A stretch of DNA of 64,000 nt from positions 2,914,001 to 2,978,000 of the forward strand of contig NZ_FPJG01000006.1 in NCBI RefSeq assembly GCF_900119165.1, given 5' to 3'. The position numbers and the translations under genes were made by a program. Below the pieces are notes generated by a model. The model saw only the letters and a program-made list of their open reading frames with translations, made no database searches and had not been told where the DNA came from. The first letter of the stretch is position 1, and each line of letters opens with the position of its first letter. The stretch comes from Amycolatopsis australiensis (GTDB lineage Bacteria; Actinomycetota; Actinomycetes; Mycobacteriales; Pseudonocardiaceae). Of the stretch, positions 1 to 64,000 are shown piece by piece.

Positions 1-1
1 C

Positions 2-595
2 ACCTCGGGCATCGTCCGGCTGCGCCTCGACCCCGAGGAGGTCGTCGGCGGGCAGGCGCTGCAGCTGCAGCTCGGGTCGATGGGCCGCGACGCCGACGCC
101 GCCGAGCGCGCGGGCCGCGCGCTGGTGCGGATCCAGGGCCTGCTCGGCCCGGAAGCCGTCGTGACGCCGCTGCTGGACGGCGGCCGCGGCCCGGCCGAGC
201 GCGTCCGGCTCGTCCCGTGGGGCGAGCCGCGGCGTCCCGTCGCCGAAGACCGGCCGTGGCCCGGCCGGCTGCCCCCGCCCTCGCCGATCCGGGTGCCACC
301 CCGGCCGCCCGCGGCGAGCGTGCTCGACGCCGTGGGCGACGTCGTCCGCTGCACCGGACGCGGCGAGCTCAGCTACCCGCCCGCGACCGTCGCGGTCGAC
401 GGCGGACCGGCCCGCCGGGTCCTCGGCTCGGCAGGCCCGTGGGTGGTGCGCCCGCCGCTGCCCGCCCACGGCGGCGAGCCGCCGCTGGCCCGGGTCCAGG
501 TGGTGCTGGAAGGCGAGCACGACGACCTCGCGCTGCTGCTCCGGGTCACCGTCGGTGACGATCCACAATGGACTGTAGAGGGCGTCTACGACTAG
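2..595 (+). CDS. imuB: ImuB-like Y-family DNA polymerase, C-terminal part
   Basis: This is the 3' end of a gene whose start lies left of the window; the reading frame is open from base 2 to the TAG at 593-595, about 197 residues. The sequence (LRLDPEEVVGG, LLGPEAVVTPLLDGGRGPAERVRLVPWG) matches the C-terminal, non-catalytic part of actinobacterial ImuB, an inactive Y-family polymerase that links DnaE2 to the beta clamp in damage-induced mutagenesis. The polymerase palm is not in the window. dnaE2 follows 160 bp downstream on the same strand, as in the known imuA-imuB-dnaE2 cassette, which supports the call. The family assignment rests on C-terminal similarity and this context. Confidence 0.8.
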   Translation, partial: TSGIVRLRLDPEEVVGGQALQLQLGSMGRDADAAERAGRALVRIQGLLGPEAVVTPLLDGGRGPAERVRLVPWGEPRRPVAEDRPWPGRLPPPSPIRVPPRPPAASVLDAVGDVVRCTGRGELSYPPATVAVDGGPARRVLGSAGPWVVRPPLPAHGGEPPLARVQVVLEGEHDDLALLLRVTVGDDPQWTVEGVYD

Positions 596-690
596 GGCCG
601 GCGCACGGCACGCCTGTGATCGCGGTGACTCCTGATCCGTCCACAGTTGACACCGCGCGGTCCCCGGCCCAGGATCGAACCGAGCGGATT

Positions 691-704
691 CGTCCGTGTG
701 TTCG
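691..704. promoter_or_regulatory. Probable LexA (SOS) box before dnaE2
   Basis: CGTCCGTGTGTTCG matches the actinobacterial LexA consensus CGAAC-N4-GTTCG at 8 of 10 fixed positions; the right half is perfect, the left half has two mismatches. It lies 52 bp before the proposed dnaE2 start. dnaE2 is a known LexA target in mycobacteria; binding here is inferred. Confidence 0.5.
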
Positions 705-755
705 AACCGTAGTCGCCGGCTTCCCCACGGTGAAGACCTTTGTGGGGAGCCGGTT

Positions 756-3700
756 TTGGCGTTCAACAACCCGAACGTGCCGTGGTCCGAAGTGGAGCGG
801 ATCGCCTCCGGGCGGCCGCCCGGGCCCGGGGACGGCAACGACGCCCCGGCGTGGTCGCGCAAGCGCGAAGGGTACGCCGGCGCGCCGCCGGACCTGCGGG
901 ACCGCCGGGGCCGCGACGACGGCGGTGACCGGATCCGCGCGCCGTACGCCGAGCTGCACGTCCACTCCAACTTCAGCTTCCTCGACGGCGCCAGCCACCC
1001 CGAGGCGCTGGTCGAGGAGGCCGCGCGGCTGGAGCTCGACGCGCTGGTGCTCACCGACCACGACGGCATGTACGGCGCCGTCCGGTTCAACGACGCCGCC
1101 CGCGAGCTCGGGGTCCGGGTCGGGTTCGGCGCCGAGCTGTCGCTGGACCTGCCCGCGCCGCAGGCCGGGGAACCCGACCCGGCCGGGTCGCACCTGCTGG
1201 TGATCGCGCGGCAGCAGGAGGGCTACCGCCGGCTCTGCCGGGTCATCTCCCACGCCCAGCTCGCCGGCGGCGAGAAGGGTCGTCCCGTCTACGACCTGGA
1301 GGAGCTGGCCGACGAGCTGGCCGGGCACGTCGTCGTGCTGACCGGCTGCCGGAAGGGCCCGGTCCGCCGGGCGCTCGCCGAGCGCGGGCCCGCCGCCGCG
1401 CACGCCGAGCTGGCCCGGCTGATCGACTGGTTCGGCCGTTCGCACGTCGCGGTCGAGCTGATCGACCACCGCCGGCCGCTGGACGACACCGTGAACGACC
1501 ACCTCGCCGCGATGGCCCGCGACCTGCGGCTGCCGACCGTCGTGTCCAGCAACGCCCACTACGCCCGCCCGGACGACGCCGTCGTGGCCGACCTGGTCGC
1601 CGCGGTGCGGGCCCGGCGCTCGGCCGAGGAACTGGAGGGCTGGCGGCCGCCGTCGGGGCAGGCGTTCCTGCGCTCGGGGATGGAGCAGCGCCGCCGGTTC
1701 GAGCGCCGCTACCCGGGCGCGGTCGGGCGGGCCGCCGTGCTCGGCGTCGAGGTCGCGTTCGACCTGCGGCTGGTCGCGCCGGACCTGCCGCCGTTCCCGG
1801 TGCCGCCAGGGCACGACGAGATGTCGTACCTGACCGAGCTGACCTGGCAGGGCGCGCGAAAGCGCTACGGGACGAGAGAAGACAACCCGAAGGCCTACGC
1901 GCAGCTCGACCACGAACTGGCCGTCATCGGCAAGCTCGGCTTCCCCGGCTACTTCCTGGTCGTGTGGGACATCGTCCGGTTCTGCAAGGAAGCCGACATC
2001 CTCTGCCAGGGCCGCGGCTCGGCGGCGAACTCCGCGGTCTGCTACGCGCTGGAGATCTGCCACGCCGACCCGGTGCGCTGGAACCTGCTGTTCGAGCGGT
2101 TCCTGGCGCCCGAGCGCGACGGCCCGCCGGACATCGACATCGACATCGAGTCCGACCGCCGCGAGGAGGCCATCCAGTACGTCTACGGCAAGCACGGCCG
2201 CTTCCACGCCGCGCAGGTCGCCAACGTCATCACCTACCGCGCGCCGTCGGCGATCCGCGACGCGGCGAAAGCCCTCGGGCACAGCCCGGGACAGCAGGAC
2301 GCCTACGGCAAGCTCGTGGACCGCTGGGGCGGGGTCGCCGCGACGAAGCAGCAGGCCGCCGGCGCGATCCCGGACGACGTCCTCGACCTGGCCGCCCGGA
2401 TCGAGGACTTCCCGCGGCACCTGGGCATCCACTCCGGCGGCATGGTGATCTCGAAGCAGCCGGTGTCCGAGGTGGTCCCGGTCGAGTGGGCGACCATGGC
2501 CGGCCGCAGCGTCCTGCAGTGGGACAAGGACGACTGCGCGACCGTCGGGCTGGTCAAGTTCGACCTGCTCGGCCTCGGCATGCTCTCGGCCCTGCACTAC
2601 ACGATCGACCTCGTCGCCGAGCACCACGGGACCGCCGTGGACATCGGCAAGCTCGACCTCGCCGACCCCAAGGTTTACGACATGCTCTGCGAAGCCGACG
2701 CGGTCGGGGTGTTCCAGGTCGAGTCCCGGGCCCAGCTGGCGACGCTGCCGCGGCTGCGGCCACGGGAGTTCTACGACCTCGTCGTCGAAGTCGCGCTGAT
2801 CCGGCCCGGTCCCATCCAGGGCGGTTCGGTGCACCCCTACATCCGGCGCCGCCGCGGCGAGGAGCAGTGGGAGCACGCCCACCCGCTGCTGGCCCCGGCA
2901 CTGGACCGGACGCTCGGGGTGCCGCTGTTCCAGGAGCAGGTCATGCAGATGGCCGTCGACGTCGCTTCGTTCACGCCGGCCGAAGCCGACAAGCTGCGCC
3001 GCGCCATGGGCGCCAAGCGATCCAGCGCGAAGATGAAGGCGCTGATGGCGCGGTTCTTCGCCGGCTGCGAAGCCAACGGCCTCGACCGGGAGCTGGCGAC
3101 GCGGATCTTCGAGCAGATCCACGCCTTCTCCGGCTACGGCTTCCCCGAAGCGCACTCGATGTCGTTCGCGCTGCTGGTGTACGCGTCCGCGTGGTTCAAG
3201 CGCTACTACCCGGCCGCGTTCTGCGCGGGGCTGCTGCGCGCGCAGCCGATGGGCTTCTACAGCCCGCAGTCGCTGGTCGCCGACGCGCGACGGCACGGCG
3301 TCCGCGTCCGCGAGCCGGACATCAACGCCAGCCTCGCCCACGCCACCCTCGAGCCCGATCCCGGCAGCACCGGCGGGGTCGCGCTGCGCCTCGGCCTCGC
3401 CGGCGTGCGGCACCTCGGCGCGGACCCGGCGGCGGCGATCGTCGCCGAACGCGAGGCGAACGGCCCGTACGCCGGCGCCGGTGACCTGACCCGCCGCGTC
3501 CAGCTGAAGCGCAACGCCGTCGAAGCGCTCGCCACCGCCGGCGCGTTCGGCGGCGACCGGCGCCAAGACCTCTGGGTCGCCGGTGCCGCCGCGGCCACCC
3601 GGCCCGGCCACCTGCCCGGCCTGGCCCCCGGTCTCGACGCGCCCGCGTTGCCGGGCATGACGCGGCTGGAGGTCACCGCCGCGGACCTGTGGGCGACGAG

Positions 3701-4073
3701 CGTCTCCCCGGACAGCCACCCCGTCGAATACCTGCGCGAGCTGCTCACCGCGCGCGGCGCGATCACCACCGCCGCTCTCGCCCGGGTCAAGGACGGGACG
3801 CGGGTGTGGGTCGGCGGCGCGGTCACCCACCGGCAGCGCCCGGCCACCGCCGGCGGGATCACGTTCCTCAACCTCGAAGACGAAACCGGCATGGCCAACG
3901 TCCTCGTCTCGCCGGGCCTGTGGCGACGGCACCGGCTGGTCGCGCACACCAGCGCCGCGCTGCTGGTCCGCGGCCGGGTGCAGGCCGCCGAAGGCGTCGT
4001 CACGCTCGTCGCCGACCACCTCGAGCGCCTCGACCTGGCGACGCCGGCGGGGCCGTCCCGCGACTTCCGTTGA
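756..4073 (+). CDS. dnaE2: Error-prone DNA polymerase III alpha subunit DnaE2
   Basis: DnaE2 is the C-family translesion polymerase that acts with ImuB in SOS mutagenesis. An N-terminal PHP domain is visible (ELHVHSNFSFLDGASH, LTDHDGMYG), then the Pol III alpha palm with the metal-binding PDIDIDIE motif, the finger region, a helix-hairpin-helix part and a C-terminal OB fold (RVWVGGAVTHRQRP to the end). The chosen start is TTG at 756, giving LAFNNPNVPWSEVER and about 1105 residues, usual for DnaE2. It has a GGGGAG ribosome site at 744-749 with 6-nt spacing. An ATG at 696 in the same frame would overlap the LexA-like box and lacks such a site. The C-terminal extension of replicative DnaE1 is absent, which fits DnaE2. 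Confidence 0.93.
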   Translation: MAFNNPNVPWSEVERIASGRPPGPGDGNDAPAWSRKREGYAGAPPDLRDRRGRDDGGDRIRAPYAELHVHSNFSFLDGASHPEALVEEAARLELDALVLTDHDGMYGAVRFNDAARELGVRVGFGAELSLDLPAPQAGEPDPAGSHLLVIARQQEGYRRLCRVISHAQLAGGEKGRPVYDLEELADELAGHVVVLTGCRKGPVRRALAERGPAAAHAELARLIDWFGRSHVAVELIDHRRPLDDTVNDHLAAMARDLRLPTVVSSNAHYARPDDAVVADLVAAVRARRSAEELEGWRPPSGQAFLRSGMEQRRRFERRYPGAVGRAAVLGVEVAFDLRLVAPDLPPFPVPPGHDEMSYLTELTWQGARKRYGTREDNPKAYAQLDHELAVIGKLGFPGYFLVVWDIVRFCKEADILCQGRGSAANSAVCYALEICHADPVRWNLLFERFLAPERDGPPDIDIDIESDRREEAIQYVYGKHGRFHAAQVANVITYRAPSAIRDAAKALGHSPGQQDAYGKLVDRWGGVAATKQQAAGAIPDDVLDLAARIEDFPRHLGIHSGGMVISKQPVSEVVPVEWATMAGRSVLQWDKDDCATVGLVKFDLLGLGMLSALHYTIDLVAEHHGTAVDIGKLDLADPKVYDMLCEADAVGVFQVESRAQLATLPRLRPREFYDLVVEVALIRPGPIQGGSVHPYIRRRRGEEQWEHAHPLLAPALDRTLGVPLFQEQVMQMAVDVASFTPAEADKLRRAMGAKRSSAKMKALMARFFAGCEANGLDRELATRIFEQIHAFSGYGFPEAHSMSFALLVYASAWFKRYYPAAFCAGLLRAQPMGFYSPQSLVADARRHGVRVREPDINASLAHATLEPDPGSTGGVALRLGLAGVRHLGADPAAAIVAEREANGPYAGAGDLTRRVQLKRNAVEALATAGAFGGDRRQDLWVAGAAAATRPGHLPGLAPGLDAPALPGMTRLEVTAADLWATSVSPDSHPVEYLRELLTARGAITTAALARVKDGTRVWVGGAVTHRQRPATAGGITFLNLEDETGMANVLVSPGLWRRHRLVAHTSAALLVRGRVQAAEGVVTLVADHLERLDLATPAGPSRDFR

Positions 4074-4103
4074 CTTCCGGCGCGCGCACTGGTTTTCTCT
4101 GCT

Positions 4104-4119
4104 CTGAGAGCGCTCTCAG
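4104..4119. promoter_or_regulatory. LacI-family (CebR-like) operator
   Basis: CTGAGAGCGCTCTCAG is a perfect 16-bp palindrome 37 bp before the glycosidase start. It resembles the CebR operator of Streptomyces (TGGGAGCGCTCCCA), which represses cellulose-utilisation genes until cellobiose is present. The downstream gene carries a cellulose-binding domain, which fits. Confidence 0.65.
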
Positions 4120-4156
4120 CCATCCGTTCGTGCCCATGAGTGAGGATGGACTTTTC

Positions 4157-6166
4157 ATGACAGTTCGACGTCTGCGCTGGGCGGCGTGGCCGGTGGCGGC
4201 CGTGCTGGCGCTGGCGGTACCGGCACCCGGTGCCGTCGCGGCCGGCGCCCCGCCCGAAGCGACCGTCACGGTCAACGCGCGCGCGGGGCTGGCCGCCGTG
4301 CCGGACACCGGGATCGGCGTCAACCACGCGGTCTGGGACAGCCAGCTCGGCACCGACACCGTGGCCGACCTGTACCACGCGGCCGGTGTCCGCACGATGC
4401 GCTATCCCGGCGGCTCCTACGGCGACATCTACCACTGGAAGGACAACACCGCGCCCGGCGGGTACGTGGCGCCCGGCACCGATTTCGACACGTTCATGGG
4501 CGGCGTCCGGCGGGCCGGAGCCCAGCCGATCGTCATCGCCAACTACGGCACCGGGACGCCGCAGGAGGCGGCCGACTGGGTGCGGTACGCCAACGTCACG
4601 AAGGGCTACGGCGTCAAGTACTGGGAGATCGGCAACGAGCTCTACGGCAACGGCCACTACGGCGCGAACTGGGAAGCCGACAACCACGCGGACAAGGGGC
4701 CGGCCGCGTACGCCGCCGGCGTCGTCGCCTACGCCGACGCGATGAAGGCCGCCGACCCGAGTGTCAAGATCGGCGCGGTGCTCACGACGCCGGGGAACTG
4801 GCCGGACGGGATCGTCGGGACGGGGGACACCGGCACCTGGAACCAGACCGTGCTCTCGATCGCGGGCCCGCACGTCGACTTCGTCATCCTGCACTGGTAC
4901 CCGACCGGGGCGACGGCCGCGGAAGCGCTGACGAAGCCCGAGCAGGTGGACGACATGATCTACCTGGCGCGGGACGAGATCACGCGGTACGCGGGCCGTC
5001 CGCTCGGCATCGCGCTGACCGAGACGAACACCCCGGTCGGCATGGACACCCAGCCGGGCGCGCTGTTCGCCGCCGAGACCTACAGCTCGCTGCTGGAGAA
5101 CGGGGTGTTCACCGTCGACTGGTGGGACACGCACAACGGCGGCACGGCTGTGTCCACAGTGGCCGGTCAGACCGACTACGGCGACTCGGGCCTGCTGTCC
5201 AGCGCGACCTGCCTCGCGGACGGCGCCTGCGAGCCCGCGCTCAACACGCCGTTCGCGCCCTACTACGGCTTGCGGATGCTGAGCACGTTCGCGCGTCCGG
5301 GTGACCAGTTCGTCCGCGCCGGGGCGGACGACCCGCTGATCGACGCGCACGCGGTCCGCCGCCCGGACGGGAACCTCGCGGTGCTGCTGGTGAACAAGGA
5401 TCCGGCGGCGGAGCGTGCGGTGACGCTCGGCTACGCGGGCTACACGCCGGCGGCCGGATCGCAGGTGTACACGTTCACCAACGGGGCAACGTCGATTTCC
5501 GCCGCGGCGGCGGGTTCGGCGTTCTCGCAGACGTTGCCGCCGTACTCGCTGACGACGTTGGTGCTGCACCCCGCCGCCGCGGCGGCCCGCCCGCCGGCGC
5601 CCGGCCAGCCGACGGCGACGACGACCGACCGGACGGCGACGATCAGCTGGCCGGCGTCCCCGGCCCCGGTCGCGAAGTACGAGGTGTACCGCCAGAACGG
5701 CGCGGTCAGCGAGGAGTGGGGCGAGACGGCGTCGACGACGCTGACGGTGGGCAACCTGGTCCCGGGCACGCGCTACACGGTGAACGTGCTGGCCCGCGAC
5801 GCGGCGGGGAACGTGTCGTGGGCGTCACCGCCGTCGACGTTGACGACGGGAGCGCCGGTTTCGAGCAGCTGCACGGTCCGGCTGACCGACCAGAACGACT
5901 GGGCCAGCGGTTTCGTCGGCGGCATCCACGTGGTCTCGGCCGCCACGACCGGCGACTGGACGCTGACGTTCACCTGGCCGACGGCGCGTCAGCACATGAC
6001 CAGCGGCTGGAACGGCACGTGGAGCCAGGAAGGGGCCACGGTGACGGTGACGTCGTCGGCGTCCCTCGCCTCCGGAGCCGACGTCGGGTTCGTCGCGGAC
6101 TACGGCGGCCCGAACATCCTGCCGACGGCGTTCACCCTGAACGGGACGCTCTGCTCGCTGGGCTGA
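4157..6166 (+). CDS. Secreted glycoside hydrolase with Fn3 and CBM2 domains
   Basis: A secreted carbohydrate-degrading enzyme of about 669 residues. The ATG at 4157 begins a typical signal peptide (MTVRRLRWAAWP, hydrophobic core, cleavage near AVAAGA). The catalytic (beta/alpha)8 domain, roughly residues 35-490, resembles clan GH-A alpha-L-arabinofuranosidase-like proteins: KYWEIGNELYG carries the probable acid/base Glu161 and ALTETNTP the probable nucleophile Glu289. A fibronectin type III domain (about 495-570, APGQPTATTTDRTATISW) and a C-terminal CBM2-like domain (SSCTVRLTDQNDWASGF ... WNGTWSQ) follow, with two cysteines in the positions expected for the CBM2 disulphide. The substrate is not certain; arabinoxylan or a similar plant polymer is likely. 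Confidence 0.82.
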   Translation: MTVRRLRWAAWPVAAVLALAVPAPGAVAAGAPPEATVTVNARAGLAAVPDTGIGVNHAVWDSQLGTDTVADLYHAAGVRTMRYPGGSYGDIYHWKDNTAPGGYVAPGTDFDTFMGGVRRAGAQPIVIANYGTGTPQEAADWVRYANVTKGYGVKYWEIGNELYGNGHYGANWEADNHADKGPAAYAAGVVAYADAMKAADPSVKIGAVLTTPGNWPDGIVGTGDTGTWNQTVLSIAGPHVDFVILHWYPTGATAAEALTKPEQVDDMIYLARDEITRYAGRPLGIALTETNTPVGMDTQPGALFAAETYSSLLENGVFTVDWWDTHNGGTAVSTVAGQTDYGDSGLLSSATCLADGACEPALNTPFAPYYGLRMLSTFARPGDQFVRAGADDPLIDAHAVRRPDGNLAVLLVNKDPAAERAVTLGYAGYTPAAGSQVYTFTNGATSISAAAAGSAFSQTLPPYSLTTLVLHPAAAAARPPAPGQPTATTTDRTATISWPASPAPVAKYEVYRQNGAVSEEWGETASTTLTVGNLVPGTRYTVNVLARDAAGNVSWASPPSTLTTGAPVSSSCTVRLTDQNDWASGFVGGIHVVSAATTGDWTLTFTWPTARQHMTSGWNGTWSQEGATVTVTSSASLASGADVGFVADYGGPNILPTAFTLNGTLCSLG

Positions 6167-6173
6167 GAAGCGT

Positions 6174-6213
6174 TGACCGGCTCTTTCCGCTGCCTGACGG
6201 AAAGAGCCGGTCA
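6174..6213. terminator. Bidirectional hairpin terminator
   Basis: Perfect 16-bp arms (TGACCGGCTCTTTCCG and its complement) flank an 8-nt loop. The hairpin fills the 49 bp between the convergent glycosidase and MarR genes, so it can end both transcripts. Confidence 0.8.
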
Positions 6214-6215
6214 CC

Positions 6216-6632
6216 TCACATCGAGTTCGCCAGGTGCGCCAGCGCCACCCGCAGCACCCGCCGTTCTTCGGCGCTCAGCCCGGCCAGCCGACGATCTTCC
6301 ACCTCGCGGATGCCGTCGCGAACCGCCGCGTGGCGACGGGTGCCTTCCGGGGTCAGGCGGACCATGCGGTTGCGGCGATCCACCGGGTCCGGCTCGCGGC
6401 TCACCAGTCCCGCGGCGACCAGGCGGTCGAGCAGCGCGATCAGCCGTGTCTTGTCGTAGTGGATCTGCTGGGCCAGCGCCAGCTGGCTCGGTGCCGCCCC
6501 CGCGGCGAGGGCCGACAGCACGACGTACTGCCACATCGAGAGCCCGTGCGCTTCCAGGACCGGGCGCTCGGCCTCGGCCAGCGCGCGGCCCGCGCCCGCG
6601 CAGAGCGCGCCGAGATCGTCGTCCTCGTTCAC
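6216..6632 (-). CDS. MarR-family transcriptional regulator
   Basis: A 138-residue winged-helix regulator. LSMWQYVVLSALAAG, SQLALAQQIHYDKTRLIALLDRLVAAGLVSREPDPVDRRNRMVRLTPEG shows the MarR recognition helix and the Asp-Arg-Arg wing. The start chosen is GTG at 6632 (VNEDDDLG); an upstream in-frame start at 6695 would run into the divergent gene and its promoter. The gene is divergent from a SRPBCC-protein/methyltransferase pair and shares with it a palindrome at 6659-6676. It therefore probably represses both itself and that pair; the ligand is unknown. Confidence 0.85.
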   Translation of the reverse strand: MNEDDDLGALCAGAGRALAEAERPVLEAHGLSMWQYVVLSALAAGAAPSQLALAQQIHYDKTRLIALLDRLVAAGLVSREPDPVDRRNRMVRLTPEGTRRHAAVRDGIREVEDRRLAGLSAEERRVLRVALAHLANSM

Positions 6633-6658
6633 CGGCGGGATTTTACGCGTGGACAAAT

Positions 6659-6676
6659 GATAAGCAGATGCGTATC
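6659..6676. promoter_or_regulatory. Candidate MarR operator
   Basis: GATAAGCAGATGCGTATC is an imperfect 18-bp palindrome (14 of 18 positions symmetric) in the 53-bp space between the divergent MarR and SRPBCC genes. Size and position suit a MarR dimer. Confidence 0.55.
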
Positions 6677-6685
6677 GTTTGCCGC

Positions 6686-7090
6686 ATGACCTCATTCCAG
6701 CCGGGGCGTGCCGAGACGCGCTCCATCTCCGTCGCCGCGCCGCCCGAGCGCGTGGTCGAGTACCTTTCCGACGCCCGTCACCTGCCCGAGTGGGCGCCCG
6801 GCTTCGCTTCCGCGGTCGACCACGACCACGACGACGTCTGGCGCGTCCAGACCGGCGCCGGAGCCCGGAAAGTCGTGGTGAAAGCCGCCAAACCGCAGGG
6901 TGTCGTCGACTTCGTCAGCGCGGACGCGCCGAACCTCGGCATGTTCACCCGCGCGGTGCCCAACCTGACCGGTGCCGAGCTGATCTTCAGCCTGTTCTTC
7001 CCCGAGGACACGGACCCATCGGCCGTCGACGCGCAGATGGCGGTCGTCGACGAGGAACTGCGAGCCGTGCGCGAGCGCGTCGAGCGGTGA
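6686..7090 (+). CDS. SRPBCC (polyketide cyclase/START-like) family protein
   Basis: 134 residues. The opening RSISVAAPPERVVEYLSDARHLPEWAPGF is the typical START-like first strand and helix with the PEW turn; the rest is a small beta-grip that normally binds a hydrophobic ligand. No catalytic residues can be named. The C-terminal helix (VDEELRAVRERVER) closes the fold. The stop overlaps the start of the next gene (GTGA), so the two are translationally coupled. Control by the adjacent MarR protein is likely from the shared operator. Confidence 0.75.
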   Translation: MTSFQPGRAETRSISVAAPPERVVEYLSDARHLPEWAPGFASAVDHDHDDVWRVQTGAGARKVVVKAAKPQGVVDFVSADAPNLGMFTRAVPNLTGAELIFSLFFPEDTDPSAVDAQMAVVDEELRAVRERVER

Positions 7091-7773
7091 ACCGCGAGAT
7101 CCGGTCGGTCGAGGACCTGCTGCGCGTCCTGGACGGGCTTTTCGGCGGCGGCCCGGCGTGGGACGGGCTCTACGCCGACCGCGACCGGCCTGTCCCGTTC
7201 TTCGTGCCGCAGCCCGACGAAAACCTCGACGCCTGGCTCCGCGACGGCCGCCTCCGCGGCGGCCGCGCGCTGGAGCTGGGCTGCGGGCCGGGCCGCAACG
7301 CCCGCCGGCTCGCCGAAGCCGGCTACGAGGTGGACGCGGTCGACGTGTCGCCCGCCGCCATCGCCTGGGCGCGCGAACGTGCTCCCGGTGTCCGCTTCCA
7401 CCTCGCCGACATCTTCGCCGTGGACCTCCCGCACGAGCGGTACGACCTGATCTACGACTCCGGCTGCCTGCACCACCTCGCCCCGCACCGGCGGATCAGC
7501 TACCTGGCCCTGCTGGACCGCCACCTCGCGCCCGGCGGTCACTTCGGCCTGGTGTGCTTCGCCGCGGGAACCGGCGACCCGGACGCGGGCACCGAGATCC
7601 CGGACGCGCAGCTCTACCGCGACGGCAGCCTGCACGGCGGGCTCGCCTACACCGCGGACGAGCTGCGCCGCCTCTTCGCCGCCTACACCGAAGCCGAACT
7701 GCGGCCGATGCGGGAGGACACCGGCCTGTTCGGCAAGCCGTTCCTGCTCGCCGGCCTCTTCCGGCGGGACTAG
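7087..7773 (+). CDS. Class I SAM-dependent methyltransferase
   Basis: 228 residues starting at GTG 7087, which overlaps the previous stop. The SAM-binding glycine motif is ALELGCGPGRNARRLAEAG, followed by an acidic residue at the end of strand beta2 (VDAVDVSP), motif II (YDLIYDSGCLHHL) and the post-motif APGGHFGLVCF. This is a Methyltransf_11/25-type fold. The substrate cannot be told from sequence. It is co-transcribed with the SRPBCC protein, and the pair may act on or detoxify one hydrophobic compound sensed by MarR; that link is inference. Confidence 0.85.
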   Translation: MNREIRSVEDLLRVLDGLFGGGPAWDGLYADRDRPVPFFVPQPDENLDAWLRDGRLRGGRALELGCGPGRNARRLAEAGYEVDAVDVSPAAIAWARERAPGVRFHLADIFAVDLPHERYDLIYDSGCLHHLAPHRRISYLALLDRHLAPGGHFGLVCFAAGTGDPDAGTEIPDAQLYRDGSLHGGLAYTADELRRLFAAYTEAELRPMREDTGLFGKPFLLAGLFRRD

Positions 7774-7812
7774 GAACCGGCGTTGATCACCGGGCCGGAG
7801 CCGGCAAGGAGC

Positions 7813-8670
7813 TCAGCGGATCAGCTCGTCGGCGACCCACCGCGCGACGCCGTCGGGGTACGGGCTCGGCAGGTTCAGGACGACGTGGCCGAATCCGGCG
7901 CCGGTCGCCTCTCCGATCTTCTCCCTGGTGGCCGCCGGCTTGCCGTAGTCGACGGGCAGGACGATCGAGCGGGTGATCTCCGTCGGGTCGCGCCCGATCT
8001 CTTCACAGTAGCGGTCGAGCAGCCTGCTGCGGCCGGCCAGGTCGTCGATGTCGCCGCCGCCGGGGATGTTCCACTGGTCGGCGTGCTCGGCGACCACCCG
8101 CAGGGTCGCGCTCGCCCGGCCGCCGATCATGATCGGCGGGTGCGGCCGCTGGACCGGTTTCGGGTTCCCGAAGGCACCTTTCAGTTGGACGTACTCGCCG
8201 TCGAAGTCGAACGGCTCGTCCTCGGTCCACAAGCGACGGATCACGGTGCACGCCTCGGCGAGCGCGGCCACGGCGTCGTCCTGGGTGTGGTACGGCAGGC
8301 CGTGGGCGTCGTACTCGCGGCGGGCCGCCGGGTGGCTGGGCCGCGATCCGGCGCCGATGCCGAAGTCGAGCCGTCCGCCGGACACGATGTCCACGGTGGT
8401 CGCGATCTTCGCCAGCATCGCCGGTGGCCGGAAGCGGTTGCTGGTCACCATCAGGCCGAGCCGGAGCCGCGCGGTCTCCGCGGCCAGCGCCGAAAGCAGC
8501 GTCCAGCCTTCGAGGGCCGGGCCGTCCGGGTCGCCCGCGATCGGCATGAGGTGGTCGAACAGCCAGGCGTGTTCGAGTTCCGGGACGGCGTCGGCCTCCT
8601 GCCAGACGCGCCGGATCTCGTCGTAGCCCACCTGCATGGGCGCGGTCATGATGCCGAAGCCGGGTGCCAT
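7813..8670 (-). CDS. LLM-class F420-dependent oxidoreductase
   Basis: 285 residues, luciferase-like fold. APGFGIMTAPMQVGYDEIRRVWQEAD, the loop AWLFDHLMPIAGD, LRLGLMVTSNRFRPPAMLAKIATTVDIVSGGRLDFGIGAG and PPIMIGG are hallmark segments of the LLM/F420 family, very frequent in actinomycetes. The predicted reaction is hydride transfer with F420H2 or FMNH2 on an unknown substrate. The ATG at 8670 overlaps the last base of the preceding aldo/keto reductase stop (TGATG), so the two genes form one operon under the TetR-type operator at 9717-9761. Confidence 0.87.
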   Translation of the reverse strand: MAPGFGIMTAPMQVGYDEIRRVWQEADAVPELEHAWLFDHLMPIAGDPDGPALEGWTLLSALAAETARLRLGLMVTSNRFRPPAMLAKIATTVDIVSGGRLDFGIGAGSRPSHPAARREYDAHGLPYHTQDDAVAALAEACTVIRRLWTEDEPFDFDGEYVQLKGAFGNPKPVQRPHPPIMIGGRASATLRVVAEHADQWNIPGGGDIDDLAGRSRLLDRYCEEIGRDPTEITRSIVLPVDYGKPAATREKIGEATGAGFGHVVLNLPSPYPDGVARWVADELIR

Positions 8671-9689
8671 CAACGCCTCCGGAGCGCGGGGTCGAGCAGG
8701 GCGGGGGGAGTGTCGAACTTCTCGTGCGCGGCCAGGTCGGTGCCGGGCGCGACGACGGCGTCGATCTCGTCGAGCACGTCGGCGGGCAGCACGGTGTCGG
8801 CGGCTTCGAGCTGCGACCGCAGGTGCCCGAGCGTGCGCGGGCCGATGAGCGCGCTCGTCACGCCGGGGTGCGCGGTGACGAACCCGATGGCGAGCTGGAT
8901 GAGCGTCAGCCCGGCCTGCTCGGCGATCTTGACCAGCTTCTCGACGGCGTCGAGCCGCGCCCGGTTGGCCGGGTCGGTGAGGTCGAAGCGCTGGGGCAAG
9001 GTCTGTGCGCGGTGGGTCGTGATCTCCCGGCCCGCGCGGACCGCGCCCGACAACCAGCCCGAGGCCAGCGGGCTCCAGGCCAGCACGCCGAGGCCGTACT
9101 CCTGCGTCACCGGCAGCACGCCGGCCTCGACGCCGCGTTGCAGGATCGAGTAGCTGGGCTGCTCGGTGACGTACCGGCCCAGGTGGTGCTCGCGGGCGGC
9201 CCACTGCGCCTGGACGATCCGGTAGGCGGGGAACGTCGAGGAGCCGAAGTACCGGATCTTGCCCGCGCGCTGCAGGTCGGTCAGCGCGGAAAGCGTTTCC
9301 TCGTCGCTGGTGCGCGGGTCCCAGCGGTGCATCTGGTAGAGGTCGACGTGGTCGACGCCGAGGCGGCGCAGGCTGTCGTCGAGCGCGGTGACCAGCCAGC
9401 GGCGCGAAGTGCCCTGGTGGTTGCGCTCGTCGCCCATCGGGATGGCCGCCTTGGTGGCCAGCACGAGGTCGTCGCGCCGTCCGGCGATCGCCTTGCCGAC
9501 CATGACCTCCGATTCGCCCTGGCCGTACATGTCGGCGGTGTCGATCAGGTTGACGCCGGCTTCGAGCGCGGCGTCGACGATGGCGGTGGCCTCGTCCTGG
9601 GTGGTGCGCCCGATGGCGCCGAAGTTCATCGCGCCGAGCGCGAGGGTGCTGACCTGGACGCCGGTGCGCCCCAGGGTGCGGTACTGCAT
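8670..9689 (-). CDS. Aldo/keto reductase
   Basis: 339 residues. MQYRTLGRTGVQVSTLALGAMNFG is the standard AKR opening; the catalytic tetrad is visible as Asp in NLIDTADMYGQGESE, Tyr in the same segment, Lys in LVLATKA and His in LYQMHRWD. The NADP-binding end is SALIGPRTLGHLRSQLEA. Family members of this type reduce aldehydes or ketones with NADPH. It is first in a two-gene operon with an LLM oxidoreductase and divergent from a TetR regulator, so it is probably induced by the TetR ligand. Confidence 0.9.
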   Translation of the reverse strand: MQYRTLGRTGVQVSTLALGAMNFGAIGRTTQDEATAIVDAALEAGVNLIDTADMYGQGESEVMVGKAIAGRRDDLVLATKAAIPMGDERNHQGTSRRWLVTALDDSLRRLGVDHVDLYQMHRWDPRTSDEETLSALTDLQRAGKIRYFGSSTFPAYRIVQAQWAAREHHLGRYVTEQPSYSILQRGVEAGVLPVTQEYGLGVLAWSPLASGWLSGAVRAGREITTHRAQTLPQRFDLTDPANRARLDAVEKLVKIAEQAGLTLIQLAIGFVTAHPGVTSALIGPRTLGHLRSQLEAADTVLPADVLDEIDAVVAPGTDLAAHEKFDTPPALLDPALRRR

Positions 9690-9716
9690 TTCAGGGTCCT
9701 CCGTGACATGATGAGC

Positions 9717-9761
9717 AAACGGAACGTTGCTCCGCTCACGATACGGAGCAATGTTCCGTTT
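9717..9761. promoter_or_regulatory. TetR operator: 18-bp inverted arms
   Basis: Two 18-bp arms (9717-9734 and 9744-9761) match as inverted repeats at 17 of 18 positions with a 9-bp spacer. Each arm contains a partly palindromic GGAGCAATGTTCC-like core, so the site can also be read as two adjacent TetR dimer sites. It lies between the divergent aldo/keto reductase and TetR genes. Confidence 0.75.
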
Positions 9762-9782
9762 AGCAACCCCCGGGAGGAAGTG

Positions 9783-10340
9783 GTGGGCAAACCCAAGCGC
9801 GCCGACGCGCGGCGCAACGAGAAGACGCTGCTGGACGCGGCGGCCGCGGTCTTCGTCGCGTCGGGGGTCGACGCGCCGGTGCGCGACATCGCGGCGAAGG
9901 CCGGCGTCGGCATGGGCACGATCTACCGCCACTTCCCGACGCGGGCGGACCTGATCGTCGCCGTCTACCGGCACCAGGTGGAGGCGTGCGCGGAGGCCGG
10001 GCCGCAGCTGCTGGCGTCGGCGGAGTCCCCGCGCGCGGCGCTGGCGCGGTGGATCGACCTGTTCGTCGACTTCCTGGTGACCAAGCACGGGCTCGCCGGG
10101 GTCCTGCAGGGCGACGGCTTCGACTCGCTGCACGCGTACTTCCTGGACCGGCTGGTCCCGGTGTGCGCGCAGCTGCTCGAAGCCGCCGGGCTGACCGCGC
10201 GGGTCCGTCCCCTGGAGCTGATGCGGGGAGTGGGGAACCTGTGCGTCGGCGCGGAGGACAACCCGGACTACGACGCGCGCCGCCTGGTCGGCCTGCTCAT
10301 CGCGGGGCTGACATCATGGCGGGATGACGGCGTGGCGTGA
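9783..10340 (+). CDS. TetR-family transcriptional regulator
   Basis: 185 residues. The N-terminal HTH is clear: RNEKTLLDAAAAVFVASGVDAPVRDIAAKAGVGMGTIYRHFPTRADLIVAVY. The C-terminal ligand domain (SPRAALARWIDLFVDFLVTKHGLA) is of the TetR_C_33 type often found beside oxidoreductases. The start is GTG 9783 behind GGGAGG; GTG at 9780 is the alternative. It is divergent from the reductase operon and separated from it by a strong inverted repeat, so autorepression and repression of that operon are likely. Its 3' end overlaps the next gene by 17 bp. Confidence 0.88.
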   Translation: MGKPKRADARRNEKTLLDAAAAVFVASGVDAPVRDIAAKAGVGMGTIYRHFPTRADLIVAVYRHQVEACAEAGPQLLASAESPRAALARWIDLFVDFLVTKHGLAGVLQGDGFDSLHAYFLDRLVPVCAQLLEAAGLTARVRPLELMRGVGNLCVGAEDNPDYDARRLVGLLIAGLTSWRDDGVA

Positions 10341-10758
10341 TTTCGCAGCGGCGGAGCCGGAGTTCGCCGGGCGCGTACGGGCGTTGTTCGACGCGCACCG
10401 GCACAAGACGATCGCGACCCTGCGTGCCGACGGTTCGCCGCGGATCTCCGGCATCGAGACGACGTTCGCGGACGGCGAGCTGACGTTCGGCTCGATGCCG
10501 GGGGCCCGCAAAGGCGCGGACCTGCTGCGCGACCCGCGGTTCGCGCTGCACGGCGCGACGGTCGACCCGGTCGAAGGCGCCGAAGCGGACTGGCCGGGCG
10601 AGGCGAAGATCGCGGGCCGCGCGGTGCCGGTGGACGGCGAGAGCTTCCGCGCGGACATCACCGAGGTGGTCCACACGCACCTGAACCCGGCGGCGACGCT
10701 GCTGGTCGTGGAGTGGTGGACGCCGGGGGCGGGCCTCCGGAGGGTGGAGCGGGAGTGA
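10324..10758 (+). CDS. Pyridoxamine 5'-phosphate oxidase-like split-barrel protein
   Basis: 144 residues with a flavin- or F420-binding split beta-barrel: KTIATLRADGSPRISGIETTFADGELTFGSMPGARKGADLLRDPRFALH is the characteristic first half with the R-I/S-G substrate strand and the K-x-x-DL-x-x-DPR segment. The short C-terminal strand pair (LLVVEWWTPGAG) completes the barrel. Many such actinobacterial proteins use F420 rather than FMN; which cofactor applies here is not visible. It overlaps the TetR gene upstream and is probably co-transcribed with it. Confidence 0.8.
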   Translation: MTAWRDFAAAEPEFAGRVRALFDAHRHKTIATLRADGSPRISGIETTFADGELTFGSMPGARKGADLLRDPRFALHGATVDPVEGAEADWPGEAKIAGRAVPVDGESFRADITEVVHTHLNPAATLLVVEWWTPGAGLRRVERE

Positions 10759-10816
10759 CGCGCCCCAAGGCTTGGCGGCCCGCGACCCCCCGAGCTCGGC
10801 GGCCCGTGAACCTTCC

Positions 10817-12640
10817 TCACTCCACGGTGACCGACTTGGCGAGGTTGCGCGGCTTGTCGATGTCGTAGCCGAGCGTCAGCGCCGCGTGGTAGGCGAGCAG
10901 CTGCAGCGGGATCGTCAGCAGGATCGGGTCCAGCTCCGGCTCGGTCCGCGGCACCACGATCCGCGGGACGTCCAGCTCGCCGAAGTCGACGTCTTCGTGG
11001 GTGATCGCCAGCACCGCGCCGCCGCGGGCCCTGATCTGCTGGACCGCCGCCAGGTTGCGGTCGGCGAGCTCGTCGGCGGGCACGACCGCCACCGTCGGCA
11101 GCGACTCGTCGATCAGGGCCAGCGGGCCGTGCTTGAGCTCCGACGTCTGGTACGCCTCGGCGTGGCGGTAGGAGATCTCCTTGAACTTCTGCGCGCCCTC
11201 GCGGGCCACCGGGTAGCCGCGGACCCGGCCGATGAAGAACAGGCTGTTCGCGGCGGCCGCGGCCTTCGCGTGCTCGGCGATCAGCGGCTCGGTGTCCAGG
11301 ACGGCCTTGATCTGCCCCGGCAGGGCGCGGATCGCGGCGATGATCCGCTGACCGTCCGCATTGGACAGATCGCGGACCCGCCCGAGCGCCAGGGCGATCA
11401 TGGCGAAGCCGACGGCCATGTTGGTCAGCGCCTTGGTGGAGGCGACCGCGATCTCCGGACCCGCGTGCAGGTAGACGCCGCCGTCGCAGGCGCGGGCGAT
11501 GGTCGAGCCGACGACGTTGACCAGCCCGGCGACCCGGCCGCCCTTGCGCTTGATCTCCTCGACGGCGAACGCGGTGTCGATCGTCTCGCCGGACTGGCTG
11601 ACCGCGATGTAGAGCGTGTCCGCTTCGATGATCGGGTTGCGGTAGCGGAACTCCGACGCGGCTTCGGCGTCGGCCGGGATCCGCGCCAGCTCCTCGATCA
11701 TCGTCGCGCCGATCTGGCCGACGTAGTACGCCGAGCCGCAGCCGAGGATCTTCACGCGGCTGAACCCGCGCAGCTCCCGCGGCGTCAGGTTGAGCCCGTC
11801 GAGGCGGGCGACGCCGAACCGGTCGTCCAGCCGGCCGCGGATCATCCGCTCGACGGACTCCGGCTGCTCCTGGATCTCCTTGGCCATGTAGTGCGGGAAG
11901 CCGCCGAGGTCGAGGTCCTCGGCCGCGATGCCGATCTCGGTGGCGGGCTTCGTCGTGTCGCTCTCGTCGACGGTGAAGGTCCGGTAGCCGGTCGCGAAGA
12001 CCGTCGCGAACTCGCCGTCGTCGAGGTGTGCGACCTGCGAGGTGTGCCGGACGAGCGCGGCGAGGTCGCTGGCGACGAACATTTCCCGCTCACCGACGCC
12101 GATGATCAGCGGCGAGCCGTTGCGCGCGATGACCAGGCGATCCGGGTGCGCGCTGTCGGTCACGGCGATCGCGTACGTGCCGGTGATCCGCGACACCGCC
12201 TCGACGACGGCGTCTTCGAGGGTGGCGGCGTCCGCGCGGGCGATCAGGTGAGCGAGCACCTCGGTGTCGGTCTCGGAGGTCAGGGTGACCCCGGCGTCGG
12301 CGAGCTGGGCGCGCAACGCGTCGGCGTTGTCGATGATCCCGTTGTGGACGACGCAGATGCGGCCGTCCTCGGACGTGTGCGGGTGCGCGTTGTCTTCCGA
12401 CGCGGGCCCGTGCGTGGCCCACCGCGTGTGCCCGATGCCGGCCTTGCCGGTGAGGCGCTTGGGCAGCGCCGCGGCGAGGTTGCGGACCCGGCCGACGACG
12501 CGGTGCACCTGCGGGGTGCCCTTCGCACCGAGGACGGCGATGCCCGCGGAGTCGTAGCCGCGGTACTCCAGCCGGGTCAGGCCCTCGAGGAGGATGGGAG
12601 CGGCGTTCTGGCCGCCGATGTAACCGACGATTCCGCACAT
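10817..12640 (-). CDS. glmS: Glutamine--fructose-6-phosphate aminotransferase (isomerizing)
   Basis: GlmS makes glucosamine-6-phosphate from fructose-6-phosphate and glutamine, the first step toward UDP-GlcNAc and peptidoglycan. The 607-residue protein has the Ntn glutaminase domain with catalytic Cys after the initiator Met (MCGIVGYIG), the RWATHG and NGIIDN motifs, and two SIS domains (GCGSAYYVG, SQSGETIDT; second with ELKHGPLALID). It ends with the conserved DKPRNLAKSVTVE. An 88-residue gene precedes it by 23 bp on the same strand. No glmS ribozyme is apparent in that short gap, and none is expected in actinobacteria. Confidence 0.97.
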   Translation of the reverse strand: MCGIVGYIGGQNAAPILLEGLTRLEYRGYDSAGIAVLGAKGTPQVHRVVGRVRNLAAALPKRLTGKAGIGHTRWATHGPASEDNAHPHTSEDGRICVVHNGIIDNADALRAQLADAGVTLTSETDTEVLAHLIARADAATLEDAVVEAVSRITGTYAIAVTDSAHPDRLVIARNGSPLIIGVGEREMFVASDLAALVRHTSQVAHLDDGEFATVFATGYRTFTVDESDTTKPATEIGIAAEDLDLGGFPHYMAKEIQEQPESVERMIRGRLDDRFGVARLDGLNLTPRELRGFSRVKILGCGSAYYVGQIGATMIEELARIPADAEAASEFRYRNPIIEADTLYIAVSQSGETIDTAFAVEEIKRKGGRVAGLVNVVGSTIARACDGGVYLHAGPEIAVASTKALTNMAVGFAMIALALGRVRDLSNADGQRIIAAIRALPGQIKAVLDTEPLIAEHAKAAAAANSLFFIGRVRGYPVAREGAQKFKEISYRHAEAYQTSELKHGPLALIDESLPTVAVVPADELADRNLAAVQQIRARGGAVLAITHEDVDFGELDVPRIVVPRTEPELDPILLTIPLQLLAYHAALTLGYDIDKPRNLAKSVTVE

Positions 12641-12663
12641 GGCGAACCTGCTTTCAGGGCGTT

Positions 12664-12930
12664 TCAGCCGTAGACGATGCGACGCAGCTGGCGCTCGGAC
12701 AGCACGGGCGCGGCGACGAGCCTGCCCCGCAGCTCCGCGGCGATCAGCGGGAAGATCTCGGGGTTCTTCCGGCCCTCGGCCTGCAGCTCGCGGTGCCGCT
12801 GCCGGACGTACTCCTCGGCCGGGGTCCGGTAGAAGGCGAGCACGTCGTCGACCACGCGGGCGGCCACGCCCGGCGGCAGGCCGGTGGACGCGGCCACCCG
12901 CTCGACGATGTCTTCCACGCCGGCCATCAT
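12664..12930 (-). CDS. Conserved small protein of unknown function upstream of glmS
   Basis: About 88 residues (start ATG 12930; ATG 12927 and GTG 12939 are alternatives). It is helical and charged, with DIVERVAASTGLPPGVAARVVDDVLAFYRTPAEEYVRQRHRELQAEGRKNPEIFPLIAAEL and a basic end QLRRIVYG. No signal peptide, membrane segment or cysteine is present. I do not recognise a named family. It is transcribed toward glmS with a 23-bp gap and shares its upstream region, which holds a strong inverted repeat, with a divergent methyltransferase. Confidence 0.7.
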   Translation of the reverse strand: MMAGVEDIVERVAASTGLPPGVAARVVDDVLAFYRTPAEEYVRQRHRELQAEGRKNPEIFPLIAAELRGRLVAAPVLSERQLRRIVYG

Positions 12931-12955
12931 GCCCTGCACGGGCCCCGAAACCCAA

Positions 12956-12981
12956 ATTCTTGCCCGGAATCGGGCAAGAAT
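12956..12981. promoter_or_regulatory. Perfect 11-bp inverted repeat, candidate operator
   Basis: ATTCTTGCCCG and its exact complement flank the 4-bp spacer GAAT. The site lies between the divergent small gene before glmS and a methyltransferase gene, 25 bp from the former. It could bind a dimeric regulator or form a transcript hairpin; no adjacent regulator gene is present. Confidence 0.55.
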
Positions 12982-13037
12982 GGGTGGTGACGGATATTCG
13001 GTGGACAGTGTCGCCGGTCACACCCGAGGGTGGGGAC

Positions 13038-13787
13038 GTGCGTCAAGAAGACATCTGGGACGTCGAAGCGGCCGAGCGGTACGACACGCCGGGCCGCGGC
13101 GTGTTCGCGCCGGAGGTGCTGGAACCGGTGGTGGACCGCCTCGCCGAGCTGGCCGGCGGCGGCCGGGTCCTCGAATTCGCGATCGGCACCGGCCGCGTGG
13201 CCGTCCCGCTGGCCGCGCGCGGGGTGTCCGTCACGGGCATCGAGCTGTCCCGGCCGATGATCGGGCAGCTGCGGAAGAAGGCGGCGATCCCGGTGGTGGC
13301 CGGCGACATGGCGACGGCGACCGCGCCGGGCCGGTTTTCGCTGGTCTACCTGGTGTACAACACGATCGGGAACCTGCTGACGCAGGAGGAGCAGATCGAG
13401 TGCTTCCGCAACGCGGCCCGTCACCTGGATCCGGGCGGCCGGTTCGTGATCGAGCTGGGCGTCCCCGAGCTGCGGCGGCTGCCGCCGGGCCAGGAAGCCC
13501 TGGTGTTCACCGCCGAGCCGGGGTACGTCGGGGTGGACACGTACGACCCGGTGCGCCAGCACCTGGTGTCCCACCACTTCACGTTCGGGGAGGGCCGCCA
13601 GGCGCGGGTGAGCCGGTGCCCGCAGCGCTACATCTGGCCGGCGGAACTCGACCTGATGGGCCGCCTGGCGGGGTTCGAGCTGGAGTCCCGGCACGCGGAC
13701 TGGACGGGCGCGGAGTTCACGACGGAGTCACCCTCGCACGTGTCGGTCTACCGGCTGCCGGCGGAATCCGCGGCGCGGATCGGCTAG
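13038..13787 (+). CDS. Class I SAM-dependent methyltransferase
   Basis: 249 residues from GTG 13038 (VRQEDIWDVEAAERYDTPG); a GTG at 12987 would add 17 residues. The GAGGG at 13026-13030 fits the chosen start. SAM motifs: RVLEFAIGTGRVAVPLAARG, VTGIELS, FSLVYLVYNTIGNLL and LDPGGRFVIE. The C-terminal part has FGEGRQARVSRCPQRYIWPAELDLMGRLAGF, common in a large group of actinobacterial methyltransferases without known substrate. The gene stands alone, divergent from the glmS group. Confidence 0.83.
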   Translation: MRQEDIWDVEAAERYDTPGRGVFAPEVLEPVVDRLAELAGGGRVLEFAIGTGRVAVPLAARGVSVTGIELSRPMIGQLRKKAAIPVVAGDMATATAPGRFSLVYLVYNTIGNLLTQEEQIECFRNAARHLDPGGRFVIELGVPELRRLPPGQEALVFTAEPGYVGVDTYDPVRQHLVSHHFTFGEGRQARVSRCPQRYIWPAELDLMGRLAGFELESRHADWTGAEFTTESPSHVSVYRLPAESAARIG

Positions 13788-13802
13788 GCTCCCGGGCAAG
13801 CG

Positions 13803-14090
13803 GGTGCCGCGTCGGAACGATCGCCCGGCTTCGCGACCGAAGTCCGCACCAGCCGGTTCGCACTGCTCCGGCTGGGCACAGGCACGCTGAGCCTGCTGCA
13901 ACTGGGCGCGGCGGCCGAGCGCGAAACCACTCGCCTGCGCGCGTTCGTCCAGGTGGAACTGCCGGCCGACGACATCGACGAGCTGCACGCCGAGTTCGTC
14001 GCCCGAGGTGTGCCGGCCGGTCGCGCTCGCACCTGCCGCGGGTTCGTGCGGCAGTGGCCGGGGCGCGGTCCGGACCGCGCCCCGGCCCCG
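13803..14090 (+). pseudogene. Remnant of a glyoxalase/VOC-family gene
   Basis: This 306-bp interval has no intact gene. In frame with base 13800 it reads EVRTSRFALLRLGTGTLSLLQLG, then FVQVELPADDIDELHAEFVARGV, which is the typical core of a VOC-family (glyoxalase-like) protein. There is no start codon with a ribosome site, the metal-ligand strands at both ends are missing, and the end (GRGPDRAPAPR) is only the terminator palindrome read through. The fragment is therefore called a decayed gene; a sequencing error cannot explain both missing ends. Confidence 0.5.
14056..14087 (-). terminator. Perfect 32-bp palindrome after infA
   Basis: Two 16-bp arms without spacer (first arm GGCCGGGGCGCGGTCC) lie 6 bp beyond the infA stop. 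As a hairpin it would end the GNAT-infA transcript. No U-run follows, which is common in actinomycetes. Confidence 0.65.
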
Positions 14091-14093
14091 CGG

Positions 14094-14318
14094 CTACGTC
14101 CGGTACCGGAACAGGATCCGCCCGCGGCCGAGGTCGTACGGGCTCAGCTCCACCAGCACCCGGTCGTACGGGAGGATCTTGATGTAGTTCTTGCGGATCT
14201 TCCCGCTGATGTGGGCCAGCACCTGGTGCCCGTTCGGCAGCTCCACCTTGAAGGTGGCGTTGCGCAGGCACTCGACCACCGTGCCCTCGACTTCGATGCC
14301 CCCTGTCTTATTCGCCAT
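14094..14318 (-). CDS. infA: Translation initiation factor IF-1, probable second copy
   Basis: 74 residues, a complete S1/OB-fold IF-1: [64 protein letters not shown]-1 binds the ribosomal A site during initiation. The essential copy in actinobacteria sits in the ribosomal cluster with rpmJ and rpsM and normally starts MGKKDGAIEVEG; this one starts [12 protein letters not shown] and stands next to an acetyltransferase, so it is likely a paralogue. Its start overlaps the GNAT gene by 11 bp, implying translational coupling. Whether it replaces the main IF-1 under some condition is unknown. Confidence 0.92.
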
Positions 14319-15090
14319 GGAACACCAGCTCCAGGGCGCTGCTCATCCGGCGGGCGCCGCCGATTCCGCCGAACAACGCCGTTGCCGCCGGGTTGGCTTC
14401 GTTCACCTCGGCCGTCGCCGCCGGGATGCCCGACTCGTGCAGCGCGCCCAGCGCGTGGGCCAGCAGCGCGCGGGCGATGCCGCGGCGCCGGTGTCCGGCG
14501 CGGACCGCGATCAGCCCGATCCGCGGCAGCCGGGTCGCCTGCACCACCCGGATCAGGCCGACGTACCGGCCCGCTTCGGCCGCCACCGTGTACAGCGCCG
14601 GGTCCACGATCGTGTCGCCGGCCGCGCGGGGGCGGACCTCCGCCGGCATCTCCTGCCAGCCGACGCTCGCCTCGACCTCGGCGCGGATCACGCGGTCCAG
14701 TGCGCGCAGCGGACCCTCGTCCGCGGGCCCGATGGTCACGTCCGGCGGGACGGCGAGCCCGGCGACCCGCGGGCCGGTGGGCACGACGTAGTCCCATTCC
14801 CGGCGCCGGGTCGTGAAGCCGGCCCGCTGCCACCCGGCCGTCAGCTCGCGGTCCACTTCGTCGACGACCGTGTACAGCGGGGACGGGAGGTCCGCCAGCA
14901 TCGCGTCGGCGAGCCGGTCGAAGACCGGCCGGTGCCAGGCGTCGATGCTGAGGAAGGTCCGCCCGTCGGGCCGCGGCGAGGCTTCGCCGCGGCCGATCAC
15001 CCGGTCGTCGGCCAGCGCGTGCCAGTGGCGCTGGGCGACCCGCGCGATCACCACCGCGGGATCGCCCGCGATGAAACGTGAAGTGTGCAT
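14308..15090 (-). CDS. GNAT-family N-acetyltransferase
   Basis: 260 residues with two GNAT-like halves. The C-terminal half holds the acetyl-CoA motif A ([31 protein letters not shown]) and the motif B asparagine region ([14 protein letters not shown]). The N-terminal half ([23 protein letters not shown]) is a degenerate second domain. The start is ATG 15090 with GAAGGAG upstream. It heads a two-gene unit with infA, and before it lie a 17-codon reading frame and a hairpin. The substrate is not known; small molecules or a protein N-terminus are both possible. Confidence 0.85.
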
Positions 15091-15103
15091 GGAGTTCTCC
15101 TTC

Positions 15104-15124
15104 GGGAGTGCTCGAAGCGCTCCC
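15104..15124 (-). promoter_or_regulatory. Leader hairpin between uORF and GNAT gene
   Basis: GGGAGTGCT and AGCGCTCCC pair (9 bp, one G-T pair on this strand) around a 3-nt loop. The hairpin lies between the stop of the 17-codon leader frame and the GNAT ribosome site, where an attenuator would be. Confidence 0.45.
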
Positions 15125-15136
15125 GGCGGCCCTCCG

Positions 15137-15190
15137 TCAGCCGCCCGACCGTGACGACGAGGGGAGCACCCACATCGAAACAGCGTTCAT
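15137..15190 (-). CDS. Putative 17-residue leader peptide (uORF)
   Basis: The frame ATG 15190 to TGA 15137 encodes MNAVSMWVLPSSSRSGG. Its ATG is preceded by GGGAGGTGAGC, a strong ribosome site, and the transcript then runs through a hairpin to the GNAT gene. The layout resembles attenuation or ribosome-stalling leaders. No amino-acid run typical of biosynthetic attenuation is present except three serines, so the signal sensed, if any, is unknown. Confidence 0.45.
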   Translation of the reverse strand: MNAVSMWVLPSSSRSGG

Positions 15191-15306
15191 GGTGCTCACC
15201 TCCCGGCGTCGAGTCACGGTCACCACGACCCTATCCGGCGGCGGCCGTCCCGCCCACCGGATTTCGCGGTGGCTACCCTGGCAGCCATGACGTCCCCGGA
15301 GGCCGC

Positions 15307-15723
15307 ATGACCGTCGCCACCGCGATCACGTTCACCTGGCTGGGCATGGTGCTGGCCATCTCGTTCCTCGAAGCGCCGCTGAAGTTCCGCGCCCCCGGCG
15401 TCACGCTGCCGCTCGGGCTGGGCATCGGCCGGGTCGTGTTCGCCGCGCTCAACCGGGTCGAGGCCGGGTTCGCACTCGGGCTCGCCGCGTGCCTGGTCGC
15501 CGGGCCACGGGCGACGCTGCCGGTCGTCTTCGCGGCCGTCGCCGTCGTGGCGCTGGTCGTCCAGCTCGTCGCCGTGCGGCCGGCCCTGACCCGCCGTTCG
15601 GACCGCGTGCTGGCGGGCGAAGACGGCCCGCGCAGCCACGCCCACTTCGTCTACATCGGACTCGAGGTGCTCAAGGTGGCCGCGCTGCTGGCGTTCGGCA
15701 TCGCGGTACTCGCCACGGCCTGA
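15307..15723 (+). CDS. Small integral membrane protein
   Basis: 138 residues with four hydrophobic segments (about 4-22, 45-65, 72-90, 115-136): TAITFTWLGMVLAISFLEAPLKF, LGLAACLVAG, VVFAAVAVVALVVQLVAV and VLKVAALLAFGIAVLA. The pattern resembles the DUF4149-like family of small membrane proteins, but I cannot assign a function. A conserved-looking HAHFVYIGLEVLK precedes the last segment. It is convergent with the following gene, with 1 bp between stops. Confidence 0.75.
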   Translation: MTVATAITFTWLGMVLAISFLEAPLKFRAPGVTLPLGLGIGRVVFAALNRVEAGFALGLAACLVAGPRATLPVVFAAVAVVALVVQLVAVRPALTRRSDRVLAGEDGPRSHAHFVYIGLEVLKVAALLAFGIAVLATA

Positions 15724-15724
15724 C

Positions 15725-17224
15725 TCAGCGGGGCACGACGAGCACCGCGTCGCCGACCGGGCGCTCACCCGTCGCGTCCGAGGGCGAGCTGACCAGCTTG
15801 CCGCCGATCGCCATCGCCGTCGAGCCGCCGCCGTCGAGGTTGATCGCGGTCACCGCGCCCAGCCGCGCCATCAGCTGCGCGCCCTCCAGCAGGGAAAGCC
15901 CTTCGCTGAACCCCGGCTGACGGCCGTCGGCGGTCACGATCAGCAGGCGTCCCCGGCGGTCGAGGCCCACCATCGTGCGCGGGTTGCGCTTGACACCCCA
16001 GCCGTACACGAACGACGGGTCGCCGGGGTGCACGATGCCGTCCGCCGCCGCGTCCACCGCGACGCGGCCGTCGCGGACCAGCCACGGGCCGCCGTTGACC
16101 ACGCCGGCGGGGTGGACCGGGCGGAATCCGTCGAACAGCCGCGTGCTGACCGCCAGTTTCCGGCCCGGCCGCGCGTGCTCGGTCAGCCACGCGGCGGCCG
16201 CGCCGACGCCCTGGACGGTGTGCCCGCCCGCCGGGACTTCGCCGCCGGCCGGACGCACCGCCGTGACGACGTCCCGGGCGTCCAGCACGGCTTCGACCCC
16301 GTCGCCGGCCGGGGTGGTGGTGCCCAGCTGCGGTGTGAACAGCACGAGCTCGTCCGGGTGGGTGCAGGTCGTGTCGTGCCGGGGCCGGTCGGTGGGGACG
16401 TCACCGGGTTCGCCGCAGTTGCGGATGATCCCCGGCTTGCGGTTGACGCCGTTCACCTCGCGGCCGCCGACGGTGACGACGGTCCGCGGCACGCCGATCG
16501 ACGCCCGCTCGCCGAGCAGCAGGGCGGGCCGCGACGAAGTGGCTTCGCTCTGCAGCAGGCCCTGGTAGACGCCGGCGCCGGCCGGCTCGCCCGGGATGCC
16601 GTCCTTCGGGTCGATGACGAAGAAGCCACCGTTGGTGCCGACGAGCGCCCCGGCGGCGGCCGCGAGCGCCGACGTCGTGCGCCGCCCCGCCACCGAATCG
16701 CCGTGGGAGGCGACGACGCGTCCGGTGAACCGCCGCGGGTCGACGACGGCGACGCGGACGCGTTGCGGCCCTTGGGCTTCCGGTCCGTCCTGGCCGGTCC
16801 ACTCGACGGTGCCGGTGAAGCCGTGCGCGGTCATGGCGCTCGCGGTGGCGGCGGCCTGCGCGCGGTCGGCGAAGGACCCGACGCGCACCCGCCAGCCGAG
16901 AGGTCCGCGCGGTGTGTCGGCGAAGGCGGGCCAGTCGACCTCTTCGGCGCGTGCGGCGAACCCCTTGGCCCGCAGGGAAGTCACCAGCGCGTCGGCGTGC
17001 TCGCGGGTCCCCAGCGCGGACGGCGGCGCGTCCGGGTCGGGGCTCGACCCGCCGGGTACCTGCGTGGTGACGGTCCAGGAGTTGTGGCCGGTGCCTTCGC
17101 CGGTGACGGTGGTGGAGACGGTCAGCCCCGGCGCGAGCACGTCCCCCGCGGCGGAGGCCGGGCAGCTCAGCGCGAGGGTGAGCGCGGCGGACAGGGCCAG
17201 GGCGAGCGGCATCCTCGTCTTCAC
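15725..17224 (-). CDS. Secreted phosphodiester glycosidase family protein with SPOR-like domain
   Basis: About 499 residues. A signal peptide follows the GTG at 17224 (VKTRMPLALALSAALTLALSCPASAAG); TTG 17233 is an alternative. Residues about 70-135 look like a SPOR repeat (LVTSLRAKGFAARAEEVDW ... VRVGSFADRAQAAA). The rest is the phosphodiester glycosidase (NAGPA) domain: ALVGTNGGFFVIDPKDG, VVNGGPWLVRDG, GRLLIVTADGRQPGFSEGLSLLEGAQLMARLGAVTAINLDGGGSTAM. This domain removes phosphodiester-linked sugars and is found in exported actinobacterial proteins; the substrate here is probably an envelope glycopolymer. Confidence 0.83.
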   Translation of the reverse strand: MKTRMPLALALSAALTLALSCPASAAGDVLAPGLTVSTTVTGEGTGHNSWTVTTQVPGGSSPDPDAPPSALGTREHADALVTSLRAKGFAARAEEVDWPAFADTPRGPLGWRVRVGSFADRAQAAATASAMTAHGFTGTVEWTGQDGPEAQGPQRVRVAVVDPRRFTGRVVASHGDSVAGRRTTSALAAAAGALVGTNGGFFVIDPKDGIPGEPAGAGVYQGLLQSEATSSRPALLLGERASIGVPRTVVTVGGREVNGVNRKPGIIRNCGEPGDVPTDRPRHDTTCTHPDELVLFTPQLGTTTPAGDGVEAVLDARDVVTAVRPAGGEVPAGGHTVQGVGAAAAWLTEHARPGRKLAVSTRLFDGFRPVHPAGVVNGGPWLVRDGRVAVDAAADGIVHPGDPSFVYGWGVKRNPRTMVGLDRRGRLLIVTADGRQPGFSEGLSLLEGAQLMARLGAVTAINLDGGGSTAMAIGGKLVSSPSDATGERPVGDAVLVVPR

Positions 17225-17285
17225 GCCCAGCAAGCTACCCCGCCGGGATGGCCCGCGCGTGGGTTCCGGCTGAACTTCCGGGGCA

Positions 17286-17311
17286 CGGCGCGGCCGGCAC
17301 CGGCCGCGCCG
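17286..17311 (-). terminator. Hairpin after the DUF3618 gene
   Basis: Perfect 12-bp arms (CGGCGCGGCCGG) around a 2-nt loop, 13 bp downstream of the DUF3618 stop. It likely ends the three-gene transcript. Confidence 0.6.
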
Positions 17312-17323
17312 CGCCCCGGGGGT

Positions 17324-17965
17324 TCACGACGAGCGCACGTTGTGCTGGGCTTCCTGCGCGCGGTCGGTGACCTCGCCGGTGGCCGACTGCGCCTCCTCCT
17401 TGACGGTGGACACGCTGTCCGCCGCCTCCGAGCGGACCGACTCGACGGCCTGCTGGACCGGCTCGCGCAGGTTCTCCTTGAGGTCGTCGGCCGCGTGCTT
17501 GGCCACCGGGGCCAGCTGCTCGCGCGCGAGGTCCGTCGCCTGGCCGGCCAGCCGGCGCTCCGGCTCGCTCGCCGGCAGCAGCGACGACACGAGCCAGCCC
17601 GCGCCGAAGGCGATCAGGCCGGCCGCCAGCGGGTTGCCCTGCGTGCCGCGGCGGATCTGCTGCGGGGCGTCGCTCACGGCGTCGGCCGCCGAGCTCACCT
17701 TGTCCTGCGCGGTCGAAGCCACCGAACCCACCTTGTCCTGTGCCGTGGACGCCACCGATCCCACCTTGTCGCCCGCCGTGGACGCGTGGTCCGCCGCCGT
17801 GCCCATCACCCGGTCCCGCGCGTTGCCGATCGCCGAGCGCAGCCTGCCGACACGGCGTTCCACGATGCGGCCCGGGCTCACCTTCTCGGTCAGCGCGTTG
17901 ACGTCGGTGCTCAGGTTCCGTTGCGTGCCTTCGATTTCGCGGCGGAGCCGCTCGGGTTCGGTCAT
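17324..17965 (-). CDS. DUF3618 protein with LEA-like repeats
   Basis: 213 residues. The N-terminus PERLRREIEGTQRNLSTDVNALTEKVSPGRIVERRVGRLRSAIG is the DUF3618 signature. Then come 11-12-residue amphipathic repeats (GDKVGSVASTAQDKVGSVASTAQDKVSSAADAV) like late-embryogenesis-abundant proteins, a single membrane helix (PLAAGLIAFGAGWLVSSLLP), and a second amphipathic stretch. It is last in a tightly overlapping operon with the holin-like and proline-rich proteins (ATGA overlap at 17962). The set is common in actinomycetes and is thought to be membrane-associated stress protection; direct function is unproven. Confidence 0.85.
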   Translation of the reverse strand: MTEPERLRREIEGTQRNLSTDVNALTEKVSPGRIVERRVGRLRSAIGNARDRVMGTAADHASTAGDKVGSVASTAQDKVGSVASTAQDKVSSAADAVSDAPQQIRRGTQGNPLAAGLIAFGAGWLVSSLLPASEPERRLAGQATDLAREQLAPVAKHAADDLKENLREPVQQAVESVRSEAADSVSTVKEEAQSATGEVTDRAQEAQHNVRSS

Positions 17966-18390
17966 GGTCGTTCGCCTTTCAGTGCGTCCGGGACCTGCTG
18001 CAGGGTCTCGACGGTGCGTTCGGGTTTGGGGTTGACCCGGCGGAACTCCCGCCGCCCGGTGGCGTAGAGCACCGCGCCGGCGATCGCCCACACGACGGCG
18101 ACGATGAGCGCGGCCCAGCCGCCGTCCATCACGTTTTCCAGGCCCTGCCACAGCGCGACCGAGAGGAACAGCAGGACCATGTAGCCGGCGAACCCGGCTC
18201 CGCCGAACATCCCGGCGCCCTTGGCCGCCTTGGTGGCTTCGGCCTTCGTCTCGGCCTTGGCCAGCTCCACCTCCTGCCGCACCAGGGTGGAGAGGTCCTT
18301 CATGACGTTGGACATCAGCTCGCCGACCGAGGAGCCGGCGACGTCGACGGGCTGCTCCGCCGGCGAGGCGGACCCGGGTACCTGCGTCAT
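17962..18390 (-). CDS. Phage holin-like superfamily III membrane protein (DUF1469)
   Basis: 142 residues. VGELMSNVMKDLSTLVRQEVELAKAETKAEATKAAKGAGMFGGAGFAGYMVLLFLSVALW is the canonical DUF1469/holin-superfamily start: an amphipathic, Glu/Lys-rich helix followed by the first of two membrane helices; the second is WAALIVAVVWAIAGAVLYATG. Despite the name, chromosomal members are not known to lyse cells. It overlaps both neighbours by 1-4 bp and clearly belongs to their operon. Confidence 0.87.
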   Translation of the reverse strand: MTQVPGSASPAEQPVDVAGSSVGELMSNVMKDLSTLVRQEVELAKAETKAEATKAAKGAGMFGGAGFAGYMVLLFLSVALWQGLENVMDGGWAALIVAVVWAIAGAVLYATGRREFRRVNPKPERTVETLQQVPDALKGERP

Positions 18391-19232
18391 CACGGCACCT
18401 GCCCGGGCGCGGAGAAGCGGGGGCTCGGCTGCGGCAGCGCGTCCGGCGGCTGTGGGGCGGTGTACCCGCCCGGCGCCGGTGCGGGCGGGGCGCCGGGGAC
18501 TCCGCCTGGCTGGGGTGCGGTGTATCCGCCCGGCGCCGGTGCGGGCGGGGTGCCCGGGACTCCGCCGGGCTGCGGGGCGGCGGGCGGGATCGAGCCCGGA
18601 GCCGGGATTCCACCCTGCTGCGGTGCGGTGGTGGAGGGCGGGATCGCGCCGGGCTGGGTGGTGGCCGGGGGCACGGGCGGCCTCCCCGCCGGGCCCGCGT
18701 GCGGTTGCGGTGCCGCCTGACCGTCCGGCGAGTTCTTTTCCTGCTGCTGGGCGACGACGCCGCGGGTGAGCCGTCCGACGAGCGCGCCCGCCACCGCCGC
18801 GCCCACCAGGAACGTGCCCGGGCGGCGGCGGGCGAAGCGCCGGACCTCGTCCAGGAGGTCGCCCGGTTCGCGGTGCTCCAGCCAGTCCGCCACCGAGCGG
18901 GTCCGGTCGGACACCTGCCGGGCGATGTCGGCCGCGAGGCCCGGCGAGTCCGTCTGCTCCGCCATCCGCTCCAGCTGGCCCGCCAGCTCGTTGAGGCTCT
19001 GTGCCGCCTTCTGCTGGCCTTCCCTCGCCTGGGACTGCAGCTGCTCCCGGCCTTCGCGGAGCAGGTCGCGCGCTTCCCGCTGGGCGTGCGTCGCGACGTG
19101 CTTCGCCTCTTCGGCCGCCGTCTGGGCGACCTCGCTTCCGCGGTCGGCGGCCGTCGAAGCGACTTCGCGGGCTTCGGTCTTGGCGGTTTCCGTCGTCGAC
19201 GGCGGTGACTGGCCGCCGGGTCCCTGTGTCAT
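18390..19232 (-). CDS. Coiled-coil membrane protein with proline-rich repeat tail
   Basis: 280 residues. The first half is an Ala/Glu/Gln-rich amphipathic coil (AADRGSEVAQTAAEEAKHVATHAQREARDL and LNELAGQLERMAEQTDSPGLAADIARQVSDRTRSVADWLEHREPGDLLDEVRRFARRRPG) ending in one membrane helix (FLVGAAVAGALVGRL). The second half is a low-complexity Pro/Gly tail with two near-identical 20-residue repeats around PGGVPG(T/A)PPAPAPGGYTAPQ. The start is ATG 19232 behind AAGGAGG. It is first in the operon and has a sigma-F/B-like promoter upstream. The tail may contact the cell wall; that is inference. Confidence 0.82.
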   Translation of the reverse strand: MTQGPGGQSPPSTTETAKTEAREVASTAADRGSEVAQTAAEEAKHVATHAQREARDLLREGREQLQSQAREGQQKAAQSLNELAGQLERMAEQTDSPGLAADIARQVSDRTRSVADWLEHREPGDLLDEVRRFARRRPGTFLVGAAVAGALVGRLTRGVVAQQQEKNSPDGQAAPQPHAGPAGRPPVPPATTQPGAIPPSTTAPQQGGIPAPGSIPPAAPQPGGVPGTPPAPAPGGYTAPQPGGVPGAPPAPAPGGYTAPQPPDALPQPSPRFSAPGQVP

Positions 19233-19284
19233 CTCGACCTCCTTGCCGGAGAGGCACATCCGGTGCCCTTCGTAGGGCGGCTGG

Positions 19285-19310
19285 CTACCCGGGCGCTTTG
19301 GCGATAAACC
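19285..19310 (-). promoter_or_regulatory. Sigma-F/sigma-B-type stress promoter
   Basis: On the minus strand GGTTT (19306-19310), a 15-bp spacer and GGGTAG (19285-19290) match the actinobacterial sigma-F/B consensus GTTT-N15-GGGTA. It lies 53 bp before the proline-rich protein start. Confidence 0.6.
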
Positions 19311-19381
19311 GGCACGCGTGTCCGGTGCCCGGTCGGGTAACCGGGGGAGGTTTCGAGCTTCGGTACGGTTCGCGACCGGAA

Positions 19382-19470
19382 AAGCGCCCCAAGGCGGCCT
19401 TGGTTGCGTCTGACGCACCGAAGGCCGCCTTGGGTGCGTCTGACGCACCGAGGGCCACATTGGGGCGCTT
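19382..19470. repeat. Interspersed 30-bp-unit palindromic element, short copy
   Basis: An 89-bp element bounded by inverted ends AAGCGCCCCAA and TTGGGGCGCTT. Inside are two units with GCGTCTGACGCACCGA and GGCC. Its ends are the reverse complement of those of the 238-bp element at 47682-47919, so the two copies are inverted relative to each other. Confidence 0.8.
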
Positions 19471-19677
19471 GGGTCAGCGAGGGAGAGAGGCGGCCGCGGT
19501 CCCGGTGGCCGGGTTGCCGCCTCCGGGTTTGCGCTCGCCGGTGCGGTTTCTGCGTCGCCACCCCGATGTCTGATTGTGACTACGGCCGTGTTCTGGCTTT
19601 GGATCGGGGTTGCGGGGGTGTGGGTTGCGGTTCGGGTGGTCTTTCGGCTGCGCGTTTGCTGCTCGGCCTTTGCGCCG
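19471..19677. other. Intergenic, no gene seen
   Basis: This stretch between the repeat element and the transporter stop holds no frame with a credible start or codon usage. No hairpin of note was seen. Confidence 0.5.
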
Positions 19678-21660
19678 TCAGCCTCCTACGTGGATGCCTG
19701 GGCGGCGGGTCGGGTCCTTCTCCGCGCTGCGGATGATCTCGCGGACCACTGGGGCCGTGTCGCCTCGGCCGAGGATCAGGTAGCGGAACAAGTGCCCCAG
19801 CGGGTTGCCCTCCGACCACTCGAAATGGCACTGGGGGCGGACGCCCGTCACGTCCCGTAGCGCCAGCAGGATCGCCGCGATCGCGTTCGGGGCCGCCGGG
19901 CTGTTCGCGCGCAGGATCCGGTAGCCGTCGATGTCGACTCCGTGGACCTTCAGCACGTTGCTGAACTCCGACGGGTCCACCACGTCGATCTCCAGGAACA
20001 GGATGTCGGCCGCGCCCGGGACCGGGTTCATTCCGCGCTGCTCCGCTTCCTTTGCCGAGTACTCCGCGCGGTCGCCGCCCTGGCGCTTGTTGGCGATGAT
20101 GTGCAGGGCTCCGTCGTTCGCCAGGGAATCGGCGATGAACCTGCGCGCTTCCTCGTCGAACTCGATGCGCTCGGCCCGCAGCTCCGTCGTGCGCGAAACC
20201 CGGGAAACCAGCGAGACGATGATGATTCCCAGGATGAACAGCGCCGAGATGGCGATGCCGTCCGGCTTTTCGATGACGTTCTCGACGAGCGCGTACAGCA
20301 GCACCAGCGTCAGGACGATGAACCCGATGGCCGCGCCGCGCTGGCGGCGGCGGATCGCCGAGATGCTCACCGCGACCGCTCCCGAGACCATCATCGCCAG
20401 GATGCCCGTCGCGTACGCGCCGGCCTGGGCGTTGACGTCCGCGCCGAACGCGATGGTGATCAGGATGCTGATCGCCGTGTACACCAGCACCACCGGCCGC
20501 ACCGCGCGGCCCCACTCCGGCGCCATGCCGTACGACGGCAGGTAACGCGGGACGATGTTGATCAGCCCCGCCATCGCCGACGCGCCGGCGAACCACAGGA
20601 TCAGGACGCTGCTGATGTCGTAGGCCGTGCCGAACAGCTCGCCGAGCTCGTGGTGGGCCAGGTAGGCCATGGCGCGGCCGTTGGCCTCGCCGCCGTCCTT
20701 GAAGGCGTCGGCCGGGATCAGCACCGTCGTGATGAAGCTGGTCGCGATCAGGAACACCGACATGATCAGCGCGGCGGCGGTCAGCAGCTTGCGCGTGTTG
20801 CGGATCCGCGACTCCAGCCGCTCCTCCGCGGTCTTCCCGTCCGCCTTGACCAGCGGCATCATGCTGACGCCGGTTTCGAACCCGGACAGGCCCAGCACCA
20901 GCAGCGGGAACGCGACGACGGCGGGCCCGATCAACCCGGTGAACCCGCCGCCGCCCGCGGTCAGCGCGTCGGTCCAGCGGGTCAGGTCGGCGGAGCTGCC
21001 GAGCAGGTCGATCACGCTGACCACCGTGACCACGCCGTTGAGCAGCAGGAAGACGGCGACGAGCGGGATGGCGACGCCGACGGCCTCGCTGAAGCCCAGC
21101 AGGAAGACGCCGCCGAGGATCAGCAGCAGCACGACGGTGATCAGCACGGCGTGCCCGTGCAGGAAGCCCGGCACGTACGGGTTTTCCAGCATGTGCACGG
21201 TGGCGTCCGCCGAGGACAGCGTGATCGTGATGATCCACGACGTGGCGACGAACCCCAGCAGCGTCAGGACGAACAGCTTGCCCCGCCAGAACGGCAGCAG
21301 GTCTTCGAGCATCGCGACGGAGCCTTGCCCGTGCGGGCTTTCGCGCGCGACGCGCCGGTACATCGGCAGCATGCCGAGCAAGGTGAGGGCGACGATCAGC
21401 AGCGTGGCGAGCGGAGACAGCGCCCCGGCGGCGAGCGCGGCGATGCCGGGCAGGTAGGAGAGGGTGGAGAAGTAGTCGACGCCGGTCAGGCACATGACCT
21501 TCCACCAGGCCTGCGGCGTGCCGTGGTCTTCGCCGCCCTGCCTGCCGACGGGGGCGACCCGGTGTTCGAGCAGCCAGCGGGCCACCCCGGAGGCCGGAGC
21601 CTTCGGCGGCACCGGGCTTTCGACACTCGCCGGCACGGTCACCTCGGGTGAAGCACCCAT
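19678..21660 (-). CDS. APC-superfamily amino acid/cation permease
   Basis: 660 residues from ATG 21660, which has AGGGG 6 nt upstream; ATG 21678 and TTG 21684 lack a site. The core has about 12 membrane helices, for example [95 protein letters not shown] and [16 protein letters not shown] roughly 190-residue cytosolic C-terminal domain follows ([21 protein letters not shown] ...), unusual for plain amino acid permeases but frequent in a group of large actinobacterial APC proteins. The substrate is unknown. Confidence 0.85.
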
Positions 21661-21785
21661 CCTCGTCCCCTCGTCCATGGACAACTCAGCCCCAAGAATG
21701 CCCGACGCCCCGCTCCGGCGCGCCGCAGGCTCGCGAACGGTGCCGAGCGCGGAGATTTGGGGTGTTTACCGGGTTTTGGGACGGC

Positions 21786-22080
21786 TCTCACGCCTGCCGG
21801 GCCGGCGCGGGGCGGGTGCCGGGCCTGGTTCGGGTGAGTGGTGGGGCGGTGCTGAGTGGGGGCGGTCGTGGGCCCTGGTTCGGGCGGTGCGGGGCGGGTG
21901 CGGGCGTGCGGGGCGGGTGCGGGGCGTGCGGGGCGGTCGGCGGGTCTGGCTCGGGTGGGTGGTGGGGGCGGTTGTGGGGCCCTGATTCGGGCGATGCGGG
22001 GCGTGCGGGCCGGTCGGCGGGCGTGCTTCGCGTGGGTGGTGGGGCGGTGCTGAGCGGGGGCGGGCCGGGCTCGGCCGTGC
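21786..22080. repeat. G-rich degenerate repeat region
   Basis: The plus strand is almost only G, T and C here, with many runs of three to five G. Related segments containing GGTGGTGGGG(G)CGGT recur near 21831, 21951 and 22031, two of them followed by a GGGCCCTG(G/A)TTCGGGCG block. No gene is convincing. The region lies downstream of the 22090-22374 gene and upstream of the permease, and could form G-quadruplexes on the plus strand. Confidence 0.65.
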
Positions 22081-22089
22081 CCGAAGGGC

Positions 22090-22374
22090 TCAGGGGCGCG
22101 GCCGGTGGCGGGTCCACCGCCGCCGGTCGCCGCGGTCGCCCGCGGCTGCCGTGCAGCGGTGGCACAGCACCATGCGCTCCTCCGTCGTGTCCGCCAGCCA
22201 GCGGGCGTCGATCCACAGCACGTGCGGGAACCGCTCCAGTCCCGCCTTGTGCAACGGAACTCCGCACAACGTCTGGTTCGTCCCGCGCTGCCACGCGTGC
22301 ACCGAACCACCCGGCTCGCGGACGCCCTCCTCGTCGACCCACCGGCTGGACGCCGCTACCGCCGGCCCCGTCAC
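22090..22374 (-). CDS. Small conserved hypothetical protein with Cys pairs
   Basis: 94 residues from GTG 22374, which overlaps the stop of the preceding gene (GTGA). It contains VHAWQRGTNQTLCGVPLHKAGLERFPHVLWIDARWL and ERMVLCHRCTAAAG; the Cys and CxxC could bind zinc, and the pattern is seen in small actinobacterial proteins of unknown role. The C-terminus is very basic (GDRRRWTRHRPRP). It is third in the operon behind the alcohol dehydrogenase. Confidence 0.75.
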   Translation of the reverse strand: MTGPAVAASSRWVDEEGVREPGGSVHAWQRGTNQTLCGVPLHKAGLERFPHVLWIDARWLADTTEERMVLCHRCTAAAGDRGDRRRWTRHRPRP

Positions 22375-22934
22375 CGGCGGCGGCGCGCCACGGCCCGGAT
22401 CGCCGCGGCCGCCAGCGCCACCCACGGGCCCGCCACGATGATCGGGTCCAGCCACTGGTGCTTCACGTCCGCGCGTTTCCGCCCGAACCGCGAAGAAACG
22501 CCGTGCCGGCGGAACTCGCTCAGCACGCCCGTTTCCGTGACCGGGTTGTCCGGGCGCGTCGTGGCGAACGACCGCAGGTGGCTCTCCCACGCGTCGACCC
22601 GGTCGGCCGCCAGCAGGAGCAGCCAGTGCGCCGCCCGCCCCTCGCTGTACCTGCGGTACGACAACCGCCGCAGCGCTCCGGACAGCCCGCGCGGCGGGCA
22701 CGCCGTCCCGAAGACCGGCGTCAGGAACTTGTGCTCGATCGAACGTTCCCGCGGCCGCTTCTCCGGCTGGCGCTCCGGGAAGTCCCAGTGCGCCCCCGTC
22801 CGGTCCTCCTGCCACCGCAGCTTCGGCACCGACGGCCGGTCCTCCGGGTCCAGGTCCGCGCCCCACCCCGGGATCCGCGCGCGCAGCTCGTCGCTCGACT
22901 CCGCGATCGGCGGCCGCTCCGACGTGTACGCCAT
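22371..22934 (-). CDS. Hypothetical protein with one membrane segment
   Basis: 187 residues. The first half is hydrophilic with PGWGADLDPEDRPSVPKLRWQEDRTGAHWDFPERQPEKRPRERSIEHKFLTPVFGTACPPRGLSGALRRLSYRRYSEGRAAHWLLLLAADRVDAWESHL; the end has a membrane helix (IIVAGPWVALAAAAIRAVA) and a basic tail. I do not recognise a characterised family. It follows the alcohol dehydrogenase by 13 bp and overlaps the next gene, so all three are one operon. Confidence 0.72.
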   Translation of the reverse strand: MAYTSERPPIAESSDELRARIPGWGADLDPEDRPSVPKLRWQEDRTGAHWDFPERQPEKRPRERSIEHKFLTPVFGTACPPRGLSGALRRLSYRRYSEGRAAHWLLLLAADRVDAWESHLRSFATTRPDNPVTETGVLSEFRRHGVSSRFGRKRADVKHQWLDPIIVAGPWVALAAAAIRAVARRRR

Positions 22935-22947
22935 GGTCGTTGCCTCC

Positions 22948-24087
22948 TCAGACGACGATGAGCGGCTTGATGCAGCCGTCCACCTTGGCGGAAAACATGT
23001 GGTAGCCCTCGGCGATGTGCTCGAGCGGGATGCGGTGGGTGACGACGTCGCTCGGCTTGAGGTAGCCGTTGCGGATGTGCTCGAGCAGCCGCGGCCACTG
23101 GCGCTTCACCGGGCACTGGTTCATCCGCAGCGTCAGGCCCTTGTTGAGCGCGTCGCCGAACTTGACGGCGCTGAACATCGGGCCGTAGGCGCCCATCACC
23201 GAGATCGTGCCGCCCTTGCGGACGCCGTCGATGCACCAGTTGAGCGCCACCGGCGAGCCGCCCTGCAGCTTCAGCTTGGCCGACGTGACGTGCTGGGTGA
23301 AGTTGCCGTCGGCCTCGGCGCCCACCGCGTCGATCGCGACGTCGGCACCGAGGTGGTCGGTGATCTTCTTCAGGTGCACGACGATGTCGTCGTACTCGGT
23401 GAAGTTGTACGTCTCGGCGTGGGCGAACGTCCGCGCCTTCGCCAGCCGGTCCTCCAGGTGGTCGATGACGATCACCCGGCCCGCGCCCATCAGCCACGCC
23501 GACTTCGCCGCGAACAGCCCGACCGGGCCGGCCCCGAACACGACCACGACGTCACCTTCGGCGATCTCGCCGAGCTGGGCGCCGAAGTAGCCGGTGGCGA
23601 GCGCGTCGGTGAGCAGGACGGCGTCTTCGTCGTCCAGCCAGTCCGGGATCACCGACGGCCCGACGTCGGCGAACGGCACCCGGACGAACTCGGCCTGCCC
23701 GCCGTCGTAGCCGCCGCAGGTGTGCGAGTAGCCGTAGATGCCGCCGACGGCGGTGGCGTTCGGGTTGACGTTGTGGCAGTTGGAGTACAGGCCGCGGGCG
23801 CAGAACCAGCATGTGCCGCAGAAGACGTTGAACGGCACCATCACCCGGTCGCCGCGCTGGAGGTTCCGCACGTCCGGGCCGACGTCCTCGACGACGCCGA
23901 TGAACTCGTGCCCGAACGTCGTCCCGACCCGGGTGTCGGGCATCATCCCGTGGTAGAGGTGCAGGTCGGAGCCGCAGATGGCGGCCAGCTTCACCCGGAC
24001 GATCGCGTCGCCGGGGTGCTCGATCGGGGGAACGTCTTTTTCCTCGACGCGCACCTTGTACGGCCCGCGGTAGACCATCGCACGCAC
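22948..24087 (-). CDS. Zinc-dependent alcohol dehydrogenase family protein
   Basis: 379 residues, medium-chain dehydrogenase. Catalytic zinc ligands: Cys in ICGSDLHLYHG, the GHE of GTTFGHEFIGVVEDVG. Structural zinc cysteines: NVFCGTCWFCARGLYSNC. The Rossmann motif is VVVFGAGPVGLFAAKSAWLMGAGRVIVIDHLEDRL. The length and KLQGGSPVALNWCIDGVRKGGTISVMG insert resemble glutathione-independent formaldehyde dehydrogenase-like members. GTG 24087 is preceded by AAGGAGG. A sigma-F/B-like promoter lies upstream, so stress induction is likely. Confidence 0.88.
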   Translation of the reverse strand: MRAMVYRGPYKVRVEEKDVPPIEHPGDAIVRVKLAAICGSDLHLYHGMMPDTRVGTTFGHEFIGVVEDVGPDVRNLQRGDRVMVPFNVFCGTCWFCARGLYSNCHNVNPNATAVGGIYGYSHTCGGYDGGQAEFVRVPFADVGPSVIPDWLDDEDAVLLTDALATGYFGAQLGEIAEGDVVVVFGAGPVGLFAAKSAWLMGAGRVIVIDHLEDRLAKARTFAHAETYNFTEYDDIVVHLKKITDHLGADVAIDAVGAEADGNFTQHVTSAKLKLQGGSPVALNWCIDGVRKGGTISVMGAYGPMFSAVKFGDALNKGLTLRMNQCPVKRQWPRLLEHIRNGYLKPSDVVTHRIPLEHIAEGYHMFSAKVDGCIKPLIVV

Positions 24088-24125
24088 AGCGCCTCCTTCG
24101 GCCCGTCTGGTCCGGCGCGTGCGGC

Positions 24126-24150
24126 ATACCCGGGTTCCGGCCGGCTAACC
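24126..24150 (-). promoter_or_regulatory. Sigma-F/sigma-B-like promoter of the dehydrogenase operon
   Basis: On the minus strand GGTTA (24146-24150), 14 bp, GGGTAT (24126-24131). This matches the stress-sigma pattern with one change in the -35 part. It lies 39 bp before the GTG start. Confidence 0.5.
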
Positions 24151-24178
24151 GGCGTGTCCGGTGTTGTCCACAGTGGAC

Positions 24179-24448
24179 TTACGCGGCGGCGGCCTGGCGG
24201 GTGCCGCCGGTGACCGCGGCGAGCACGTCGTCGGCGTTGAGGTGCGGGTCCCACAGCACGCAGCCGACGACGTGGGCGAGCTTGCGCCGCGGGTGCGGGC
24301 CGGAGTCGGTGAGGGCGACGTCGGTGGGGCGGCCGTGCTTGACCGCGTGGACGGCGCGGGTGACCAGGACGGCTTCCTGGCGGGTGGTGCCGAGTGCGTC
24401 GGCCGCGGCGAAGATCCGCTCCGCCGCGGCGCGGACGGGGTCGTTCAT
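24179..24448 (-). CDS. Conserved hypothetical protein
   Basis: 89 residues from ATG 24448. It is soluble and helical: RAAAERIFAAADALGTTRQEAVLVTRAVHAVKHGRPTDVALTDSGPHPRRKLAHVVGCVLWDPHLNADDVLAAVTGG. I cannot assign a family. It lies 62 bp downstream of the Hsp20 gene on the same strand and may be co-transcribed with it, which would suggest a stress link. Confidence 0.65.
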   Translation of the reverse strand: MNDPVRAAAERIFAAADALGTTRQEAVLVTRAVHAVKHGRPTDVALTDSGPHPRRKLAHVVGCVLWDPHLNADDVLAAVTGGTRQAAAA

Positions 24449-24510
24449 GCGGAGGTTCCCGGGAGTCGTCCGCGGCGGGCCGGGGCCGCCGGTCCGCCGC
24501 GGGGAAGGGG

Positions 24511-24948
24511 TCAGGCCTGGAGCTGCTTGCGGTCCGGCTCCGCGCCGGTGATCTCGATGCGGCGCGGCTTGGCCTTCTCGGCGATCGGGATGCGCAGGGT
24601 CAGCACGCCGGCCTCGTACTCGGCCGCGATGTGGTCGGCGTCGAGGGTGTCGCCGAGGAACAGCTGGCGGGAGAAGACGCCGAGGGGGCGTTCGGAAACC
24701 TGCATCTGGACGTCGTCGCCGTCGGCGAGGGGCCGTCGCTCGGCCTTGACGGTCAGGACGTTGCGTTCGATGTCGAGCTCGATGGCGTCCTTGCTCACGC
24801 CGGGCAGGTCGAAGCAGACGACGAACTCGTCGCCGGCGCGGTAGGCGTCCATGGGCATCGCGGCCGGCTTGGACCACGTGCCGGGGCTCCCGAAGACCTG
24901 CTGGGCGAAACGGTCGAGCTCACGGAACGGGTCGGTGCGCATCAACAT
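24511..24948 (-). CDS. Small heat shock protein, Hsp20/alpha-crystallin family
   Basis: 145 residues. The alpha-crystallin domain is complete: [90 protein letters not shown], including the GVLTLRIPI strand and the short C-terminal extension. The N-terminus ([20 protein letters not shown]) is typical of actinobacterial Hsp20. Such proteins hold unfolding proteins for refolding. GAGGAGG precedes ATG 24948. No CIRCE or HAIR element is visible; a sigma-70-like promoter is. Confidence 0.95.
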
Positions 24949-24995
24949 CGTGTCCTCCTCCGGGTCGACGATGGGTCATGTCAACACGCACCTTC

Positions 24996-25024
24996 ATTGT
25001 GCCATGTCGTCCGAACGACGACAA
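24996..25024 (-). promoter_or_regulatory. Sigma-70-like promoter of hsp20
   Basis: On the minus strand TTGTCG (25019-25024), a 17-bp spacer and CACAAT (24996-25001), 48 bp before the hsp20 start. The AT-rich block around it also holds an imperfect repeat near 25031-25051 (AAGTC ... GACTT) that could bind a regulator. Confidence 0.45.
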
Positions 25025-25071
25025 GTATGAAGTCATCGAAGTGACGACTTTTATGGTCGTAAGGTGGCCGG

Positions 25072-25848
25072 ATGGCCGACGACACGTGGGCCGGCTTGGC
25101 CGGCCGCTTCGCCGATGACGCGTACTCCTCGCTGAAGGGGCGGGTCCGGACCGCGGTGCTGCACCGCCAGCTGCTCGCGCACCTGCCCCCGCCGCCGGCG
25201 TCCGTGCTCGACGTCGGCGGCGGCGCCGGCCACCAGTCGTTCCCGCTGGCCCAGGCCGGATACGACATCACCCTGCTGGAGCCGTCCGCGGCGATGCTCG
25301 GCAAGGCGCGGGACCGGCTGCCCGGCGGGCTGCGCGACGGGGTGACGTTCGTGCGGGCCGCCGGCGAGCACGCCGAGGCGGCGGTGGCCGGACGGCGGTT
25401 CGACGCCGTGCTGTGCCACGGCGTCCTCGGCTACCTGGAGCGCCCGGAACCGGTGCTCGACCAGCTGTGCCGGTGCGCCGCGCCCGGGGGCGTGGTCTCG
25501 ATCATGACGGGCAACGCCGACGCCATGGCGGTGCGCCCGGCCCTGGAGCGCCGCTGGGACGACGCGCTGGCGGCGTTCGACGCCCGGACCGAGACCGGCG
25601 TGCTGGGCGTCCCCACGCGAGCCGACACGGTGGCCGAGCTGAGCGCCCGCCTGCGCGAGCGCGGCGTCGAGCCCCTCCGGTGGTACGGCGTCTGGCTGTT
25701 CGTCGACTGGCTCGGGTTCGGTGGCGCCGAACTGGACCCCGCCGACGCGGAGAAGGTGGCCGCCGTCGAGTTCGAAGCCGGACGGCGGGATCCCTACCGG
25801 CAGCTCAGCCGGGTATTCCACCTCCTGGGGCGCAAGCGCCGCGTGTGA
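25072..25848 (+). CDS. SAM-dependent methyltransferase, SmtA/CmoM-like
   Basis: 258 residues. SVLDVGGGAGHQSFPLAQAGYDITLLEPSAAML is the SAM motif with acidic motif II, FDAVLCHGVLGYLERPEPVLDQLCRCAAPGGVVSIMTGN the following strands; this VLCHGVL-x4-P arrangement and the long C-terminal part with FEAGRRDPYRQLSRVFHLL resemble CmoM/SmtA-type proteins (CmoM methylates tRNA cmo5U). Actinobacteria do not generally make cmo5U by this route, so the substrate remains open. It is divergent from hsp20 with no clear ribosome site, so the transcript may be nearly leaderless. Confidence 0.8.
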   Translation: MADDTWAGLAGRFADDAYSSLKGRVRTAVLHRQLLAHLPPPPASVLDVGGGAGHQSFPLAQAGYDITLLEPSAAMLGKARDRLPGGLRDGVTFVRAAGEHAEAAVAGRRFDAVLCHGVLGYLERPEPVLDQLCRCAAPGGVVSIMTGNADAMAVRPALERRWDDALAAFDARTETGVLGVPTRADTVAELSARLRERGVEPLRWYGVWLFVDWLGFGGAELDPADAEKVAAVEFEAGRRDPYRQLSRVFHLLGRKRRV

Positions 25849-25888
25849 AGGCGCGGCACCGGGGTACCACGGGAGGACTGACCCCGTC

Positions 25889-26743
25889 ATGGAGGAGCCT
25901 GTCGTGTCCCAGCCCGCCCAGCAGCAGAGCCCGCCCGGGACGACCGGGGAGATGACGCCGCGGCCCGACCACGGCGAGCACAGCTACCGCGGCTCCGGCA
26001 AGCTGACCGGCAAGGCCGCGCTGATCACCGGCGCCGACAGCGGCATCGGCCGCGCGGTCGCCATCGCCTACGCCCGCGAGGGCGCCGACGTGCTGATCTC
26101 CTACCTGAACGAGCACGAGGACGCCGAGGAGACCCGCCGCTGGGTCGAGGAGGCGGGCCGCAAGGCCGTCGTCGTGCCCGGCGACGTCGCCGATCCCGCG
26201 CACTGCCGGGCCCTCGTCGCCCGCGCGGTCGAGGAGTTCGGCCGGCTCGACGTCCTGGTGAACAACGCCGCCTTCCAGATGACGCACGAGACCCTGGAAG
26301 AGATCCCGGACGAGGAGTGGGACCACACGCTGGCCACCAACCTCAGCGCGTTCTTCCACCTCGCCAAGGCGGCCGTCCCGCACCTGGAGCCGGGCGCGGC
26401 GATCATCGGCAGCTCGTCGGTCAACTCCGACAACCCCACTCCGCAGCTGATGCCTTACGACGTCACGAAGGCGGGCGTGGCCAACATGTGCGCCGCGCTG
26501 GCCCAGCTGCTCGGGCCGAAGGGGATCCGCGTCAACAGCGTGGCGCCGGGTCCGATCTGGACGCCGCTGATCCCCTCGACGATGCCCCCGGAGCAGGTCG
26601 AGTCGTTCGGCAAGCAGGTGCCGCTCGGCCGGGCCGGACAGCCCGCGGAGCTGGCCCCGGTGTACGTCCTGCTCGCGTCGGACGACGGCAGCTACGTGTC
26701 CGGGGCGCGCATCGCCGTCACCGGCGGCACGCCCATCCTCTGA
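25889..26743 (+). CDS. SDR-family oxidoreductase (general stress type)
   Basis: 284 residues from ATG 25889; GTG 25904 with a better-spaced GGAGG is a real alternative. The hydrophilic N-terminal extension (PGTTGEMTPRPDHGEHSYRGSGKLTGKAALITGADSGIGRAV) with PxPDHGE is typical of the YhdF/YghA-like stress SDRs. TGADSGIG is the cofactor motif, NNAA the next, and the Ser-Tyr-Lys active site is SSSVNSDNPTPQLMPYDVTKAG. The reaction is NAD(P)-dependent carbonyl/alcohol conversion with unknown substrate. It opens a three-gene operon with an OsmC-like protein and a hydrolase. Confidence 0.87.
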   Translation: MEEPVVSQPAQQQSPPGTTGEMTPRPDHGEHSYRGSGKLTGKAALITGADSGIGRAVAIAYAREGADVLISYLNEHEDAEETRRWVEEAGRKAVVVPGDVADPAHCRALVARAVEEFGRLDVLVNNAAFQMTHETLEEIPDEEWDHTLATNLSAFFHLAKAAVPHLEPGAAIIGSSSVNSDNPTPQLMPYDVTKAGVANMCAALAQLLGPKGIRVNSVAPGPIWTPLIPSTMPPEQVESFGKQVPLGRAGQPAELAPVYVLLASDDGSYVSGARIAVTGGTPIL

Positions 26744-26757
26744 TCGCCAGGTCCGCG

Positions 26758-27210
26758 ATGGGACAGGACATCTACTCGGCGGAGGCGACGTCGAGCCGCG
26801 GCAGCGTCCGGGTCGACGGGCGCGGCGACCTCGCCTTCGCCGTCGGCGAGCCCAGCGGCGACGGCACGGCCGACGCGCTGAACCCGGAACGGCTCTACGC
26901 CGCCGCGCTCGCCACGTGCCTGCACCAGTCGCTGACGATCGCCGCCACGTCGCTGGACGTCGAGACCGGGGAAAGCGTCGTCACCGCGAAAGTCACCTTG
27001 GCCCACCGCCACGACGGCGGCTACGAACTGCGCGCGGCCGTCGACGTCTACCTGCCGGGCGCGAGCACCGACGAGCTCTACGACGCCGTGACCCGCGAGG
27101 CGCTGCGGCTGTGCCCGCTCGTCGGCGCCGAGGTCCCCGTGACGTTCGACCGGGAGCGCGGGCGGCAGCTGCAGCACCACACCGGTCCCGCCGATCCGGG
27201 GCAGAACTGA
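26758..27210 (+). CDS. OsmC/Ohr-family peroxiredoxin
   Basis: 150 residues. GSVRVDGRGDLAFAVGEPSGDGTADALNPERLYAAALATCLHQSLTIAATS holds the first redox Cys, and TREALRLCPLVGAEVPV the second; this Cys pair reduces organic hydroperoxides with thiols in the Ohr/OsmC family. The NPERL(F/Y)AAxxxxC pattern is nearer to Ohr than to classical OsmC. It follows the SDR by 14 bp. No OhrR-type regulator is adjacent, so control is probably shared with the general stress genes around it. Confidence 0.87.
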   Translation: MGQDIYSAEATSSRGSVRVDGRGDLAFAVGEPSGDGTADALNPERLYAAALATCLHQSLTIAATSLDVETGESVVTAKVTLAHRHDGGYELRAAVDVYLPGASTDELYDAVTREALRLCPLVGAEVPVTFDRERGRQLQHHTGPADPGQN

Positions 27211-27215
27211 GCGCG

Positions 27216-27920
27216 GTGCGGGTGCTCGCGGCCGGTGGCGGCGGCCGCGCCCCGGTCGTGCTGCTGCCCGGGCTCGGCGCGCCCGGCTACCTGGTGGACA
27301 CGCTGCACGGGTGTGCGGCGTCGGCGCCGTCGTACCTGCTCGACGTGCCCGGGTTCGGCGAGCGCGGCCCGCTGGTGTGCGAACCGGAGCTGTCCGCGAT
27401 GACCGACGTCGTCACCGGCTGGCTGAGCGACGCGCTGGACCGGCCCGCGGTCCTGTTCGGACACTCGACGGCCGCGCAGATCGTGCTGGCGGTCGCGGTC
27501 CGGCGCCCGGAGCTCGCCGAAGCGCTGGTGCTCGCCGGGCCCACGTTCCCGCCGCGCCTGCGCCGGCTGGGCCCGCTCGCGCTGGCCTTCCTCCGCGACG
27601 TGGTGCACGAGTCGCCCGCGGCGCTGCCCGGCACCGTCCCGGCCTACCTGCGGGCCGGGCCGGCGCGGCTGCTGCGGTTCATCCGGTCCGCCCAGCGCGA
27701 CGAACCCGAGCGGCTGATGCCGCAGGTGCGGTGCCCGGTTCGGGTGGTCCGCGGCCGCCACGACACGATCAGCCCGTCCGGCTGGGCACAGTCGCTGGCC
27801 GACGCGGCTCCGCGCGGCAGCCTGGTCACGGTGCCCGGCCCGCACACGTTCCCGGCGACGTCCGGCGGGCTGACCGCGCGGCTGATCACCGCCGCCGGTG
27901 ACCGGGCGTCCGAGCGCTAG
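27216..27920 (+). CDS. Alpha/beta hydrolase
   Basis: 234 residues from GTG 27216. VVLLPGLGAPGYLVDTL forms the oxyanion region, LFGHSTAAQIVLAVAVRRPELAEALVLAGP the nucleophile elbow with Ser in GHSTA, RVVRGRHDTISP the acid and GPHTFPA the histidine. It is a small esterase-like or peroxidase-like member; the substrate is unknown. It sits 5 bp after the OsmC gene in the stress operon and overlaps the convergent small gene by 4 bp. Confidence 0.82.
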   Translation: MRVLAAGGGGRAPVVLLPGLGAPGYLVDTLHGCAASAPSYLLDVPGFGERGPLVCEPELSAMTDVVTGWLSDALDRPAVLFGHSTAAQIVLAVAVRRPELAEALVLAGPTFPPRLRRLGPLALAFLRDVVHESPAALPGTVPAYLRAGPARLLRFIRSAQRDEPERLMPQVRCPVRVVRGRHDTISPSGWAQSLADAAPRGSLVTVPGPHTFPATSGGLTARLITAAGDRASER

Positions 27921-28159
27921 GCGCCGCGCTCGACGACCGCGGTGGTGAGGGTCGCGGCGATCAGCTCCAGCTCGCGGTCGGTGGCTTCGCCGCCCGCCAG
28001 GCGCTGCCGCAGGTCGCCGCGCGTGATCACCTCGCTCGCGCCGGCCGTCCGGTCCTCGCCCGGTTCGACCACGATCCGGCCGCCGGTCAGCACCAGCACC
28101 GGGTCCGGCAGTGCCGAGCCGAGCAGCGCACGCAGGTCGCCGGTGGTCACCTTCGTCAT
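27917..28159 (-). CDS. Small hypothetical protein
   Basis: 80 residues from ATG 28159. TTGDLRALLGSALPDPVLVLTGGRIVVEPGEDRTAGASEVITRGDLRQRLAGGEATDRELELIAATLTTAVVERGA shows a repeated GDLR motif and no membrane segment. I do not recognise a family. It is third in a chain of overlapping genes behind ctaD and the DUF3040 protein (ATGA overlap at 28156). Confidence 0.7.
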   Translation of the reverse strand: MTKVTTGDLRALLGSALPDPVLVLTGGRIVVEPGEDRTAGASEVITRGDLRQRLAGGEATDRELELIAATLTTAVVERGA

Positions 28160-28392
28160 TCCGTCCTCCGCTTCCGTCGGTCCAGGTGCAGGCACGCCGC
28201 GAGGTTGACGGCGACGCAGCCGGCGAACAGCCAGGGCAGGTCCACGAAGATCCCGGCGCCCACGAACCCGAGCGCGGTGGCGTCCAGTGCGAGGCGCAGC
28301 GGCAGCCCGCCGGCCGTCTCCCGCAGGCCGCGTTCGATCCCGCGCAGCTGGCGCCGTTCCCACGGCGTGAGCGAAGTGGTCACGTCGTTCAC
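28156..28392 (-). CDS. DUF3040 membrane protein
   Basis: 78 residues from GTG 28392, whose GTGA overlaps the ctaD stop. [18 protein letters not shown] is the DUF3040 N-terminal motif (normally LSxxExRxLxxIExxL), followed by two membrane helices ([34 protein letters not shown]) and a basic end. The family is actinobacterial and uncharacterised. Coupling to ctaD suggests a role at the membrane near the terminal oxidase, which is inference. Confidence 0.8.
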
Positions 28393-30161
28393 CGCCCCCG
28401 CGGATCGTCGGACTCGCCCTGGTCCGCGGGCTGGGTGGCGCCCGCGGCGACCTCGAACGGCGACGGCGCGTCGCCCGGGTGTCCCTTCGTGATGTGCGCC
28501 TCGGCCCGCATCCGCTCGACCATGTGCGGGTAGTGCAGCTCGAACGCGGGCCGCTCGGAGCGGATCCGCGGCAGCTCGAGGAAGTTGTGCCGCGGCGGCG
28601 GGCTGGTCGTCGCCCATTCGAGGGAGTTGCCGTGGCCCCACGGGTCGTCGACGTCGATCGCCTCGCCGTAGCGGTAGCTCTTCACGACGTTCCAGACGAA
28701 CGGCAGCACCGACAGCCCGAGCACGAACGCCCCGACCGTGGACACCATGTGCATCCAGGTGAAGCCGTCGCTGGAGAGGTAGTCGGCGTAGCGGCGCGGC
28801 ATGCCGGCGTCGCCGAGCCAGTGCTGGATGAGGAACGTCGTGTGGAAGCCGACGAACGTGGTCCAGAAGTGCCACTTCGCGAGGCGTTCGTCGAGCATCC
28901 GGCCGGTGATCTTGGGGAACCAGAAGTAGATGCCGGCGAAGGTGGCGAACACGATCGTGCCGAACAGGACGTAGTGGAAGTGCGCGACCACGAAGTAGGT
29001 GTCGTGGATGTGGAAGTCCAGCGGCGGCGACGCGAGGATGATCCCGGTCAGCCCGCCGAGCAGGAAGGTGACGAGGAACCCGACCGACCACGTCATCGGC
29101 GACTCGAAGGAGATCCGGCCCTTCCACATGGTGCCGATCCAGTTGAAGAACTTGATCCCGGTCGGGACGGCGATCAGGAAGGTCATGAACGAGAAGAACG
29201 GCAGCAGCACCGCGCCGGTGGCGAACATGTGGTGCGCCCACACCGCCGCCGACAACGCGGTGATGCCGATCGTCGCGAACACCATCGTCTTGTAGCCGAA
29301 CAGGGGTTTCCGGCTGAACACCGGGATGATCTCGGTGACGATCCCGAAGTAGGGCAGGGCGACCACGTAGACCTCGGGGTGGCCGAAGAACCAGAACAGG
29401 TGCTGCCAGAGGATCGCGCCGCCGTTTTCGGGGTCGAAGACGTGCGCGCCGAGGTGCCGGTCGGCCAGCAGTCCGAACAGGGCCGCGGTGAGGATCGGGA
29501 AGGCCAGCAGGATCAGGATCGACGTGAAGAGGATGTTCCAGGTGAAGATCGGCATCCGCCACATGAGCATCCCGGGGCAGCGCAGGCACACGACGGTGGT
29601 GATCATGTTGACGGCGCCGAGGATGGTGCCGAGGCCGGTGACGATCAGCCCGGCGATCCACAGGTCCCCGCCGACGCCGGGCGAGTGGATGGCGTTCGAC
29701 AGCGGCGTGTAGGCCGTCCACCCGAAGTCGGGCGGGCCACCCGGGGTGAGGTAGCCCGAGAGCACGATCAGCCCGCCGAAGAGGTAGAGCCAGTAGGAGA
29801 AGGCGTTGAGCCGCGGGAAGGCGACGTCCGGCGAGCCGATCTGCAGCGGCAGCACGAAGTTGGCGAACCCGAACAGGTTCGGCGTGGCGTAGAGCAGCAG
29901 CATGATCGTGCCGTGCATGGTGAACAGCTGGTTGTACTGCTCGGGCGAGAGGAACTGCAGGCCGGGGTGGGCCAGCTCGCCGCGCATCAGCAGCGCCGTC
30001 AGGCCGCCGACGAGGAAGAAGCAGAACGACGTGGTCAGGTAGAGCACGCCGATCGTCTTGTGGTCGGTGGTGCGGACGGTCTTGAGGATCACCGACCCGC
30101 GCGGTGCCCGCCACGCGGGCCGGTGCGGGATCGGGGTGGGGCGGGCCACCGTGTCGGTCAT
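28389..30161 (-). CDS. ctaD: Cytochrome c oxidase subunit I
   Basis: 590 residues, the catalytic subunit of the aa3-type oxidase, with about 12 membrane helices. Heme a and a3/CuB ligands are visible: His in [25 protein letters not shown] with the cross-linked His-Tyr, AHHMFATG, and [27 protein letters not shown]-like and FGYKTMVFA segments are canonical. The start is ATG 30161 with GGGAGG upstream. It is not accompanied by ctaC, ctaE or ctaB here; instead DUF3040 and a small protein follow. A second ctaD elsewhere in the genome is likely. Confidence 0.96.
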
Positions 30162-30380
30162 CGGGCTTCGCCTCCCGGCTGCCGGCGGTCCCCATGACCG
30201 CTCACGTCGGGGTGGCTTCCCGCTGGGAGGGAAAACACACACGGATCCGGTGACCGGATGGAGGGGGTTCACCGGGTCGGGGTGGGCGCTGGTCCAGGGC
30301 TCGGGAAGGACTGGTTTCCGCGCCGGTTGACCGCTGGGGCGGGCAGCCTCCTCGGCCTCGGCGCGCCGCTTGGCGCGAGT

Positions 30381-30450
30381 CGCCTTCCGGCGCTGGTTCA
30401 CCGTCTGGCGTGCGCCGCCTTCCGGCGCCGGTTCACCGTCTGGCGTGCGC
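30381..30450. repeat. 35-bp tandem duplication at the TetR 3' end
   Basis: Positions 30381-30415 and 30416-30450 are the same 35 bp with one T/C difference. The second copy contains the last codons and stop of the TetR gene (-), the first copy lies just beyond the stop. Confidence 0.85.
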
Positions 30451-31017
30451 CGCCTGCTCGGCCAGGGTGAGCAGTTCGTCGAGCACGTCCGTGGCCAGGT
30501 CGGCGAGTGAGCGTTCCTCGCCGTCGCGCAGCCAGCGGCCGAACGCGATCCCGAACACCGTCGCGCCCGATTCCGCGGCCAGCGTGGCCGCGAGGTCGTC
30601 CACGCCGCGGGCGCGCAGAGCCGCCGCGACCGTTGTCGCCAACGTCGTCAGCTTGTGCTGCTCCCGCTCCTGCAGCGCCGGGTTGCGGTCGATCACCGAC
30701 TGGCGCGCGCGGGAGTGCGGGCGGCGCTCGTCCGGGAAGAAGGCCGCCGCCGAGCGGAGCGCCGACGCGACGACCTCCAGCGGCGTCGCCTCCGCCGGCG
30801 CGGCCGCGACGCCGTCCAGGAACGCCTGTTCCAGCTGCTGCTGGCCGTGGAAGAGCACCTCGCGCTTGTCGCTGAAGTGACGGAAAAAAGTGCGTTCGGT
30901 CAGGCCGACCGCCTGCGCGATCTCCGCGGCGGTCGTCTGCTCGAACCCGCGCGTGGCGAACAGCTCGAGCGCGGCCTTCTGCAGCCGCTCCGCGGTCCCG
31001 GGTTCCCAGCGCACCAT
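30433..31017 (-). CDS. TetR-family transcriptional regulator
   Basis: 194 residues. [53 protein letters not shown]. The ligand domain starts about residue 70. It is divergent from an NAD-binding epimerase-like gene, and two copies of ATG(T/A)CAG-N3-CTGACAT lie in the 93 bp between them. It therefore probably represses itself and the epimerase. The last ten codons fall in a 35-bp tandem repeat; reading into the second copy would have extended the protein. Confidence 0.88.
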
Positions 31018-31046
31018 GCGTCCCAGGATAGTGTTCCGGCCGAGTG

Positions 31047-31095
31047 ATGACAGCGGCTGACATAGGGGCGTACGGTGGATGTCAGCGACTGACAT
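31047..31095. promoter_or_regulatory. Two TetR operators (ATGTCAG-N3-CTGACAT)
   Basis: 31079-31095 is a perfect 7-3-7 inverted repeat; 31047-31063 is the same with one mismatch in the left arm. Their centres are 32 bp apart, three helical turns, on one face of the DNA between the divergent genes. Confidence 0.78.
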
Positions 31096-31110
31096 CGAAG
31101 GAGATCGCCA

Positions 31111-32007
31111 ATGCGTGTTTTCGTCACCGGAGCCTCCGGCTGGATCGGCTCCGCCGTCGTCGACGAGCTGCTGGCCACGGGCCACGAGGTCACCGGGCTG
31201 GCCAGGTCGGCCGCCTCGGCCGCGAAACTCGAGGCGAAGGGTGCCCGCGTCCGCCGCGGCGACCTGGACGACCTCGACGGCCTCCGCGCCGGTGCGGACG
31301 AGGCCGAAGCCGTCATCCACCTCGCGAACAAGCACGACTGGGCGGACCCGGCAGCGTCGAACGCCGCCGAGCGCGCCGCCGTCGAGACGATCGGGACGGC
31401 CCTGACCGGCAGCGGCCGCCCGTTCCTGCTGGCGGCGGGGGTCGCCGGCCTGACGCAGGGCCGTCCGGCGACCGAAGCGGACCCGTCGCCGTTCCACGGC
31501 CCGGACTCCCCGCGCGGCGGCGCGGAGAACCTCGCGCTGGAGTTCGCCGCCCGCGGCGTGCACCCGGTGAGCCTGCGGTTTTCCCCGACCGTGCACGGCA
31601 CGGGCGACCACGGGTTCATCGCGATCCTGGCGGCGATCGCGCGCGAGAAGGGCGTCGCGGGCTACCCGGGCGACGGAACGAACCGCTGGGCGGCGGTCCA
31701 CGTGACGGACGCGGCACGCCTGGTCGCGCTGGGCCTGGAAAAGGCCCCCGCGGGCGCGCGGCTGCACGCGGTGGCCGAGGAAGGAGTGCCGACGCGCGAG
31801 ATCGCCGAGGCCATCGGCCGCGCGTTCGACCTGCCGGTGGCCTCGATCCCGCCGGAGGAGGTCCAGGCCCACTTCGGCTGGATCGGCACGTTCTTCGCCC
31901 TGGAGCTGGCGGCCTCCAGCACGAGCACGCAGGAACTGCTCGGCTGGACCCCGACGGGCCCGACCCTGATCGAGGACCTGAACGGCGGCGCGTACTCGGC
32001 CCAGTAG
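31111..32007 (+). CDS. NAD(P)-dependent epimerase/SDR-family oxidoreductase
   Basis: 298 residues, extended/atypical SDR. MRVFVTGASGWIGSAVVDELLATGHEVTGLARSAASAAKLEAKGARVRRGDLDDLDGL carries the GxxGxxG cofactor motif and the second strand. The classical YxxxK is not obvious; SPRGGAENLALEFAARGVHPVSLRFSPTVHG takes its place, as in the atypical YwnB/NmrA-like or AdhA-related SDRs seen in many actinomycetes. An AAGGAG site precedes ATG 31111. It is divergent from TetR with twin operators between, so induction by the TetR ligand is likely. Confidence 0.85.
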   Translation: MRVFVTGASGWIGSAVVDELLATGHEVTGLARSAASAAKLEAKGARVRRGDLDDLDGLRAGADEAEAVIHLANKHDWADPAASNAAERAAVETIGTALTGSGRPFLLAAGVAGLTQGRPATEADPSPFHGPDSPRGGAENLALEFAARGVHPVSLRFSPTVHGTGDHGFIAILAAIAREKGVAGYPGDGTNRWAAVHVTDAARLVALGLEKAPAGARLHAVAEEGVPTREIAEAIGRAFDLPVASIPPEEVQAHFGWIGTFFALELAASSTSTQELLGWTPTGPTLIEDLNGGAYSAQ

Positions 32008-32197
32008 CGGTGCCGGTCGGGTCGGGGGCGGTGGCCGCGGTGGGTGGCGCCGACCGGGTGCTGTCCGTCGGGTCCTGACCGCTGCCGGGCCCGGTGGACA
32101 GGGTCGTCGCCGGGCCCGCCGACCCGGCGGCGGGCGCTCCTGACCGGGCTTGGCGGCGCGGGATGGAGCCATTCGGCTCCCGCGGTGGCCGGTCCCG

Positions 32198-33856
32198 TCA
32201 GTAAGCGCGGTTGGTGGCGCTGATCCGGTCCTGGAGCCGCTCCCGCGTGGGCGATTCCGCGTCGCGCGGGGCCGGCTCCGGCTTGCGGGTCGGCTCGCCC
32301 GCCGGGCCGTCCACCGGGTACACCGCCTTCTCGCCCGGCAGCGGCACTCCCGGGCAGATCGTCGCCGCCGGGCGGGTTCCCGTCAGGAAGTAGCCCGTCA
32401 CCAGCTCGTCCACGCAGGAATTGCCGCTCACCGCGTACTGGCCGTGGAACGGCGAATCCGCCACCGAAATCATCGGGATCCCGGCCGCCCGCGCGGCCGC
32501 CTCGGCCTGTTCGTAGCCCGTCTGCGGGTCGAACTCGCCCTGCACCACCAGGATGTTCTTCGCGGCCGACGGCGGCACCGTCGGCAGCTGGTGGCGGGGC
32601 GGGTCGCTCCAGAAGCCGCACGGCTCGCTCAGCCCGTACGCCCAGCCGAACAGCGGGTAGGCCGGGCCCTGCAGATCGCTCAGCAGCTTGTACCACGCCG
32701 CCCCGCGGGTCGGTTGGTCGCCGCACGCCACCGCCAGGCGGGTGCCCGGTACGTCCTCGTAGTCCGGCTCCGGTGCGACGTCGGCGGCCGTCAGCTGGGC
32801 CGACGGGCGTCCGTACACCACGCGGGCCACCTGGTCGAGGTCGTCCGCCGTGGCCGGGGGCGTGCCCCGCACCGCTGCCATGCCCTTCGTCAGGATCAAC
32901 GCGCCGACCAGCCACTGCCGCGTGCTGCCGTTGCCGACGAAGACGTGGTCGAAGTCGTCCGGTGACACGCCCTGGCTGCGGTAGTACGCGCGCACCCGCT
33001 CCCAGTTCTGCTTGACCTCCGCGGTGGTGCGGCCGAGCTGCTCCGGGAACCGGCGGGCCAGCCACGGCGCGTAGACGCGGTCGAACTGCCGCTGGTCGAT
33101 CTTCGGGAACGCCTCGAACGCGGCCTGCAGGCGGCCCTCGAAGTTGACGCTCGAGTCGAGCACCATCCGCCCGGCGTGCCCGGGGAACAGCGACGCGTAC
33201 TTCGCGCCCAGCCACGTGCCGTAGGAGTAGCCGAGGTAGTTCAGCTTCTCGTCGCCCAGCAGCGTGCGGATCAGGTCCATGTCGTGGGTGGTCTGCCAGG
33301 TGGTGATGAACGGCGCGAGCGCGTCGCTCTGGCAGGCCTCGGCCACGGCGCGCGGCACCCGCTGGTGCAGCGCGATGCTGCGGGCCGAGCGGTCGCGCGC
33401 GTCCAGGTCGTCCTCCGACGGCAGCCGCCCGGCCGGCACCCGGCAGACGAAACCGTCGTCGTCGGTGCCCTCCTGGCCGGTGCCGCGCGGGTCCATGCCG
33501 ACGAAGTCGTAGTGCTCGTTCACGGCCGGTTCGAGACGGGCCAAAGCGCCGGCGAGCGACGTGCCCTGCCCGCCCGGCCCGCCCGGGTTCACCAGGACGG
33601 CGCCGCGCCGCTCGCCCGTCGCGGGCACGCGGCTGATCGCCACCTCGAGGTTCTTCCCGGCGGACGGCGCCGACCAGTCCCGCGGGACGGTGATCCGCGC
33701 GCACTGCGCCTTGCCGCCCTTGAACGGGCAGGCGCCCCAGCTGATCTTCTGGTCCCGGTAGGGCGCGAGCGGATCGGGCGTCGTCGCGGCGGCCGGCGCC
33801 GTCGCCGCCACCAGGACCATGACGGCCACCGCCAACCCCGCTCTGGACCCGCGCAC
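32198..33856 (-). CDS. Secreted alpha/beta-hydrolase, tripeptidyl aminopeptidase-like
   Basis: 552 residues from GTG 33856 with GGAAGGAAG upstream. A signal peptide is clear (VRGSRAGLAVAVMVLVAATAPAAA). Family marks of S33 tripeptidyl aminopeptidases (SlpD/Tap type): ISWGACPF, CARITVPRDWSAP, LVNPGGPGGQGTSLAG oxyanion region, YDFVGMDPRGTGQE, nucleophile Ser in LGYSYGTWLGAKYASLFP, acid in LVVQGEFDPQTGYEQ, and the C-terminal TAP lid (GNSCVDELVTGYFLTGTRP). It likely trims peptides outside the cell. The gene stands alone between convergent and divergent neighbours. Confidence 0.88.
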   Translation of the reverse strand: MRGSRAGLAVAVMVLVAATAPAAATTPDPLAPYRDQKISWGACPFKGGKAQCARITVPRDWSAPSAGKNLEVAISRVPATGERRGAVLVNPGGPGGQGTSLAGALARLEPAVNEHYDFVGMDPRGTGQEGTDDDGFVCRVPAGRLPSEDDLDARDRSARSIALHQRVPRAVAEACQSDALAPFITTWQTTHDMDLIRTLLGDEKLNYLGYSYGTWLGAKYASLFPGHAGRMVLDSSVNFEGRLQAAFEAFPKIDQRQFDRVYAPWLARRFPEQLGRTTAEVKQNWERVRAYYRSQGVSPDDFDHVFVGNGSTRQWLVGALILTKGMAAVRGTPPATADDLDQVARVVYGRPSAQLTAADVAPEPDYEDVPGTRLAVACGDQPTRGAAWYKLLSDLQGPAYPLFGWAYGLSEPCGFWSDPPRHQLPTVPPSAAKNILVVQGEFDPQTGYEQAEAAARAAGIPMISVADSPFHGQYAVSGNSCVDELVTGYFLTGTRPAATICPGVPLPGEKAVYPVDGPAGEPTRKPEPAPRDAESPTRERLQDRISATNRAY

Positions 33857-33982
33857 CGCAGCTTCCTTCCTCGCCCGCCGGCCGGTGGTTCCGGGCCGGC
33901 CCGGGAACACCCAAGCACGCCGGGACGGGCGCAGGCAGCACGAAGTCCACTGTTCGCGGCCAGGATTCGCTCGATCCGGTGA

Positions 33983-34141
33983 TCAACCGGGCGGTTCGGG
34001 CTCCCCGGCGTCGCCCTCGACGTCCTGGTTCTCCGGTTCCTCGCGGTCGGTGCCCGGCACGTCCACGTCGAGGTCGACGTCCGGGGTGCCGGGCGGCCGG
34101 GGCGCGTCCGGGGTGATGGGTCCGTTTTCGGCTTCGGTCAT
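33983..34141 (-). CDS. Small acidic protein
   Basis: The frame ATG 34141 to TGA 33983 encodes 52 residues, strongly acidic and disordered-looking: it starts MTEAENGPITPDAPRPPG and continues with DVDLDVDVPG and EEPENQDVEGDAGEPEPPG. Third codon positions are strongly G/C, and the frame fills the space between two genes. There is no strong ribosome site. No function can be proposed. Confidence 0.55.
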   Translation of the reverse strand: MTEAENGPITPDAPRPPGTPDVDLDVDVPGTDREEPENQDVEGDAGEPEPPG

Positions 34142-34260
34142 GGAACCGGGTTACCCGCGGGGCGGCAACTCAAGCCGGTCACCGGGGTGGCATCCGCTCC
34201 GGCGCGGCACCGGCCGAAAACGGCTTGCCGCAGTGGTTTTCGCCGTGGAACGGTGTGGCC

Positions 34261-35238
34261 GTGAGCAGGACGATGCGCGCCGCCGTGTGTACCGGGCCCG
34301 GTGGCCCCGACGTACTTCAGCTGCGTGAGCTGCCGATCCCCGCGGTCCGCGGCTCCTGGAGCCTGGTCCGCGTGCGGGGAGCGGGGTTGAACCGCTCGGA
34401 GCTGCGGACCCGGCAGGGCCACTCCCCGAACGTGCGGTTCCCGCGCGTGCTCGGGATCGAATGCGTGGGTGTCGTGGCCGCCGCCACCGATCCCGCGCTG
34501 CCGGAGGGCACGACCGTCGCCGCGGTGATGGGGGAGATGGGGCGCGAGTTCGACGGCGGCTACGCGGAATACGCGCTGCTGCCGAACTCCCTGCTGATGC
34601 CGGTCACCACCACCCTGCCCTGGGACGTCTTCGCCGCGCTGCCCGAGACGTACCTGACCGCCCAGGGCGCGCTGGACGCGCTCGGCGCCGGAACGGGCGA
34701 AGGCAAGCGGCTGCTGATCCGCGGCGGGACGTCGTCGGTGGGGCTGGCGGCCGCGTCGATCGCCGGCGGGCACGGCCTCGAGATCGCCGCGACGACCCGG
34801 CAGCCGGACAAGGCGGACGCGCTGACCGCGGCCGGCGTCCACCACGTCGTGCTCGACGACGGCGGGCCGCTGAGCCTCGGCGCGCTGTGGCCCGAAGGCC
34901 CGGACTACGTGCTGGACCTCGTCGGCGCCCGCACGGCGGTGGAGTCGCTGCGCCTGGTCCGCCGCGGCGGCACGGTCTGCGTGGCCGGTTCGCTCAGCGG
35001 CTGGTCGATCGCGGACTTCCAGCCGGTGGCGATGATCCCGTCCGGCACCCGCCTGACCGCCTTCCACAGCGACGACATGAAGGGCGACACGGCGGCGTTG
35101 CAGCGCATCGTCGACGAGGTCGAGGCCGGCGTGTACCGGCCGAACGTCGACCGGGTGTTCGCGCTGGCCGACATCGCCGAGGCGCACCGGTACATGGAGG
35201 ACGACCGGGCCCGCGGGAAGCTGGTCGTCCTGCCCTGA
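34261..35238 (+). CDS. Zinc-independent quinone oxidoreductase-like MDR protein
   Basis: 325 residues from GTG 34261; ATG 34273 is an alternative. MRAAVCTGPGGPDVLQLRELPIPAVRGSWSLVRVRGAGLNRSELRTRQG is the NADPH:quinone reductase opening, with LGIECVGVV and LLIRGGTSSVGLAAASIAGGHGLEIAATTRQPDKADAL as the Rossmann region. No catalytic or structural zinc cysteines are present. It reduces quinones or enones in the family. It is convergent with the ferredoxin reductase gene, 6 bp apart. Confidence 0.87.
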   Translation: MSRTMRAAVCTGPGGPDVLQLRELPIPAVRGSWSLVRVRGAGLNRSELRTRQGHSPNVRFPRVLGIECVGVVAAATDPALPEGTTVAAVMGEMGREFDGGYAEYALLPNSLLMPVTTTLPWDVFAALPETYLTAQGALDALGAGTGEGKRLLIRGGTSSVGLAAASIAGGHGLEIAATTRQPDKADALTAAGVHHVVLDDGGPLSLGALWPEGPDYVLDLVGARTAVESLRLVRRGGTVCVAGSLSGWSIADFQPVAMIPSGTRLTAFHSDDMKGDTAALQRIVDEVEAGVYRPNVDRVFALADIAEAHRYMEDDRARGKLVVLP

Positions 35239-35244
35239 CCGCCG

Positions 35245-36165
35245 TCAGAGGTCGAGCACCAGCTTCGGGGTGCACGAGCGCGACACGCAGATCATCATCA
35301 CGTCCCCGTCCCGCCGTTCCGCGGCGGTGAGCACGGAGTCGCGGTGGTCCGGGGTGCCGGCGAGCACGCCGGTTTCGCACGTCCCGCACGTGCCTTCGCG
35401 ACACGACGAGAGCACGGTGACGCCGGCTTCCTCGGCCACCTCGAGGATCGAGCGGTCCGCGGGCACGCGCAGCACGCGGCCCGATCCGGCCAGCTCGACC
35501 TCGAACGCCGTGTGCTCGCCGGTGTCGGCCAGCGGGCTGAACCGCTCGACGTGCAGGGCGTCCGCCGGCCAGCCGGCGCAGTGCTGTTCCACCGCGGCCA
35601 GCAGCGGTTCCGGGCCGCAGCAGTACACCGCGGTGTCCGGCCGCGGCTCCGCCAGCAGCGCCGGGAGGTCGAGCAGCCCCTCCTGGATCGTCACCCGGTC
35701 GCCGTGGCGGCGCAGCTCGGCGGTGAACGCCATCGCCGAGCGCGTCCGGCCGCCGTAGACGAGCTGCCAGTCGCGGCCCGTTTCCGCGGCCCGGTCGAGC
35801 ATCGGCAGGATCGGCGTGATGCCGATGCCGCCGGCGAGGAACAGGTAGCGCTTGGCGTCGACGAGCGCGAAGTGGTTGCGCGGGCCGTCCACCTGCACTC
35901 GTTGCCCGGCAACGAGATCGTCGTGGACGTACGCCGATCCGCCGCGGCCGCCGGGCTCGCGCAGCACGGCGATCCGGTACGCCGGCCGGTCCCCGGGCCG
36001 TCCGCACAGCGAGTACTGCCGGACGAAGCCGCCGGGCAGCACGAGGTCGATGTGCGCGCCCGGTTCCCACGCGGGCAGCGCGCGCCCGTCCGGCGCACGG
36101 AGCGTCACCCCGACGACGTCGTCGGCGAGCTTTTCCTTGTGGTCCACCAGGAGTTCGAGAGTCAT
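35245..36165 (-). CDS. PDR/VanB-type ferredoxin-NAD(P)H reductase
   Basis: 306 residues, electron-transfer partner of a Rieske oxygenase. FMN/FAD barrel: AWEPGAHIDLVLPGGFVRQYSLCGRP; NAD-binding part: RYLFLAGGIGITPILPMLDRAAETGRDWQLVYGGRT and VYCCGPEPLLAAVEQ; C-terminal plant-type [2Fe-2S] with SSCREGTCGTCETGVLAG and the distant fourth Cys in MICVSRSCTPKLVLDL. This domain order is that of VanB and phthalate dioxygenase reductase. ATG 36165 overlaps the stop of the 52-residue gene before it (TGATG). Confidence 0.92.
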   Translation of the reverse strand: MTLELLVDHKEKLADDVVGVTLRAPDGRALPAWEPGAHIDLVLPGGFVRQYSLCGRPGDRPAYRIAVLREPGGRGGSAYVHDDLVAGQRVQVDGPRNHFALVDAKRYLFLAGGIGITPILPMLDRAAETGRDWQLVYGGRTRSAMAFTAELRRHGDRVTIQEGLLDLPALLAEPRPDTAVYCCGPEPLLAAVEQHCAGWPADALHVERFSPLADTGEHTAFEVELAGSGRVLRVPADRSILEVAEEAGVTVLSSCREGTCGTCETGVLAGTPDHRDSVLTAAERRDGDVMMICVSRSCTPKLVLDL

Positions 36166-36323
36166 CAGTGTCCTTCGGGGTGCGCGAGCAGCCATTCCCA
36201 CAACGGCACCGGGTCGTCGAACTCCCGCTCGGCGCCGCAGTGGCAGACCGCGCGCAGCCGGTCGGTGCCGAGCACCCAGTGGATCCGGTAGACGCGGTCG
36301 CCGGTCAGCATCGGCCGCGTCAC
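36165..36323 (-). CDS. 52-residue Cys-His protein between Rieske oxygenase and reductase
   Basis: GTG 36323 to TGA 36165. The GTGA overlaps the oxygenase stop and the end overlaps the reductase start, so all three are coupled. The protein contains GDRVYRIHWVLGTDRLRAVCHCGAE and EFDDPVPLWEWLLAHPEGH; the CHC pair could bind a metal. Small proteins ending in xWLxxHPxGH occur beside such oxygenases in actinomycetes. The role is unknown; a chaperone or electron-transfer helper is only a guess. Confidence 0.75.
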   Translation of the reverse strand: MTRPMLTGDRVYRIHWVLGTDRLRAVCHCGAEREFDDPVPLWEWLLAHPEGH

Positions 36324-37351
36324 GACGTGACCAGCCGCTGCAGCAGCCGCCGGGCCGCCAGCCCGCCGGTGTCGATGTTGATCGACAGCTCCTGGTAGCC
36401 GTCCGGTTCGGCGGCGATCACCCGCTCCAGGACGTCGAGGGCTTCGACGTCCTGCAGGACCACGGTGCGGTTGTTCTCCGCGAGGAAGGCCGACACGCCT
36501 TCGTCGTCGAGCGCGAAATCCCGGGCCACGGCCCAGAAGTCGTGGGTCGAGTGCTCGGTCTCCGGCGTGATCGCGTAGACCACCTCGACGTGGAAGGCGT
36601 CCGGGTCGGTGCCGTCCGGGTTGGGCACGGACCCGACCGGCGCGATGCGGCTGTGCAGCTTGTACAGGCACGGCGGCGTGTACTCGATGTCCTGCCAGCG
36701 GGTGATCCGGCCCTGCAGGCCGGTGGACTTGGCGTAGAACGGCGGGCACGCCGCGTCGGCCATGTGCCGGGACACGTAGACGATCCCGGCCTCGTCGTCG
36801 ACCTCGGTCGTGATCGGGGTTTCGGCGACTTCCGGCGTGCCGATGTAGCCGCCGTGCAGGTAGGTCTCGTGGGACAGGTCCAGGAGGTTGTCGACCAGCA
36901 GCGAAAACCGCGCCCGCAACGGTTCCATGCCGGCGACCGTCGTGTAGCCGGGGGAGTCGAGGTAGGGCGCCCGCGGGATCCTGGCCGCGTCCGCCTTCTC
37001 GGGGTCGCCGATGAACACCCAGACGAACGAATCCTGCTCCACCAGCGGGTAGCGCCGCAGCCGCGCGGTCCGCGGCACCCGTGCCTGGCCCGGCACGGAC
37101 ACGCACTTGCCGTCGGCGCCGTAGGTGAAGCCGTGGTAGCCGCAGACGACCTGGTCGTCGACGAGCCGGGAAGGGGCCTGGGACAACGGGAAGCGCCGGT
37201 GGACGCAGCGGTCGGCCACCGCGGTGACCTCGCCGCCGCGGGTCCGCCAGAACAGGATCGGCTCGCCGCAGATCGTGCGGCTGAACAGGTCCGGGCCGAT
37301 TTCGGAGCCGTAGGCGGCGACGTACCACTGGTCGCGGGGAATGGCGCTCAT
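36320..37351 (-). CDS. Rieske non-heme iron oxygenase alpha subunit (VanA-like)
   Basis: 343 residues. The Rieske [2Fe-2S] site is CVHRRFPLSQAPSRLVDDQVVCGYHG (two Cys, two His, 17 residues between the pairs). The mononuclear iron site is DNLLDLSHETYLHGGY, with the bridging Asp and the two His, plus a later carboxylate. Length and lack of a beta-subunit gene place it with one-component alpha-only oxygenases such as vanillate O-demethylase VanA. The substrate is probably a methoxylated or hydroxylated aromatic acid; this is inference. An IclR-type palindrome lies 65 bp upstream. Confidence 0.9.
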   Translation of the reverse strand: MSAIPRDQWYVAAYGSEIGPDLFSRTICGEPILFWRTRGGEVTAVADRCVHRRFPLSQAPSRLVDDQVVCGYHGFTYGADGKCVSVPGQARVPRTARLRRYPLVEQDSFVWVFIGDPEKADAARIPRAPYLDSPGYTTVAGMEPLRARFSLLVDNLLDLSHETYLHGGYIGTPEVAETPITTEVDDEAGIVYVSRHMADAACPPFYAKSTGLQGRITRWQDIEYTPPCLYKLHSRIAPVGSVPNPDGTDPDAFHVEVVYAITPETEHSTHDFWAVARDFALDDEGVSAFLAENNRTVVLQDVEALDVLERVIAAEPDGYQELSINIDTGGLAARRLLQRLVTS

Positions 37352-37415
37352 GTGCTCGTCCTCTCGTGGCGGGGACCACAGCGTGCGGGAACGCGGGGCC
37401 GCCGGCGAAGGGCGT

Positions 37416-37430
37416 TTCCATAAGATGGAA
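37416..37430. promoter_or_regulatory. IclR-type operator
   Basis: TTCCATAAGATGGAA has perfect 5-bp arms around a 5-bp spacer, the size of known IclR-family sites. It lies between the IclR gene's stop and the Rieske gene start. Confidence 0.6.
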
Positions 37431-37435
37431 GGTGG

Positions 37436-38194
37436 TCAGCCGAGTGCGCGGGAGATCGCGCGGGCGCTCGTCATGACCAGCGGGGCCAGCATGTGCGGCG
37501 ACGCGCTGCCGTGGTGCACCACGAGCGACACGGCGGCGACGACCTGGCCGCGGGCGTCGTGGATCGGCGCGCCGACGGAAAGGCTGTCGAGGGTCACCTG
37601 GCGCTCGCTGATGGAGAACCCGTGCGTGCGGACGTCGGCCAGCATGCGCCGCAGCCGGCCGGGGTCGGTGACGGTCTCGGACGTGTACCGCTCGATCGGG
37701 CCGGCGAGGACGTCCTCCTGCACCTCGGCCGGGGCGTGGGCGAGCAGGACGAGCCCGACCCCGGTCGCGGTCAGCGCGAACCGCCCGCCGACGCGGGTCA
37801 GCACCGGGACGGCCCCGGTGCCGGCGATCCGTTCGATGTAGACGACTTCGGTGCCTTCGCGGACGGCGAGCTGCACGTTCTCGCGGGTGGTCTGGGACAG
37901 GTCCTCGAGGAACGGCAGGGCCCGTTCCCGCAGGCCGAGCCCGCGCGGCGCGAGCGAACCGAGCTCCCACAGGCGCAGCCCGACGCGGTAGACGCCCGCT
38001 TCGTCACGCTCGAGGGCGCCCCACTCGCAGAACTCCCGCAGCACGCGGTGCGCGGTGGCGGACGGCAGCCCGGCGCGGCGGGCGATCTCGCTCAGCCGCA
38101 ACGCCGGCCGGTCCGGCGAGAAGGCTCCGAGCACGCGCAGGGCGCGCCCGAGCACGGGCCCGGTGGCCCCGGGAGGGCGTCCTCGCTGCGGCAC
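37436..38194 (-). CDS. IclR-family transcriptional regulator
   Basis: 252 residues from GTG 38194. Winged helix: GRALRVLGAFSPDRPALRLSEIARRAGLPSATAHRVLREFCEWGALERDEAGVYRVGLRLWELG. The C-terminal GAF-like effector domain has VYIERIAGTGAVPVLTRVGGRFALTATGVGLVLLAHAP and SISERQVTLDSLSVGAPIHDARGQVVAAVSLV. IclR proteins commonly control aromatic catabolism, and the Rieske operon follows directly on the same strand. It lies 14 bp after the MFS pump gene. Confidence 0.9.
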   Translation of the reverse strand: MPQRGRPPGATGPVLGRALRVLGAFSPDRPALRLSEIARRAGLPSATAHRVLREFCEWGALERDEAGVYRVGLRLWELGSLAPRGLGLRERALPFLEDLSQTTRENVQLAVREGTEVVYIERIAGTGAVPVLTRVGGRFALTATGVGLVLLAHAPAEVQEDVLAGPIERYTSETVTDPGRLRRMLADVRTHGFSISERQVTLDSLSVGAPIHDARGQVVAAVSLVVHHGSASPHMLAPLVMTSARAISRALG

Positions 38195-38208
38195 GCCACC
38201 GAGCGTAG

Positions 38209-39606
38209 CTAAGCGCGCGAGCCGGGCTTCGCGAGCCAGAAGCCGGTGAACACCGCGGTGACCAGGGTGACGACGCCGGCCACGACGAACGCGGTGCCGA
38301 GCCCGGTTCCGAACGACGCGCCGCCGGACTCCCGCGCGCGGACGACCGCGCCGAGCACCGCGACGCCGAGCACCGCGCCGATCTGCCGGGTGGTGCTGCT
38401 GACCCCGGACGCGAGCCCGCCCTCCTGCGGACTGACCGCCTGGATGGCGGCCCCGGTCAGCGGGGACATCGTCAACGCGAACCCGGCACCGGCGACGGCC
38501 AGCCGCCACCACACGTTCCCGTAGGCGGTGCCGGCGTCCGCGAAGCCCAGCGCCAGCAACCCCAGCCCGGCCAGCGCCAGCCCGGTGGTGACCACGACCC
38601 GGAAGCCGTACCGGGCGGCGAGCCGTCCCGCGAAGGGGCTGACGACGACCATGGCCAGCGACGCGGGCAAGGTCTGCAGCCCGGCGCGCAGGACCGAGCT
38701 GCCCTGGACGTCGACGAAGAACTGCGAGAAGAAGAACGACGTCCCCATGAGGGCGAAGCCGACGACGACCATGGCGGTGTTGGACACGGTGAACAGCCGT
38801 CGCCGGAACAGCCGCAGCGGCAGCATCGGCGCCGGGCGGCGTCCTTCGACGACCACGAAAGCGGCGAGCACCACGACCGCGACGGCGAAGCTGCCCAGGA
38901 TCACCGGCGACGTCCAGCCGCGCGAACCGCCTTCGATCAGCCCGTAGGTCAGGGCGCCCACGCCGAGGACGGACAGGACCGTGCCGGGGACGTCGATCGG
39001 CGGCGCGGCGTCGTTGCGGGACTCGCTCAAGGCGGTCCGGCCGGCCAGGAGCAGCAGCGCGCCGACGGGCACGTTGACGAGGAAGATGGCCGGCCAGCCG
39101 AAGGCGTCCACCAGGATGCCGCCGGCCACCGGCCCAGCGGCCAGGCCGATCCCGCTGAACCCGGCCCACAGGCCGATCGCCTTGACCCGCTCCCGAGCGC
39201 CGGGATGGGCGACGGCGAGCAGCGCCAGCGACGCGGGACTCAGCGCCGCGGCCCCGACGCCTTGCAGGACGCGCCCGGCGATCAGCCAGCCGATCGACGG
39301 CGCGGCGGCGCAGACCACGGACGCGGCGGTGAACACCGCGACCCCGCCGAGGAACACGCGCTTGCGGCCGAAGCGGTCGGCGAAGACCCCGCCGGAGAGC
39401 AGCAGCATGGCGACGAGCAGCACGTAGGCGTCGACGATCCACTGCAGACCGCTCAGTTCGGTGTGCAGCCGCTGCCGCATGTCGGGCAGCGCCGCCCCGA
39501 CGATGGTGCTGTCGAGCAGCACCATGAACTGCCCGAGGCACGTCATGGCGAGCAACGTCCGGCTCGCCGTGGGTTCTCTCGTGGCCCTGTATTCCGATCG
39601 CGTCAC
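38209..39606 (-). CDS. MFS transporter, DHA2-type drug exporter
   Basis: 465 residues with 14 predicted helices. Motif A is GGVFADRFGRKRVFLGG, motif C is about GFSGIGLAAGPVAGGILVDAFGWPAIFLVNVPVG, and the start FMVLLDSTIVGAALPDM is the DHA2 motif D1 (LDxTIVNVALP). It uses the proton gradient to export drugs or metabolites. It is divergent from an ArsR regulator with a short inverted repeat between, which probably controls it. GTG 39606 is the start. Confidence 0.9.
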   Translation of the reverse strand: MTRSEYRATREPTASRTLLAMTCLGQFMVLLDSTIVGAALPDMRQRLHTELSGLQWIVDAYVLLVAMLLLSGGVFADRFGRKRVFLGGVAVFTAASVVCAAAPSIGWLIAGRVLQGVGAAALSPASLALLAVAHPGARERVKAIGLWAGFSGIGLAAGPVAGGILVDAFGWPAIFLVNVPVGALLLLAGRTALSESRNDAAPPIDVPGTVLSVLGVGALTYGLIEGGSRGWTSPVILGSFAVAVVVLAAFVVVEGRRPAPMLPLRLFRRRLFTVSNTAMVVVGFALMGTSFFFSQFFVDVQGSSVLRAGLQTLPASLAMVVVSPFAGRLAARYGFRVVVTTGLALAGLGLLALGFADAGTAYGNVWWRLAVAGAGFALTMSPLTGAAIQAVSPQEGGLASGVSSTTRQIGAVLGVAVLGAVVRARESGGASFGTGLGTAFVVAGVVTLVTAVFTGFWLAKPGSRA

Positions 39607-39619
39607 ACCGGCAAGATAG

Positions 39620-39642
39620 TTCGATAATCCCGAAATGTCGAA
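39620..39642. promoter_or_regulatory. Candidate ArsR operator
   Basis: TTCGA and TCGAA flank 13 bp in the 56-bp space between the divergent MFS and ArsR genes. The arms are short, so the call is tentative. Confidence 0.4.
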
Positions 39643-39662
39643 TGGTTGGGTAGGATGGGGTC

Positions 39663-39983
39663 ATGCGACCGCTACCGCAGCCCGCCCGCGAAGCGATGAC
39701 ACTGGCCCCGGTGCTGCACGCACTCGGCGACCCGGTCCGCCTGGAGCTGACGCGCCGGGCGAAGGACCACCCGGAGTCGACGTGCGCGGCACTGGCGGAG
39801 GGGCTCGAGGTACCGCTGTCGACGCTGACGAACCACTGGCGAATCCTGCGCGAGGCGGGAGTGATCACGATGACGGTCGACGGCCGCCACCGCCGCATCC
39901 GGGTGCGCGCCGACGAGCTGGGGGAACGGTTTCCCGGGGTACTGGAGCCGATCCTGCGGGTGGCGGAGGAGGAGCCGCTGTAG
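39663..39983 (+). CDS. ArsR-family winged-helix regulator
   Basis: 106 residues. APVLHALGDPVRLELTRRAKDHPESTCAALAEGLEVPLSTLTNHWRILREAGVITMTVDGRHRRIRVRADEL is an ArsR/SmtB HTH with STLTNHWRILREAG as recognition helix. One Cys lies in the helix before it, but the CxC metal site is lacking, so it more likely senses an organic ligand than a metal. It probably represses the divergent MFS pump. Confidence 0.85.
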   Translation: MRPLPQPAREAMTLAPVLHALGDPVRLELTRRAKDHPESTCAALAEGLEVPLSTLTNHWRILREAGVITMTVDGRHRRIRVRADELGERFPGVLEPILRVAEEEPL

Positions 39984-40189
39984 TCCAGGAGCAGGCGCGG
40001 TTCGGGGCTCGCCTGCTGGGCAGCACGCGCTGGGTTGGCCTCGTCGGGCCGCGCCCGCCGGGCTACCCGCGCCGGTGGGACTCGGGCCACGCCTGCTGCG
40101 CTGCTTGCGTCGGTTTGCCCCGCCCGGCCCGGCCGCCCCGCCGAACCCGCGCGGACTCCCGCACCTCCGTCGATCCCCCCCGCACCGCA

Positions 40190-40214
40190 AGGGCCCGCCC
40201 CCGGGACGGGCCCT
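40190..40214 (-). terminator. Terminator of the fab operon
   Basis: Perfect 8-bp arms AGGGCCCG/CGGGCCCT around a 9-nt loop, 8 bp beyond the stop of the 31-residue peptide gene. The rest of 39984-40189 holds no gene that I can support. Confidence 0.65.
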
Positions 40215-40221
40215 CCGGCGC

Positions 40222-40317
40222 TCAGTTGTACCCGCGCACGATCACCTCATCGCCCCACGAGGACGCCTCCTCGCCTCGCTCCTCATCGGAACCCGGGGCA
40301 GCTTCCCGCGTTTCCAT
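40222..40317 (-). CDS. 31-residue peptide at the end of the fab operon
   Basis: The frame ATG 40317 to TGA 40222 encodes 31 residues that start METREAAPGSDEERG and end SSWGDEVIVRGYN. The ribosome site GGAGGAGG overlaps the end of fabG's stop region, so the peptide start is 9 bp after the fabG stop, and a terminator follows its own stop by 8 bp. It is thus the last gene of the operon. The acidic leader-like half and hydrophobic/aromatic C-terminus (Trp, Tyr, Asn) look like a ribosomal precursor peptide, but no maturation enzyme of a known RiPP class is adjacent. A small regulatory or structural protein is the alternative. Confidence 0.65.
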   Translation of the reverse strand: METREAAPGSDEERGEEASSWGDEVIVRGYN

Positions 40318-40326
40318 GCCTCCTCC

Positions 40327-41031
40327 TCAAAGCCCCATGCCGAGGCCGCCGCCGACGGGGAGTACCGCTCCCGTTATGTAGCTCGCCGCCGGGGAGGCCA
40401 GGAAGCGGATGGCCGCCGCCACCTCCTCCGCGGTGCCCGTCCGGCCCAGTGGGGTCATCCGCATCAAATCCGCCATGCGGGGGCCCGGCAGCGGCTTCGT
40501 CATGTCCGTGTCGATGATGCCCGGGGCGACCACGTTGACCGTGATGCCGCGGCCGCCCACCTCCCACGCCAGCGAACGGGCCAGGCCCGCCAGGCCGGCC
40601 TTGCTCGCCGCGTAGTTCGTCTGGCCCGGCGCACCGAGGAACGCCAGCGCCGACGACAGCAGCACCACCCGGCCCGTGCGGGCAAGCAACATTCCGCGGA
40701 TCGCCGCGCGGACCGTGCGGTACGCGCCCGTCAGGTTGGTCGCCAGTACCTCCTCGAACCGCTCCGGCGGCATCGCCGGCAGCAGCGTGTCGGCCGTGAT
40801 GCCCGCGTTGGCCACCAGGACCTCGATCGGGCCGTGCTCGGCTTCGGCCTTCTCCACCGCCCGCTCCAGGTCGCCGTCCACCGTGACGTCGGCGTGGATG
40901 CCCAGCACGCCCGGTGGCGCGCTGCCCGAACGGTGCGTGATCGCGACCTTCTCGCCGTCGTCGGCGAAGGCGCGGGCGGTGGCCAGGCCGATGCCGCGGC
41001 CGCCGCCGGTGATCAGGACGGACCGGCTCAT
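40327..41031 (-). CDS. fabG: 3-oxoacyl-ACP reductase, FabG-like
   Basis: 234 residues. Cofactor motif ITGGGRGIGLATARAFADDGEKVAITHRSGS (arginine/serine favour NADPH), NAG in VLVANAGIT, and the Ser-Tyr-Lys site in VVLLSSALAFLGAPGQTNYAASKAGLAGLARSLAWEVGGRGITVNVVAPG. It reduces beta-ketoacyl-ACP to the 3-hydroxy form. It is fourth in the operon behind fabH, the carrier protein and fabF, which makes a role on chains bound to that carrier likely. It may act in the cluster and not in primary metabolism. Confidence 0.9.
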   Translation of the reverse strand: MSRSVLITGGGRGIGLATARAFADDGEKVAITHRSGSAPPGVLGIHADVTVDGDLERAVEKAEAEHGPIEVLVANAGITADTLLPAMPPERFEEVLATNLTGAYRTVRAAIRGMLLARTGRVVLLSSALAFLGAPGQTNYAASKAGLAGLARSLAWEVGGRGITVNVVAPGIIDTDMTKPLPGPRMADLMRMTPLGRTGTAEEVAAAIRFLASPAASYITGAVLPVGGGLGMGL

Positions 41032-41044
41032 GCGCTGCTCCTCT

Positions 41045-42268
41045 CTATGCCCGGGTGAGCACCAGGGCGGCGTTGTGCCCGCCGAACCCCATCGACGTGC
41101 TCACCGCGACGTCGATCGGGCCCGTGCGGGCGCGGCCGTGGACGACGTCCAGGTCGATCTCCGGGTCCTGCTGCTCGAGGTTCGCCGTCGGCGGGATCTC
41201 GCCGTGCTGGACCGCCAGCGCCGTGTACGCGGCTTCGATCGCGCCGGCGGCCGCGAGCGTGTGCCCGGTGACGCCCTTGGTCGACGTCACCGCCGCGCCG
41301 TCGCCCAGCACCCGCCGCAGCATCCGTGCCTCGACGACGTCGTTCATCGGCGTCGCCGTGCCGTGGGCGTTGACGTGACCGACCGCCGACGGTTCGACGT
41401 CCGCGTCCGCCAGCGCTTCCCGCAGCGCGCGCTCGATCCCGGCGCCCTCGGGGTCCGGGGCGGTGGCGTGGTGCGCGTCGCACGTCGCGCCGTAGCCGCG
41501 GACCAAGGCGCGGGCGCGGTCACCGGCGTCCTCCGCCCGCTCCAGGACGAGGACGCCGGCACCCTCGGCGGCGACGAACCCGTCGCGGCCGGCGTCGAAC
41601 GGGCGGCTGGCCGTTTCCGGCGTGTCGCACCGCTTCGACAGCGCGCCCATCTTGTGCAGCCCCGCCACGACGGTCGGGGTGAGCGCCGCTTCGCCCGCTC
41701 CGGCCAGCACGATGTCGCACCGGCCCGAGCGCAGCAGGTCCCGCGCCGTCCCGACGGCCATCGCGCCGGACGCGCACGCCGCCGCGACGACCAGGTTCAC
41801 GCCCCGGGCGCCGCAGTCGATCGCCACCTGGCCGGACACCATGTTCGGCAGGTACTTCGGCACCGCGAGCGGCGACACCAGGCCCGGACCGTCGTCGCGC
41901 AGGGCCCGGTGCTGCTCCTCGAACGTCTCGGCCCCGCCGAGCGAGTTCCCGAGGACCACGCCGACGCGCGGCGCGTCCCAGTCCCGCGGGTCCCACCCGG
42001 CGTCGGCGACCGCCTCGCGGGCGGCCAGGACGGCGAGCTGGACGAACCGGTCGAGCTGCCAGCCGGCGAAGCCGCCGAGCAGCTCGTCCGGGTCGAAGTC
42101 CGGGACCCGGCAGGAGAAGTCCGCCGGCATCCCCTTCAGCGCCGGGTCCGGCGCCGCGCACGGGGTGGCCGCCCGGATCCGGTCCCAGTTGGCCTCGACG
42201 CCGATCCCGGCCGGGGTGACCAGCCCCAGGCCGGTGATCGCGACGTCGGCGGTCGGCGCGTGCGTCAT
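41045..42268 (-). CDS. fabF: Beta-ketoacyl-ACP synthase II (FabF-like KS)
   Basis: 407 residues. The Cys-His-His triad is complete: nucleophile in VNLVVAAACASGAMAVG, His in VGHVNAHGTATPMND and TKGVTGHTLAAAG. GMGFGGHN near the end is the usual phosphopantetheine-site loop (here SMGFGGHNAALVL). It elongates acyl-ACP with malonyl-ACP. No chain-length-factor partner is present, so this is not a classical type II aromatic PKS. Its ATG overlaps the carrier-protein stop (ATGA). Confidence 0.92.
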   Translation of the reverse strand: MTHAPTADVAITGLGLVTPAGIGVEANWDRIRAATPCAAPDPALKGMPADFSCRVPDFDPDELLGGFAGWQLDRFVQLAVLAAREAVADAGWDPRDWDAPRVGVVLGNSLGGAETFEEQHRALRDDGPGLVSPLAVPKYLPNMVSGQVAIDCGARGVNLVVAAACASGAMAVGTARDLLRSGRCDIVLAGAGEAALTPTVVAGLHKMGALSKRCDTPETASRPFDAGRDGFVAAEGAGVLVLERAEDAGDRARALVRGYGATCDAHHATAPDPEGAGIERALREALADADVEPSAVGHVNAHGTATPMNDVVEARMLRRVLGDGAAVTSTKGVTGHTLAAAGAIEAAYTALAVQHGEIPPTANLEQQDPEIDLDVVHGRARTGPIDVAVSTSMGFGGHNAALVLTRA

Positions 42269-42507
42269 CGGACCGCGGCCTCCTTGAGCTCGACCAGCTC
42301 GGCGGCCCCGGCGATGGTGTGCTCCCCGGTGAGCTCACCCTCGGCGAGCCGGACGCCGAACCGCTTCTCCAGCAACAGGCTCAGCTCGATCAGCACGAGC
42401 GAGTCGAACGACAGGTCTTCGAACGTCACGTCGGAGGCCAGCGCCTCCGGCTTCACGCGCAGCTTCTCGACCAGCAGCGTGCGGATCTGTTCTTCGGTGG
42501 TGGACAT
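42265..42507 (-). CDS. acpP: Acyl carrier protein
   Basis: 80 residues. EEQIRTLLVEKLRVKPEALASDVTFEDLSFDSLVLIELSLLLEKRFGVRLAEGELTGEHTIAGAAELV is a full four-helix ACP; the phosphopantetheine Ser is in FDSLVL, where the usual DSL motif sits. The start is ATG 42507 with GGAGGAAA-type ribosome site. It is coupled to fabF and lies 32 bp after fabH. It is distinct enough from primary AcpP (which has GADSLDTVEL) to suggest a dedicated carrier. Confidence 0.9.
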   Translation of the reverse strand: MSTTEEQIRTLLVEKLRVKPEALASDVTFEDLSFDSLVLIELSLLLEKRFGVRLAEGELTGEHTIAGAAELVELKEAAVR

Positions 42508-42539
42508 GGGTTTCCTCCTTCGGGTGAGTGGTTTCCGCC

Positions 42540-43541
42540 TCAGGCGAGGGTGAGGTCGGGCCAGACGAGCCCGGCCGAGCCCCAGGTGAGCCCGCCGCCG
42601 AACCCGGCGAGCACGACGCGCTGGCCCGGGCGCAGGTCGCCGTCCGCGACGCCGTCGCCGAGCGCCAGCGGCACCGAGGCGGCGACGGTGTTGCCGACGC
42701 GGTCGATGTTCGCGACGAACCGGTCGGCGGGGATGCCGAGCCGGGCCGCGACGGCGGCCAGGATCCGGGCGTTGGCCTGGTGCAGCACGACGCGGTCGAC
42801 GTCGTCGGTGCGCCACCGCAGGCGCCGGGCCGTGGCCTCGACCGACTCGCTCATCCGGCGCACGGCTTCGGCGAAGACCGGACGGCCGCGCATCGCGAAG
42901 TATTCCTCGCCCGGCGCCGCGGGACGGCCGGTCGACCGCTGCCGCGAGCCGCCGGCGGGGACTTCGATCAGTTCGCTGCGGCTGCCGTCGCTGCCGAGCG
43001 TCAGCCCGCCGATCGCGCCCGGTTCGCCGGGCTCGCCCGCGCGCAGCAGCACGGCGCCGGCGCCGTCGCCGAAGATCGCGCGCGTGGTGCGGTCGGCCGG
43101 GTCGAGGATGGTCGAGAACGCGTCGGCGCCGATGGCCAGCACGGTGTCCGCGGTGCCGGTGGCGATGAGCCCGGCCGCCGTGGCCAGTGCGTAGACGAAA
43201 CCGGTGCACACGGCCGCGACGTCGAACGCGGCGACCTCCGGCAGGCCCAGCCGGGCGGCGACCTCCGGCGCGGTGGCCGGGCACGGCCGGTCCGGGGTGC
43301 TGGTCGCGACGACCACGGCGTCGGCGTGGTCGGTCCCGGCCGACTTGAGCGCCCGGCGGCCCGCTTCGACGGCGAGGTCGCCGGTGGCTTCGCCCGGCTC
43401 GACGACGTACCGGACGCGGATCCCGGTGCGGGTGCGGATCCACTCGTCGGTGGTGTCCAGCTGCCCGGCGAGGTCGGCGTTGGTGACCTCGGTGGCGGGC
43501 AGCCACGACCCGAGTCCGCACAGCACCGCGGCCGGGGTCAC
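42540..43541 (-). CDS. fabH: Beta-ketoacyl-ACP synthase III (FabH-like)
   Basis: 333 residues from GTG 43541. The initiating KS III triad is complete: Cys112 in FDVAAVCTGFVYAL, His in VVLHQANARIL and Asn in DRVGNTVAASVPLAL. The signature LCGLGSWLPATEVTNADL and DEWIRTRTGIRVR are present. A Cys-His-Asn set means it can condense an acyl-CoA starter with malonyl-ACP; the ChlB3/CalO4-type acyltransferases that move aromatic acyl groups carry Asp in place of Asn. GTG overlaps the stop of an 11-codon frame, so translation is coupled to it. ATG 43619 in frame is an alternative start. Confidence 0.9.
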   Translation of the reverse strand: MTPAAVLCGLGSWLPATEVTNADLAGQLDTTDEWIRTRTGIRVRYVVEPGEATGDLAVEAGRRALKSAGTDHADAVVVATSTPDRPCPATAPEVAARLGLPEVAAFDVAAVCTGFVYALATAAGLIATGTADTVLAIGADAFSTILDPADRTTRAIFGDGAGAVLLRAGEPGEPGAIGGLTLGSDGSRSELIEVPAGGSRQRSTGRPAAPGEEYFAMRGRPVFAEAVRRMSESVEATARRLRWRTDDVDRVVLHQANARILAAVAARLGIPADRFVANIDRVGNTVAASVPLALGDGVADGDLRPGQRVVLAGFGGGLTWGSAGLVWPDLTLA

Positions 43542-43573
43542 CGGCCCGCCTCGCGGTGTTCGCAGGGTGTCAT
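43538..43573 (-). CDS. Putative 11-residue leader peptide of the fab operon
   Basis: The frame ATG 43573 to TGA 43538 encodes MTPCEHREAGR. It has a strong AAGGAG ribosome site with 5-nt spacing, and its TGA overlaps the GTG start of fabH (GTGA). fabH itself has no comparable site, so it is probably translated by reinitiation. The peptide is too short to be sure that it has its own role. Confidence 0.45.
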   Translation of the reverse strand: MTPCEHREAGR

Positions 43574-43762
43574 GGCAGCTCCTTTTCGCGGAAGTTCGTT
43601 CGCTGTCACCGGAACCCATGTTCGGCGGCCCGCCTCCGCCGGCCCTAACGCCGCGCTCGCGGACGGCGGAGTAGTGCCCGGCGAGCGTCGCGTGACCGGC
43701 ACCGGAGCGCGCCGGGTGAGAGTGGAATCCGTTCACGCACAGACATCCGTGAGGAGAGACCG

Positions 43763-44779
43763 GTGACAGAACTGGCCGAACGGACCGGAGTCCGTCCGGC
43801 GGTGGCCGATCCCGCCACCGCCATCTCCCGCCTCGGCTTCGACCGCACGGTCGCCCGGGGGGAGGTGCACCGGGAAGCGCTGTCCGAGGTGTTCCTGACC
43901 GACAGCGTCCGGGTCGACGCGTCGCGGTTCGTCGCCGCGGCCCGGCTGCCGGCGTCGCACGCGTACTACGGCGACCACACCGGCGGGACGCCGATCGACC
44001 CGCTGCTGCTGCTGGAATGCTGCCGGCAGGCCGAAACGCACGCGGTGCACGCGCACTTCGGCGCCCCGCGCGGCACGAAGTTCGTGCTGCAGTCGTGGTC
44101 GCTGAGCCTGCACCCGCTGCCCGCGGGTGTCCACATCGGACCCGCCGAGGTGGTGATGTCGGCGCGCACCGACGAAGCCGTGTGGCGGGACGGCGAGCTG
44201 CGGGCGCTGCGCTACCGCATGCAGGTCTACGTGGCCGGCCGGCACGCGGCCGACGTCGTGATGCGCGTGCAGTACGTGCCCGACGAGCTGTACCGGCTGA
44301 TGCGCGGCCGAAACCGCGACGGACGGCTGCCGTCTTCGGCGGACTTCCGCGCCGACCCGCCCGACGTGGCGCCCGGGCTCGTCGGGCGGACCCGGCCGGA
44401 GAACGTGGTCCTGACCGGCCCGCGCGTCGGCGCCGACCGCGTCGCGGCCCGGCTGCGGATCGACGGCGGCCACCCCAGCCTCTTCGACCACGCCCAGGAC
44501 CACGTGCCGGGGATGGTGCTGATGGAGGCGGGACGGCAGCTCGCCGTCCTCACCGCGCACACCGTCCACGGCATCCCGGCCGACGCGGTGGAGGTGACCG
44601 GCCTCGCCGCGTCCTTCGGCGCCTACGCCGAGCTGGACGCCCCGATCACCGTCTCGGCCGACGGCGCGGCGGTGGGCTCGGACCTGCTGGTCAGCTTCGA
44701 GCAGGAGGGCCGGGTGCTCGTCGAAGCGGGCTTCACCTGCCTGCCCCGGAACCGGACAACCGACGAAGGAGAGAAATGA
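43763..44779 (+). CDS. AfsA/ScbA-type butyrolactone biosynthesis hotdog protein
   Basis: 338 residues with two AfsA hotdog domains. First: RGEVHREALSEVFLTDSVRVDASRFVAAARLPASHAYYGDHTGGTPIDPLLLLECCRQAETHAVHAHFG; second: PSLFDHAQDHVPGMVLMEAGRQLAVLTAH. AfsA condenses a beta-ketoacyl-ACP with dihydroxyacetone phosphate in gamma-butyrolactone (A-factor) and related furan/butenolide synthesis. The adjacent fab operon could supply the beta-ketoacyl-ACP. GTG 43763 follows GAGGAGA. It heads a five-gene operon and overlaps the HAD gene (ATGA). Confidence 0.88.
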   Translation: MTELAERTGVRPAVADPATAISRLGFDRTVARGEVHREALSEVFLTDSVRVDASRFVAAARLPASHAYYGDHTGGTPIDPLLLLECCRQAETHAVHAHFGAPRGTKFVLQSWSLSLHPLPAGVHIGPAEVVMSARTDEAVWRDGELRALRYRMQVYVAGRHAADVVMRVQYVPDELYRLMRGRNRDGRLPSSADFRADPPDVAPGLVGRTRPENVVLTGPRVGADRVAARLRIDGGHPSLFDHAQDHVPGMVLMEAGRQLAVLTAHTVHGIPADAVEVTGLAASFGAYAELDAPITVSADGAAVGSDLLVSFEQEGRVLVEAGFTCLPRNRTTDEGEK

Positions 44780-45483
44780 CCGAGTTCGGCAAGATCAAGC
44801 TCATCGCCCTGGACACCGACGGGGTGCTGTTCAACGACACCTACAGCCCGGTGATCGAGCGTTTCGTGCGCCGGCACGGCGGGGAGTACACCGCGGAGCT
44901 GGAACGCCACGTGTGGGGGTCGCCGCAGCTGGCGGCCGGGCAGTACATGGCGCTCGCCTGCCGGCTCCCGTACTCGGCGAACGACGTCATGAAGGACTTC
45001 TTCGCCGAGCGCGACCGCTACCTCGCCGAGCACCCGGTGCGCGTCGCGCCCGGCGCCGAGGACCTGCTCAAGACGCTGGCCGGCACCGGCGTGCGCGTCA
45101 CCAGCTACGGCGGGCGCGGCAAGGAGTACTCCTTCGACCGCTTCCTCGGCCACCTCGAGCAGTACTTCGACGCCGAGACGCCCTACGTGGACGTCAACCC
45201 GTTCCGCCCGGGGGTCAAGGAGATCGTCACCGACATCTTCGGCTACGACTACGACGAGGTCGTGTTCGTCGACGACATCAACCGGGTCGCGGAGGCGGCG
45301 AAGGCGTTCGGCGCGGGCTTCGTCGGCATCCCGGCGAGCATGCCGCACAACTTCCAGCGCGCGCAGATGGCCGAGACCGGCGTGCGCTACCAGCTGGACA
45401 AGATCGACGCGGTGGATCTCCCGCTGCTGCGCGAGGTGGACCGCCACCTGGCCGACGGCACGCTGTGGGACCTGTCCGCCTGA
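44776..45483 (+). CDS. HAD-superfamily phosphatase
   Basis: 235 residues. HAD motif I is KLIALDTDGVLFNDTYSPV (Asp nucleophile and general acid Asp), motif II Ser/Thr in GVRVTSYGGRG, motif III Lys in NPFRPGVKEI and motif IV VVFVDDINRVAEAAKAFG. The helical cap lies between motifs I and II. It is coupled to the AfsA gene by a 4-bp overlap. In methylenomycin-furan synthesis the AfsA homologue MmfL works with the phosphatase MmfP, so dephosphorylation of an AfsA product is the likely job. It lacks the FkbH glyceryl-transfer architecture. Confidence 0.85.
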   Translation: MTEFGKIKLIALDTDGVLFNDTYSPVIERFVRRHGGEYTAELERHVWGSPQLAAGQYMALACRLPYSANDVMKDFFAERDRYLAEHPVRVAPGAEDLLKTLAGTGVRVTSYGGRGKEYSFDRFLGHLEQYFDAETPYVDVNPFRPGVKEIVTDIFGYDYDEVVFVDDINRVAEAAKAFGAGFVGIPASMPHNFQRAQMAETGVRYQLDKIDAVDLPLLREVDRHLADGTLWDLSA

Positions 45484-45499
45484 CCACCACGGAGGCACC

Positions 45500-46225
45500 A
45501 TGACGACCGAGACACTCACCCGCCCGGTCGGCAGCGGCTTCGAGCGCCTGGACGCGCTGATGGCGCTGATGACCGGGGACGAGAAGCACGCGCCATCCTC
45601 GACGTCCACTTTGGACGTGCTGTGGGTGCTGCACGACCGGATCCTGCGGGTCAGCCCGGACCGCGTCGACGACGAGGAACGGGACCGGTTCTTCCTCTCC
45701 AAGGGCCATGGCCCGATGGCCTACTACGCGGTGCTCGCCGCCAAGGGCTTCCTGGAGCCGGAGACGCTCGCGGGCTACGGCGACTGGGACTGCCCGCTCG
45801 GCTACCACCCCGACCGGACGCTCGTGCCGGGCGTCGAGATGGCCAGCGGCTCGCTCGGCCACGGCCTGCCCCTGGCCGTCGGCACCGCGCTGGGGCTGCG
45901 CGCCCGCGGTCTCGACCGGCCGCAGATCTGGGTGCTCGTCGGCGACGCGGAGCTCGACGAGGGCGCCAACCACGAGGCGATCGCCTTCGCCGGGCGCGCC
46001 GGGCTCGACCGGCTCCACGTCGTCGTCATCGACAACGACTCGGCGACCATCGACTGGCCCGGCGGGGTCGAGACCCGGTTCGCCGTCGAGGGCTGGTCGA
46101 CGCGGCGGGTGGACGGCCGCGACCACGTCGCGCTGGAGGCGGCGTTCACCGAACCGCACTTCGGGCGGCCGCACGTGGTCGTCGCCGAAGTCGAACGCAA
46201 GGACGGCCGGCCCCGGCGCCGGTGA
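45500..46225 (+). CDS. Transketolase, N-terminal (ThDP pyrophosphate) subunit
   Basis: 241 residues. The ThDP motif GDAELDEGANHEAIAFAGRAGLDRLHVVVIDND and FFLSKGHGPMAYYAVLAAKGF, PGVEMASGSLGHGLPLAVGTALG are those of split transketolases. It needs the C-terminal subunit encoded next. Split transketolases occur in secondary metabolism; Rif15a/Rif15b in the rifamycin cluster of Amycolatopsis mediterranei transfer a C2 keto unit from a ketose to the ansamycin. A similar C2 transfer in this cluster is inferred. Confidence 0.9.
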   Translation: MTTETLTRPVGSGFERLDALMALMTGDEKHAPSSTSTLDVLWVLHDRILRVSPDRVDDEERDRFFLSKGHGPMAYYAVLAAKGFLEPETLAGYGDWDCPLGYHPDRTLVPGVEMASGSLGHGLPLAVGTALGLRARGLDRPQIWVLVGDAELDEGANHEAIAFAGRAGLDRLHVVVIDNDSATIDWPGGVETRFAVEGWSTRRVDGRDHVALEAAFTEPHFGRPHVVVAEVERKDGRPRRR

Positions 46226-46234
46226 GGAGGCGAA

Positions 46235-47149
46235 ATGGTACTGACCTGGGAACAGCGGTTCGCCGACATCAACGCCATGCGGGCGCGCTTCGCCGCCGTG
46301 ATCGACGACCTGGTCACCGAGGACCCGCGCGTCGCCGCGGTATTCGCCGACATCACGTGGGACAAGCTGCCGGAGTCCGCGCGCAGCCACCCGCGGTTCG
46401 TCAACGTCGGCATCCGCGAGCAGCTGATGATCGACGTCGCGGGCGGCCTGGCGATGGCCGGGCTGCGCCCGATCGCGCACACGTTCGCGAGCTTCCTGGT
46501 GGAGCGGCCGTTCGAGCAGATCAAGATCGGGCTCAACCACCAGGACGTCGGCGCGGTGCTGGTCAGCGCGGGCGCGTCCTACGACCTGGCGGTGGACGGG
46601 CGCACCCACGAGGCACCCGGCGACGTGGCGCTGCTGAGCACGCTGCCGGACTGGACGATCAGCGTGCCCGGCCACGCCGACGAGGCCGAGGCGATGCTGC
46701 GCGCCGCGGCCGGCCGGTCGGACCTGGAATACATCCGCCTGTCGACCGACACGAACGCGAAGGCGTACTGGCGCGGCGAAGACGGGTTCACGGTGCTGCG
46801 CCGCGGCCGTGAAGGCACGGTCGTGGCGGTGGGGCCGCTGGCCGACCCGGTGCTGGCCGCGACGGCCGGGATGGACGTCACCGTGCTGTACGCGCCGCGC
46901 GTGCGGCCGTTCGACCGGGAGACGCTGCGGAAGACGTTGTCCAGCCCGGACGTCGCGCTGGTGGAGCCGTACCTGACGGGCACGTCGGCGGCGGAGGTCG
47001 GCGCGGCCCTGGAGGACGTCCCGCACCGGCTGCTGAGCATCGGCGTGCCGGCGAAGGAGCTGCGCCGGTACGGAACGCCGCAGGAGCACGCCGCCGCGTA
47101 CGGGCTGGACGCCAAGGGCCTGCGCGAGCGGCTGGCCCGGTTCTTCTGA
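46235..47149 (+). CDS. Transketolase, C-terminal (pyrimidine-binding) subunit
   Basis: 304 residues. RFVNVGIREQLMIDVAGGLAMAGLRPIAHTFASFLVERPFEQIKIGLNHQDVGAVLVSAG carries the catalytic Glu of GIREQ and the pyrimidine-binding loop; the third domain begins GREGTVVAVGPLADPVLAAT. With the preceding gene (9 bp apart) it forms the full enzyme. The donor would be a ketose phosphate; the acceptor is presumably a cluster intermediate. Confidence 0.9.
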   Translation: MVLTWEQRFADINAMRARFAAVIDDLVTEDPRVAAVFADITWDKLPESARSHPRFVNVGIREQLMIDVAGGLAMAGLRPIAHTFASFLVERPFEQIKIGLNHQDVGAVLVSAGASYDLAVDGRTHEAPGDVALLSTLPDWTISVPGHADEAEAMLRAAAGRSDLEYIRLSTDTNAKAYWRGEDGFTVLRRGREGTVVAVGPLADPVLAATAGMDVTVLYAPRVRPFDRETLRKTLSSPDVALVEPYLTGTSAAEVGAALEDVPHRLLSIGVPAKELRRYGTPQEHAAAYGLDAKGLRERLARFF

Positions 47150-47169
47150 TCCTCGGAAAGGATTCTGTC

Positions 47170-47622
47170 GTGCGACACACCGATGTCGCCCGCGAGGAGA
47201 TCGCCGAGCTGCTCGGCGATCTTTTCGCGGGTTTCGAAAGCCGTGACTGGAATCGGCTGGCGCAGCTGGTCGGCGAGAAGGTACACCTGGACCACACGTC
47301 CCTCGGCGCGCCGGCGGCGGAGGAGCTGACGGGCGCGGAACTCGTCGCCCGCTGGCGCCGGGGGCTGCACGAGCGCAAGAAGAACTTCCACCTGCTGAGC
47401 CACCCGCGCATCAAGGTGGACGGCGGCCACGCGGAGGTGGCGGTGAACTGCTACGCGTGCAACATCCTGGACGCCGGACTGGGCGGCGGAGTGTGGGAGT
47501 GCTGGGGCCGCCACGACATAGCGTGGCACCACACGGAGAAGGGCTGGAAGGCAACGAGCTTCGTGTTCACGAAGGCCCACACACGCGGCGACGACCGGAT
47601 CCACACGCACACGCTGGACTGA
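47170..47622 (+). CDS. SnoaL/NTF2-like family protein
   Basis: 150 residues from GTG 47170 with GGAAAGGA upstream. EEIAELLGDLFAGFESRDWNRLAQLVGEKVHLDHTSLGAPAAEELTGAELVARWRRGL is the usual NTF2-like opening cone, then KNFHLLSHPRIKVDGGHAEVAVNCYACN and GWKATSFVFTK. The family includes polyketide cyclases, dehydratases and inactive scaffolds. His and Asp residues line the cone (LDH, HLLSH). It is last in the AfsA operon; a cyclisation or isomerisation role in the pathway is possible. A terminator follows. Confidence 0.82.
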   Translation: MRHTDVAREEIAELLGDLFAGFESRDWNRLAQLVGEKVHLDHTSLGAPAAEELTGAELVARWRRGLHERKKNFHLLSHPRIKVDGGHAEVAVNCYACNILDAGLGGGVWECWGRHDIAWHHTEKGWKATSFVFTKAHTRGDDRIHTHTLD

Positions 47623-47629
47623 GCAGGGC

Positions 47630-47667
47630 AAGGCCCTCCCGGACCACCCGGCCCGGGAGGGCCTTTT
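47630..47667 (+). terminator. Terminator of the AfsA-transketolase operon
   Basis: Perfect 13-bp arms (AAGGCCCTCCCGG) around a 10-nt loop, followed by TT, directly after the NTF2-like stop. Confidence 0.85.
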
Positions 47668-47681
47668 GCATGCCCGGCCCC

Positions 47682-47919
47682 AAGCGCCCCAATGTGGCCT
47701 TGGGTGCGTGTGACGCACCGAAGGGCGCCTTGGGTGCGTGTGACGCGCCGAAGGGCGCCTTGGGTGCGTGGGACGCACCGAGGGGCGCCTTGGGTGCGTG
47801 GACGCACCGAGGGCCGCTTTGGGTGCGTGGGACGCACCGAAGGGCGCCTTGGGTGCGTGTGACGCACCGAAGGGCGCCTTGGGTGCGTGGGACGCACCCA
47901 AGGCCGCCTTGGGGCGCTC
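47682..47919. repeat. Interspersed element with seven 30-bp palindromic units
   Basis: Bounded by AAGCGCCCCAA (47682-47692) and TTGGGGCGCTC (47909-47919). Inside, units start at 47701, 47731, 47761, 47791, 47820, 47850 and 47880 (30 bp, one 29). Each contains GTGCGT-N2-3-ACGCACC and mostly AGGGCGCCTT. The element lies between convergent transcripts and their terminators. It is the long, inverted relative of 19382-19470. Reading frames through it are low-complexity and broken by the 29-bp unit. Confidence 0.9.
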
Positions 47920-47971
47920 GGGGCGGTGGGCCGCGACTCCGTCTGGGCGCAGGAGAAGGCTGGGCGCGCGA

Positions 47972-48011
47972 AAGGCCGCCTCCGGAGGCAGAACACTCCG
48001 GAGGCGGCCTT
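47972..48011 (-). terminator. Terminator of the MFS gene
   Basis: Perfect 16-bp arms (AAGGCCGCCTCCGGAG) around an 8-nt loop, 13 bp beyond the MFS stop, with a short T-run on the minus strand. Confidence 0.85.
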
Positions 48012-48024
48012 GCTCAGTCCTGGA

Positions 48025-49251
48025 CTACCGGGCCGCGGCCTGCTCCGACCGCGACCGCACGAGCGTCCGCTGGGCCGCGCGTTCGCCGCTGCTCGCGAAC
48101 AGCCAGACCAGCAGGCCCAGCACCGCGAACCCCGCGCCCGCCCAGCAGGCGCCGTACCAGCCGGTCGCCTCGAACGCCTGGCCCGACACGTACGAACCCG
48201 CCACGCCGCCGATCGCGAACGACGTCATGTAGCCGCTCGCGATGCGGGCGCGGGCCTGCTGGTCGACCTCGTACACCACGCTCTGGTTGGTCACGTGCAC
48301 CGCCTGGATCGCCGCGTCCATCACCACCGCGCCGGCCACCAGCAGCAGGATGCTGGACCGGCCGAGCGCGAGGATGCCGAACGACACCGCCAGCACGGCG
48401 AGCGCGACGCCGCTGGACTGCCAGCGCCAGTGGCGGTACCGGTCGATCAGCCTGCCGCCGCCGGAGGCCACCAGCGCGCCCGCCACGCCGGACAGCGCGA
48501 ACAGGCCGATGCCGACCTGCGAGTAGTGGTACGGCGGGCCGGCCAGCAGGAACGTCACGCTCGTCCAGAACGCCGTGAACGCGGCCATCACGCAGGCGCC
48601 GATCGCGCAGCGGGACCGCATGATCGACGACCGGCGGAACTGGGCCAGCACCGACGCCACCTGGGCCGGGTACCGGGTGCGCAGCGCCGGCTGGTCGCCG
48701 TGGACCGCGCCGCGCACCACCACCGTCGCCGCGGCCATGAGGACCGCCGCCACGACGTACACCGCGCGCCAGCCGCCGGCCGCCGCGATCAGGCTCGCCA
48801 CCGTCCGCGACATCAGGATGCCGAACAGGACCCCGCCCATGATCACGCCGAGCACGCGGCCGCGGGAGGCGTCGTCGGCCAGGGTGGCCGCGTACGCGCT
48901 GATGATCGGGATGGCCGTCGCGCCGATGCCGACGAAGACGGCCAGCGCGGCCAGCGTCGGCGCGTTCGGGGCGAGCGCACTGCCCGCGAGAGCGAGCGTG
49001 TTCGTCACGAACAGCGCGGTGAGCAGGTTCCGGCGCCGGACGATGTCCGCCGCGGGCACGATGAACAGCAGCCCGATCGCGGTGCCGACCTGGCCGGTGG
49101 TGACCAAGAGCGAGACGCCCGCCGTCGAGGCGTGCAGCTCTTCGGCGATCCGGTCGAGCAGCGGCTGGGCGTAGTAGGCGTTGGCGGTGGTGACCCCGCA
49201 GATCACGGAGAACAGCAGGGCCAGTCGCGTGGGCACCGCTTTGTCCGACAT
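48025..49251 (-). CDS. MFS transporter
   Basis: 408 residues with 12 helices. FSVICGVTTANAYYAQPLLDRIAEELHASTAGVSLLVTTGQVGTAIGLLFIVPAADIVRRRNLLTALF is the start of a DHA1-type, YnfM/sugar-efflux-like subgroup with the AYYAQPLLD motif. Motif A is the degenerate PAADIVRRRN. It lies in the biosynthetic region, downstream of the SARP gene on the same strand (38 bp apart), so export of the cluster product is a likely role. Confidence 0.88.
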   Translation of the reverse strand: MSDKAVPTRLALLFSVICGVTTANAYYAQPLLDRIAEELHASTAGVSLLVTTGQVGTAIGLLFIVPAADIVRRRNLLTALFVTNTLALAGSALAPNAPTLAALAVFVGIGATAIPIISAYAATLADDASRGRVLGVIMGGVLFGILMSRTVASLIAAAGGWRAVYVVAAVLMAAATVVVRGAVHGDQPALRTRYPAQVASVLAQFRRSSIMRSRCAIGACVMAAFTAFWTSVTFLLAGPPYHYSQVGIGLFALSGVAGALVASGGGRLIDRYRHWRWQSSGVALAVLAVSFGILALGRSSILLLVAGAVVMDAAIQAVHVTNQSVVYEVDQQARARIASGYMTSFAIGGVAGSYVSGQAFEATGWYGACWAGAGFAVLGLLVWLFASSGERAAQRTLVRSRSEQAAAR

Positions 49252-49289
49252 GGTTCACACCGTCCTTTCCGGACTCCGGAGGTTTCCGC

Positions 49290-50180
49290 TCACGCCGCAC
49301 CCGCCTTCGTCAGCGGGGCGTTGGCCTGCCAGGGGATGTCGTCGAGCCGGACGGGGTCGGCGGGGGAGTCGAGCATGACCTTCCGGTGCAGCGACTGCAG
49401 CCGGCGCGACGGCTCGATGCCGAGGTTGTCGTGCAGGCTCCGGCGCAGGTTCCGGAACACCGACAGCGCCGCGTCGCGGCGCCCGGTCATGTGCAGCGCG
49501 AACATCAGGCTCGCGTGCAGCGACTCGTCGTACTCGTCCAGCGGGATCAGCGCGCGCAGCTCGCCGATGAGGCTCGCGTACCGGCGCAGCTTCAGGTCGA
49601 GCATGACGCGGCGCATCAGGATCGACTTGTTCTCCTCCAGCAGGCGCACGATCTGGGCGTAGAGCACCGGCCCCGGGATGAGGTCCCCGAGCGGGGAGCC
49701 CTGCCAGAGGTCGAGCGCTTCCTGCAGTTTCGCCGACGCCCCGGCCGCGTCGCCGCGGGCTTCCAGCTCGTCCGCTTCGGCGACGAGCTCCCGCTGGCGC
49801 CGCAGATCCGACCGGTCGAGCGTGACGTCGAGCCGGTAGCCCGCCGGCTCGGTGCGCAGCAGCCGCTTGACGGCCGGGCCGCACCCGTCTTCGCCGAGCG
49901 CGGCGGCCAGCTTCTTGCGGATCTGCAGGACGCAGTTCTGGATGGCGTTGGCGGCGTTGCGCGGCGGCTCCTCCCACAGCTCGCGTTCGATGGTGCCCGA
50001 CTGGACCACCCGGCCCTCGTTGAGCACCAGCAACGCCAGCAGCTGCTTGGCCTTCATCGCGGCGGGCACGATCGAGACGCCGCCGATCTCGACGTCGAAC
50101 GAACCGAGCACGGTAGCCCGTGCCGGGTGCGGGACGAGCCCGCCCCTCGGGCGGCTCGGTACGGCGGTGGCCGTGGTCAT
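49290..50180 (-). CDS. SARP-family transcriptional activator (AfsR/SARP, BTAD)
   Basis: 296 residues. OmpR-like DNA-binding domain: ATVLGSFDVEIGGVSIVPAAMKAKQLLALLVLNEGRVVQSGTIERELWEEPPRNAANAIQNCVLQIRKKLA; then the bacterial transcriptional activation domain RRQRELVAEADELEARGDAAGASAKLQEALDLWQGSPLGDL to the end. There is no NB-ARC or TPR extension, so it is a small SARP as found inside antibiotic clusters. It is divergent from the PKS gene, and a TetR-type operator lies between them at 50372-50387. Confidence 0.9.
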   Translation of the reverse strand: MTTATAVPSRPRGGLVPHPARATVLGSFDVEIGGVSIVPAAMKAKQLLALLVLNEGRVVQSGTIERELWEEPPRNAANAIQNCVLQIRKKLAAALGEDGCGPAVKRLLRTEPAGYRLDVTLDRSDLRRQRELVAEADELEARGDAAGASAKLQEALDLWQGSPLGDLIPGPVLYAQIVRLLEENKSILMRRVMLDLKLRRYASLIGELRALIPLDEYDESLHASLMFALHMTGRRDAALSVFRNLRRSLHDNLGIEPSRRLQSLHRKVMLDSPADPVRLDDIPWQANAPLTKAGAA

Positions 50181-50608
50181 GCGTGCGTTCCCTCCCTGAC
50201 TTGCTCGTCCGGGCGCTGGGCGCGTCCGCTCCGGCCGCTGGTCGGCGAATACCCCGCCACGGCGCCGGGCACGCGAGGTTCACCTGGCCGGAGGTCCGGG
50301 GCTCCCGCGGCGGCGGTCCCCCAGGTGCGGTCATCCGGTGACCACGCCTTCGAAGCTACCAGTGATCAAGATTGTACTCAAGTACAACTTTGGGGTGGTG
50401 CAGATCACCATCCGTGCCGTCACGGCTGTCGGACGGGTGCTTTGTGCGTCTTCCGCACCATTCGATTCGCCGAAACGGGGGAATAGCGGCGGGAATCGCC
50501 ACCACGCCGCCGGTCGTCCGTTCGGCGAGCGGGCGGCTGCCGTTGTTAGCGTGTATTCCGGGCCGCCGTGCGGCCCGCGGAAACCGGACACTCGACTTGG
50601 GGGAGTAA
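50181..50608. promoter_or_regulatory. Divergent SARP/PKS control region
   Basis: 428 bp without a gene. It contains the TTGTAC-N4-GTACAA operator (50372-50387) in an unusually AT-rich patch, and a hairpin with perfect 8-bp arms around 3 nt (50559-50577) in the likely PKS leader. The PKS ribosome site is GGGGGAG directly before TAA-ATG. Confidence 0.6.
50372..50387. promoter_or_regulatory. TetR operator in the SARP/PKS region
   Basis: TTGTACTCAAGTACAA: perfect 6-bp arms TTGTAC/GTACAA around 4 bp. The same arms, with one mismatch, stand just before the TetR gene at 54434-54449. Confidence 0.72.
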
Positions 50609-53600
50609 ATGTCCAGTCCCGAACGCGCTGCCGCGCCGATCGGCGTCGTGGGAATGGCCTGCCGCCTGCCGGGCGCGGACTCCGTGGCCGAACTCTGGCG
50701 GCTGCTGGAGCGAAACGCCGACACCGTCACCGAGGTCCCCGCCGACCGGTTCGACGTCGCGGCGCATTGCTCCGAAACACCCGTGCCGGGCAAGACCAAT
50801 TCCCGGTTCGGCGGCTTCCTTCGCGATATCCGTGGTTTCGACGCCGGATTCTTCCGGATATCGCCGCGGGAGGCGAATCTGATGGATCCGCAGCAGCGGC
50901 TGCTGCTGCAGGTGGTCTGGGAAGCGCTGGAGGACGCCGGGATTCCGCCGTCGGCACTGGCCGGTTCGGCGACCGGCGTGTTCGTCGGCCAGGCGACGGC
51001 CGACTACGCCGCGGTCACCGGGGCGCAGTCCGGGTCGGACGTCCTCGGCATGACCGGCAGCGTGCTGCGCGCCGTCACCGCCGGCCGGGTCTCGCACGCC
51101 TTCGACTTCCGCGGCCCGAGCCTGGTCGTCGACACGGCGTGCTCGTCGTCCCTGGTGGCGGTGCACCAGGCCCGGCTGAGCCTGCTCACCGGCGAAAGCG
51201 ACGTCGCCGTCGTCGCGGGGACGAACGTCGTGCTGAGCCCCGCGGACGCGATCAGCTACGCGCAGGGCGAAATGCTTTCGCCCGACGGCCGCTGCAAGTT
51301 CGGCGCCGCGCGCCCGGACGGCTTCGTCCGCAGCGAAGGGGTCGTGGCGATGGTGCTCAAGCGCGCCGGCGACGCCCGCCGCGACGGCGACCGCGTCCGG
51401 GCGGTGCTGCTCGGCAGCGCCGTCACCAACGACGGCGACGCCGACGGGCTGATGCTGAAGCCCGCGAAGGCCGGGCAGTGCGCGGTGCTCCGGACGGCCT
51501 GCCGCGCCGCCGGGATCGAGCCCGCGGACCTCGACTACGTCGAAGCGCACGGCACCGGCACCGAGGCCGGCGACGCGACCGAGCTGGCGGCGCTCGCCGA
51601 GGTGCGGGCCGGGGCGGACGTCCCGCTGCGCGTCGGCTCGGTCAAGTCCAACCTCGGCCACACCGAGGCCGCGGCGGGGCTGGCGGGCCTGGTCAAGGCG
51701 GTGCTCGTCGCCGAGCACGGGACGATCCCGGCGTCCCTGCACGGCGACCGGGCCACCGTGCGCGCCCGGCACCCCGAACTGGACCTCGTCACGGAGAACG
51801 AGCCACTGCGTCCCCGCGGCGAGCACGCGCGCATCGGCGTCAGCTCCTTCGGGATCTCCGGCACGAACGCCCACGTGGTCCTCGCCGGTGTCGATCCGGC
51901 GGAGCCCGCCCACGCGGCGTCCGGCCCGCAGCTGCTGGTGCTGTCCGCGAAGTCGGAGAAGTCCTTGTCCGCCTTGGCCTCCGCCTATGCGGACTTTCTC
52001 GCCGGTCCGGGTAAGCGCTATCCACTGGCCGGCATCTGCCACGCGGCCGCGCTGGGCCGCGACGCGCTCGAACACCGGCTCTGGGCCGTCGGCGAGACCC
52101 ACGAAGAGCTTGCCGCGCAGCTGCGGGCGTGCGCACGCGGCGAGCTCACCGCCGGGGCGGGGCGGCAGCGGGCCGCCCGCGCGCCGCGCACCGGGTTCGT
52201 CTTCTCCGGTCAGGGCGGCCAGTGGGCGGGCATGGGACGGCGGCTGCTGGAAACGGCGCCGGAGTTCCGCGCGGCGATGCGCCGCTGCGACGACGCCGTG
52301 CGCGCCGAGCTGGGCTGGTCGGTCCTGGACCGGCTGCGCGACCCGCGTCCCGGGGACCTGTCGCGGGTCCAGGTGGCCCAGCCGGTGTTGTGGGCGTTCG
52401 AAACCGCGCTGGCCGACCTGCTGCGGGCGCGGGGTGTCGAGCCGGACCTGTGCCTCGGCCACAGCATGGGCGAAGCGGCCGCGGCGTACGCCTCGGGCGC
52501 GCTGTCGCGGACCGGCTCCGCCGCGGTGATCTGCCGCCGCAGCAGCCTGATGACGCAGGTCTCGGGCGCCGGGCGGATGCTGGCCGTCGAGCTGCCCGCC
52601 GACGCGGCCGCGGAGCTGACGAAGGACGAGCAGGCGGTCTGCGTCGCCGCCGAGAACGCGCCACGGGCGACGGTGCTCTCCGGCGAGGCGGCGGCGATCG
52701 AGCGGGTCGCGGCCCGGTGCGACGACCGGGGTGTGTTCGCCCGTCCGGTGCAGGTCGACGTCGCGTCCCACTCGCCGCTGATGGACGAGCTGCTCCCGGA
52801 ACTGCGCGGCGCGCTCGACGACGTCGAGCCGGCGCCGGAAGCGACCACGACGCTGTTCTCGACCGTGCGCGCCCGCCCGGTCGCGAGCGCCGAGCTGACG
52901 GCAGGCTACTGGGCCGACAACCTCCGCGCGCCGGTGCGGCTGGCGTCCGCGGTCACCGAAGTGGCCGCGGCGGGTCCGTGCGTGCTGGTCGAGCTGAGCC
53001 CGCATCCGGTGCTGCTGGGCGCGCTGCGCGACTGCCTCGGCGAGCATCCGGAGTCGGCCGCCGTCGCCACGCTCTCCCGCCGGGAGCCGGAGGACGTGGC
53101 GCTGCTCAAGGCGGTGGGGGCGGTCTTCGCCGCGGGCGGCGCGGTCGACTGGACACGGTTCCACGGCGGCGGCCCGCGCCCGCACGTGCCGCTCCCGCAC
53201 TACCGCTGGGACACGACCGAGCACTGGGCGCCGGTGGCGCCGTCGCGCTCGGAGCGCCGCACGGTCACCCTCGGCGAGCTGGGCATCCTCGAAGCCTGCC
53301 GGGAGACCGAAGTGGCCGGTGTCAGGCCGGTGCCCGCGGCCGCCTACCTCGAGGCGGCGTTCCACCTCACGGGCGCATCGGCATTGCGAGATCTGCGTTT
53401 CTCAGGTGACTCACTGTCCTGTGTGGACGGTGATGTCACGGTCGAGGGACACGTCGCCGCCCCGGGTTTCGCGCTGACGGCGACCGGTCCGGACGGGACG
53501 GCCTGCCAGGTCACCGGCTTGCTCGCGGGGCCGACGGCCGTCCCCGCGGACAGCGCGCTGGACGCGGCGCTGGGCGAGTGCCCGGAGTTCCTGCCCGGCG

Positions 53601-54196
53601 ACCGGTTCGAGCGGCTGGCCGCCCGCCGCGGCTACCGGTTCACGATGGGCTCCGGCGTGCGACGGCTGTGGCGCGGCGACGGTGTCGTCGTCGCCCAGCA
53701 CGGGCCGGCGTCCCGCTTTGGCGCGCTGGAAGGCGCGTTGCGGACGCTGCCGGCGGTGTGGCCGGAGACGTCGTATGCGATCACGGGCGTCGGCGAAGTC
53801 GTCGCGGGAGAGCTGCCGGAGGGCGAGTTCTGGACGGTCGCGCGCTTCGGCGAGCGGTCGCAGCTGCGGGTCCTGCACCCGGACGGCCGGGTCGCGGCCA
53901 CGCTGGACGGCGTCGAGTTCGTCCCGGTGGCGGCGGTCGCGGCACCGGCGGGTGACGTCCGCGAGGTGTTCGTCCGGTCGCTGGCGCAGGTGCTGGGCAC
54001 GCCGCCGGCGTCGGTGGACCTGCGGCGTCCGCTGCGCGACCTGGGCCTGGACTCGATCATGGCCACGCAGCTGCGACGGGCCGTGAGCGCGGCGACGGGC
54101 GTGTCGGTGACGGCGGCGGAGCTGCTGGAGCCGGTGAGCGCGGAGGAGCTGCTGGCCCGCCTGGCGGCCGAGCCCGGGCACCGGAACGCCGCGTGA
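50609..54196 (+). CDS. Iterative-type polyketide synthase, KS-AT-DH*-ACP
   Basis: 1195 residues. KS (about 8-430): Cys178 in VDTACSSSLVAVH, VEAHGTGTEAGD, VKSNLGHTEAAAGLAG. AT (about 530-840): GQGGQWAGMGR, Ser619 in GHSMGEAAAAY, VASHSPLMDELL. A DH/TH-like hotdog pair (about 890-1095) aligns best with the 6-MSAS/orsellinate type (GVxxVPAA), but its catalytic His is Thr900 and the second-site Asp is missing. ACP at the end: LRDLGLDSIMATQL with Ser1149. There is no KR or thioesterase. Size and order match AviM/CalO5-like orsellinic acid synthases. Release may need another cluster enzyme. The AT extender cannot be fixed from sequence. Confidence 0.92.
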   Translation: MSSPERAAAPIGVVGMACRLPGADSVAELWRLLERNADTVTEVPADRFDVAAHCSETPVPGKTNSRFGGFLRDIRGFDAGFFRISPREANLMDPQQRLLLQVVWEALEDAGIPPSALAGSATGVFVGQATADYAAVTGAQSGSDVLGMTGSVLRAVTAGRVSHAFDFRGPSLVVDTACSSSLVAVHQARLSLLTGESDVAVVAGTNVVLSPADAISYAQGEMLSPDGRCKFGAARPDGFVRSEGVVAMVLKRAGDARRDGDRVRAVLLGSAVTNDGDADGLMLKPAKAGQCAVLRTACRAAGIEPADLDYVEAHGTGTEAGDATELAALAEVRAGADVPLRVGSVKSNLGHTEAAAGLAGLVKAVLVAEHGTIPASLHGDRATVRARHPELDLVTENEPLRPRGEHARIGVSSFGISGTNAHVVLAGVDPAEPAHAASGPQLLVLSAKSEKSLSALASAYADFLAGPGKRYPLAGICHAAALGRDALEHRLWAVGETHEELAAQLRACARGELTAGAGRQRAARAPRTGFVFSGQGGQWAGMGRRLLETAPEFRAAMRRCDDAVRAELGWSVLDRLRDPRPGDLSRVQVAQPVLWAFETALADLLRARGVEPDLCLGHSMGEAAAAYASGALSRTGSAAVICRRSSLMTQVSGAGRMLAVELPADAAAELTKDEQAVCVAAENAPRATVLSGEAAAIERVAARCDDRGVFARPVQVDVASHSPLMDELLPELRGALDDVEPAPEATTTLFSTVRARPVASAELTAGYWADNLRAPVRLASAVTEVAAAGPCVLVELSPHPVLLGALRDCLGEHPESAAVATLSRREPEDVALLKAVGAVFAAGGAVDWTRFHGGGPRPHVPLPHYRWDTTEHWAPVAPSRSERRTVTLGELGILEACRETEVAGVRPVPAAAYLEAAFHLTGASALRDLRFSGDSLSCVDGDVTVEGHVAAPGFALTATGPDGTACQVTGLLAGPTAVPADSALDAALGECPEFLPGDRFERLAARRGYRFTMGSGVRRLWRGDGVVVAQHGPASRFGALEGALRTLPAVWPETSYAITGVGEVVAGELPEGEFWTVARFGERSQLRVLHPDGRVAATLDGVEFVPVAAVAAPAGDVREVFVRSLAQVLGTPPASVDLRRPLRDLGLDSIMATQLRRAVSAATGVSVTAAELLEPVSAEELLARLAAEPGHRNAA

Positions 54197-54433
54197 GGCC
54201 GGTGCTGGAGCCGCCGGCCGGTGCTGATCCGGTGCGGGCTGCCGGCGCCGGTGCTGGGCGCGGCCCAGCCGGCTGACGAGCTGTGGCCCGGTGGCCGGTC
54301 CAGCCGGGGCGCGGCTCCGCCGGCGGTGGAGCCACTGCCCCGCTCGGCCACCGAGCCCGGCCACCGGAACGCGGCGTCACAACGCTGTCCGGTTCAGGAA
54401 GTTTGCGCACCGTTGCGCTACTGAGAGTCAAAC

Positions 54434-54449
54434 TTGTACGCTAGTACAG
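54434..54449. promoter_or_regulatory. TetR operator before its own gene
   Basis: TTGTACGCTAGTACAG: arms as at 50372-50387 with one mismatch, 42 bp before the TetR start. The remaining 54197-54433 has no gene that I can support. Confidence 0.68.
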
Positions 54450-54490
54450 CGAGAGGAGTTCCAGGCCCACGACGAGGAGATCCCGACGTG

Positions 54491-55129
54491 ATGACGACCG
54501 AGGCGGCCGGGCAGGCTCCGCTCGGCCGCCGGGAGCGGCACAAGCGCGCGGCGAAGCTGCGGTTGTACACCAGCGCGCTCGAACTGTTCACCGAACGCGG
54601 CTACGAGAAGACGACGGTCGAGGACATCACCGAGCGCGCCGACGTCGGCCGTGGCACGTTCTTCAACCACTTCCGCCGCAAGGAAGACCTCGTGTCGCTC
54701 TGGGGCGAGCAGCGGCGGGATCACCTCAACGAGCACCTCGCGCGCAGCCGGGCGGCCCAGCGGCCCGCCGGTGTGGTCGAGGAGCTCGAGTATTGCATGC
54801 GCGCGCTCGCCGCGATGAACGAGACCGAGTGGGCGCGCACCCGAACCATGCTGCTCGCGTGGGTCAAGGCGGGCCGCCCGGTCCTCGAGGAGCCGCACGC
54901 GGCGGACATCTTCGCGGACATCGTCGCGACCGGCATCGAGCACGGCGAAATCGCCCCGGACGTCGATGCCCGCCGCGTCGGCAACCTGCTCCGGGACGCC
55001 TACCTCGGCACGCTCTACCGCTGGGCCCAGTTCGAGGAGCCGCCGGGCCCGCTGGCCGACGAGCTGATCGCGATCCTCTCGGTCATCCTGCGCGGCATCC
55101 TGCCCGCCGGGCGCGTCAGCCCAGCTTGA
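54491..55129 (+). CDS. TetR-family regulator of the PKS block
   Basis: 212 residues from ATG 54491 (GTG 54488 directly before it is an alternative; GAGGAGA lies 11 or 8 nt upstream). HTH: RRERHKRAAKLRLYTSALELFTERGYEKTTVEDITERADVGRGTFFNHFRRKEDLVSLWG. The ligand domain is all-helical. The gene lies downstream of the PKS, and matching operators at its own promoter and in the SARP/PKS region suggest that it represses both, as pathway-specific TetR proteins often do. Its 3' end overlaps the convergent epoxide hydrolase gene by 14 bp. Confidence 0.88.
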   Translation: MTTEAAGQAPLGRRERHKRAAKLRLYTSALELFTERGYEKTTVEDITERADVGRGTFFNHFRRKEDLVSLWGEQRRDHLNEHLARSRAAQRPAGVVEELEYCMRALAAMNETEWARTRTMLLAWVKAGRPVLEEPHAADIFADIVATGIEHGEIAPDVDARRVGNLLRDAYLGTLYRWAQFEEPPGPLADELIAILSVILRGILPAGRVSPA

Positions 55130-56150
55130 CCGCCCGCCGCACGTCGGCGGCGTACGCCTCGGGCTCTTCCCAGGCCGCGAAATGGCCGCCGCGCGGGTGT
55201 TCGACGTACTCGGCGACGTTCAGGAACGCCTCGGCGTAGCTGCGCGGCTCGGGTTTCGTGTCGTGCGGGAACACCGAAAGCACGGCCGGTGTCTCGATCC
55301 GGTCCGGCAGCGTGGCCGGTTCGGCGTAGGTGGCGAACGACGTGCCGATCGTGCCGGTGACCCAGTACGCGGTGATCCAGGTGAGCAGCTCGTCCGCGGT
55401 GAAGGCGCCTTCGCCGGACCAGGACACGAGTTTCTCGGCGAGCCACGCCGCGAGCCCGGCGGGCGAGTCGCCGAGGGCGACGGCGAGCGTGTTCGGCCGC
55501 GTCGACTGCTGGGCGATGTACCCGCCCTCCGCCCGGAACCAGCGCGCCGCCCGGTCGAGGTAGGCCACCGCGTCGGGCGCGAGCGTCGCCGGGTCCGCCG
55601 TGAAAGCGTGCTGCGGCGCGACGTTCGTGAGATGCAGGGCGGCGACGCGGTCCGGGTGCCCGGCCGCGAGGACTTCCGCGACGGCGCCGCCCACGTCGCC
55701 GCCCGAGAGCGTGTAGCGCGCGTAGCCGAGTTCGCCGAGCGCGTCCGCGACGATCCCGGCGATCCGGTCGACCGACATGCCGGGCGTGGTGAGCGGTGCC
55801 GCGAACGGGAAGCCCGGCAGCGCGGGCACCACCACGTGCACGTCGGTGAGCAGCGGCAGCACGCGCTCGAACCGCAGCACCGAGTCCGGCCAGCCGTGCA
55901 GCAGCACGACGGCCGGCGCGCCGGGATCCGCGGCCCGCTGGTGGATCACCCGCAGCTCGGTGCCGCCGGCCGGCACCGTCGTCCAGGGCAGCGCGCGGAT
56001 CCTCCGCTCGTGCGTGTCCCAGTCGTACCCGTCCGCCCAGCGCGCGAGGAGCGCGTCGAGGTCGGCGCCGCCGATGCCGCGCGTCGGGTCGTCCGGCCAG
56101 GGTGTCGGGACTCGCCGCGTCCGCTGAAGTCTTTCCCTCAGGTCCGTCAT
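55116..56150 (-). CDS. Epoxide hydrolase (EHN domain, alpha/beta hydrolase)
   Basis: 344 residues from ATG 56150. The N-terminal EHN part is LRERLQRTRRVPTPWPDD ... YDWDTHERRIRALPWTTV. The core has HGWPDSVLRFERVLPLL (oxyanion HGWP), nucleophile Asp in SGGDVGGAVAEVLA, and His in EHPRGGHFAAWEEPE. Such enzymes open epoxides to diols; some act on juvenile hormone-like or polyketide epoxides. Its ATG is at the very edge of a TetR operator shared with the divergent TetR gene, and there is no ribosome site, so the mRNA is probably leaderless. Confidence 0.87.
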   Translation of the reverse strand: MTDLRERLQRTRRVPTPWPDDPTRGIGGADLDALLARWADGYDWDTHERRIRALPWTTVPAGGTELRVIHQRAADPGAPAVVLLHGWPDSVLRFERVLPLLTDVHVVVPALPGFPFAAPLTTPGMSVDRIAGIVADALGELGYARYTLSGGDVGGAVAEVLAAGHPDRVAALHLTNVAPQHAFTADPATLAPDAVAYLDRAARWFRAEGGYIAQQSTRPNTLAVALGDSPAGLAAWLAEKLVSWSGEGAFTADELLTWITAYWVTGTIGTSFATYAEPATLPDRIETPAVLSVFPHDTKPEPRSYAEAFLNVAEYVEHPRGGHFAAWEEPEAYAADVRRAVKLG

Positions 56151-56188
56151 GTGTATCAGCGTACACATGATGTGTATGCTCGTACACA
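56150..56188. promoter_or_regulatory. Twin TetR operators between overlapping start regions
   Basis: 56150-56167 and 56171-56188 both read TGTGTA-N6-GTACACA-like (TGTGTATCAGCGTACACA and TGTGTATGCTCGTACACA), 21 bp apart, two helical turns. The two divergent ATG codons sit at the outer edges. Confidence 0.8.
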
Positions 56189-56748
56189 TGACTTCGCGCA
56201 ACGCCGCCGCCACCCGCCAGCGGATCCTGGAGCAGGCCCGGCGGCAGTTCGCCCGGCACGGGTTCGCCGCGTGCACCGTCAAGGGCGTGGCCGACGCGGC
56301 CGGCGTGTCGCCGAACCTGATCACGCGCTATTTCGGCGGCAAGGACGGCTTGTTCCTGGCGGCGACCCAGGTGGAGATCCCGGTCGCGGACTCCTTCGAC
56401 GGCGACCGCTCGGCGCTGGGAGCGCGGCTCGCCGCGAGCATCGTCCGGCGCTGGTCCGGCGCACCGGGGGAGGACCCCCTGCTCGTGCTGCAACGCGCGT
56501 CCGGTGAACGCCCCGAAGCGGCGGAGGCGCTGGCGGCGTTCCTCGACACGAACTCACTGGAGCCACTGCACCGCTACCTGCGCGACAGCGGATTGGACGA
56601 CGCGCAGGCCCGTGACCGGGCGGCGGCGATCGACGCGTTCGTGCTCGGCGTCTCCACCCGCCGCCGGGTCCTGCGTTCCGAACCCGGCGATCCCGCCGCG
56701 CTCGAGGCCTGGCTGAGCGCCACCATCCAGCGTCTGGCCGACGGCTGA
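56188..56748 (+). CDS. TetR-family transcriptional regulator
   Basis: 186 residues from ATG 56188; upstream in-frame ATG codons lie within the operator and are unlikely. HTH: SRNAAATRQRILEQARRQFARHGFAACTVKGVADAAGVSPNLITRYFGGKDGLFLAATQ. The C-terminal domain follows the TetR_C_31-like pattern (SGERPEAAEALAAFLDTNSLEPLHRYL). It likely represses itself and the divergent epoxide hydrolase. No ribosome site is visible; a leaderless mRNA is likely. Confidence 0.88.
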   Translation: MTSRNAAATRQRILEQARRQFARHGFAACTVKGVADAAGVSPNLITRYFGGKDGLFLAATQVEIPVADSFDGDRSALGARLAASIVRRWSGAPGEDPLLVLQRASGERPEAAEALAAFLDTNSLEPLHRYLRDSGLDDAQARDRAAAIDAFVLGVSTRRRVLRSEPGDPAALEAWLSATIQRLADG

Positions 56749-56755
56749 GCCGCGC

Positions 56756-57415
56756 TCAGGTCACCAGCCCGCGGCGGTAGGCGTAGACGACGGCCTGGAC
56801 GCGGTCGCGCAGGTCGAGCTTGGTGAGGATGCGGGAGACGTAGGTCTTCACGGTTTCCTGGCTGATCACCAGGTGCGCGGCGATCTCGCTGTTGGAGCGG
56901 CCGTCGGCGATCAGGCGCAGGACCTCCAGCTCGCGCGGAGTCAGCGGCGACTCGCCGTCCGTGTCGTCCGCCGGGCGGATCCGCGCGGCGTAGCGGCCGA
57001 CGAGCTGACGCGTCACTTCGGGCGCCAGCAAGGCGGCCCCGGTGGCGACGGTCCGGATGCCGTGCAGCAGCTGCCCCGGCGGGGCGTCCTTGAGCAGGAA
57101 CCCGCTGGCGCCGGCGCGCAGCGCTTCGTAGACGTACTCGTCGAGGTTGAACGTGGTCACCACGAGCACTTTCACCGGTTCGGCCACCCCGGCGCCGGCG
57201 AGCAGGCGGGTGGCTTCGATGCCGTCGAGGACCGGCATCCGCACGTCCATCACGACGACGTCGGGGCGCAGGCGCCCGGCGAGTTCCACGGCGGCGCGTC
57301 CGTCGCCGCACTCGCCGACCACCTCCATGTCCGGCTGGGCGTCGATGATCGTGGTGAACCCGGTGCGGATGAGCGCCTGGTCGTCGCAGACCAGGACCCG
57401 CGTCGGCGCGGTCAC
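56756..57415 (-). CDS. NarL/LuxR-family response regulator
   Basis: 219 residues from GTG 57415. Receiver: VLVCDDQALIRTGFTTIIDAQPDMEVVGECGDGRAAVELAGRLRPDVVVMDVRMPVLDGIEATR with phospho-acceptor Asp in VVMDVRMP, Thr in VVTTFNLDEYV and Lys in FLLKDAPP. LuxR HTH: PLTPRELEVLRLIADGRSNSEIAAHLVISQETVKTYVSRILTKLDLRDRVQAVVYAYRRG. It overlaps the histidine kinase stop by 4 bp and is its partner. Targets are unknown. Confidence 0.94.
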   Translation of the reverse strand: MTAPTRVLVCDDQALIRTGFTTIIDAQPDMEVVGECGDGRAAVELAGRLRPDVVVMDVRMPVLDGIEATRLLAGAGVAEPVKVLVVTTFNLDEYVYEALRAGASGFLLKDAPPGQLLHGIRTVATGAALLAPEVTRQLVGRYAARIRPADDTDGESPLTPRELEVLRLIADGRSNSEIAAHLVISQETVKTYVSRILTKLDLRDRVQAVVYAYRRGLVT

Positions 57416-58566
57416 GACGCGCCGCCCGCGGGAATGCGCGCCCGCACGAGGAACCCGCCGTCGTCCCGCGCGCCGGCGGTGAATTCGCCGCCGAGCACGC
57501 CGACGCGGTCGCGCAGCCCGGCCAGGCCCCGCCCGCTCCCGCCGACCCCCGTGGTCCGCGCCCCGGCGCCGTCCGTCCCGACCTCCACCGTGATCTCCCC
57601 TCCGCCGTGTCGCACGTGGACAGTCGTGCGGCTGCCGTGCGCGTACTTGAGCGCGTTCGTCAGAGCTTCTTGCACGACGCGGTAAGCCGTCGCTTCGGCG
57701 CTGCCGGTTTCCTCCGCCGGGGCGCCTTCTTCGGTGAACTCCACCGGCTGGCCGGCTTGCCGCGTCCGCGCCACGAGGGCGTGCAGATCGCCGGCGGACG
57801 GGCTGCGCGGCTCGGCGTGGTGCTCGGGGTTGAGCAGGTCGAGCAGGTGCCGCAGGTCCGCGATGGCGCGCCGGCCGGAGTCGGTGATGGCGGACAGGGC
57901 CTGGTCGAGCCGTTCCGGCGAGCTCGTCAGGTAGCGGGCGGCTTCGGTCTGGACGACCATCGCGGTGACGTGGTGGGTCACGACGTCGTGGAGTTCGCGG
58001 GCGATGCGGGTGCGTTCGGCGGTCCGGGTGGTCTCGGCGACGTGCCGCCGCCGCTCGGCCTCGGCCGCGCGCGACTGCCGCAGCCAGGCGCCGATGCCCC
58101 AGGCGAGCGCCAAGGCGAGGAAGAAGGTGACGAACCCGGTAAGGCCTTCGGAGGCACCCGCCCGCGCGAGGACGACGGCCAGCGCGACATAGGCGGCCGA
58201 AGCGACGGCGACGGTGGGCCACCGGAACCGTTCGAGGTGCGCGCCGGTGCTGATCAGCGCGATGGGCAGCACGGTCCCGGCGGCGGTGTGGTAGCCGAGG
58301 AGCTGGTCGAGCGCGAAGCCGAGCGCGACGAGCCCGAGACTGACGACAGGCCACCGCCGCCGGAGGATGAGGGGCAGGCATTCGAGGGTGACCACGGCGA
58401 CGGCGAGCGCGTCCATGGGCCGGGTGGGCACATCGCCGAGCTGCGTGCCGTTGTTGCGCAGCGCGGGCAGCAGCGAAGCGAGGGCGAAGGCGAGCGCGAG
58501 CGGGGCGTCCCGGACCGTGACGTCGAACCGCCGCCACCGGTCGGTGAAGCGCCGGAGGTCGATCAC
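57412..58566 (-). CDS. Sensor histidine kinase (HisKA_3 type)
   Basis: 384 residues from GTG 58566. Five or six membrane helices fill residues 20-160 (APLALAFALASLLPAL, LGLVALGFALDQLL, LTGFVTFFLALALAWGIGAWL). The dimerisation/phosphorylation helix is RTRIARELHDVVTHHVTAMVVQTEAARY with the phospho-His in ELHDVV; the ATPase has VQEALTNALKYAHGSRTTVHVRHGGGEITVEVGTDG and GGSGRGLAGLRDRVGVLGGEF. GTG lacks a ribosome site, but TACCCT stands about 7 bp before it, so a leaderless start is likely. Confidence 0.92.
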   Translation of the reverse strand: MIDLRRFTDRWRRFDVTVRDAPLALAFALASLLPALRNNGTQLGDVPTRPMDALAVAVVTLECLPLILRRRWPVVSLGLVALGFALDQLLGYHTAAGTVLPIALISTGAHLERFRWPTVAVASAAYVALAVVLARAGASEGLTGFVTFFLALALAWGIGAWLRQSRAAEAERRRHVAETTRTAERTRIARELHDVVTHHVTAMVVQTEAARYLTSSPERLDQALSAITDSGRRAIADLRHLLDLLNPEHHAEPRSPSAGDLHALVARTRQAGQPVEFTEEGAPAEETGSAEATAYRVVQEALTNALKYAHGSRTTVHVRHGGGEITVEVGTDGAGARTTGVGGSGRGLAGLRDRVGVLGGEFTAGARDDGGFLVRARIPAGGAS

Positions 58567-58776
58567 GCCGAGGAGGGTAGCGGTCTGGCGGGGGTACCGA
58601 GGACAGCGGGGGCGGCGACCGGCCCGAGTGCGCGCGGGCGTGGCCGCGGTGGGTCGGACCGGAGTGCCGGGCGCGGGCGAGCCGGTCGCCCGCGCCCGGC
58701 CGCGGGCGTTGCGGTGGCAGCGCAGCAGTCGGGCCCTTCGCCAGGACGAGCCGCTGCCGCAACCAGCGCCGAGTCG

Positions 58777-58890
58777 GTCCGTCAGGGCCGCGGCCGTCAA
58801 GGTCAGGTGCCGGGCCGGGGCGGCGGCCGCCGCGTCGGGGTTGCGGGCCAGTGTCAGCTCCTCCAGCTCCCGGTGTTCGCCGAGGTGGTG
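58777..58890 (-). pseudogene. Fragment of a GntR-family (FCD domain) regulator
   Basis: The minus strand reads HHLGEHRELEELTLARNPDA followed by AAAAPARHLTLTAAALTD. EH-(R)-x-L-xx-A-xx-ARxPDAA-x5-HL is the C-terminal helix pair of FCD-domain GntR regulators. Nothing of the DNA-binding domain remains upstream and the downstream part is out of character. Confidence 0.4.
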
Positions 58891-58920
58891 CGGCCGGGGG
58901 CGCGGGCGTGCCGGCCAGCG

Positions 58921-58992
58921 GCGGTCGGTTCCGGCTTCTGGCACTGGCCGGTCGCCCCGGCCACGGTGACCGAGCTACCCGAAGGCGCCGAC
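58921..58992 (+). pseudogene. Fragment of a YbhB/PEBP (Raf kinase inhibitor-like) gene
   Basis: The plus strand reads SGFWHWPVAPATVTELPEGA, which matches the core TGSGFWHW-(5)-IPASVTELPEGAG segment of bacterial PEBP proteins. The flanking sequence does not continue the family in any frame, so this is a decayed remnant. Confidence 0.42.
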
Positions 58993-59289
58993 CCGCTTGG
59001 CCACGTCGACATCGACGCGTCCGGATCCCCGATGGACGCCGAAGGCGAGCCGCGTCCACATGGACGGCGACGCCCTCGGTGACGTCCCGCTGGGCAAGAA
59101 CCGCGTCGAGGTGGTGATCACCGCCGTGGCGCCGGACGAGGAGATCCCGTGGCCGGTCGAGGGCCCGGCAGGCCCGCACTGGTCCACTGTGGACGAATCA
59201 TGGCGGAAGCGCGTGCGGTTCCCGGCGGTCTCGGAAGCCTCGCTCAAGGCCGCCCTCGGCATCCTCGAGCGCACGGTCCGCCGCCGCGG

Positions 59290-61593
59290 TCAGCCGGTGC
59301 GCAGGCAGGTGATCCAGTAGTCGCCGCCGGCATCCCGTGCGACGCCGTGGGTTTCGCTCGGGAAGCCGGGGAAATGGCGGTCGAAGTCCTCCAGGGCACG
59401 CAGGTAGCGCAGCGTCGGTTCGTCGTGGCCGCCGGTGTTTTCGCCCGGCATGAGCACCGGGATGCCGGGCGGGGTGGTGACGACCTGGGTGGCGACGGTG
59501 CGGCCGGCGAGCTCGGCCAGGCGCACGGGCTCGGTGCCGCCGCGCAGCAGCCGCTGGTAGGTCCGCGCCGGGGTGAGCTCGGGGCGCGGCGGATGGGTGA
59601 ACGCCGAGTCGAGCAGCGGGATGAGGTCGCTCTTGCGCAGGTGGGCGTGCATCTGGTCGCACAGGTCGCGCAGCGTGAGGCCGGCGTAGCGGCCGGGATG
59701 GTCTTCGACCAGCCGCGGCAGGACCTCGGTGAGCCGCGCGCCGGTGTCGTAGAGCGTCTTGAAGTCGAGCAGGCCGTCGATGAGCGTGCCCCACTTGCCC
59801 TTGGTGATGCCCATGGAGAACAGGATCAGGCAGGTGTACGCGTCGGTCTTCTCGACGACGATGCGCCGGGTCTCGAGGTAGGCGGTGAGGATCCGCGCCG
59901 GGATGCCGAGGTCCGCCGCGGTGCCGCGGGCGTCGGTGCCCGGGCAGGTGACGCTGACCTTGACCGGGTCGAGCAGGCAGTAGCCCGGTTCCAGGCCCGC
60001 GAAGCCGTGCCAGTCCGCGCCGGGTTCGAGGGTCCAGCAGGACGGCTCGGTGCGCAGCAGGTCCAGCGGGGCGTCCGCGAACGCGTAGCGCTGCCCGGTG
60101 CGCGGATCGCCGACCTCGGGCGGCTGCCACGTGCCGAAGAACCAGCCGGGCCGGTCGCCCGCGGCGGCGATGCGGCGGCCGATGCGAGCCACTGCCTGCC
60201 GGAACCGGATGGCTTCGGTGACGGCCTCGTCGACCAGCCACCGCCCGCCCGGGCCGTCCATCATGCCGGCGGCGACGTCGAGCCCGGCGATCATCGGGTA
60301 GAGCGGGGACGTGGTCGCGTGCATCATGAACGTCTCGTTGAACTGCCGGTGCTCGACCGGCGACCGCGGCGCGTTCTTCACGTGCAGCATCGCGCTCTGG
60401 GACATCGCGGCGAGCAGCTTGTGGGTGGACTGGGTGCTGAGCACGGTGGGCCGGACGTCGTCGGGCACCGCGCCGGAGTCCACGGCCATGCCGTAGCGGC
60501 GGGCGTAGAGCGGGTGGAAGCGGGCGTAGGCGAACCACGCCTCGTCCAGGTGCAGCCGCGGCACGCTGGCGCCGAGCAGTTCGGCGACGCGGACGGCGTC
60601 GTAGCAGAGACCGTCGTAGGTCGAGTTGGTGATCACCGCGTACACCGGATCCGGCGCGGCGGCGCCGTCCGCGAGCGGGCTGCGCGGCACGAGATCGGCC
60701 ACGGCCTCGCGGCCCAGCGCGGCGGGCGGGATCGGGCCCATCAGCCCGTAACCGTTGCGCGTGGGCACGAGGTAGACCGGACGGCCGCCGGTCAGCGTCA
60801 GCCCGTGGTAGATCGCCTTGTGGCAGTTGCGGTCGACGAGCACGAGCTCGTCGGTGGCGACGCTGGCGTGCAGGGCGATGCGGTCGCCGGTGGAATCGCC
60901 GTGCAGCACGAAATACGTCAGGTCGGCGCCGAAGATGCGGGCCGCGTTGCGCTCCGCGTCGCCGATGGGTCCGGTGTGCTCGAACAGCGAGCCCAGCTCG
61001 CCGACGGAAATCGAAAGGTCGGTGCGGAACAACCGCTCGCCGTAGTAGTCGAACAGCGCCCGCCCGACCGGCGATTTCAGGAATGCCACGCCACCCGCGT
61101 GCGCGGGAGTGTGCCACGAATATTCGTGCGTGTCGTCGAACCGCCGCAGTTCCCGGAAGAACGGCGGCAGGATTTCGTCCCGGTAGCGCCGCGCGGCGAC
61201 GCCGATCCGCCCGGCGATGAACCCCGGCGTGTCCTCCAGCAGCCACACGTAGCCGCAGATCACTTCGGACACCCACAGGGGCAGGTCGTCGACGGAGGCG
61301 GCGCTGGTGACGAGGAAGACGGGAAGCCGGGTGAACCGGTTGACGAGCGCTTTCAGCACGGCTTCGGCGGCGACGTCCCGATCGCCGCCGGAGTCGGGCA
61401 GCTCCCAGCTCACCAGCGCGGCCCCGAGGTCGGCCCGGCTCTGCACGAGCGCGAGGGCGTCCTCGTCGGTCCCGGCCCGCACGACGCCGTGCCCGTCGGC
61501 GGCGAGGTGCTCGCAGATCCGCGCGAGCTGGGCGTCGAGCACCGACCCGGGTGGAATGTCGTTCAGCGCGAGCAGAACGGTCGAACCGGCCAT
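59290..61593 (-). CDS. Orn/Lys/Arg decarboxylase, PLP fold type I
   Basis: 767 residues from ATG 61593 behind GAGAGGGG. Wing domain (1-125, with PVFLVTSA), then the aminotransferase-like core: YSWHTPAHAGGVAFLKSPVGRALFDYYG, HGDSTGDRIALHAS, DRNCHKAIYHGL, the PLP-contact Asp in LHLDEAWFAYARFHPLY and the Schiff-base Lys in STQSTHKLLAAMSQSAMLHV. The C-terminal domain is complete. Length and motifs match inducible arginine/lysine/ornithine decarboxylases (AdiA/CadA/SpeF type) producing polyamines or acid resistance. Which amino acid is used cannot be told. The IS element lies 165 bp upstream of its start. Confidence 0.9.
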   Translation of the reverse strand: MAGSTVLLALNDIPPGSVLDAQLARICEHLAADGHGVVRAGTDEDALALVQSRADLGAALVSWELPDSGGDRDVAAEAVLKALVNRFTRLPVFLVTSAASVDDLPLWVSEVICGYVWLLEDTPGFIAGRIGVAARRYRDEILPPFFRELRRFDDTHEYSWHTPAHAGGVAFLKSPVGRALFDYYGERLFRTDLSISVGELGSLFEHTGPIGDAERNAARIFGADLTYFVLHGDSTGDRIALHASVATDELVLVDRNCHKAIYHGLTLTGGRPVYLVPTRNGYGLMGPIPPAALGREAVADLVPRSPLADGAAAPDPVYAVITNSTYDGLCYDAVRVAELLGASVPRLHLDEAWFAYARFHPLYARRYGMAVDSGAVPDDVRPTVLSTQSTHKLLAAMSQSAMLHVKNAPRSPVEHRQFNETFMMHATTSPLYPMIAGLDVAAGMMDGPGGRWLVDEAVTEAIRFRQAVARIGRRIAAAGDRPGWFFGTWQPPEVGDPRTGQRYAFADAPLDLLRTEPSCWTLEPGADWHGFAGLEPGYCLLDPVKVSVTCPGTDARGTAADLGIPARILTAYLETRRIVVEKTDAYTCLILFSMGITKGKWGTLIDGLLDFKTLYDTGARLTEVLPRLVEDHPGRYAGLTLRDLCDQMHAHLRKSDLIPLLDSAFTHPPRPELTPARTYQRLLRGGTEPVRLAELAGRTVATQVVTTPPGIPVLMPGENTGGHDEPTLRYLRALEDFDRHFPGFPSETHGVARDAGGDYWITCLRTG

Positions 61594-61758
61594 GACGAAA
61601 CCCCTCTCGCGAATGGCGACCCTCAGGTATATCCCCGGCCCGAAGCGGCCGTCGATCGGCCGAAAGCCGGACGATTTGTCACACGTCCGAGTGGCTCGAC
61701 GGAAAGTGATGTGCGATTTCACCGGTTGGTGGACCGATCGGCCCTGAACGGCCCTAGC

Positions 61759-62629
61759 TGTATCTGGCTTTCAGGTTGGTTGCAGTCGGCTGGTGGGTGG
61801 GTGGCCTCTGAGTGCGCTGTGGCGGCGTTGAGTGTTGTAGTGCTCGAGCCAGGGTGCACGGGCTGCTGCGTGTTCGGTGTTGCTGGTGACGGCCTGGCGG
61901 TAGCCCGCTCGGTTTGCAGGGTGCGGTTGAGACGTTCGACTTTGCCGTTCTGCCAGGGGCAGTGGGGCTTTACGAACTTCTGCCGGATGCGGTGCTCGGC
62001 GCAGACCTCCCGTAACGACCAGCGGTAGGCCCGGGCGTTGTCGGTCATCAACCGTTCGATGCGGGTGATGCCGTGACCGGCGGAGTAGGCGATGGCCCGG
62101 GTGAGGAAGGCCGCGCAGGTTGGCCCGTTCTCGTCCGGGTGGATCTCGGAGCAGGCCAGGCGGGAGTGGTCGTCGACCGGGGAGCGGACGTAGTCGTAGC
62201 CGATCTTGGCGCTGCGCTCGCCGGCCTCCGCCGTCGGGGATGCGGCCGATCTTCTTGACGTCGATGTGGACCAGCTCACCCGGCTGCTCGCGCTCATAGC
62301 GGACAGCTGCGGTCTTGCTGGCCCGGACCACCTGTCCGGTGATCGGGCCAGCGCGGCCAGTCGCGGGATGTGGTGGCGGGCCAGTACCCGCGACACTGTC
62401 CGCGTCGGAACCCCCGGTTCACAGCCGAGCCAGGCCGGGCCGCGGCGTTCGCGCTGCCGCAATGTGATGATCCGCTGCTCAAGCTGCTCGTGGCGAGGTA
62501 TGCGGCCGCGAGGATCGGTCACGAAGACCGGACTCGCCCTCGCTGGCGTAGCGGTCCAGCCAGGTCTTCACGCATTCGCGAGCCTCACGTCAACCCGAGC
62601 CTCCGCTACCGACGTCCTGGCCAGATACA
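61759..62629 (-). mobile_element. IS481-family insertion sequence, decayed inside, ends intact
   Basis: 871 bp with 10-bp perfect terminal inverted repeats TGTATCTGGC (61759-61768) and GCCAGATACA (62620-62629). It is flanked by the 6-bp direct repeat CCTAGC (61753-61758 and 62630-62635), a target-site duplication. The transposase inside is frameshifted. The right duplication contains the stop codon of the metallo-hydrolase gene, so the insertion left that protein unchanged. Confidence 0.88.
61771..62600 (-). pseudogene. IS481-family DDE transposase, multiply frameshifted
   Basis: Family segments are spread over different minus-strand frames: an HTH end like WLDRYASEGESGLRDRSSRP near 62560, RTVSRVLARHHIPRLAALAR, ELVHIDVKKIGRIPDGGG (first Asp), SPVDDHSRLACSEIHPDENG, LMTDNARAYRW (second Asp), NGKVERLNRTLQ (Glu) and finally YNTQRRHSALRGHPPTSRL before the stop at 61771. 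At least three frame changes are needed to join them, so the enzyme is dead although the DDE residues are all still encoded. Confidence 0.85.
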
Positions 62630-62630
62630 C

Positions 62631-63509
62631 CTAGCTCGGGACCGGTGCCGGCAGCGGACGGTACGGCGCGGGAACCCACTGCGCGTCGCCGTCACGGAAA
62701 CGGATCCGGCCGACGCCGGGAAACGGCAGGTGCGCGGCGCCGACCGCCCAGCCCCGGGCCCGGATCTCGGCCAGGACGCGCTGCCGGGCCGCGCGGGCAC
62801 CCGGCCGGTCGCTGTCGATGTCCATCGTGACGTGCGGGGCGGGCAGCTGGACGGCGTGGCTGTGCACGGTGTCGCCCCAGAACAGCAGCCGTTCCGCGGC
62901 GTCGCCGACGAGATAGCCGCTGTGGCCCGGCGTGTGCCCGTGGAGATCGACCGCGGTGACGCCCGGCACGGGCTGCTCACCGTAGGTGAAGGTCGCGAGC
63001 CGGCCATCGGCGCGATAGGGCGCCAGCGCCTGCGCGGCCCACTGGTGGATCTGCGCTTGCACGCCCTCGGCGCGCGCGGCGACCGCGTCGTTCAGCCAGT
63101 GCTCGACGTCGGGCGCCGACACGTGGACCGTCGCGGCCGGGAACGCCGCCTGCCCCGTGGCGGTCAGCAGCCCGGATGCGTGGTCCGGGTGCAGGTGCGT
63201 GATCAGCACGTCGTCGATCTGCTCCGGCGAGGTACCGGCGGCACGGAGGTTGCCGAGCAGGTGACCGGTGCCCGGCCCGAGCGAGGTGCCGGCCCCCGCG
63301 TCGACCAGGACCGTGCGGCCGGCGGACCGGAACAGGAAGGTGTTGACCGCGGTCTGCAGGTCGCCTTCCGGCGGCAGGAACCCGTCGGCCAGCAGTTCGG
63401 TGATCCGCTGCGGGGACTCGCCGTGCATGTCGGCGGCGAAGATGGGCAGCGCTCCGTCGTAGATCGTCGTCACGGTGACCGCGCCGATCGTGGTCTGGGC
63501 CGAACTCAT
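62631..63509 (-). CDS. MBL-fold metallo-hydrolase
   Basis: 292 residues from ATG 63509. Zinc site: DDVLITHLHPDHASGLL (HxHxDH), with later His in HTPGHSGYLVGD and Asp in LLFWGDTVHSHAVQL. The N-terminus GAVTVTTIYDGALPIFAADMHGESPQRITELLADGFLP and the late-strand pattern resemble lactonase- or organophosphate-hydrolase-like members. The TAG stop at 62631-62633 lies in the IS target duplication. Its ATG overlaps the stop of the NmrA-like gene (ATGA). Confidence 0.88.
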   Translation of the reverse strand: MSSAQTTIGAVTVTTIYDGALPIFAADMHGESPQRITELLADGFLPPEGDLQTAVNTFLFRSAGRTVLVDAGAGTSLGPGTGHLLGNLRAAGTSPEQIDDVLITHLHPDHASGLLTATGQAAFPAATVHVSAPDVEHWLNDAVAARAEGVQAQIHQWAAQALAPYRADGRLATFTYGEQPVPGVTAVDLHGHTPGHSGYLVGDAAERLLFWGDTVHSHAVQLPAPHVTMDIDSDRPGARAARQRVLAEIRARGWAVGAAHLPFPGVGRIRFRDGDAQWVPAPYRPLPAPVPS

Positions 63510-64000
63510 GATTTCCCGTGTCCTCGGTGGATCGCGTTCGCGAGGAACTGCTCGAACGTCGTCGGTGTGGCGGTTTCGGCGGCACGCGGGCGCGTCATGG
63601 CGATCCGCCGTTCCGCGACGTCGCTCGTCATGGCGGTGACGCCGTCGGCCATGTGCGCCGAGAAGCCGGCTTCGAGGAGGCCGGCGCGCAGGGTGGCGGC
63701 GTCGATCTGCTCGTAGCGGGCGCCGGGGCGGCCGACGGCGTCGCCGATCGCGGCGGTGATCTCGGCGAGCGTGATGTCCCGCGGGCCGTGCAGTTCGAGC
63801 GTGCGGGTGGCGGCCGTGCGGCGTCCGGTGAGCAGGCACGCGGCGACCACGCCGATGTCGGCCGTGGCGATGGCCGGGAGCGGGAGGTCCGCGGGGATCA
63901 GCCCGTGCGCGACGCCGGTCGCGCGGACCTCGTCGATCATCGGGACGGCGTTCTCCATGAACCACCCGGGCCGCAGGTGGACCGACTTCACCCCGGTCAA
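63506..64000 (-). CDS. NmrA-like NAD(P)-binding protein, C-terminal part
   Basis: At least 164 residues; the gene runs off the right edge, so its start and the GxxGxxG motif are missing. VHLRPGWFMENAVPMIDEVRATGVAHGLIPADLPLPAIATADIGVVAACLLTG, ELHGPRDITLAEITAAIGDAVGRP and the later helices are typical of NmrA/atypical SDR proteins (RPxxFMEN motif). The reaction is unknown. It is coupled to the metallo-hydrolase by a 4-bp overlap. Confidence 0.83.
   Translation of the reverse strand: MTGVKSVHLRPGWFMENAVPMIDEVRATGVAHGLIPADLPLPAIATADIGVVAACLLTGRRTAATRTLELHGPRDITLAEITAAIGDAVGRPGARYEQIDAATLRAGLLEAGFSAHMADGVTAMTSDVAERRIAMTRPRAAETATPTTFEQFLANAIHRGHGKS

What the first reader, a model, noticed from the sequence alone, without database searches (positions are those of the whole stretch)
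40222..55129. Unusual biosynthetic cluster joining FAS-like genes, AfsA, HAD phosphatase, split transketolase and an orsellinate-type PKS
Seen: divergent operons fabH-ACP-fabF-fabG-peptide and AfsA-HAD-transketolase N/C-NTF2, then MFS, SARP, KS-AT-DH*-ACP PKS and TetR. Known: AfsA condenses beta-ketoacyl-ACP with a triose phosphate, MmfP-type phosphatases follow it in furan synthesis, and split transketolase Rif15 adds a C2 unit in the rifamycin pathway. I know of no described pathway with this set. Inference: a butyrolactone- or furan-like lipid part, a C2 unit and perhaps an aromatic unit are combined.
Basis: partly seen in the sequence, partly recalled or inferred. Interest (0 to 1): 0.8.

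Follow-up and report, generated by a model that had tools for sequence, protein, structure and literature searches.

The report
Transketolase-containing butyrolactone-type gene cassette
A soil actinomycete carries a gene cluster whose core, an A-factor-type lactone synthase coupled to a phosphatase, a two-part transketolase and an exporter, recurs on mobile DNA of gut bacteria next to a quorum-sensing-type regulator, which suggests an undescribed family of signal molecules.

Summary
Window 40222-55129 is one block, shared with a near relative (G159, probably Amycolatopsis tolypomycina; 85-90% DNA identity over 40334-55108). AfsA, ACP, ketosynthase, HAD phosphatase, MFS exporter and split transketolase (TKN/TKC) also form an operon on integrative elements of E. 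coli (13 of 5,426 genomes), and AfsA-HAD-TKN-TKC recurs in a probable Streptomyces. Cassette TKC form one group in the tree (100/100), with Rif15 and the generic split transketolase outside it. Of related AfsA-fabH-ACP-fabF-HAD loci, 7 of 7 without TKN/TKC carry an aldo/keto reductase; the transketolase loci lack it nearby. The E. coli operon adjoins a LuxR-type receptor lacking the AHL-contacting Asp and has a lux-box-like palindrome at fixed promoter spacing.

Best reading: AfsA and HAD make an acyl-butenolide, the transketolase adds a C2 ketol unit where relatives reduce, and the exported product is a signal, at least in enterobacteria. The PKS is an actinobacterial extra with a dead DH; 'orsellinate-type' is not supported. 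All chemistry is inferred.

The parts
40222..40317 (-). 31-aa peptide ORF after fabG, C-terminus VIVRGYN
   Evidence: same place and ending in G159; 2 such endings in 215 loci, 2.7 Mb
40327..41031 (-). fabG-like SDR ketoreductase
   Evidence: PF13561; 94% in G159, 73% in G621
41045..42268 (-). fabF-like ketosynthase (KASII)
   Evidence: PF00109/PF02801; 62-72% in other AfsA loci, 41-43% to E. coli cassette KS
42265..42519 (-). acyl carrier protein
   Evidence: PF00550
42540..43541 (-). fabH-like KASIII (start inferred from the 333-aa homologue)
   Evidence: PF08541/PF08545
43763..44779 (+). AfsA/ScbA-type butenolide synthase
   Evidence: PF03756 twice; NCBIfam NF041195 234 bits over cut-off 200
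44776..45483 (+). HAD phosphatase
   Evidence: PF00702; DTDG, SYGGR, PGVK and VDDINR motifs present (their role recalled)
45500..46225 (+). transketolase N subunit (ThDP-binding)
   Evidence: PF00456; 61% to the E. coli cassette
46235..47149 (+). transketolase C subunit (pyrimidine-binding)
   Evidence: PF02779; 64-65% to E. coli; cassette group in the tree, 100/100
47170..47622 (+). SnoaL/NTF2-like protein
   Evidence: PF13577; among the loci compared only in the window and G159
48025..49251 (-). MFS exporter
   Evidence: PF07690; 33-34% to the E. coli cassette MFS, no match at 1e-10 in the seven reductase-type loci
49290..50180 (-). SARP regulator
   Evidence: PF03704/PF00486; 53% in G621
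50609..54196 (+). single-module PKS, KS-AT-(inactive DH)-ACP
   Evidence: Pfam; DH fold; motifs
54434..55129 (+). TetR regulator, not of the ScbR receptor family
   Evidence: 52 bits against the ScbR cut-off of 150; 91-92% in G159, 54% in G621

Best explanation
The block is a lipid-lactone cluster built around a mobile core: AfsA, ACP, ketosynthase, HAD phosphatase, two-subunit transketolase and MFS exporter. Proposed route: (1) KASIII/ACP/KASII (in E. coli ACP and KS on host fatty-acid intermediates) make a beta-ketoacyl-ACP; (2) AfsA transfers the acyl chain to dihydroxyacetone phosphate and the ester closes to a butenolide phosphate; (3) the HAD enzyme removes the phosphate; (4) TKN-TKC, a ThDP enzyme, transfers a two-carbon ketol unit from a ketose phosphate to the electrophilic acyl-butenolide, at the step where relatives use an aldo/keto reductase; (5) the MFS protein exports the product. 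In enterobacteria the product is the ligand of the adjacent LuxR-type receptor, which switches on the operon. In Amycolatopsis the core is joined to its own acyl supply and to a SARP/TetR-controlled single-module PKS, whose product is either joined to or controlled by the same molecule. Shown: gene content, co-occurrence, one TKC group, reductase/transketolase complementarity, receptor and operator. Inferred: every chemical step and the ligand.
For: AfsA-HAD-TKN-TKC in the same order in the window, G159 and G924 and AfsA-ACP-KS-HAD-MFS-TKN-TKC in three E. coli loci viewed. TKC tree. Reductase in 7 of 7 related loci without TKN/TKC, Pfam-confirmed in each; relatives of the window's MFS in the TK loci and in none of those seven. 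LuxR-type gene beside the operon, Asp70 position Ser in 13 of 13 aligned; palindrome and fixed spacing. Rif15 precedent: PMC6002545, passages. AfsA chemistry: PMC7756420, passages.
Against: No product known. Rif15 works on a quinone, not a butenolide. The window itself has a fabG, so it is not free of reductases. G924 is a 7.8-kb contig, so absences there mean little. One of the seven reductase loci, G210, has a 598-aa ORF with 30% match to TKC about 7 kb from AfsA. The HAD tree does not unite transketolase-linked HADs. The E. coli AfsA is only 26-27% identical to the window's and below the NCBIfam cut-off. The LuxR link is seen only in enterobacteria; the window has no LuxR-type or ScbR-type receptor that I found.
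Confidence: 0.5

Rival explanations
1. The transketolase acts before AfsA: it makes or remodels the ketose phosphate that AfsA acylates instead of dihydroxyacetone phosphate, and the HAD enzyme dephosphorylates the adduct.
For: Gene order AfsA-HAD-TKN-TKC does not fix the order of steps; transketolases make ketose phosphates (general knowledge).
Against: The complementarity with the reductase points to a step after ring closure; Rif15, of the same enzyme family, acts on a finished scaffold.
Confidence: 0.2
2. The cassette makes an antimicrobial or other effector rather than a signal; the LuxR-type regulator only senses it or another cue.
For: R. pomeroyi needs an afsA cluster for diffusible killing (PMC7426152, passages); the operon includes an exporter.
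Against: No immunity gene is annotated in the operon; the palindrome stands before the biosynthetic operon, as in autoinduction.
Confidence: 0.2
3. In the window the transketolase unit and the PKS belong to two pathways that merely lie together: a signal unit controlling, through SARP/TetR, a separate polyketide.
For: G621 has PKS, SARP, TetR and fab/AfsA without TKN/TKC; E. coli has the cassette without PKS. AfsA products commonly control SARP genes (general knowledge).
Against: AfsA and the fab genes stay with the PKS even without the transketolase (G621), which suggests a shared product.
Confidence: 0.35
4. TKN/TKC load a glycolyl (C2) starter onto the ACP, as QncN/QncL and SclQ2/SclQ3 do, so that the C2 unit is part of the acyl chain.
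For: An ACP is in the cassette; the precedent exists (PMC6335953, passages).
Against: No lipoyl/acyltransferase partner among the genes of the block or annotated beside the E. coli operon.
Confidence: 0.1

Closest known systems
A-factor / gamma-butyrolactone and methylenomycin-furan pathways (AfsA, ScbA, MmfL with MmfP)
   Same: AfsA-type synthase followed by a HAD phosphatase; window AfsA passes the NCBIfam ScbA/BarX cut-off
   Different: own KASIII/ACP/KASII; split transketolase instead of a dedicated butenolide reductase; no ScbR-type receptor
Salinipostin/cyclipostin-like clusters (assignment recalled)
   Same: AfsA-fabH-ACP-fabF-HAD core; HAD 67-70% and fabF 65-68% identical to the window
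   Different: they have PPDK/PEP-synthase-like, DUF6182 and aldo/keto reductase genes and no TKN/TKC nearby
Rif15A/B of rifamycin biosynthesis
   Same: two-subunit transketolase family, 62% (TKN) and 56-57% (TKC) to the window; moves a C2 keto unit to a natural product (PMC6002545, passages)
   Different: outside the cassette group in the tree; acts on rifamycin S; Trp where the cassette has Asp121
QncN/QncL and SclQ1-4 glycolyl-ACP systems
   Same: split ThDP subunits giving a C2 unit (PMC6335953, passages)
   Different: lipoyl/acyltransferase part not found here
PluR/PauR non-AHL LuxR-type receptors
   Same: LuxR-type receptor with altered AHL motif (PMC4414361, passages)
   Different: PluR/PauR keep the Asp (TYDQ); here it is Ser; the ligand source would be an AfsA cassette
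AfsA gene of ICEPan in Pantoea ananatis
   Same: AfsA gene as cargo of an enterobacterial integrative element
   Different: partners named are SsfD/SsfC-like and StrU-like; the word transketolase does not occur (PMC4458695, passages)

Membership tests
AfsA/ScbA butenolide synthase | NCBIfam NF041195 above its cut-off, two AfsA hotdog stretches | tested here: met
   window: 234 bits against 200, two stretches. E. coli A38: Pfam met (86 against 24), NCBIfam not met (112 against 200)
Gamma-butyrolactone signalling system of Streptomyces | ScbR/ArpA-type receptor in the cluster | tested here: not met
   the block's TetR scores 52 bits against a cut-off of 150; a true ScbR control scored 208
Rif15-type transketolase | same clade as Rif15B | tested here: not met
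   28 cassette rows on one side of a 100/100 branch, the 4 rows labelled Rif15 outside it
Rif15-type transketolase | C2 transfer to a non-sugar acceptor | not testable with these tools
   needs enzyme assay
QncN/QncL-type glycolyl-ACP loading | lipoyl/acyltransferase partner | tested here: not met
   no such Pfam domain in the proteins of the block and none annotated next to the E. coli operon
Salinipostin-like cluster | PPDK/PEP-synthase-like, DUF6182 and aldo/keto reductase genes | tested here: not met
   present in G043/G045/G881 (Pfam), absent from the genes of the block
Orsellinate-type iterative PKS | KS-AT-DH/TH-ACP architecture | tested here: met
Orsellinate-type iterative PKS | catalytic His of the DH/TH domain (motif recalled) | tested here: not met
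   Thr at the expected place in the window
AHL-type LuxR receptor (E. coli neighbour gene) | WYDPWG motif | tested here: not met
   W39, F43, S52, W67, G89 invariant in 13 of 13 aligned; Asp reads Ser, Pro varies
AHL-type LuxR receptor (E. coli neighbour gene) | autoinducer-binding and GerE domains | tested here: met
   PF03472 33-36 bits (cut-off 23) and PF00196 54-56 bits (cut-off 23.5)

The most novel reading that the evidence does not exclude
A cross-phylum, horizontally moving cassette makes an undescribed class of signal, a C2-extended acyl-butenolide (or furan), by pairing an A-factor-type synthase with a dedicated transketolase. In enterobacteria it forms a complete non-AHL quorum-sensing circuit (synthase operon, exporter, LuxR-type receptor, lux-box-like operator) on integrative elements; in actinomycetes the same module is built into a SARP/PKS cluster.
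Probability: 0.45. Interest if true: 0.88.

Novelty: new variant of a known kind. Interest (0 to 1): 0.74.

Why it matters
It would make the transketolase a recurrent partner of A-factor-type synthases and tie actinomycete hormone chemistry to a LuxR-type receptor in E. coli, Klebsiella, Citrobacter, Salmonella and Serratia. The question 'what does this orphan LuxR bind?' becomes a direct test, and the TKC group and the palindrome are handles to find more systems. The contrast aldo/keto reductase versus transketolase after AfsA would predict product chemistry from gene content.

Tried and rejected
(a) TKN as a marker: the 80 loci kept of 580 confirmed were Streptomycetaceae and close kin by title; in none did the AfsA, HAD, fabF, ACP, fabH, SnoaL, MFS, SARP or PKS of the window match at 1e-6, and neighbours of two reference loci were in at most 42 of 80, so these are generic pairs; TKC and HAD were used instead. 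(b) A HAD tree to show one history of transketolase-linked HADs: unresolved, 2 changes, 1 only in 2% of bootstraps. (c) HADs at 41-50%: 14 of the 17 stretches viewed have an AfsA match, often short and weak, so they are mostly other AfsA loci. (d) Changed sugar-phosphate residues in the transketolase: Rif15 and generic forms look alike there, so not used. (e) More PKS holders in the family of G621: 8 of 200 at 1e-200; besides G621 the 7 others match only residues 5-881 at 46-51%, 5 of them in frames over 2,100 aa, and were not viewed further. (f) Enterobacterial HAD or TKC on plasmids: only Streptomyces and Rhodococcus hits at the limits used. (g) A 1,687-aa frame in G924 was a false gene call. 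(h) A draft of this report dismissed the peptide after fabG; some searches showed it conserved in G159, and the text was mended. (i) A 2021 survey of salinipostin-type AfsA clusters (PMC8209734) is not held; it may already list such loci.
Full report
What is there. The window lies in a 9.3-Mb genome. The nearest HAD in the protein collection, 94% identical, is named Amycolatopsis tolypomycina and comes from a contig of 8,172,406 bases, the length of the G159 contig that carries the cluster, so I take G159 for that species. DNA alignment with G159 covers 40334-47623, 47967-54196 and 54362-55108 at 90, 85 and 87% identity and finds nothing else in the 35 kb compared. To the left, the 31-aa peptide at 40222-40317 has a 22-aa counterpart in G159 at the same place; the shared ending VIVxGYN occurs nowhere else in the 215 loci (2.7 Mb) held. 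Its role is unknown.

The PKS. It reads KS-AT-x-ACP, 1195 aa, with intact KS, AT and ACP motifs. The x region folds as a polyketide dehydratase in a model of moderate confidence (3 sequences), with Thr and Glu at the expected catalytic positions (recalled motif). In the PDB its KS-AT is nearest to DEBS modules. An orsellinate synthase is not supported. The relative in G621, of another family, shares a cluster with fabG 73%, fabF 72%, ACP 46%, fabH 70%, AfsA 58%, SARP 53%, TetR 54% and PKS 50% identity, and with an aldo/keto reductase, a carboxyltransferase and a thioesterase; its HAD is only 47% identical, and no TKN/TKC lies in the 39 kb read. More distant PKS matches (42-49%) lie near the AfsA core in G045 and G043.

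The AfsA core. AfsA, fabH, ACP, fabF and HAD occur together in G045, G043, G407, G881, G229 and G210 and more loosely in G621. G043, G045, G407 and G881 share six further genes: a PPDK/PEP-synthase-like protein, a UbiA-like one (just below its cut-off in G045, no hit in G881), a DUF6182 protein and three without a Pfam hit; Pfam was run on G045, G043 and G881 members, and G407 follows by 51-72% identity. From memory this resembles salinipostin/cyclipostin clusters. An aldo/keto reductase lies in the same stretch in 7 of these 7 loci, confirmed by Pfam in each. In the stretches of the transketolase loci (window 64 kb, G159 35 kb, three E. coli loci of 25-31 kb, G924 7.8 kb) the same query finds only a 30% match in the window, 34 kb from AfsA. 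A relative of the window's MFS shows the reverse: window, G159 and E. coli yes, none of the seven. G210 also has a 598-aa ORF with a 30% match to TKC about 7 kb from its AfsA.

The cassette in other bacteria. HAD relatives at 51-57% are named from Salmonella, Serratia fonticola, E. coli, Photobacterium, Citrobacter, Exercitatus, Klebsiella oxytoca and Halomonas (best 120 of 158 listed). A back-translated query found the E. coli locus in 13 of 5,426 genomes, repeated assemblies of two strains included; the 6.7-kb operon of CFE299 is in 12 of them, 11 at 99% or more and one at 96.9%; A38 is the thirteenth. In the three copies viewed (A38, SCU-101, CFE299) the order is AfsA, ACP, KS, HAD, MFS, TKN, TKC, with a convergent LuxR-type gene; a tyrosine recombinase lies upstream (beside tRNA-Asn in SCU-101 and CFE299) and conjugation or mobilisation genes downstream. 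Identities to the window: TKC 64-65%, TKN 61%, HAD 57%, KS 41-43%, MFS 33-34%, AfsA 26-27%. G924, in the same unnamed genus as G407 (probably Streptomyces), has AfsA 50%, HAD 77%, TKN 79% and TKC 79% in the window's order; the contig ends inside TKC. Of 392 genomes of that genus, 3 have a HAD at E <= 1e-75, and only G924 has TKN/TKC beside it.

The transketolase. In the window's genus 78 of 80 genomes have a TKC match; the cassette form is in the window genome and G159 only, each of which also has a generic copy. G112 and G159 each have a further pair in a rif-type gene neighbourhood (P450, methyltransferase, TKN, TKC; names recalled, no family search run), which I take for Rif15. In a tree of 62 TKC the 28 cassette rows are one side of a branch with 100/100 support; the four rows labelled Rif15 (two by gene order, two by similarity) nest among generic ones. 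TKC positions 118, 120 and 121, just before the GRTH motif, are fixed in the cassette rows and differ in most others; Rif15 has Trp at 121. The HAD tree is unresolved and does not join transketolase-linked HADs.

The receptor. The E. coli LuxR-type protein has autoinducer-binding and GerE domains. A word-based search of 5.8 billion proteins found 39 relatives at E <= 1e-8, 38 of them at 50% or more, named from Klebsiella, Citrobacter, E. coli, Salmonella, Serratia fonticola and Bisgaard Taxon 10/6; six share a contig length with a cassette TKC and two with a HAD. Against QscR the AHL motif WYDPWG reads W, F, S, variable, W, G; these residues are invariant in the 13 proteins aligned (two E. coli loci and 11 of the 39). 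PMC4414361 (passages) describes the motif and its changes in PluR and PauR, which keep the Asp. Before afsA both E. coli types have CTGTCARAACTGACAG, a CTG-N10-CAG palindrome (L144:12568, L146:9569; SCU-101 too); A38 has one more with one mismatch (L144:11009), about 300 bases before a porin gene; weaker matches (2-3 mismatches) lie at L144:6382 and L146:15630. Shuffles give 0.3 matches on average. At all three sites TTTAATA begins exactly 22 bases after the palindrome; background 18 of 85,829 positions. That would centre the box near -42, as in LuxR-activated promoters (recalled). The two E. coli types differ by 14-39% in their proteins, so the conservation has weight, but it rests on two operon lineages and one porin promoter.

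Mechanism. AfsA acylates dihydroxyacetone phosphate with a beta-ketoacyl group, and the ester closes to a butenolide that is then dephosphorylated (PMC7756420, passages; general knowledge). Rif15 shows that such a two-subunit transketolase can put a C2 ketol unit on an electrophilic carbonyl of a natural product, xylulose-5-phosphate being the best donor tested (PMC6002545, passages). From the reductase/transketolase complementarity I infer that the acyl-butenolide is the acceptor. My odds: that the core is a real inherited unit, about 0.9; that it acts on one molecule, about 0.75; that the C2 unit goes onto the butenolide, about 0.45; that the enterobacterial product is the ligand of the LuxR-type protein, about 0.6.

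Novelty. In ten searches no listed row held both AfsA and transketolase; listings are capped (for example 20 of 145). AfsA genes outside actinobacteria are in print: ICEPan, Pseudomonas, gladiofungin in Burkholderia, Chromobacterium, R. pomeroyi; all seen as passages, and in 35, 49 and 73, where I looked for the word, transketolase does not occur. A review of LuxR solos (PMC10134790, passages) mentions neither AfsA nor transketolase and expects solos beside uncharacterised biosynthetic operons. The library is open-licence PMC only.

Noticed in passing
L144:11009-11024 (E. coli A38): A second copy of the palindrome, one mismatch, with the same 22-base spacing to TTTAATA, about 300 bases before a porin gene: a possible further target of the LuxR-type regulator.
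   Followed up: partly
L145 (E. coli SCU-101): The element with the cassette is followed within about 6 kb by colibactin (clb) genes, and its afsA appears in two frames, unlike in CFE299.
   Followed up: no
L146:9503-9650: The annotated start of the CFE299 AfsA lies upstream of the palindrome; alignment with A38 suggests the true start is downstream of it.
   Followed up: partly
window 40222-40317 and L113:9874-9942: Short acidic peptide ORF after fabG, conserved only in its last residues (VIVxGYN) in the window and G159; role unknown, perhaps a precursor peptide or a small partner protein.
   Followed up: partly
L194, L195 (G112, G159): Rif-type gene neighbourhoods with a Rif15-like split transketolase; G159 thus holds three split transketolases.
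   Followed up: partly
L115-L118 (G045, G043): Salinipostin-like AfsA clusters with a PKS related to the window's (42-49%) nearby.
   Followed up: no
window 35245-37351: Rieske/VanA-type oxygenase with a ferredoxin-type reductase, left of the block and not shared with G159 in the stretch compared.
   Followed up: no
window 55116-56748: Epoxide-hydrolase-like gene and a second TetR gene with overlapping open frames, right of the block and not shared with G159 in the stretch compared.
   Followed up: no
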